This document shows, piece by piece, positions 1 to 32,339 of a stretch of 32,339 nucleotides of DNA. Location: the NCBI GenBank assembly GCA_024741835.1, contig JAENRP010000434.1, positions 1 through 32,339 on the forward strand, given 5' to 3'. Origin of the DNA: Diplocarpon mali (taxonomy: Eukaryota; Ascomycota; Leotiomycetes; Helotiales; Drepanopezizaceae). The notes beneath the pieces were generated by a model that saw only the letters and a program-made list of their open reading frames with translations, did no database searches and was not told the origin of the DNA. Made by a program: the position numbers and the translations under genes. How positions within the stretch are numbered: the stretch's first letter is position 1; the number at the start of each line of letters is the position of its first letter.

Positions 1-315
1 CGGCGTAGTAGGTAAAGGAGGCTTCTAAAGGTCGATGGTCGATATATTAGTAAGAGTTAAGGAAGGAAGGTTACCCCTTTCTTCCTTATAGCTATATACG
101 TATTAATATCCTATTAATTAAGCAGTAGGGTTATATAATAATATATCGGAGTAATAGCTATATTACCTATCTTAATACCTTTATTTAAACCTTACTCTAA
201 TTGACCTATAGTTAGGAAAATAATAATTATCCTTTTGCGCTAATCTAACTTTTAGGTATCTCTTTAAATTAAAAATAATTAATTAATAGTAACCTCTATT
301 AAAATTACCAAACTC
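1..315 (-). mobile_element. Copia-1 copy A, 3' end only (LTR plus 3' flank)
   Basis: This is the 3' end of a minus-strand Copia-1 element running off the left edge of the window. Bases 1-177 are a partial LTR matching the LTRs at 2631, 4659 and 10564 in the same orientation, ending in CTTAATA (the decayed form of CTCAACA). Bases 178-315 match the sequence next to the 3' LTR in the complete copy (4856-4990). No coding part is present: copy B starts at 316, so A is interrupted before its pol. Decay is of RIP type. Confidence 0.8.
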
Positions 316-510
316 TATTAAGATAGGTAATACAGCTATCACTCCGATGTATTATCATATGACCCTACTGCTTAGTCAGTAGGATATTGATACGTATATA
401 GTTGTAAAGAAGAAAGGGGTAACCTTCCTTCCTTAACTCTTATTAATATATCGACTATCGACCTTTAGAAGCCTCCTTTACCTACTGCGCCGACTTACTT
501 AAGCTTAATA
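316..510 (+). repeat. Copia-1 LTR of copy B
   Basis: A 195-bp long terminal repeat. It begins TATTAAG and ends CTTAATA, the RIP-decayed forms of the terminal inverted repeat TGTTGAG / CTCAACA that is best preserved at 1668 and 2631. Seven copies of this LTR are in the window. Confidence 0.9.
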
Positions 511-522
511 GGTTATAAGCCT
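511..522 (+). other. Primer-binding site, half-tRNA initiator-Met type
   Basis: GGTTATAAGCCT starts directly after the LTR. Read as G-to-A decay of GGTTATGAGCC, it is complementary to the anticodon stem-loop of eukaryotic initiator tRNA-Met, whose loop carries CAU. This half-tRNA priming mode is known from Drosophila copia and yeast Ty5. The same site follows the LTRs at 1862, 10564 (minus) and 10967. Confidence 0.75.
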
Positions 523-1059
523 TAGCTAGACTAATAATAGATTATTAACTTCCTTTAGAAAGTACTTGCGCTGCAACTATTAATAGGAAGTTGAATGAGA
601 CTTATAGTAAAAGGCAAGCAATTGGTGAATAGGAGGTATGATTCCCTATTTAGCTAACCTATATTGCAAGAGGTGTGATTCCTTGCTCTATAACCCTTTA
701 GTACTATAAGAGGTATGATTCTTTGCTTTACTATGTTTTATAAGAGGTATAATTCCCTGCGTTATAGCCTAAAAAACCCTTTTCGATAAGAGGACTTCTT
801 CCCTATTTAATACTTCTATAATACTGCTATTTAATCATATCGACTTTTTAATAGGAGGAGTGCTCTCAACCATTTAATTTATTTGATTTTTAATATAATT
901 CTATTTAAAATAGCAATAGCTTCCGATTCTGATCGAAATACTAGACTTAGAGACCTCTAACTCTTTCGAAAGAACTGGCAATAATAGTTCGATAATTTAA
1001 AGCTTTACTTTAAGAGTAAAGGCATTGAAATAGCGATTTAAAAGACACTTATTAAATAC

Positions 1060-1144
1060 TGTTATGCAGAAATTAGGCTAAATATGCTAGTACGCGCCCT
1101 AAGGTGTGGATTCACATTTTGGCCGAGCGGTATTATATACAATA
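1060..1144 (+). repeat. TRIM left LTR (85 bp)
   Basis: Direct repeat of 1473-1557, differing mainly by transitions at the two ends (TGTTATGC versus TATTGTGC; TATACAATA versus CACGACA). Confidence 0.9.
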
Positions 1145-1155
1145 GTTATAAGCCC
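1145..1155 (+). other. TRIM primer-binding site
   Basis: GTTATAAGCCC starts directly after the left TRIM LTR and is the same decayed half-tRNA-iMet site used by Copia-1. It is followed by the palindrome TGATCGC-A-GCGATCA (1158-1172), which could fold near the primer. Confidence 0.75.
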
Positions 1156-1472
1156 TATGATCGCAGCGATCAATCTTTTCGCATTCCTCTTACGCGAGGT
1201 TTAGCCGACGTTTCTCTCGCTTTAAAGTTCTACCAGTAAACCACTTTTCAAATTCTCGGCAATGATTATACTCGGTTTCGACTGTATCGACAGAAGTTTC
1301 GACAGATTTGAGTAAAACAACCTCCGATGTATAGCTGAAGAAAAATGCATTCCGGCCTTCCGACCACCTATTTCTGCTAGCTTAGCGGTCTATGCGCCAC
1401 ATCTACGCTACTATAGACTGGGCTAGTACTTAGGCCGCCGGAAAAACTGTTCTTCCGACGACCTAGGGGGTA

Positions 1473-1557
1473 TATTGTGCAGAAATTAGGCTAAATATGC
1501 TAGTACGCGCCCTAAGGTGTGGATTCACATTTTGGCCGAGCGGTATTATACACGACA
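1473..1557 (+). repeat. TRIM right LTR (85 bp)
   Basis: Second copy of the TRIM terminal repeat, preceded by the purine run CTAGGGGG. It ends CACGACA directly before the duplicated target AATAC. Confidence 0.9.
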
Positions 1558-1667
1558 AATACGCAAGAATAGCCTCTTATACTCCTTCTACTAATTCGTC
1601 TACTTTTACTTTAATAGCTAATATAACTGCTAAGGATTTGCCAGATATATTAAATAAGCTTAGCTTA

Positions 1668-1862
1668 TATTGAGATGGGTGATACAGCCATCACTCCGAT
1701 GTATTGTCATATGACCCTATTGCTTAGTTAGTAGGATATTGATATATATATAGTTATAGGGAAGAAAGGGGTAACCTTCCTTCCTTAACTCTTACTAATA
1801 TATCGACTATCGACCTTTAGAAGCCTCCTTTACCTACTGCGCTGACTTACTTAAGCTTAATA
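1668..1862 (+). repeat. Copia-1 LTR of copy C
   Basis: 195-bp LTR, same family as 316-510. It is followed at 1863 by GGTTATAAGCC, the primer site. Confidence 0.9.
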
Positions 1863-1984
1863 GGTTATAAGCCTTAGTTAGACTGATAATAGATTATTAA
1901 CTTCCCTTAGAAAGCACTTGCGCTATAACTATTAATAGGAAGTTGAATAAGACTTATAGTAAGAGGCAAGCAATCGGCGAATAG

Positions 1985-2115
1985 GAGGTATGATTCCCTA
2001 TTTAGCCAACCTATATTATAAGAGGTATAATTCCTTATTTTATAACCCTTTAGTACTATAAGAGGTATGATTCTTTGCTTTACTATATTTTATAAGAGGT
2101 ATGATTCCTTACGTT
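1985..2115 (+). repeat. Leader repeats of copy C
   Basis: Four loosely tandem copies of AAGAGGTATGATTCC (one reads AGGAGGTATGATTCC), 30-45 bp apart, in the untranslated leader between primer site and gag. The same block is at 631-756 (B), 10311-10444 (complete copy, reverse) and 11088-11215 (G). Confidence 0.75.
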
Positions 2116-2261
2116 ATAGCTTAAAAATCCTTTTCGATAAGAGGACTTCCTCCCTATTTAATACTTTTATAATACCTGCTATTTAATCATTTTAACTTTT
2201 CGATAGGAGGAGTGCCCTTAACTATTTAATTTATTTGATTTTAAACGCAATTCTATTTGAA

Positions 2262-2630
2262 ATGGTAATAGCTTCTGATTCCGATCGAAACACTAGACCT
2301 AGAGACCTTTAACTCTCTTAAAAGAACTGGTAATAATAGTTCGATAATTTAGAGCTTTACTTTAAGAGTAAAGGTATTGAAATAGCGATTTAAAAGACAT
2401 TTATTAAATATACAAGAATAGCCCTTTATACTCCTTCTACCGATTTGTCTATTTCTACTTTAATAGCTAATATAACTGCTAAGGATTTGCTAGATATATT
2501 GAATAAGCTTAGCTTAAGAGCCTTAGTAGATAATAACCGAGAATCCTAAAGGTAGATTTTAAATATGGAAAAGGAGAAGGAGTATAGGCTAGCCTTAGCC
2601 AAATGTAAGCTTAAGATTAATAGAGGTTTA
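2262..2630 (+). pseudogene. gag: Copia-1 gag fragment (copy C)
   Basis: It starts at an ATG preserved at 2262 and reads through about 123 codons of the copia capsid domain before LTR D interrupts it after INRGL. It matches the complete copy's gag (minus from 10163) residue for residue apart from stops at Gln codons. There is no TRIM in this copy, so it shows the intact target sequence around codon 50. Confidence 0.8.
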
Positions 2631-2825
2631 TATTGAGCTTAAGTGAGTCGGCGCAGTAGGTAAAGGAGGCTTCTAGAGGTCGATGGTCGATATATTGGTA
2701 AGAGTTAGGGAAGGAAGGTTACCCCTTTCTTCCCTATAGCTATATATGTATTAATATCCTATTAATTAAGCAGTAGGGTCATATAATAATACATTAGAGA
2801 GATAGCTATATTACCTATTTTAATA
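2631..2825 (-). repeat. Copia-1 LTR of copy D
   Basis: 195-bp LTR in reverse orientation. It keeps TATTGAG at its left edge, i.e. CTCAATA on the minus strand, the best-preserved 3' end of the family. Confidence 0.9.
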
Positions 2826-2964
2826 CCCTTACTCAGACCTTACTCTAATTGACCTATAGTTGGGAAAATAATAACTATCCTTTTTATGCTAATCTAACTC
2901 CTAAGTATCTCTTTAAATTAAAAACAATTAATTAATAGCAACTTCTATTAAAATTACTAACCCT

Positions 2965-3114
2965 ACTCGCAGGGTAGGACTAGGAGTCAAATTTCCTAAA
3001 AGATATTCCTTTATAAGACTATATAACTTAACTCGCGGTCTAGGCCTAGGAGTTGATTTAAAAACTTTCCTTTATAAGACTATATGACTTAACTTGCGAG
3101 GTGGGCTTAGGAGT
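2965..3114. repeat. Three 23-bp palindromic units, copy D 3' region
   Basis: Units at 2965-2987, 3031-3053 and 3092-3114. Each begins ACT and ends AGT with GC-rich inner arms. They lie between the end of RNase H and the 3' LTR. The same three sit at homologous places in the complete copy (4994-5142), so they predate the split of these two copies. Confidence 0.9.
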
Positions 3115-4658
3115 CGTTCTTAAGCCTATTAAGCCCTTACTATCTTCTATAACCTTAGCATATCTTTAAATGCTTTAAACTTTATAACTGTCTTTAATAG
3201 CTTTATAAATCCATCTGCTACTATTCGATTGGTTAGGATATAAGTGATTAATAACTTATTCTTTATAATAAGGTTATAGATAAAGTAGTAAGTAATATTA
3301 ATATATTTCGATCGCTTATATAAGTATGGATTCTTTATAAGTGTAATCGCTCTTATATTATCTACTTAAAGATTAATATAGTTCCTATCTTATTTAATAT
3401 ACTTAGCGAAACCTATATCTTTTAGAACTTAAGCGATTTATAATCCTTGCTTATAATTTGATAATATTAATATATATTCGGCCTTAGTGCTTGCGGTAGC
3501 TATTGATTTCTACTTCTTACTTTCCTACGATATAGGTCTGCTATATAGTACTATTATACTTCTAGATATACTTTTCCAACCTTTTATATTTGCCTAATCG
3601 GAATCGGTATATACCTTAAGCTTTGCGTTTATATATTTTATTAGTCTATATCTTACCTTTTATATAATTATTAATCGAAGGTACCTTTTAAGTCGCTTGA
3701 TTGCATTCTTATATTAAATTGTTAGATCCTTTAAGTTCTGACTAAGTTACTTAATAATAAAGGCGATATCTAGTCTTATATATACTATAGTATATATTAT
3801 TACTTTAATATCCTATTAGTACTTCTTTAAATCTCCTTTTTATTTATTTTTATTAATAGGCTTTAACTTATTATACTTTCCTTTAATTAAAGTACATTTT
3901 AGCTTAAAGTTAAAAGTATAAGTAAAGAGTCCTATTCGGTCTAGGATCTTCTTAATATACTACTCTTAGTCTAATTAGAGTTCTTATATAAAGCGGTTTC
4001 TTATAATATAAATACTAAGGATCTTATAAATTCCCTTTAGATCCTTAGTATTAAAACGTTTCTAAATAGTTATAAAGAACCAATTTAATTAAGTAGTTGT
4101 TTTCGCAGCTATAGCAATATCGTTAATATATAGTAGCAACTTGATTCTACGCTTAATATAAGTAAATAGATAAGGGTTAGCTAAGCTTTAAATAAATCCT
4201 ATTTCTACTAAAGTAAAGCTATATAAGAGGTTCTAATTATAGATTAATTACTTAAGCCTATAAATACTATAGAGTATATAGAGAGAGTGGCTATTATATA
4301 TAAGAATACTATTAGGTTAAGAGAGAAAAATCCGTTTCTTTATAATTGCTTTAGTAAATATATTTTTAATATTATACTATTTGTATTTAAGGTCCTTAGC
4401 GGCTACTATTGCTATAAATATGCAAAGGGTATTTATATAAACTATTAGCGCAAATATATTAAAGTAGTCTTTTCTATACTATTATGAAAAGCCCTTAGCT
4501 ATAAGTCTTGCCTTATAACGCTCTAAGGTCCTATTTATATATATTTTAATTGTAAAGACCTAATTTATTAATATTAGGTTTATATCCTTTAGTATTAGTT
4601 CCTCTATCTATATACTATTTATAATAAGAGAGCTTTTTCCTTTTAAATTGCCTTATTC
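3115..4658 (-). pseudogene. pol: Copia-1 pol fragment (copy D): RT and RNase H
   Basis: Minus-strand translation gives the copia RT and RNase H. The RT active site is Y-I-N-D (4119-4130) where family members have Y-V-D-D. The RNase H core D-S-D-x-A and the S-K-K-x-K-S-I-A-T-A-S-T-x-A-E-Y block (about 3475-3620) are recognisable, with Trp and Gln codons turned into stops. The 5' part of pol is missing because the complete copy inserted at 4659. Confidence 0.85.
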
Positions 4659-4855
4659 TATTGAGCTTAAGTGAGTCGGCGCAGTAGGTAATGGAAACTT
4701 CTAGAGGTCGATAGTCGATATATTAGTAAGAGTTAAGGAAGGAAGGTTACCCCTTTCTTACCTATAATTATATATATATATCAATATCCTATTAATTAAG
4801 CAGTAGGGTTATATGATAATATATTAGAATGATAGCTGTATTACCTATCTTAATA
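4659..4855 (-). repeat. Copia-1 3' LTR (complete copy)
   Basis: 197-bp LTR paired with 10564-10758. Differences between the pair look like transitions plus small length changes in the TATATA tract. Confidence 0.9.
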
Positions 4856-4993
4856 CCTTTACTTAGACCTTACTCTAATTGACCTGCAATTAGGAAAATA
4901 ATAACTATCCTTTTGCGCTAATCTAACTCTTAGGTATTTCTTTAAATTAAAAACAATTAATTAATAGCAACCTCTATTAAAATCACCAATCCT

Positions 4994-5142
4994 ACTTATA
5001 AAGCAGGACCAGGAGTCAAATTTCCAAAAGCATTCCTTTATAAGACTATATGACTTGACTTGCGGTCTAGGCTTAGGAGTCGATTTAAAAAACTTTACTC
5101 TATAAGACTATATGACTTGACTCGCAGGGCGGGCCTAGGAGT
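4994..5142. repeat. Three 23-bp palindromic units, complete copy 3' region
   Basis: Units at 4994-5016, 5058-5080 and 5120-5142, spaced 64 and 62 bp, homologous to 2965-3114. The rightmost overlaps the extreme C-terminus of pol in a different codon phase from the array at 8254-8636; the other two lie beyond the likely stop codon. Confidence 0.9.
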
Positions 5143-8100
5143 CGTCCTTAAGCCTGCTAAGCCCCTACTATCTTTTGCAATCTTAGTATATCTTTAAACG
5201 CTTTAAACTTTGCAACTATCTTTAATAGCTTTATAAATCCATTTGCTACTATTTAATTGATTAAGATATAAGTGATCGATAACTTATTCTTTGTAATAAG
5301 GTTATAGATAAAGTAGTAGGTAATATTGATATGTTTTAATCGCTTATATAAGTATAGATTCTTTATAAGTGCAATCGCCTTTGTATTATCTACTTAAAGA
5401 TAAATATAGTTCTTATCTTATTTAATATACTTAGTAAAACCTATATCTTTTAGAACTTAGGCGATTTATAATCCTTACTTGCAATTTAATAATATTAATA
5501 TATATTTAGCCTTAGTGCTTATAATAGCTATTGATTTCTACTTCCTACTTTCTTATAATATAGGTCTGCTATATAGCATTACTATGCTTCTAGATATACT
5601 TTTCTAACCTTTTATATTTACCTAATTAGAATTAGTATATACCTTAAGCTTTGCACTTATATATTTCGTTAGTCTGTATCTTACCTTCTATATGATTATT
5701 GATCGAAGGTACCTTTTAAGTCGCTTAACTGTATTCTTATATTAAATCGTCAGATCCTTTAAGTTCTGATTAAGTTACCTAGTGATAAAGGCGATATCTG
5801 ATCTTATATATACTATAGTATATATAATTGCTTTAATATCCTATTAGTACTTCTTTAGATCTCCTCTCTGCTTATTTTTATTAATAGGCTCTAACTTATT
5901 ATACTTTCCTTCGATTGGAGTACGCTTTGGCTTAAAGTTAGGAGCATAAGTAAAGAGTCCTATTTAGTTTAGGATCTTTTTAATATATTGCTCTTAATCT
6001 AACTAGAGTTCTTAAGTAGAGCGGTTCCTTATAATATAGATGCTAAGGATCTTATGAATTCCCCTTAGATCCTTAGTATTAAAACGTTTCCGAATTATTA
6101 TAAAGAACCAATCTAATTAAGTAATTATTTTCGCAGTTATAGTAATATCGTTGATATATAATAGCAACTTGATTTTACGCTTAGTATAAGTAAATAGATA
6201 AGGGTTAGCTAGGCTTTGAACGAATCCTATTTCTACTAAAGTAGAGCTATATAAAAGGTTCTAATCATAGGCTGATTATTTAAGCCTATAGATACTGCAG
6301 AGTATATAAAGGGAGTAGCCAGTATATATAGGAATACTATTAGGTTAGGAAAGAAAAATCCGTTCCTTTATAATCACTTTAATAAATGCATTTTTAATAT
6401 TGTACTATTTGCATTTAAGGTCCTTAGCGGCTACTATTGCTATAAATATATAAAAGGTGTTTATGCGAACTATTAGCGCAAACGTATCAAAGTAGTCTTC
6501 TCTATACTATTAGGAGAAGCCCCTAGCTATAAGCCTTACCTTATAATATTCTAGGGTCCTATCTGCATATATCTTAATTATAAAGACCCACTTTATTAAT
6601 ACTAGGTTCATATCCTTTAGCGTCGGTTCTTCTATTTATATACTATTTGTAATAAGAGAGCTTATCTCCTCTTAGATTGCCTTATTCTATACTGCTTTAT
6701 TCTTTAGGTTATTAATAGCTTTATTATATATCTTTAAAAGAGAGATTTTCATTATCCTTTTAGCAGTTAGGAACGCATTATCTTCGTCGAAGCTTTATTA
6801 GAGTTTAAGCTTATAGATCTTATGCGCTATTATGGCCTAGATACGCTTGGACTCGCGTTTGTCTAAGGTGTCTTTCGGTTCTAGGTCTCTATTCCTCTTT
6901 AAAGGCATAGGTTTGGCTATAGGTTCCGTAGGCTTATTATTTAAGGAACCGCTTTCTAGTAGTAAAGGCTTATTATTACTTGTACCTATTTTAGGAATAT
7001 CCTTTACTATAAGTGCTTTAATTAAAGGGATAATAATATTAAAGTTATTCTATACTTTAGGCAGTTTGCGGACGATAGGAATGGTCTATTCGGCCTTTAG
7101 GCGACTAATAGGTCGTCGATTAGCGGGTACACTTAATATACCTAAGCTTAAAGAGAGGGGTTATTGGTTCGGCTTAATAGTATTACTATCGAGTGGTATA
7201 CCTTGCAAATCTCTAGGTATATAAAGCTTTAAAGATAGCTCCCTCCTATTTTGAGATTTATTAAACTTAACTACTAAGGATATAATTACTCACCTTAGGT
7301 CTAGTGCATATACTATCTATTACTTTATTATCTATTTAATATACTTAATAAATATATACTCTCTACCTTAGTCTATTAGCTTCTTGCTCTTTATACCTGC
7401 GGGCTAGGACTTTAGGCTGATATAGGAGTAGTAGACGCTTTTAAAGACGCGGATATAGTCTAGGCTTAGTTTCTATTTAAAATATACCTTATATAGCAAT
7501 ATTCAGGTGCTATTGACTATTAGTCTACTACCTATTCTATTTTATAGGTATACGTCTGCCTTAACTATAAGGTCTTAGAATTCTAGTAGTAGGTTAGTAT
7601 CTTGCAGTAGAGCGCGATAATTAGTCTTTATTTACTAGATGCTTCGCTTGGTGATGCTATTCTAATAGGAACCTTTGTATATTATAATTAGTTTATAATA
7701 AACTCCTTATTTTACCTATTTATTAAGCTTTGCCTTAATCTCTAATGCGTTATTAGACTTAATAGCTATTAGCTTTAACTAGGTCTAGCGTTCCTCTATC
7801 ACTTTCTAAGTTTCCAGCTTTTTTATAAGCTTAGATTTAGTCTTAGCGCAAATGGTCTATATCTATTAAGTGGAGTTATCTACTATTTAAGAAAACCAAT
7901 TATTTCCTCTGATTAAGGTTATAAATAGTCTAGTAGTATCGATGGATATTAGCGCTAGTATCGAATCTTTCTATAGACTAAGCTTAGTTTGCATCCGATT
8001 TCGAAGTTTTATTAGCTTGCAAATTCGGCATATTAAGTGATCCTTCGGTACTTGGATCTTCTATTTTAGGGTCAAGACCTTATGCAAGCCCTTCAATTTC

Positions 8101-8253
8101 TTTAGCCTTAGATATGCGAATCTTTTATATATTAGCTAATACCTTAATAGGCTTTCAGCTTCTAATAGCTTTAGTAGCCTATTATTAGTCGATGCTTTAT
8201 CATTAGCAGCTAGAAAGGACTAGTAATAGCAGTTCAAGGTTTTGCCATTTTCT

Positions 8254-8636
8254 AATTACAAGCCTAGCTTAGGAGTCGTTTTTAGTAAAACCGTAAGATC
8301 TACTCGCAGTCCTAGCTTAAGAGTCGTCTCTAACGAATTCGCGAATTTCACTTGCAGTTCTGGCCCGAGAGTCGTCGTTAGCGAATTTGTAGAATCCACT
8401 TGCGGTCCTGGCCTAGGAGTTATTTCTACTAAATTCACTTATGATCCTAGCTTAAGAGTTATCTTTAAGGATACTTTGCACTTTACCTATAGTCTTAGCT
8501 TAAGAGTTATTTTTACGAATTTTACTTGCGATCCTAGCTTAAGAGTCTATCTATTCTCCTTATCCTCGCTCAATTATATTAGGGTAAAGAGTGCACTTTC
8601 CTTAAAGGAATCTACTTATAGGTCTGGCCTAGGAGT
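8254..8636. repeat. Array of eight 23-bp palindromic units inside copia pol
   Basis: Units start at 8254, 8302, 8350, 8398, 8437, 8485, 8524 and 8614. Spacings are 48, 48, 48, 39, 48, 39 and 90 bp, all multiples of three. In the minus-strand pol frame each begins on a codon boundary and reads as variants of T-P-R-P-G-P-Q-V, giving a repeat of about 16 residues between protease and integrase. The plus strand is also stop-free here (8242-8670), a by-product of the palindrome; I do not regard that as a gene. Confidence 0.9.
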
Positions 8637-9272
8637 CAATTTTTATAATATTACCTTTAAGATAATATAAAGTCTATCTTTGATTTTAGCTTTAAAGATC
8701 ACTTTATAATTATTATTTATAAACTATATAAATTGATTATTAAAAACTCTTATACAATTTAACTCTATATAGATCTTGCAATTAAATAAAAGATTAATAC
8801 CTAGGCTAGGTATAAGGAGAATATTTTATAAAAGGAAAGAAATACTAATGATATTCATCTCTACTATACTTATTAAGTCTATATACAACCTTTTACTATT
8901 AACCTTAATAGAGCGCCTTTTTATTTTAATAAGCGGGCCTTTAAATAGGTAGGGTTTATTAATTATATATGCTATGCAACTAGTATCATTATATCAGTTG
9001 GATTTAGGGATCTTATAGAAATCGGCTTTTAAGATATAGGCATCTTTATTATAATTATCATTTAAATTATTAGAAGTGGATTTAGGTTCAAATGACCTAC
9101 TATTATTATTAGAGGTATTTGCTAAAGTTTTGGCTAAATAGCCTTTTCCTTTGCCTTTCCTTAGTAGTTATAGCCTTCGGCAGGATAAGGGCAGTTTGCT
9201 TCTTAACTTCTGCTTCAATTGCTTCTTAATATTAAAGCTAGCGACTATATTGATTAGTTGCCTTTTAACTTT

Positions 9273-9311
9273 ATAATTAGTAATATTATAAGTACTTTTA
9301 TAAAAGTAGCA
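9273..9311 (-). other. Copia-1 nucleocapsid zinc knuckle, RIP-destroyed
   Basis: Minus-strand codons keep the CX2CX4HX4C spacing, but positions 2, 3 and 4 (C, H, C) are all Tyr. TGC/TGT to TAC/TAT and CAC to TAC are exactly CpA-to-TpA changes on one strand or the other. Confidence 0.8.
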
Positions 9312-10163
9312 TCTTTAATAAGCTTAAGGGCTCGTCCCGCGCTCCTTCCTCTTCTTAGGCTTATTATTGCCCTATAATACGGCATTTGCCGATTTAGAGC
9401 ATCCTTCGAGGTCTTACTTGATAGTTTAAAGGAAGTCGATCTTCTTATAGATCTTAAGGTTAGGTTAGATAAGAAGAGATTGTTTTGCAATAGCAAACTT
9501 AAGAAGGAGGCTATTGAGTAAGAAACTAAAAAGCTAAGTTTCCTTAAAAGTTATAGCTATCCTAGGATCTATAGCTCTTACTCTCCTCCTCGCTTTATAT
9601 AGTATAGACTAGGTAGAGTCTATATTTATATCTATATCCTTACTATCTTTGTCTTTTCTATATTAAAATAAAGTAATCTGCTATAGCAGATGCTAGGTAT
9701 TAAGGGTAGTTATTTAAGAGTATTTTGCCTTTAATATATCCTATCTTATCTTTGCATTATTATAAACTTAAATAAAATCTTAGTCTTTATTGCTTAAACC
9801 TCTATTGATCTTAAGCTTGCATTTAGCTAAGGCTAGCCTATACTCCTTCTCCTTTTCTATATTTAAAATCTGCCTTTAGGATTCTCGGTTATTATCTACT
9901 GAAGCTCTTAGGCTAAGCTTATTTAATATATCTGGCAAATCTTTAGCAGTTGTATTAGCTATTAAAGTAGAAGTAGACGAATCGGTAAAGGGAGTATAGA
10001 AGGCTATTCTTACGTATTTAATAAGTGTCTTTTAAATCGCTATTTCAATGCCTTTGCTCTTAAAGTAAAGCTCTAAATTGTTAAACTATTATTGCCAGTT
10101 CTTCTAAGAGAGTTAGAGGTCTTTAGGCTTAGTGTTTCGATTGGAATTGGATACTATTGCCAT

Positions 10164-10563
10164 TTCGAATAGAATTGCGTTTAAAATCAAATAAATTAAA
10201 TAGTTAAAGGCACTCCTCTTATTAAAAAGTTGAAATGATTAAATAGCGGGTATTATAAAAGTATTAAATAAGGAGGAAGTCCTCTTATCGAAAAGGGTTT
10301 TTAGGCTATAACGCAGGGAATCATACCTCTTATAAAATATAGTAAAGCAAGGAATCATACCTCTTATAGTACTAAAGGGGTTATAGAGCAAGGAATCATA
10401 CCTCTTATAATATAGGTTGGCTAAATAGGGAATCATACCTCTTATTTGCCAATTGCTTGCCTTTTACTATAAGTCTTATTCAACTTCCTACTAATAGTTG
10501 CGGCGTAAGTGCTTTCTAAGGGAAGTTAATAATCTATTATCAGTCTATCTGGGGCTTATAACT
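10164..10563 (-). other. Copia-1 5' leader with repeats and primer site
   Basis: Untranslated leader of the complete copy. Four copies of GGAATCATACCTCTTAT (plus-strand view) lie at about 10317-10444. The half-tRNA-iMet site lies at the right end next to the LTR. The short reading frame 10239-10436 is only these repeats translated. Confidence 0.75.
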
Positions 10564-10758
10564 TATTAAGCTTAAGTGAGTCGGCGCAGTAGGTAATAGA
10601 AACTTCTAGAGGTTAATAGTTGATATATTAGTAAGAGTTAGGGAAGGAAGGTTACCCCTTTCTTACCTATAGCTATATATATATCAATATCCTACTGACT
10701 AAGCAGTAGGNTCATATGATAATACATCGGAGTGATAGCTGTATTACCTATCTTAATA
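10564..10758 (-). repeat. Copia-1 5' LTR (complete copy)
   Basis: 195-bp LTR, followed by TATTC (10759-10763), the target duplication. One undetermined base (n) lies at 10711. Confidence 0.9.
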
Positions 10759-10771
10759 TATTCTATACTAC

Positions 10772-10967
10772 TATTAAGATAGGTGATACAGCTATCACTC
10801 TGATGTATTATCATATGACCCTACTGCTTAATCAGTAGGATGTTGATACATATATAGCTATAAGGAAGAAAAGGGGTAACCTTCATTCCCTAACTCTTAC
10901 TAATATATCGACTATCGACCTTTAAAAGCCTTTATTACCTACTGCGCCAACTTACTTAAGCTTAATA
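10772..10967 (+). repeat. Copia-1 LTR of copy G
   Basis: 196-bp plus-strand LTR that starts only 13 bp after the complete copy's inverted LTR. The intervening TATTCTATACTAC is target (copy D RT). GGTTATAAGCCC at 10968-10979 is the primer site. Confidence 0.9.
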
Positions 10968-11275
10968 GGTTATAAGCCCTATATAGACCGATAATAGATT
11001 ATTAACTTCCCTTAGAAAGCACTTGCGCTGCAACTATTAGTAGGAAGTTGAATGAGACTTATAGTAAGAGGCGAGCAATCGGCAAATAGGAGGTATAATT
11101 CCCTATTTAGCCAACCTGTATTATAAGAGGTATGATTCCTTGCTTTATAACCCTTTAGTACTACTAGAGGTATGATTCCTTGCTTTACTATGTTTTATAG
11201 GAGGTGTGATTCCTTGCGTTATAGCTTAAAAACCCTTTTTAATAAGAGGACTTCCTTCCTATTTAATACTTCTAT

Positions 11276-11522
11276 TATAGAGACCTGGAAGTGGAGGATC
11301 TCGTGACATAGGTCATATAATCAGATAAGGACTAAGAAAGGGGTATATATAGGACTACTATTATACTTAAAGATAGCGCGCAATGCTAACTACCTATTCT
11401 ACTTCCAATTAGTGAATTGTCCTAGTTCTTGTCTTTAAAGAGCCCGCTTATGGTGCTTCCTCCCTCTTTGTCTTTAGTCTTTACGTAGGCCTATTCTTAT
11501 ATTATTCCTACTCCCTTTTATA
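11276..11522 (+). repeat. GO-a left LTR
   Basis: 247 bp, homologous to 13964-14208, 19340-19583 (reverse) and 22001-22244 (reverse). It contains the well-conserved core AGATAGCGCGCAATGCTAAC. Confidence 0.88.
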
Positions 11523-12199
11523 TTAGTGACCTACGCAGGGACGATTCCTTTAAGATTTCGTCTTTATACAACTTCTCCTTTTGATTCTCTTAGTTCGCAG
11601 ATAAGAGATCAACCCTTTGAAAAAAAACCCCTTTTAAGATAATAATCATTTAATTATTTGTAACTATTAGTTATCATTCCTCTATTATCAACCTTGCAAT
11701 CACTTAGTTATTTGGAACTGTCGATTGCCACTCTCTACTATTAATAACCTTAGGTTTTCCTATTTCGGCCCTTATCCCGCCTCTCTTACCTCTAATCTAA
11801 AAAGCTTAAATTATCAGCTTATTAATACGATTATCAGATTTCCAGCCTTTCTAATATAAAGAAGTTTGATTAGCTATAATAGCTACTTTAAATAATAGCA
11901 GTTTCGAGTATTTATATAATACTAAACGAAAGCTCTAATTAGGAGTATCTCCTCAATTTTCTTAAAAAGCTAAATCGGATACTTTAGCCGCCTCTACTTA
12001 ATAGAACTCTATTCTTTACTTTAGAAATAACTCCTAGGATATACTAATTTGGAAAACCAATAGGAATTATCCTAAAAGCTAAGATAAATCTTTCTTAAAA
12101 ACTTTATCTTAGAAATTAGTCTTTAACTTAATAAACCTTTTCTTACTATTAGTAATTACAATACCCTTATTTATTGCTTTATACCTATTAAAGAAGTCT
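11523..12199 (+). other. GO-a leader, no gene seen
   Basis: AT-rich untranslated region after the primer site. It includes a run of A then CCCC near 11620 and two related stretches around ATTTAATTATTTGTAACTATTAG and CACTTAGTTATTTGGAACTGTCG (about 11648-11730). I see no convincing coding sequence. Confidence 0.55.
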
Positions 12200-12240
12200 T
12201 AATAAAGTATAAATAAACTTTTTATAGAAATCGGATTTTT

Positions 12241-12263
12241 ACTCTTAAGCTAGGCTTGCGAAT
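12241..12263 (-). repeat. 23-bp palindromic unit (GO-a, first)
   Basis: Reverse-oriented unit (ACTCTTAAG... to ...GCGAAT). Its counterpart in GO-b is 21284-21306, which is better preserved and reads as the consensus. Confidence 0.85.
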
Positions 12264-13216
12264 AGGAATATAAAAATGCAATTTTATATACCTTAAGTTC
12301 TTTATCTTCCCCTTTAGCAATTGCACCTACTTTTTCAATATTAACACTTGAAAATATTAAAAATATCAATTTTAAACCTCCTTTTAACCCTTTGCCTAAA
12401 TCTTTTTAAGCTTGCCTTAATCACTTTAAGATTGACTTAGATTTTGAAAACTCTTTAAAATACCTTAGGTCTTATATTCGACCTAGCTCCCTTTTTATTA
12501 AAATAAATAAAGCAATAATAGCTGCCTTTAAAGCTATTACTAATCATTTTCCCCTCTTTAGTTCCCTTAGCGCTCCTTATTTTATTAAAGCTAATATTAT
12601 TAATTTCCTTAAATAATATAAGGAGACTTATTATAATTTTAGTATTAGATATAATAAGATAATTAATTGACTTCCCTACTATTATAATTAAATTAGTAAA
12701 GATATTATCAAATCTCTACTTAAATAGAAGCTTTATAAGTCTTAGGAACTACTTATTAAAGCTTTTAAGTCTGAATTCCAGAAATTTAATAGATAGTAGA
12801 TTTGTAATACTTTGGCCTTTCTAAAGGAGTTTATTCTTATTACTCGTACTCCTAAGGAACTTAAGAATTACTATTAGACTTTTACTTATATATCAAACGC
12901 CTTAATTAGCTAGAAAATACTTAGCAAAGTTGAAAGAGGCCGCCTTTTCTTACTTAGATTACCTACTAGCCTTTATAATAAGATTATTAACAATTTTAAG
13001 ATTAATAAGTAAGACTTTATAACCTTTGCCTTATTTAAAGAGTTCTTGGCCTTTGCTTTAAAATCAGATCTTAATAAGAGAACTATTAATACTATAGAAT
13101 AGGAAAAAGCCCTTACTCCCTCTTATACTAAAGACCTTAAGAGCCTGGTTTAAGAATACTCAAAGGCTCTAGAAGTAATAGAAGAGGCAAAGAGAAATCT
13201 AGTGGTAATTCCCTTT

Positions 13217-13239
13217 ATTCGCAGTCTTAGCCTAAGAGT
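13217..13239 (+). repeat. 23-bp palindromic unit (GO-a, second)
   Basis: In frame within the GO-a gag. Counterpart in GO-b at 20305-20327. Confidence 0.88.
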
Positions 13240-13647
13240 AAAATCTACCTTAAAAATCAAGGAACTTAAAGTCTAGTTTTCTAAACTCTATATTTAATAT
13301 TTAAAAACCTTAATTAAAGGCCTTCTTTAAGAAACTTATTGCGCCCTTTAGTTTAATAATCGATAGGCTTTAAAAGGTAAAAACTAGTATATAAATTCTA
13401 AATACCTAAATTCAACTTCCCTTAGGTTAAATAAGTAAGTTACTACCTTAGAAAGGCTTAATAATTGAATATAGCTATATTAAAGAAATTCTTAAATTAT
13501 TAATTAAATTTTATATAAAGCTTAGATTTTCTTTAATAAGGATGCCTCTTAAGTTAGTTAAGGCATATATACTTAGGATTACTTAAAATTGTCTTCGAAT
13601 TTTCTTTAAAATTGCGATTTAATAGCTTTAATAACTTTGAGCTTTTA

Positions 13648-13670
13648 ATTCGCAGTCCTAGCCTAGGAGT
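13648..13670 (+). repeat. 23-bp palindromic unit (GO-a, third)
   Basis: ATTCGCAGTCC to CTAGGAGT. Counterpart in GO-b is 19874-19896. Confidence 0.9.
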
Positions 13671-13776
13671 TACGTTATTAAAAAAGGAAAAGGAGTTTTT
13701 ATTATTTTTATTTGTTTACTACTGCACCTCTCCTCTTCCCCTTTTCTCTCTCCCTTTATATATTTCTTTAAAATCC

Positions 13777-13803
13777 ACTCGCAGGCCTAACCCGCGNNNN
13801 NNN
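13777..13803 (+). repeat. Palindromic unit cut by an assembly gap
   Basis: ACTCGCAGGCC and nine more bases, then seven N (13797-13803), then a run of A. The GO-b counterpart (19747-19769) is complete and followed by a T run on the plus strand, so the gap hides half a hairpin and a homopolymer. Confidence 0.8.
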
Positions 13804-13963
13804 AAAAAAACCCTTTCTCCTCTCCTTACCTTTACAACTTTAAGTACTAACCTTACTTATACTTATTATTTTTATAAATAAGGATTAGTATTCTCGATTT
13901 GCAAGAGTCTTATATTCTTTACTAATAATAGCAAAGGCTGCTACTTAAGTTAATTAGGATATA

Positions 13964-14208
13964 TATAAAGACCTAGAAGTAAAGGATCTTATAATATAGA
14001 TTATATAGTTAGATAAGGATTAAGAAAGGGGTATATATAAGACTACTATTATACTTAAAGATAGCGCGCAATGCTAACTACCTATTCTACCCTTAATTAG
14101 TGAATTGTCTTAGTTCTTATCTTTAGAGAGCCCGCTTATAGTGCTTCCTCCCTCTTTGTCTTTGGTCTTCACGTAGGCCTATTCTTATATTGTCTCCTCC
14201 CTCTTATA
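13964..14208 (+). repeat. GO-a right LTR
   Basis: 245 bp, ends CTCCCTCTTATA, followed by the duplicated CTAT and the resumed Copia-1 leader. Confidence 0.88.
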
Positions 14209-14303
14209 CTATAATACCTGCTATTTAATCATTTCGACTTTTCGATAGGAGGAGTGCCTTTAACTATTTAATTTATTTGATTTTAAACGCAATTCTATTT
14301 GAA

Positions 14304-14463
14304 ACAGCAATAGCTTCTAATTCCGATCGAAATACTAAACCTAGAGACCTTTAATTCTCTTAAAAGAACTGGCAATAATAGTTCAACGATTTAGAGCTTT
14401 ACTTTAAGAGCAAAGGCATTGAAATAGCGATTCAAAAGATACTTATTAAATACGCAAGAATAG
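14304..14463 (+). pseudogene. gag: Copia-1 gag fragment (copy G)
   Basis: First 53 codons of gag, matching copies B and C. The start position reads ACA rather than ATG. It ends at AATAG, which is the gypsy target duplication. The gypsy integration point is about 12 bp downstream of the position where the TRIM entered copy B. Confidence 0.75.
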
Positions 14464-14704
14464 TGTTACGACTTGCTCTGAAGCGTACAGAGGGGCGATA
14501 ATCGAGTAACGCTGACTGTATTACCTCAAGAGGTACGCTATATAATAGAGAAGAAAAGATAAAGAAGAGAGAGTCTCTAGTAGAGCTCCTCCAGAATAAG
14601 TACAGGTGCTTTACTAGCGTGCACGTGATCTAGCCACCTCGCTACCTTAGTATGCACCTGACTTCGATACGTGATATAACTGTATATATAATGCGGCTAT
14701 AATA
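14464..14704 (-). repeat. Gypsy 3' LTR
   Basis: 241 bp. Left edge TGTTACG intact, right edge TATAATA (from CGTAACA). Confidence 0.92.
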
Positions 14705-14721
14705 CTACCCCCCCCCCTTTG
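14705..14721 (-). other. Gypsy polypurine tract
   Basis: On the minus strand this reads CAAAGGGGGGGGGGTAG directly before the 3' LTR, the expected place for the plus-strand DNA primer. Confidence 0.8.
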
Positions 14722-15199
14722 AAAAACTGCGCCTGCGCAGTTATATCTATAGGCGTATTGTCCTTTAAGTCCTTATAATTGTTAATTCTATTATTATATG
14801 ACTTAAGTCAGCTTAATAGCGCCCTTAGTGGCCTTTTAACTTAAGGGTTCTTTAGATGGAAATCTTAAATAGTATATAGCGCTATTATAGCATTAGAGTA
14901 TAGGTACTATTTAAGGTCTTTATTAGCTCCTTTCCACTTAATCTAATATTCGAGCTTCCTAGCTTAAATACGGGATCCGATTATTTCTTTTATCTCCTAT
15001 TTCTCTTATTCTAGTAGTACTTTAATTAGGGCAGGAGGTTCTTAAGCTTGGCCTAGCAGAGAGTTGGGAATGTATTTCTATAGTAAGTGGGAGTAGAATA
15101 TAAGATAGATCGAATAAAGCAAATTAGGCAATTGAAGCTTTTAGCTTTCTCTTAGCTTTTCTAGTACTTTTACTAGGCTATACTACTTATTAAAGAGCT

Positions 15200-16100
15200 T
15201 TCGGCTCAGCCGGTCCAGTTTCCAATTTTTAATACTAATTAGCATATTATCTCTTATAGTTTAATCAATTAGCTAATAGTAGAGATCTGTAAGCCGTTTT
15301 ATTTTAGCTTATTATACTTAAAGAGATAATTAAGCGAATTAGACTACTTTTTAAGCTTTAATAGCTATATAAAGTACTATTTTATAATTTAATCTCTTAG
15401 TTACTATCTATAGAAGCTTTAGATTAATTAAATTCTAAGAGGAGCGAGCTTTATAGCTGTTTAGCACTTAGAAAGGGGAAATTTACCTTAAGGATTTGTA
15501 AAGTAAGGTTAATTAGGCAATATCTATCAAAGGCAAGAGATGACTCTAATTGTCTTAGCAGTATAAGTAGAACGGTTTAAGGCGTTATTTTAAGTACTAG
15601 TTTATAATTTTAATTTAGCTATCGATATTAGGGTTATAAGTTATAGTTAGCTTGACCTTTATACTTAGTATCTAATAGAGCTCTTTTTAAAAGGGAGAGA
15701 CGAATTAAGCGCCTTTATCTAATAGAATTGAGTTAGGCATACCGAAATAGCGTATCTAATGAATTAAAAACAACTTTGCAAGGCCTTTTATATCAATTGT
15801 CTTATAGCATAGGATTGATACTGCCTTCTTTCATAATCGGTCTATTATTTTTAGTATAAAGTTGTAGCCGATTTTATTAAGTAGGAGCTTTATAAAATCC
15901 ATTATTAGGTACTAATATGCTTATTTAAGGATTGGCAAGGGTTATAGGAAACCTAGTGCTTTATTATATTAAGCTTTTATCTTTAAATAATAATAGTTTT
16001 AAATATATATGCTAATATTGCTGCTAAGGCTTTTCTAATAGTATTTTCTTCCTATTAGAAGTCTGGTCTTTCTAATTCTTATATATATATAACGCAAGGT
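15200..16100 (-). pseudogene. pol: Gypsy integrase, decayed
   Basis: Minus-strand frame (first base 2 modulo 3) reads the retroviral-type integrase core: D in I-I-D-R-L (about 15845), then Y-F-G-M-P-N-S-I-L-x-D-K-G-A-x-F with the second Asp kept (about 15730), then x-Y-N-P-N-I-D-S-x-I-K-I-I-N-x-Y-L-K-x-R-L where the catalytic Glu after T-D-G-Q-T has become Lys (about 15610), and a C-terminal L-L-P-L-I-D-I-A stretch. It is in a different phase from RT and RNase H, so an indel lies between about 15900 and 16360. Confidence 0.85.
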
Positions 16101-16364
16101 TGCTTATGCATATGATAAATTAGGGCTATTTGTAGTTCGGAAGGTTAGGATAGTATAATAAGTCTACCTTAGAAGAAGAGTTTGCCTTAGCTGAGTTTAT
16201 AGTCGAGGCTATGGCTTTATACCTTGTCTTAGAACTTCTATAGCTTAAGGGAGGTCTTATTAGCTTAAATAACCTTATTAATAATATAGTAGTTCGCTAT
16301 ATTGTACTCGACCCTGGACGTTAGGTCGGTAGGTGCCTCTATTAGTGCGATTGGTATAATTGTT

Positions 16365-16432
16365 ACTTATAGGCCGGGCCTAAGAGTGGAATTGATTTGC
16401 GCTAAAGTCACTTATAGGCCAGGCCTAGGAGT
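16365..16432. repeat. Two 23-bp palindromic units between RNase H and integrase
   Basis: 16365-16387 and 16410-16432, start to start 45 bp (15 codons). On the minus strand both begin on a codon boundary in the pol frame and read T-(P/L)-R-P-G-L-stop-V, the stop being a decayed Gln or Arg codon. The plus-strand 63-codon frame here is a shadow. Confidence 0.9.
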
Positions 16433-16439
16433 AGAATCG

Positions 16440-18950
16440 CCTTTAATAGTAAGTACTTTTATAAAAAGCTTATCATTAGGTAAGAGCTGCTAATAGTATA
16501 AAGCTCGTTTCCTAGCCTTAAGAGGGGTTAGCTCCTGGTCTCGATATAAGAGTGTATTAGCTAGCGTATTCGTTATACCTATTTAATATATAATAAGGAA
16601 GTTGAAGTTAGCGAAGAACTCCGCTTAGTAAGCCTACTAGGCTATTAAGTCCTTAGTTATTATAAAGTACTTAAGGACTTTATAATCTATATATATATAT
16701 ACTGTTTTCTAAGCCTTAAGTAGCTTTGCCTTATACTAATAGAATGATTTAAAAATCGCTAGGAGCTCCTTATTATAAATAAGGTAATTTAGCTTAGTGT
16801 TATTTATAGTCTTTAAGAAGTACTTAATTAAATAGTAGTTATGATCTTCTTAGAATTAGGAGAATACGCTAGCAACTATACTATTAAAGGCGTTAGTCTT
16901 AAGCCTTATCTACTTTTAAAGGTGATAGTAGTATAAAATCAGGGTCGTTTAAAGGCTTAAGCGTAGAGCTTCTTAAGCTTTCTTATAAGCGTTATTAAAG
17001 TTAAAAGGATTATTTCCTATAAGAGCTATTAAGGGTCGGCAGATATGACTATAGCCTTGAATAAACCTTTAATAAAAGTTATAAAACCTTAGGAAGCTTT
17101 ATACGCTACGTATATTCTTAGTGTATTTCTACTCTTAAATAATTAAGACCTTATTAAGGTCTACTTCAATTTTGTAAACTCTAATAATAAACCTTAAGAA
17201 CCTAGTCTTAATAACCTTAAACTCGCTTTTCTTAATATTTACTTAAAAGCTATAGTATTAGAGAATTCCTAAGATCTTCTTAATATAAATCTTATAATTA
17301 AAGGAGTTTTCTAAGTAGATTAGAATATTATTTAAGTAGGTAGAGTAGAAATCGTTAAGGTAGTTAAGGAGAATATTATTAATAAACCTTTGAAAGGTAG
17401 CAGGCCTATTTATTAGCTTAAATAGCAAAACCTTATATTTATAAGTCCTATAATGTATGCGAAAGGTAGTTAGGTCCTTAGCGTCAGCTAATATACAGAT
17501 ATAGTAGAAGGCTTATTATATATTGATTTTTATAAAAACCTAAGCTTTTAATATATATACTATTATTTTATTAATAAGTGGAATCGGGTAGGGGTCTTTC
17601 TTTATTAGGGCATTCAGTTTCTGATAATTGATATATAAACGTAAGGAGCTATTAGCTTTTTTAATAAAGAGGATTAGGGCTACCTAAGGGGAACTCGAAG
17701 CTTTAATAAATCCTTTATATAGGTTCTTAAGAATATAGCTCTTGACCTTTAAGAGCTATTCATTAGTAAGGCGGCAGAGGGGTTCGATTATTAAGTTGTT
17801 CTCGCCTATCAGTTCGATTTTATAATCTACCCTTAGCCTTGTTTCTAGCAGCTGATCAAAGGCCTGGCGATTGAAGACATTCTTAAACTTAGCGTATTAA
17901 GGCAGGAGCTTTTAGTCTATTAGCTTATTATTACTCTTATACTTAGCTTATAGCGCCGAACTAAGGCTAAAGGAGCTAATTTCAACTTGCTTAACCGATT
18001 CTTAGCGATTGATTTCTTAATGATTGATTTCTCGGTAATTGATTTCTTAGTCTAGATCGTAAATAGAGCTTATAAATATGAACTCTTTAAGCGCCGGTTC
18101 TTAAGTTTATATAGCTTATTTTGCCTTAGTTATAAAGCGGTAGTAAAGGGCGCCGATTACTAAGGTTGAGATTAGGCTGATTTAGTAAGCCGTCTTTAAA
18201 GGAGCGGTTCTCTTTATTAAGAGAGGGAGCAAGGGGTTTAGTACTCTTAGTAAGGCCTTCTTTATATAGTTCAGATCTCTTTTCAAGTCTTTAAAGAAAC
18301 TGCTATCTCTAGGTCTATAAGAGGCCACTCGTAGGCTAGGCCTAGGAGTAGAATTCGAGTTCGCAGTTTTCACTTGCGGGCTAGGCTTAGGAGTGGAATT
18401 CGAGGCGTTATTACTTACTAGTACTAAGAGCTAGGCTCGGGCCATTCTTAGGTCTTTATCCTCGGCGTCTATTATAGTTGCTTAATGATCGACGTCTTAT
18501 TAAGCTATTAAGGGTTTTATTAGCTATAAGAGATCGATTAATATATATCAATTAAAGTAGAGGATAATAGGTATATCCTTAAGCTAAGAGATACTATTTT
18601 TCCCCCTTTTATAGGACTATTTAAAGTTATAGTACTCTAGGAACTTCCTACTAATTAAAATGTCAGTTGCTTTTAAGCTTATAATTAGGAAAGGGAAGTT
18701 GATTTATCGCTTATCGATTATAAGGGTAAATAAGACGGCGAATCGAATGGTTTCTCCCTTAAGGCTATTATAGCTAGTAAAGGTAATAGGTTTAGGCAGT
18801 TTAATAAACTTCACCTTAAGTCTTTAAGAGAGCTAGTATACTAAAGACGTTTTAATAATATTAAAAATATTAGCTCTACTATTAATATAGGCAACTATTT
18901 TAATAAATGATCCATTTTAAGCTAGTTTCATAAGAATTAAAAATTGGCGG
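16440..18950 (-). pseudogene. pol: Gypsy protease, RT and RNase H, decayed
   Basis: One minus-strand phase (first base 1 modulo 3). Protease, about 18900-18600: A-x-I-N-S-R-A replaces the usual A-L-I-D-S-G-A, so the catalytic Asp is Asn, followed by L-P-K-P-I and L-I-S-R-K-F-L. RT, from about 17710: G-F-I-K-A-S-S-S-P, L-F-I-K-K, S-L-R-L-Y-I-N-Y, and the active site Y-L-N-N (17327-17338) instead of Y-L-D-D. RNase H, 16900-16560: Y-N-K-E-L-L-A-I, I-D-Y-K-x-L-K-Y-F, E-F-F-A-N-F-N-F, then N-T-L-A-N-T-L (A-D-A-L-S in relatives). Two in-frame palindromic units sit between protease and RT. Confidence 0.88.
18327..18394. repeat. Two 23-bp palindromic units between protease and RT
   Basis: 18327-18349 and 18372-18394, again 45 bp start to start. 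The minus-strand pol frame reads S-T-P-R-P-S-L-R-V-A through the first. They lie in the linker, not in a folded domain. Confidence 0.9.
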
Positions 18951-19079
18951 CCGCCTATTAATAGGCGGGAATTAAAATCTAAGTCTTTTTATAAATTATA
19001 ACCTATACTATAGTAGGAGTCTTTGCTATAGCTTAGCAGTTTCCTAATAGTAGGTCGTTTTCTATCTTAACTTTAGCTA

Positions 19080-19339
19080 CTATAAACTTGCCCTACTTCT
19101 TTAGCTTAAGGCAGTCTATCGTATAATAACTAAAGGCTCTACAGTTATAGTAGAGACTGGATAATAGCTTCGGGCTAGCAGACCTTTCTTAATAGGCCGC
19201 CGGCAAAGGGGAATAAGTGCAAAGAGCTAAGGAGGTAGCTATAGCTATAGGTCTTTATAACTCCCTTTTTAATATACTAAGGACGCGGTCTTTTAAAAGG
19301 GAGAATGCAATAGCAAGGGCGACTTATTAAGCGTTATAG
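19080..19339 (-). pseudogene. gag: Gypsy gag, C-terminal part with zinc knuckle
   Basis: Minus strand, first base 0 modulo 3. It reads from the GO-b insertion point into a zinc knuckle at 19111-19152 with CX2CX4HX4C spacing; the first Cys and the His are Tyr, the other two Cys remain. It joins in frame to 22249 once GO-b and one duplicated ATAG are removed. The protease downstream is in the phase that a -1 shift would reach. Confidence 0.85.
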
Positions 19340-19583
19340 TATAAGAGGGAGGAGACAATACAAGAATAGGCCTACGTAAAGACCAAAGACAAGAGGGAGG
19401 AAGCACTATAAGCAGGCTCTCTAAAGATAAGAACTAGGATAATTCATTAGTTAAGGGTAGAATAGGTAGTTAGTATTGCGCGCTATCTTTAAGTATAATA
19501 GTAGTTCTATATATACTCCTTTCTTAGTCCTTATCTGACTATATGACCTATATTATAAGATCTTCTACTTCTAAGTCTTTATA
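19340..19583 (-). repeat. GO-b 3' LTR
   Basis: 244 bp, reverse complement of the GO-a LTR. Confidence 0.88.
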
Positions 19584-19746
19584 TATATCCTAACTAACTT
19601 AAGTAGCAGCCTTTGCTATTATTAGTAAAGAATATAAGACTCTTCTAAGTCGAGAATACTAATCCCTATTTGCAAAAACAATAAGTGCAAGTAAGATTAG
19701 TACTTAAAGTTATAAAGGTAAGGAGAGGAGAGAGGGTTTTTTTTTA

Positions 19747-19769
19747 ACTTATAGGTTAGGCCCGCAAGT
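19747..19769 (-). repeat. 23-bp palindromic unit (GO-b)
   Basis: ACTTATAGGTT to CCGCAAGT, next to a nine-base T run. It is the complete counterpart of the gapped unit at 13777. Confidence 0.88.
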
Positions 19770-19873
19770 GGATTTTAAAGAAATATATAAAGGGAGAGGG
19801 GGAAGGGAGGGAGGTAGTGCGGTAGTAAACGAATAAAAATGATAAAAACTCCTTTTTCTCCTTTAGTAATGCG

Positions 19874-19896
19874 ACTCCTAGGCTAGGACCGCGAGT
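19874..19896 (-). repeat. 23-bp palindromic unit (GO-b)
   Basis: ACTCCTAGGCT to ACCGCGAGT, counterpart of 13648-13670. Confidence 0.9.
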
Positions 19897-20289
19897 TAAA
19901 AGCTTAAAGTTATTAAAGCTATTAAATTGCAATTTTAAGGAAAATTCGAAGACAATTTTAAGTAATCCTAAGCATATATGCCCTAACTAATTTAAAAGGC
20001 GTCCTTGCTAAAGAAAATCCAGGCTTTATATAAAATTCGATTAACAATTTAAGAATTCCTTTAATATAGCTATATACGATTATCAAGCCTTTCTAAGGTA
20101 GCAACTCGCTTATTTAACTTAAGGGAAGCTGAATTTGGATATTTAAGATTTACATACTAGTTTTTGCCCTCTAAAGCCTATCGATTATTAAACTAAGAGG
20201 CGCGATAAGTTTCTTAAAAAAGACTTTTAATTAAGGTTTCTAAATGTTAAATATAGAGTTTAGAAAACTAGGCCTTAAGTTCCTTGATT

Positions 20290-21300
20290 TTTAAGGCAGC
20301 TTTTACTCTTAGGCTAGGACCGCAAGTAAAGGGAATTACTATTGGATTTCTCTTTGCCTCCTTTATAACTTCTAGAGCCTTTGAGTGTTTTTAAACTAAG
20401 CTCTTAAGGTCTTTAGTATAAGAGGGAGTAGGGGCTTTTTCCTATTTTATAGCATTAATAGTTCTCTTACTAAGATCTGATTTTAAAGTAAAGGCTAAGA
20501 ATTCCTTAAATAAGGCAAAGGTTATAAGATCTTGCTTATCGATCTTAAAATTCTTAATAATCTTATTATAAAGGCTAGTAGGTAATCTAAGTAAGAAAAG
20601 GCGGCCTCTTTCAACTTCGCTAAGTATTTTCTAGCTAATTAAGGCGTTTGATATATAAGTAAAAGTCTAATAGTAATTCTTAAGTTCTTTAAGAGTGCGC
20701 GTAATAAGAATAAACTCTTTTAAAAAGGCTAAAGTATTACAAATCTACTATTTATCAAATTCCTAAAATTCAGCTTTAAGAGCCTTAATAAGTAGTTCCT
20801 AGGACTTGCAAAGCTTCTACTTAAGTAGAGATTTGATAATATCTTTGTTAATTTAGTTATAGTAGTAGGAAAGTCGATTGATTATCTTATTATATTTAAT
20901 GCCGAAATTATAATAAGTCTCCTTATATTATTTAAGGAAATTAGTAATATTAGCTCTAGTAAAATAAGGAGTATTAAAAGAACTAAGAAAGGGAAAATGA
21001 TTAATAATAGCTTTAAAAGCGGCTATTATCGCTTTATTCGTTTTAGTAGGAAGGGAAGAGCTAAGTCGAATATAAGGCTTAAGGTATTCTAAAGAGTTTT
21101 TAAAATTCGAATTAATCTTAAAGTGACTAAGGCGAGCTTAAAAAGATTTAAGTAAAGGGTTAAAAGGAGGTTTAAAATTGACGTTTTTAATATTTTTAAG
21201 TATTGATATTAAAAAAGCAGGTGCAGTTATTAAAGGTAAAGATAAAGAACTTAAGGTATACAAAATTGCATTTTTATATTCCTACTCGCAGGCCCGGCCT
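20290..21300 (-). pseudogene. gag: GO-b Gag-like protein, decayed
   Basis: Reverse-strand counterpart of the GO-a gag, recognisable for example at about 20571-20630, where the same V-E-R-G-R-L-F-L-L-R-L-P-T block can be read. Decayed independently, with stops at other Gln codons. No enzyme domain follows. Confidence 0.7.
20305..20327 (-). repeat. 23-bp palindromic unit (GO-b)
   Basis: ACTCTTAGGCT to ACCGCAAGT, inside the 3' part of the GO-b gag. Confidence 0.88.
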
Positions 21301-21306
21301 AAGAGT
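21284..21306 (+). repeat. 23-bp palindromic unit (GO-b), near consensus
   Basis: ACTCGCAGGCC-C-GGCCTAAGAGT. One of the best-preserved units; only the two inner dinucleotide positions and one decayed pair break the palindrome. Confidence 0.9.
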
Positions 21307-22000
21307 AAAAATCCGATTTTTATAGAAAGTTTATTTATACTTTGCTAAGACTTCTTTAATAGGTGCAAAGTAGCAAATAAAGGTACTGCAATTACTAGTA
21401 GTAAGTAAAGGTTTATTAAATCAAAGACTAATTTCTAAGATAAAGTTTTTAAGAAAGATTTATCTTAGCTTTTAGGACAATTTCTATTAATCCTTAGAAT
21501 AAAGGGATCTTTAAAAATAATTTTAAGGCAGTTTTTAAAGTTCTATCAAGCTAAGGCGGCTGAATTATTAGATTTAGATTTCTAAAGATTCTAAGGAGAC
21601 ACTTCCAATTGGAGTTTGCGCTTAGTATTACTTAAGTACTTGAAACTACCGCTATTTGAGACTGCTATTATAAGGTTTGCCAAACTTTTTATACTAGAAA
21701 GCCGAAAATTCCGAAAACCTTAGAGTTAAGGAGGAAAATAGGGGTTTTTAAAGCAAAGCCGAAAAGGGAAAATCTAAGGTTATTAATAGTAAAGAGTGGC
21801 AATCGATAGTTCCAAATAATTAAGTGATTATAAGGTCGATAATAGAGGAATGACAACCGATAGTTATAAATAACTAAATGATTGTAGATTTAAGAGAGGT
21901 TTTCAAAGGGTTGATCTTTTATCTGCGAACTAAGAGAATCAAGAGGAGAAGTCGTATAAAGACAAAATCTCAAAGGAATCGTCCCTACGTAGGTCACTAA

Positions 22001-22244
22001 TATAAAAGGGAGGAGATAATATAAGAATAGGCCTACGTAAAGACTAAAGATAAGAGGGAGGAAGCACTATAAGCGGGCTCTCTAAAGACAAGAACTAGGA
22101 CAATTCACTAGTTAGAGGTAGAATAGGTAATTAGCATTGCGCGCTATCTCTAAGTATAATAGTAGTCCTATATATACCCCTTTCTTAGTCCTCATCTGAC
22201 CATATGACCTATGTCATAAGATCCTCCACTTCCAGGTCTCTACG
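22001..22244 (-). repeat. GO-b 5' LTR
   Basis: 244 bp, keeps more CA/TG than the other three GO LTRs. Confidence 0.88.
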
Positions 22245-22248
22245 ATAG

Positions 22249-23100
22249 GCTTCTTCTTACTTGATATTATAAGCCTTGCAGTCTGCAATAGTTAAGAACT
22301 CATTTAAAGTAGTATAATTGTTATTCATTTTATACTTCTCTATTTAAAGGTTGTTCTTTAAGGCTAAGGAGACCTTTTTAAAGACGTTATCGAACTAGCG
22401 AGACTAATCAATCTTATTAGCTATAGCAAAGGGTAATAAACTTAGATCGGAACTTATTATATAATATTAAACTTATAATTAGCCTACTATACTTAAGCTT
22501 AGTAGATTAAATATAGTTATAGTTAAAGAACCTCTAATCTAAGACCCTAAGGACATTAGTAGTATATATAAACTTACTAGTAAAGATAAGATCTATATAT
22601 TATAGGATTAAGTTTTAAGCTTTCCCTATTATAAACTTAAAGTAGGCAATAATTTAATCCTCTTTTAAAGTGAAGTTGCTTAAGTACTTTTAAATAAATA
22701 CTTTTATAGCTATCTTTTAAGCATTATAGGTAATTTCGCCTTAATAGTCGCTAAAATGGGTTTAAGGGTACTTAATCTAATAAGGGTTAACGGCTAGGAC
22801 TAAAGGTCGGATAATCGGAAGGTAGTAGTCTAAGGGAGGTAGTAAGTCGGCGGTAAGGGACTAAGTATTCTAAGGGCTAGCACTTAAGAAAGAAGGGGTA
22901 GTAGTATTATTTTAAAAAGCAGCAGCTATAGTAGCGCTAATAAGGTTCGCAATTTCGGCCTACTAAGCAGCTAAGAAGAAAGGGGCTAATATAGTAAAAG
23001 TAGATATCATTAAAGAGAGTATATCTTCTTCCTTAACTTTAATCGATAGTAATAAGGTATTTTAAGAATCCACTTATAGGCTAGGCCTAAGAGTGGAATC
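22249..23100 (-). pseudogene. gag: Gypsy gag, N-terminal part
   Basis: The minus-strand frame running into the GO-b junction reads a plausible Gag capsid segment, e.g. M-N-N-N-Y-T-T-L-N-E-F-L-T-I-A-D-C-K-A-Y-N-I-K just before the break, and continues in frame with 19339. The upstream limit is uncertain: the phase stays mostly open past the palindromic unit at 23072-23094. I do not see a clear start codon. Confidence 0.65.
23072..23094 (+). repeat. 23-bp palindromic unit (gypsy gag/leader)
   Basis: ACTTATAGGCT to GGCCTAAGAGT, with the same GGAATC flank seen at the other gypsy units. Confidence 0.88.
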
Positions 23101-24284
23101 TATACTAAAGGAGGTTTCTTCCTAAGTAAGCTTAAGAGGGGGAATATCTCTAGGACTAGGATTGGCAGTAAGGCCTATAGAACTATTAGCAGTAAGGCCT
23201 ATAGAACTATTGGTAGTAAGGCCCGGTAGTAGAGGTGCGGTTAACCTTTTACTTCTCTTAAGTGGTATAAGATTAGAGGTCATAAGTACTAACTCTCCTT
23301 ATATTATCTAGTTTAGTTTAAAGGGACCTAATATTAAATAGTGACCTATTTAAAAGGGGGAAGATCAATATAGGCAAAGCTATATACATTCTTAAAGCCT
23401 TTTAGTAGAGTATATATTAAGGTATTATAGGTTTATAGATCTTAAGAAAGAAGGTTTTACTTTAGGATTATATCTCTTTACTAATTAGGAGTTATAATAA
23501 GGTTGTTTAAGAATATAGTACAAATCTGGGGAAGTAAGGTCTGAGGATCTAAAGCTTATTATTCTATTAAAGTTGACCTAATCTCTAATAGTATAGTATA
23601 ACCCTTTAAGGCTAACTAAGTCTTTATATATATATAGGTATAGGTCCTCTAGTTTTATACCTAAGTATAAGAAGGAAGGAGTGAGGAGCTTTAAAGAGTA
23701 TAAGGAAGAGTCGACGAGTATAGGTCGATAGGGAGTATAGAGAAGGTCGACGACTTATTCGCAAGGAGGGGTCTTTAAGGAGTCGAGTTATATTCGAGGG
23801 TTTCGAAGGAAGGAGTAAGGAGCTTTAAAGAGTATAAGGAGAGTTATTAATAAGTATAAGGAGAGTTATTAACGAGTATAGGTCGATAAAAGCGAGTAGT
23901 ATAAAGTGTTTATAAGGGAGGCAAAGAGTCAAGAAGAGAAAAGTTATTATACTACTTTAGGCAGCAGCCTACGCTAGCGAAGCAAGGATATAGTAAATAC
24001 ATTTTTTTTTCTTTTCAAATTGAAATTGAAGGTAAGTTTCTATTTGCAGAATAGAGTAGGTAAGGGTTCGAAAAAACGAGCTGATCTTATATTCAAAGGT
24101 CGTTTTTCAGCTTCCTTTAAAAACTAGATTAATAAGATCTAGGCGCTACGTATAAGTTGCTTAGGGCAGTTAGTAGTAGAAGAGTCGAGATCGAGAGATC
24201 GAGTTGCTTAAGGCAGTTCGAAGTGACGATTCTAAAGGGGGTAGATATTAAGCTTCTTAACAAAGGTTGAGTGATCTTTTCTTA
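23101..24284 (-). other. Gypsy leader with short direct repeats
   Basis: No gene seen. A 24-bp unit (GTAAGGCCTATAGAACTATT plus four bases) occurs about 2.5 times at 23164-23225. GAAGGAAGGAGT-(G/A)-AGGAGCTTT is at 23671 and 23805. A 22-bp tandem (AGTATAAGGAGAGTTATTAA plus two) lies at 23830-23873. A run of nine or ten T is at 24002-24010. The 5' LTR begins directly to the right; I could not match a primer site to a known tRNA. Confidence 0.55.
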
Positions 24285-24525
24285 TATTACGACTTGCTCT
24301 AAAGCATATAAAGGGGCGATAATCGAGTAACGCTAACTATATTACCTCAAGAGGTATGCTATATAATAGAGAAGAAAAGATAAAGAAGAAAGAGTCTTTA
24401 ATAGAGCTCCTCCAGAATAAGTACAGGTGCTTTACTAGCGTGCATATGATCCAGCCACCTCGCTACCTTAGCGTGCACCTGACTTCGATACGTGATATAA
24501 CCGTGCATATGATACAGCCGTAACA
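24285..24525 (-). repeat. Gypsy 5' LTR
   Basis: 241 bp, ends CCGTAACA intact, followed by AATAG. It keeps more CA/TG than the left LTR at its right end. Confidence 0.92.
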
Positions 24526-24536
24526 AATAGCCCCTT

Positions 24537-25120
24537 TGTGGTGCGGTCGGCTGGAGGGCCTTTATTAGGTCGCTCAGGAGGCTCGCAAAAGTAAGAGAAG
24601 ATAATTGATTATATTATTATCTAATATATATATAGTAAGGAGACTTCGGAAAGAAAAGGGAGAGTCTATGACTTAGTAGAGTTATATAAAGGATCTTTAG
24701 ATTAAGTAGAGACTCCGCCTATTCTATATAATATACCCTTTAGTTAGGCGATGCTTTTAAAATCGCTTAGCTATATAAATAAAATAAAAGAAAGAATAGC
24801 AGTTATAAAGAAAAGAGGCTCTATCTTATATACTACCCCTTTAAAGGTCGTTCCTTTTAGAATAAGAAGGGTCGCTATAAGTAATAAGCGCGCTTAGGAA
24901 TCTTTGCGATTCTACGCTAGTGCTTTATTAAGCTTCTTATAAAGTATTTCTATTGCGGAAGTTCTCCTTCCCTTCTTTTAAAATAACCTTCCTTTATTAT
25001 TTAAAAATATCATCTTTATACTAATAATTTTTAAATATAGAAGGAACTTTTGCTTATTATAGCCTTAGCCGCCCTTGTAAAGTAAGACCCTTAGAGTCCC
25101 TATACCTTATATTATACTAA
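24537..25120 (+). other. Unassigned promoter-like or LTR-like stretch
   Basis: It begins TGTGGTGCGGTCGGC directly after the broken Copia-1 gag and runs AT-rich, with TATA-like tracts (about 24625 and 24770). It may be the LTR and leader of a plus-strand element whose gag is the Pro/Ala-rich frame downstream, but I find no second copy of this sequence in the window. Confidence 0.3.
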
Positions 25121-25123
25121 CTT

Positions 25124-25169
25124 TGCGCTAGGTCGCTAGCGCTCCTATAGGAGCTGCAACCCTAGCGCA
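25124..25169. repeat. Nested inverted repeat
   Basis: Outer arms TGCGCTAGG (25124-25132) and CCTAGCGCA (25161-25169) are perfect complements. Between them lies the perfect 12-bp palindrome CTCCTATAGGAG (25142-25153). It sits just upstream of the Pro/Ala-rich reading frame. Confidence 0.75.
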
Positions 25170-25197
25170 GTCCTTCTAGCGCCTATTAGGCAATAAG

Positions 25198-26130
25198 CTA
25201 CCGCCACCGTCGCCGCCGCCCCTGCTGCCGCTGCTACTACCGCCGCTGCTGCTAGAGAGCCCCGCCCCTATTGCGTATTATATACCAGAGCCTACGACAG
25301 AATATAATAATGCGTACGTATACTATATTATATACAAGAGTATTAGCAATCTCAATTGTTAGTACTTTAATAGCACCTTTAGTATACATTGCGTTTATTA
25401 TATTATACTAAGCAATAGCTGCTAGCAGGCCAGCGGCCCTCTCCTCGCCTTTTAAAAGGCTATTATATCAGCTTATACCCGCGGTGCCTTTAAAGAAGAG
25501 GTGGTGCTACTACTTAATATAGTAAAGGGTATGCTTTAAAGCTTCTATAGTACATTTTATCAAATCTTATTAAGTTCTAAGCTGATTTTAAAAGATAGGA
25601 GCAATTAGACCCTAGTACTAAAAGGGCCTACTACTCCTGCGAGTAGTAATACTACTGCCTCTCCTACTTCTAATATACCATTCCTATTCGCTCCTAGCCC
25701 CTTTGGCTCGGACCCGTTCGCCCTTGCCATCGCCGCTGCCGCTCTTATCCCCTTTGCCTCTACTATTACCGCCGCTACTATAGTCTCCCCGTTCGTCTCC
25801 TCGGCCCTTGCTATTACCGCGCCCGTCCTTGCCCCCGCCGCCCTTGCTCCTACCGCCCCTATCGCCGCACCTCCTGCCTTTGCCCCTACTATTACTAGTA
25901 TATTTGCCAGCAGGCCTTTGGCTAAGGGAGTGCTAGTAGGCCTCTCTTAAGAGAAGATCTATATAAAGCTTATAGCTATAGCGTCTCGGCTCCTAGCCTT
26001 AGCTAAGAGAATCTAAGAGAGGGTCGCGCCTTATAATAGCAGCTTAAGAATATTACCTATTTTATATTTTTAAAAAAGGAGAGCTTTTATAATACGCTTT
26101 ATAAGAGAAAACAAATAAACGTAATTATAA
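25198..26130 (+). pseudogene. Unidentified Pro/Ala/Ser-rich reading frame, decayed
   Basis: One plus-strand phase (first base 1 modulo 3) stays coherent for about 310 codons with only scattered TAG/TAA. It opens with a Pro/Leu-rich run (25199-25260), has a middle segment including G-A-F-K-E-E-V-V-L-L-L-N-I-V-K-G-M-L, then a long Ala/Pro-rich stretch (25680-25910) and a basic, helical C-terminal part. GC content is far above the surroundings, mostly because GCN/CCN codons escape CpA decay. No known domain recognised; it could be a retroelement gag or a RIP-damaged host gene. It converges on the 3' end of Copia-2. Confidence 0.5.
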
Positions 26131-26173
26131 GAGAGTAGGAGCTTATAAGTATAAGTCTTTTAATAATAAGTAA

Positions 26174-29100
26174 TTACTTACTAATAAGTGCGAGTTGCTA
26201 AACGATTGTTTAAAAGCTTTAGAGGTTTAATAAATAAATAAAGCTTTTAAACTTCTAGCAGTCTAGGTTCTTAATAAGCCTATTTGCGTATATCTCCTTA
26301 ATAGAGAGGTAGATTATCTAAAAGCTTCCTCTTTAGTACTTTTAGCAAATCTATATATTACTAATTTCGATATATTAAAGGCTTATCTTAATCTTCTTAT
26401 TCTTTATAATAATTAGCCGAATCGTCTATTAGTTATTATAATATATATTCTATTTAAAGAGGGAGTTTATATGAATCTTCTTAAAGAGGCATTTTATAGC
26501 TATTATCTCCTTTATAATAGAAACTATACTATAGAGTTCTACTTTAATAAAAGAGAGTATAATAATCGCTTAGCAATTCGCTTTTCAAATAATCGATCCT
26601 TTAAATAAGAAGAAGACGTATCCTTAAAAGGATCTATAGGTCTTTCGATCATCTTCGAAAGAAGTATTTAAAAACGCAACCAATTAGTATTTTCTAGCCT
26701 TAAAGCTATAAGCAATTCTTAAGAAGCGCATACTATATAAGTATTAAAGTATCTAATCTATAGCTAAAAGGTACTTAAAGCTTAGATTAATTAGGAAGAA
26801 AGATAGTTAAAAGGTTATAAACGCAATATCTAAGCATATTATAATTATAGTATAGAGAATAGAGCTTATTTTCTCTTAATACTCCTTTACCTTTTTTAAA
26901 GAAGCTTGCCCTAAGTTCTTAATAAACTCCTTCTTTAGCAGTAGAGTACTAGGCACTTTCCTTATATTAGCTCTAAACTTTTAAGCGATTTTCTTAATAT
27001 AGGTATTATAAACTAAGGAGATCCTTTTTACCTTCTTATCTTAAATAATCCTTATTCTAAGGAACTAAGAGATATCTCTTATAATAGTAAGCTTATATGC
27101 CCTCTTTAAGTCTTTAATTAAACGAGTCGCTTAATCTAAGTTAAAGGCCTTATATAATATTTAAATATTATTAATATAAAACGCTATAAAGACTATACAA
27201 TCCTTTATTATAAAAATACAAGGCTCCTCGCCTAATGGCTTAAGTTAAAGGCCCTTAAGCGTTCTTGCGAAGTTCCTATACTATAGCGCTAAAGAGTCTT
27301 TTAACCTATAGAGCGCGCGGTCCAGTTCTACTACTATACTAAGGCGCTTAAAGCCATCTAATAGGAAGTATGTAACTAAAGTACTCCTTAGGTCTTTAAG
27401 AGTATTGATAAATGTATTAATAACGTCGAACTGCTTTACTTCTATATTAAAGTACGCAGCAAGCGCTATTAGTACTTTAAAAGACCTTACTACAAGCGTA
27501 GTTGCGTAAATTAAGAAAATTAAAGCTTTATTTTAAAGATCCTCTTATATAACTAGCTATAATTGGCACTTTAGAAGCTCGCTAGAACTATTAACCTTAT
27601 AGGTAAAAACCTATTTCAATAGTATCAGCAGAGGCTTTAAGTAGTCCTTTTGCATAATTCTTTAGCAACTTTAAGATTCTAGATTCCTAATCTCCTAGCG
27701 TCCTCCTTCTTTAAATCGTTTGCTAAAAGGGTACTTTTCTAAGTCCAGCTATCCTTTCGAAGGCTTTAGTAGAGAGCCTTAGTACTATAGGCAGTTAAGA
27801 GATTGTGCTCTATCCTTTGCCCAATTATCAACTATAGCTTTAATAACTATATAAACCGTTAAATAGTCCTTCTTATCCTCCCTTATTTATTCGTTTACTT
27901 AAAAGGTTAATATAAACTCTTATATATATAAGGAGCGAGGTAAATTAATATTACTTTAAATAAGCATATGCTTTAGAATAGTAGTATACACTTTTAAAGT
28001 CTCCTATTACTTAATACTTAAGCGTCTTATCCTCTTTTACTTAAGAAGAGGGAGTTCCTCCTTACGCTTTTCTCTATAAGTCTCCTTCTTTATTTTTATT
28101 ATTACTAAAGGTTCCTTTAAGAGTTTAAATAGCTCTATCTCCTAAGCCTATAGTCTTTAAGCTAGTATTATAACTTAAGGTATTATATTATTAAGGCCTA
28201 CTCCTCTTACTAGGTTGCTTCTTATAAGACTATTAAAGCTCCTCCCAGATCTTAGTAGTAGTGCCTCTAGCCTTCTACTAAAGTTTACTAAGGCCTGCCT
28301 TTATAACCGAAGACTCTGTTTTAAAGCCCTTAAGCCATTTCTACTCTTACGCAAAATAGCAGCTAAAGATCTGCCGATCGCCTTATAGAACTTATCTCTA
28401 AAGACTCCTTTAAAGTCGTCTATAGTTCCTTCTTTAATAGGGCTTCTATAGGGAATCATCACCCTTAAGCTTTAATCGCTATTTGCCTTTTTAAAGACTA
28501 GCAAAGTAGCTTCTAATTCGCTTGCTTTTACCCTTAAGTTTTTAAGCGGGTCTCTTAGAGAATTTGGATTTAAGTTAAGGCCTTTTATATTATTAGTTAA
28601 AGGCTATAGAGCAGCGTCGGTCTATAATATAAGCTCTTCTTATATAGCGGCTTCTTTTATAGCAATTGCATTTGGCCTTGCAATAAGCTCCGATTCCTTA
28701 AAAATGCCTTCGAACTTAGCGTCCTAAACTCCCTCTCCCTCTTTAATTAATTAAAGGGTCGTTTTAAATTCTTAGTGCGATATAAGGTTTGCGCGCTCAG
28801 CTTTTAAACTATAGAAGAGAGACTTATCGAATTCGATATTATAAGTCGTTATTACTCGCTAGAGCATAAGAACCTAGATTTTATAAATATTAAAGGTAAT
28901 ATATCTAATTAAGTAACCTAAGTGCCCTTATAGTTCAATTTTAAAGGTTTAGCAATCCCTTTCCGCCTCCCTCTCCTTAATTAAAGGGTATGCGCAAGCG
29001 CTATATATATAAATGCAACTCTAATTGGGCTTTAAGCTTGCTATTATCTACTTAATAAGTAGTAGCTTATAAAATCGAAAATACTACTTAAACTAATTAT

Positions 29101-31516
29101 AAAGAGCCTTGCTTAATAAAATCATCTTCTTCCTAGCGAATAGGGAGATATTATAAAGGTATATAGCAGCCTCTATAACCTCTAGCCAAAGGCTTGCTAA
29201 AAGCCTAGCGTAGATCCTTATTTTAATAGAGCGTTCAATCAACTCCCTTCCTACTTACTCTGCGCCTTTATTAAGTTAATATATATAAGTAAGAGTAAGC
29301 TCTAAATCAATTCCCTCCTCTTTTACCTATCTTTAGTATTTTATAAGAGAGTCTTCCCTTAAAGAGATTACTAAAGTGTTATTATCTTACCTAATCTTAT
29401 AAATTAAAAGCCTATATTAGCGTTTCACTTATACTTTAAAGGCCTAAAGGACCTTTATAACTATATCTCTGCCCTTTAATCTTAATAAGAACGTCTAAAG
29501 TATACTACTATACTTATCTTTAATTAAAAGAACTTATAAGCAATTATTATATAAGTTATTTAAAAAATTAAAAAGATCTTAGGAGATCCTAAAGAAGGGC
29601 CTTAAAGATTAGTTCTCAAAGGTAGCATAAGAAATAACTTGCTTAGCAGACGCTACTGCATATATAAGGCACTCTAGCCTTTATATTCCCTTAATCTTTA
29701 CTCCCTTAACGCACTTAACTAGCGCTTGGAAAGCCTTTGCGCCTAAGTAGCTAGCGCGAAGGTGCCAAGTATATGCATTATTATCCTGCACCCTAATAAG
29801 TATATAGCTAGACTAAAACCTATTATAAAGCATTGTCTTAGCTATAGAGAACGCTATTAAGGCAGAGAAGTTATATTAAAGCATATTTAGAAGATCTAAA
29901 TAGTTAATAGGCTTATATTTAAAGAAAACGAAATTATAGCAACGCTTTAATTAAGCTTGCTTTATAGAATCTTCAATACTTCTAAAGCGCAAAGTAAGGT
30001 CTACCCTAGAGTACTAAAAACCCTTATTTGCAAGGAGCCTCTTTAAGATAATATTAGTAGTAAACTCCTTTATAATAGCAATATTGCGTAGCGTTATCCT
30101 TATAGGAGAGCTATTATACTATAAAAGAGAGTCCGCTATATATCTATTACCTCTCCTAATAATTAGGAGTCTTAAGGTACCTACTTTAATATATTGCTAT
30201 AAGTCGCCAAAAGGCTTAAAGGTGCCTACGATAAGTAAATCCTTCGAATTAATAATATAAGTGGCTGTGCAATTATTAAAGAGCGTACCTAAGAAGAGCA
30301 GGTGGCATTTTAGCTTAAAAAGGTAGTAGATATTAAACAATTCTTTAAAAGCATTAAAGGCAAAGGGATCCATTATTATAAAGACTAGTAAGTTCTCCCT
30401 TTTACTTAAACCATCCTCCTTAAAGGCTAAAGCCTTTCCTTTGAATTTATCAATCGCTATTACTATAATATCATTCTCCTTAAGCTATACTTAAAGACCC
30501 TTGAACTAGTCTCTTGCGTTTAATGCCTTTTATATTTATAGGACCTCCTTTCGCAAGGGGAGAACCTTTATATTTTCCTTATGCCTATCTATAGCATATA
30601 ACAGTTTCCGATAGTCCTAGGGCTTCTAATAGTAATTTTTAAAGCCTTTACAAGGGCACTTAGGCCTAATCTCCCTTCTAAAGCTTATAGAGCGATTTCG
30701 GGAGCTGCTTGCTAGAGCCTGCGAAAGGGTTTCGGCATCTAAAAGAGACTTTTAAATAGTAAAAACTGCTAGCCCTTTATTATCAATTGCTCTATTAGAT
30801 TTAATACCTGCCAAGGCGCGGCTTAGCTGCATTAGGTTATACTTATATAAGGTTCCTATCTACTTATTAGTGATTATTTCCTCCTTTAAGCGGGTCGCCT
30901 AACTCAGATTAATCTTTACTATAACTAAGTCTAAAAAGTCAATAACTCCTAGTCTCCCTTTAATCTTAGGAAGACTGTATTATTCTATTAAGCAGTATGC
31001 CTCCTACTACTCCTAGATCTATTACTAAGTATTGGTTCTCTTAGTCTTACCTTAGTATAATATGTTATAGTATTAAAGCCTCGTCTAAGACTAAATAGCC
31101 TTATTAGAAGGCGTAATATCACGCTTTAAAATAGATACTAGGCCTTAGAGTAAGAGTTGCTAATTTACCAAATTGGTATATAAGTTATTAGCAATAGTTC
31201 TACTTATAGGAGTATCTCTATTAGGTATTAAAGAGGAGAGCTTCTTAGCTTAGATTTATACTTAAGCCATCGCAGAAGCTAAGAGCATTCTATCGACGGT
31301 CTTAGAGACCTATTCTAAGAGTAGTTTATAGTATTTACATTAGGTCTTCTAAGTCTCCTTGCGCATATGGTGCTCCTTTATTAGGATTTTATATTTATCC
31401 TTAATATCCTTATATAAAGCCTATAGAGGAGGAGCCTTTAACAGATCTCCTAAGGGAAAGCGGGCGTAAATCTATTCAAATAGAGTTACTGTATACTCTG
31501 TTGAATATAGAATCAT
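26174..31516 (-). pseudogene. gag-pol: Copia-2 gag-pol polyprotein, decayed
   Basis: A second Ty1/copia family. Every landmark is in one minus-strand phase (first base 1 modulo 3) from a candidate ATG at 31516 (next in-frame ATG 31366) to TAA at 26174. Gag with a Cys/His-like segment K-C-P-C-K-G (about 30640). Protease N-N-C-T-A-T-Y-I (about 30280; D-x-C-T-A-T-H-I expected, Asp to Asn). Integrase W-H-L-R-A-S-Y-L (29767), later L-N-K-G-A-E-x-x-G-R-E and A-A-I-Y-L-Y-N. RT F-K-V-L-I-A-L-A-A and K-Q-F-D-V-I-N-T-F (27433), active site Y-I-N-N (27167-27178). RNase H D-D-R-K-T-Y-R-S (26650) and a late K-N-L-x-x-Q-K-F. No frameshift seen over 5.3 kb; no palindromic units. No left LTR found. Confidence 0.87.
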
Positions 31517-31854
31517 AGCTATACTAGCTAAGTAGGAATAGCTAAGGTGGAGTAGCTATACTAGCTAAGTTGGATTAGAAATCATAGCTATACTAAATTT
31601 AGCTATGAACTCTACATCCTAGCTATGAGTCATAGTTCTATATTTAGCTATGACTCATAGTACTAAGTTTAGCTAAAACTATATTACAAATCAAAGGATT
31701 ACGTATTGCATTACGTATACCTATATTGATTTATAATCTAGTATAACTCCAATATACTAGAAGGTTCTAGAAGCTTAAGATATTTTATATATATAGATTG
31801 CTTTGCTCCTATAGTTAGGAATCAAGCCTCCTAAGTCTCCAAGTTCTTCAACTA
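31499..31854 (+). repeat. LTR-like block with promoter elements
   Basis: It opens TGTTGAATATAG and closes near TTCTTCAACTA, close to an inverted TGTTGAA / TTCAACA pair of LTR type. Inside are many AGCTA/TAGCTAT motifs (31510-31690), a perfect heat-shock-element match (31760-31772) and a TATA tract (31785-31796). It could be the 5' LTR of Copia-2 (then minus) or a solo LTR of another family cutting its gag. The order heat-shock element then TATA suggests plus-strand transcription. An in-frame Copia-2 ATG (31516) lies just inside its left edge, so the boundary is unresolved. Confidence 0.5.
31760..31796 (+). promoter_or_regulatory. Heat-shock-element match upstream of a TATA box
   Basis: GAA-GG-TTC-TA-GAA at 31760-31772 is a perfect three-unit nGAAnnTTCnnGAAn heat-shock element. 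TTTTATATATATA follows about 12 bp downstream. This arrangement is typical of stress-inducible LTR promoters such as that of the plant copia element ONSEN; function here is inferred. Confidence 0.5.
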
Positions 31855-32339
31855 CTACTATTACTTACTACTTAATACTACCTTATACTCTCTTTACCAT
31901 ATCGGCCAGCCCTTATATTTCATATAGTAGTAATTCACTAAGAGGTCTACTAATAAGAGATAAGGCGCTTCCTTGCAAAATCGAGTTTTCAGCGCAGCCA
32001 ATCAGCACTTAGCACTTTGCCAAGGCCGACCTTGTAGAACTTAGCCAATTAGCGACCCGCCCCGCAGAACTAGGTTAAGCTCAGCCAACCAGCAGCCAAC
32101 CCTGCAAAACTGAGTTAAGCTTAGCCAATTAGCAATTCGCTAAGGCTAACCCCTGCTAAAATCTGCGCAACCTTCGCCTAATCGACGAATAAGCAATTAC
32201 CTAAACAGTAACCCTACTTAGTCGATAGATTACGCGAATTGAGTAATAAAAGGAGCTTCCGTTATAGCTTTAATTGTTAAAAAGCTAGGTATAGCTATTA
32301 TTACTATAGATTAGTAAGCTATTTCCTATAAGACCTCAA
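31855..32339. other. CCAAT-box tandem repeats, no gene seen
   Basis: AGCCAAT or AGCCAAC occurs at 31996, 32043, 32083 and 32123, the last three exactly 40 bp apart, within a decayed 40-bp tandem unit (TTAGCCAATTAGC... to ...GAGTTAAGC). The rest is AT-rich without a readable frame. It may be the upstream region of another LTR or a promoter beyond the window. Confidence 0.5.

Follow-up and report, generated by a model that had tools for sequence, protein, structure and literature searches.

A discrete palindromic unit of about 35 bp common to unrelated LTR retrotransposons of Diplocarpon

The window analysed in this work, i.e. the whole 32,339-nucleotide stretch of contig JAENRP010000434.1 from Diplocarpon mali, is occupied by several LTR retrotransposons, of which the following carry the palindromic unit described below:

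5943–6614 (-): Copia-1 reverse transcriptase domain (RVT_2; domain match)
7248–10157 (-): Copia-1 gag-protease-integrase region (match to P0041)
11276–14208 (+): gag-only LTR element copy 1 (LTRs at 11276–11520 and 13964–14208)
14685–23268 (-): gypsy element, interrupted by a gag-only element (matches to P0024/P0025/P0042)
19337–22248 (-): gag-only LTR element copy 2, an insertion into the gag gene of the gypsy element (LTR and protein matches)

The gag-only family, hereafter the third LTR family, possesses no recognisable enzyme domain, and no Rfam family was detected in the window at the gathering score. A RIP-tolerant scan found 25 copies of a 23-bp palindrome in the window versus none in 30 dinucleotide-preserving shuffles of it at each of four thresholds, and two further degraded copies, at 8485–8507 and at 13777–13799 (the latter interrupted by Ns), were recognised by eye. 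The resulting total of 27, with 14 copies in Copia-1, eight in the gag-only elements and five in the gypsy element, is the one given by the first-pass annotation, which had also named a similar count in shuffled sequence of the same composition as grounds for rejection. The copies are:

2965–2987 (+): 3' part of a Copia-1 copy, probably untranslated (scan; outside protein matches)
3031–3053 (+): 3' part of a Copia-1 copy, probably untranslated (scan)
3092–3114 (+): 3' part of a Copia-1 copy, probably untranslated (scan)
4994–5016 (+): other Copia-1 copy, 3' part past the RT-RNaseH match (scan)
5058–5080 (+): other Copia-1 copy, 3' part (scan)
5120–5142 (+): other Copia-1 copy, 3' part (scan)
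8254–8276 (+): Copia-1 protease-integrase linker array, in frame (scan; residue ~628 of P0041)
8302–8324 (+): Copia-1 linker array, in frame (scan, protein match)
8350–8372 (+): Copia-1 linker array (scan; 48-bp spacing preserves the frame)
8398–8420 (+): Copia-1 linker array, in frame (scan, protein match)
8437–8459 (+): Copia-1 linker array (scan; 39-bp spacing preserves the frame)
8485–8507 (+): Copia-1 linker array, degraded (by eye)
8524–8546 (+): Copia-1 linker array (scan)
8614–8636 (+): Copia-1 linker, in frame (scan; residue ~508 of P0041)
12241–12263 (-): gag-only copy 1, site D, upstream of the putative ORF (scan)
13217–13239 (+): gag-only copy 1, site E, inside the putative ORF (scan)
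13648–13670 (+): gag-only copy 1, site F, downstream of the putative ORF (scan)
13777–13799 (no strand assigned): gag-only copy 1, site G, cut by Ns (by eye)
16365–16387 (+): gypsy RNaseH-integrase linker, in frame (residue ~394 of P0025)
16410–16432 (+): gypsy RNaseH-integrase linker, in frame (residue ~379 of P0025)
18327–18349 (+): gypsy protease-RT linker, in frame (residue ~617 of P0042)
18372–18394 (+): gypsy protease-RT linker, in frame (residue ~602 of P0042)
19747–19769 (-): gag-only copy 2, site G (scan)
19874–19896 (-): gag-only copy 2, site F (scan)
20305–20327 (-): gag-only copy 2, site E, in the putative-ORF frame (scan; frame from coordinates)
21284–21306 (+): gag-only copy 2, site D (scan)
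23072–23094 (+): gypsy gag N-terminal part, in frame (protein match; in 20/20 further gypsy copies)

The scan found no copy in the second Copia element (RT match 27481–26222) or in the short 79-bp-repeat element (1062–1553), the TRIM of the first-pass annotation, both of which had been described there as free of the unit. The accompanying statement that it never lies in an LTR holds for the LTRs checked, the 245-bp ones of the gag-only element.

Genome-wide, the 23-mer is represented by about 2,300 copies, with no matches for the reversed-pattern control. A genome search for copies outside the carrier families, proposed along with the original observation, placed the centre copies of all 79 sampled stretches in sites of four LTR families, one of them a second Copia family outside the window; the stretches were taken from the best-preserved listed copies, which leaves room for rare ones elsewhere, and five off-centre copies (L009 1937, 3323 and 4208; L022 452 and 1274) stand outside this count with their context not assigned. 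Four arbitrary 10-kb stretches (40 kb, 38–59% GC, probably genic) contained no copies, and no exact match to the palindrome was found in prokaryote genomes. The match in viral contig L093 is taken to be a chance one, being alone in DNA of 64% GC, with no second copy.

Comparison of flanks across families extends the unit to about 35 bp, arranged as RAWTY, N, the 23-mer, N and RAWTY, with an approximate consensus of RAWTY N ACTCGCGGKCC N GGMCCAGGAGT N RAWTY. Conservation thus reaches 6 bp past either end of the 23-mer, in the form N-R-A-W-T-Y. At the second base outward all flanks (68 of 68) have a purine; they belong to 34 flank groups from which copies with short or N-containing flanks were excluded and which include array units and one-site splits (site A in two groups, site C in eight), so that they stand for about 27 separate places. 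Cross-family identity is raised only at outward positions 2–6 (0.457 vs 0.290 shuffled); past position 6 it is at background, Copia and gypsy flanks resembling each other no better than shuffled ones, in line with the original observation that the carrying families have no other sequence in common. In a search for longer segments common to the families the top score came from adjacent array units, and the restricted test found none. The form with CAGG, ACTCGCGGGCCNGGCCCAGGAGT, occurs at no fewer than 27 exact places in the genome among the matches listed, and where the initial consensus has TAGG, this has probably in many cases arisen from CAGG by mutation; the GC/AG asymmetry of the arms noted at that time is real, while the length of 23 bp has to be replaced. 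Taken together, the results support a discrete palindromic unit common to unrelated Copia, gypsy and third-family LTR elements.

The unit had been placed in linkers or untranslated parts, but many copies prove to be translated, in-frame portions of the polyproteins: 112 of 193 copies lie inside protein matches (19 in Copia-1, 71 in Copia-3 and 22 in gypsy), in linkers between polyprotein domains in all three families, and all 112 have frame offset 0, i.e. one reading frame, a count inflated by descent and corresponding to about eight separate coding places. The remaining 81 fall in untranslated parts, the third element, short stretches and unassigned sequence. With orientation called from the 2-bp asymmetry, 41 of the Copia-3 copies within matches have one orientation and 30 the other. 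The encoded peptides are T-P-G-P-G-P-R-V or T-R-E/G-P-G-P-G-V, and the D. coronariae proteins P0001, P0041, P0042 and P0024–P0026 carry linkers with TPGPGPRV/TREPGPGV in both orientations. Owing to its odd palindromic form, the unit has an open frame 1 on each strand, with a near-identical peptide from both, and would hence be tolerated whichever way round it lies. Within coding parts the arrays are spaced by 39, 45, 48, 54, 66 or 90 bp, multiples of 3 in every case, with the peptide repeating at distances of 13–22 residues and once of 30; in the Copia-1 3' part the spacing is 61–66 bp.

The best protein match points to a Diplocarpon close to D. coronariae as host. With the array of P0001 as query, six proteins were retrieved, P0001 itself among them, and every one belongs to D. 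coronariae. Among the 40 homologues found, the other 36, many of which carry no species name, did not match the peptide pattern, in a screen which used the frame-1 pattern and is hence blind to other frames, as the frame count from protein matches is not; the named non-carrier taxa are few, namely Rhynchosporium, Podosphaera, Sclerotinia and some distant plants or algae. In the same genome, a remote gypsy family of 34% identity lacks the unit at the corresponding linker.

The first-pass annotation proposed that the unit had moved on its own or by template switching, and of this the discrete cross-family unit stands, while an independently mobile DNA element finds no support. The flanking duplication for which it suggested looking, a mark of MITEs as well, was not significant in any of 48 combinations (best p 0.007, before allowing for the 48 tests), and none of the 59 alignments inspected out of 293 contained a convincing empty site at a homologous position, these alignments being judged to stem from a tandem hairpin-like repeat at site A, from differences in array units or from chance. 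Likewise, the unit was present in each of 20 additional gypsy gag copies taken from a set of 62 matches. Array copies look like tandem duplications of the unit with its spacer and not like separate moves.

It is quite reasonable to suggest, and we consider it rather probable, that this unit of about 35 bp is a selfish coding micro-element of palindromic form which has spread through unrelated Diplocarpon LTR retrotransposons in the manner of a Rickettsia palindromic element (RPE). It would arrive in a retrotransposon as a whole unit, possibly when the reverse transcriptase switches template from one co-packaged RNA to another, a route that would account for its being carried by retrotransposons only. 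It would then be tolerated in interdomain gag-pol linkers and in untranslated parts, in either orientation, survive in coding parts where it is in frame, be lost elsewhere, and multiply after arrival as tandem arrays with spacers, being selfish and presumably not useful. A more specific version, advanced tentatively, is that of a parasite of retrotransposons, a 35-bp palindrome moving only at the RNA or cDNA stage by template switching in virus-like particles over the short RAWTY homologies. Were one RAWTY to be duplicated on arrival, the retrotransposon would gain 30 bp net, or ten codons, and the insertion would thus be in frame by construction.

Instead of a selfish DNA unit, selection might have acted on the peptide, with the proline-glycine-rich TPGPGPRV spacer being a useful module of linkers recombined between families and the palindrome a by-product. 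The linker positions in three families and the arrays remaining in frame agree with this, and so do the transversion differences of the 23-mer in coding groups, which are found at X9, X12 and X15, all third codon positions, with the exception of X2, as a peptide-level explanation would predict. The same DNA, however, is present in eight flank groups classed by the analyst as non-coding (out of 34, with one site entering twice), both orientations occur, and cross-family likeness stops 6 bp outside. Moreover, the T of ACT and the A of CGA/GGA, degenerate third positions, are invariant in the 23 coding groups, whereas X12 and X24 take all four bases, and we regard the peptide module as unlikely.

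Somewhat less likely again is a cis-acting DNA or RNA signal, such as a protein-binding dyad or an RNA dimerisation or packaging site, serving a machinery common to different and non-autonomous elements. Dyad symmetry with well-fixed arms would suit such a signal, as would its presence in the family devoid of enzyme domains, with one copy upstream of the putative ORF. Against it, the second Copia of the window lacks the unit, one linker holds up to eight copies, and mismatched pairs are common. No pair is more complementary than in shuffled data (lowest p 0.13; pairs which never vary are uninformative), and a hairpin maintained by selection was rejected, compensatory changes giving it no support.

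That the unit descends vertically from a single ancestral retrotransposon, or that long segments recombined later, the case named at the outset as refuting movement, is very improbable: within a family the sites are inherited, as all 20 further gypsy gag copies illustrate, but between families descent is largely contradicted by Copia and gypsy flanks no more alike than shuffled ones past 6 bp and by the lack of the unit in the homologues found and in the distant gypsy family, the homologous proteins found outside Diplocarpon, which lack the peptide, making a single ancestor unlikely. Chance or a composition artefact is already refuted by the empty window shuffles and genome-wide control and is given practically no weight.

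With the selfish micro-element retained as the preferred reading, close parallels are the protein-coding palindromic elements of Rickettsia and Wolbachia, whose mechanism of movement is, to our knowledge, unsolved. If the reading is true, a nuclear counterpart with some two thousand copies, confined to retrotransposons in the sample, would offer tractable genetics for the question of an RNA route, unrelated retrotransposon superfamilies would have a defined short sequence in common, and polyprotein linkers would serve as landing places. The GC clusters of yeast mitochondria are also short GC-rich palindromic dispersed repeats, but mostly intergenic, whereas the fungal unit is nuclear and in frame in retrotransposons.

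Among the matches listed from the open-access literature, none described an element of this kind in LTR retrotransposons of fungi, and the word stem palindrom is absent from the available parts of the D. coronariae genome papers PMC11527701 and PMC12158172. According to the GalEa report (PMC5445492), those fungal Copia elements, like ours, contain a conserved palindrome, but it is a 9-bp one adjoining the 5' LTR, where, in a single clade of Copia, it takes the place of the normal priming site, while the present unit is multi-copy and lies in linkers and outside coding parts in several families. PARCEL repeats, as described in PMC2996958, are tandem dyad-symmetric coding repeats in different proteins, associated with mobile elements in some taxa; the fungal unit is likewise dyad-symmetric DNA encoding tandem peptide repeats, but PARCEL peptides are amphipathic, highly variable and 25 residues long, and those encoded here are Pro-Gly peptides of about 10–12 residues with conserved DNA. 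The comparison with RPEs made in the first-pass annotation is a fair one, as some RPEs and Wolbachia palindromic elements are stated in PMC3767692 to have inserted in ORFs without destroying them, at solvent-exposed positions. Like them, the fungal unit is a dispersed palindromic repeat which lies within ORFs with the frame unbroken, its origin there by insertion being likely; unlike the bacterial elements of 100–150 bp, it measures about 35 bp, is nuclear, and resides in the sampled LTR retrotransposons, where it also forms tandem arrays.

The RIP-tolerant scan (RIP, repeat-induced point mutation) recovered 25 copies of the 23-mer from the window and none from 30 dinucleotide shuffles of it, which answers the proposal that shuffled sequence might give similar counts. 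Together with two degraded copies beyond the scan, at 8485 and 13777, visible on inspection of the sequence, this reproduces the 27 copies (14, 8 and 5) of the first-pass annotation. In the 49.4-Mb genome (676 contigs, the window included), the pattern with up to three mismatches had match counts of 1234 and 1176 for the two strands, and a reversed control pattern had no match at the same threshold. Both orientations were matched by 6 of 132 such sampled copies, therefore the true genome number is near 2,300.

We fetched 79 stretches (20 + 40 + 19), each centred on a listed copy with 0–1 mismatches, and every centre copy was surrounded by the flanks of a recurring site lying within an LTR element. 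The site-bearing families in this sample are Copia-1, gypsy and the window's gag-only element, all three already named as carriers, and a fourth one, a second Copia family (Copia-3), which is absent from the window yet contributes 96 of a set of 193 sampled copies. Four arbitrary 10-kb stretches of 38–59% GC, probably genic, contained no copy. Five off-centre copies (1937, 3323 and 4208 in stretch L009, 452 and 1274 in stretch L022) have flanks matching no other sampled site; the one at 4208 is an almost perfect palindrome.

According to Pfam placement, two Copia-3 copies follow gag and precede a weak protease match, three lie between the SH3-like integrase end and the reverse transcriptase (RT), and one is downstream of RT. 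Copia-1 possesses an array in the protease-integrase interval, plus three copies at the 3′ end, past the RT-RNaseH match, and the gypsy copies are located in the N-terminal part of gag, the protease-RT interval and the RNaseH-integrase interval. A distantly related gypsy family of the same genome (34% identical) has the equivalent linker without a palindrome copy. The Pfam search of the gag-only element returned no domain, and its stop-codon distribution hints at an ORF that may include site E in frame, preceded by D and followed by F and G.

No closed frame from stop to stop reaches 150 residues in the window (1–32339), as expected from heavy RIP. A translated Copia copy (X at stops) has as its best match P0001 of Diplocarpon coronariae, whose genome DC1_JKI is described as containing 34% repeats and 20.7% Copia (PMC11527701). 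Own-genome copies reach 93% identity to P0001, with internal stops in all 31 scored matches, and likewise pieces up to 96% identical to the gypsy protein P0042 contain stops. These matches place the host in Diplocarpon, as D. coronariae or a close relative of it. Inside matches to D. coronariae proteins lie 112 of the 193 copies, all 112 starting at codon position 1; by the 2-bp asymmetry, those of Copia-3 divide into 41 of one orientation and 30 of the opposite one. Frame 1 is open both ways, reading T-P-G-P-G-P-R-V or T-R-E-P-G-P-G-V. P0001 harbors two TREPGPGVNS and three TPGPGPRVN-type units. In the Copia-1 match P0041 the pattern recovers six units and visual inspection about eight, and the gypsy copies of the peptides occur in P0042 and P0024-P0026. 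The pattern was unmatched in the remaining 36 of 40 homologues found, many without a species name. A search of 5.8 billion proteins with the P0001 array (E ≤10) returned six proteins, the query among them and all six from D. coronariae, out of 620 candidates of similar length.

The 23-bp unit is indeed common to the families, with its length to be corrected. In 34 flank groups, the six bases outside it read N-R-A-W-T-Y on both sides, with a purine at the second outward base in 68 of 68 flanks. Cross-family identity is 0.457 at outward positions 2–6 versus 0.290 shuffled, and equals background from position 7 on; thus the common unit is about 35 bp with sharp ends. RAWTY is self-complementary, and positions 0, 12 and 24 are unconstrained. 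Among 23 coding groups, transversion differences inside the 23-mer are confined to third codon positions (X9, X12 and X15), X2 being the lone exception; X3 and X21, also third positions, are invariant, and eight groups classed as non-coding differ further at X10 and X19. Such variation suggests DNA-level constraint or recent descent, together with peptide-level tolerance. It is possible that the unit is a peptide module, and possible too that it is a cis-acting site. Compensatory change between the arms was looked for and none was seen.

In coding parts, array units are spaced by multiples of three; in the Copia-1 3′ part, the spacings are 61–66. Copia-3 copies contain one, two or three recognised units, and gypsy copy L090 has one where others have two; overlapping or gapped matches suggest extra or absent stretches in other copies as well. 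Tandem duplication or loss of the unit together with its spacer explains the variable array size. Adjoining the site A palindrome in the Copia-3 3′ part (L009 about 5030–5120 and equivalents) there is a different, A-rich tandem repeat of about 30 bp with inverted arms CACC...GGTG.

Several other features of the window were recorded. A second gag-only LTR element (19337–22248) sits within the gypsy gag gene, split near P0024 residue 334. Fragments at 2268–2630 and 14310–14465 match the start of Copia-1 gag (P0041) apart from the main element. At 1062–1553, two 79-bp direct repeats, 97% alike, surround a GC-richer stretch; together they resemble a short LTR element and seem younger than the neighbouring sequence. 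At 1–315, a copy of the Copia-1 end segment ends close to the first-palindrome position of its relatives at 2965 and 4994, where it abuts an inverted segment (1–316 region), perhaps through truncation at the palindrome or perhaps by chance.

The best-supported reading is that of a selfish palindromic coding unit which would enter retrotransposons and persist where it is in frame in linkers or lies outside coding parts. Transfer may proceed by template switching during reverse transcription, a route consistent with the unit-sized sharing, the occurrence of both orientations and the seeming confinement to retrotransposons. Target duplication at the copies was looked for and could not be shown. 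In gypsy gag the unit was present in 20 of 20 further copies fetched, so it arrived there before those copies spread.

The unit belongs neither to Rickettsia palindromic elements nor to PARCELs, as length, host and peptide differ. It shares with PARCELs, as characterized in PMC2996958, the nature of palindromic coding DNA, and the analogy with Rickettsia palindromic elements drawn in the first-pass annotation holds for the similar way of working outlined in PMC3767692.
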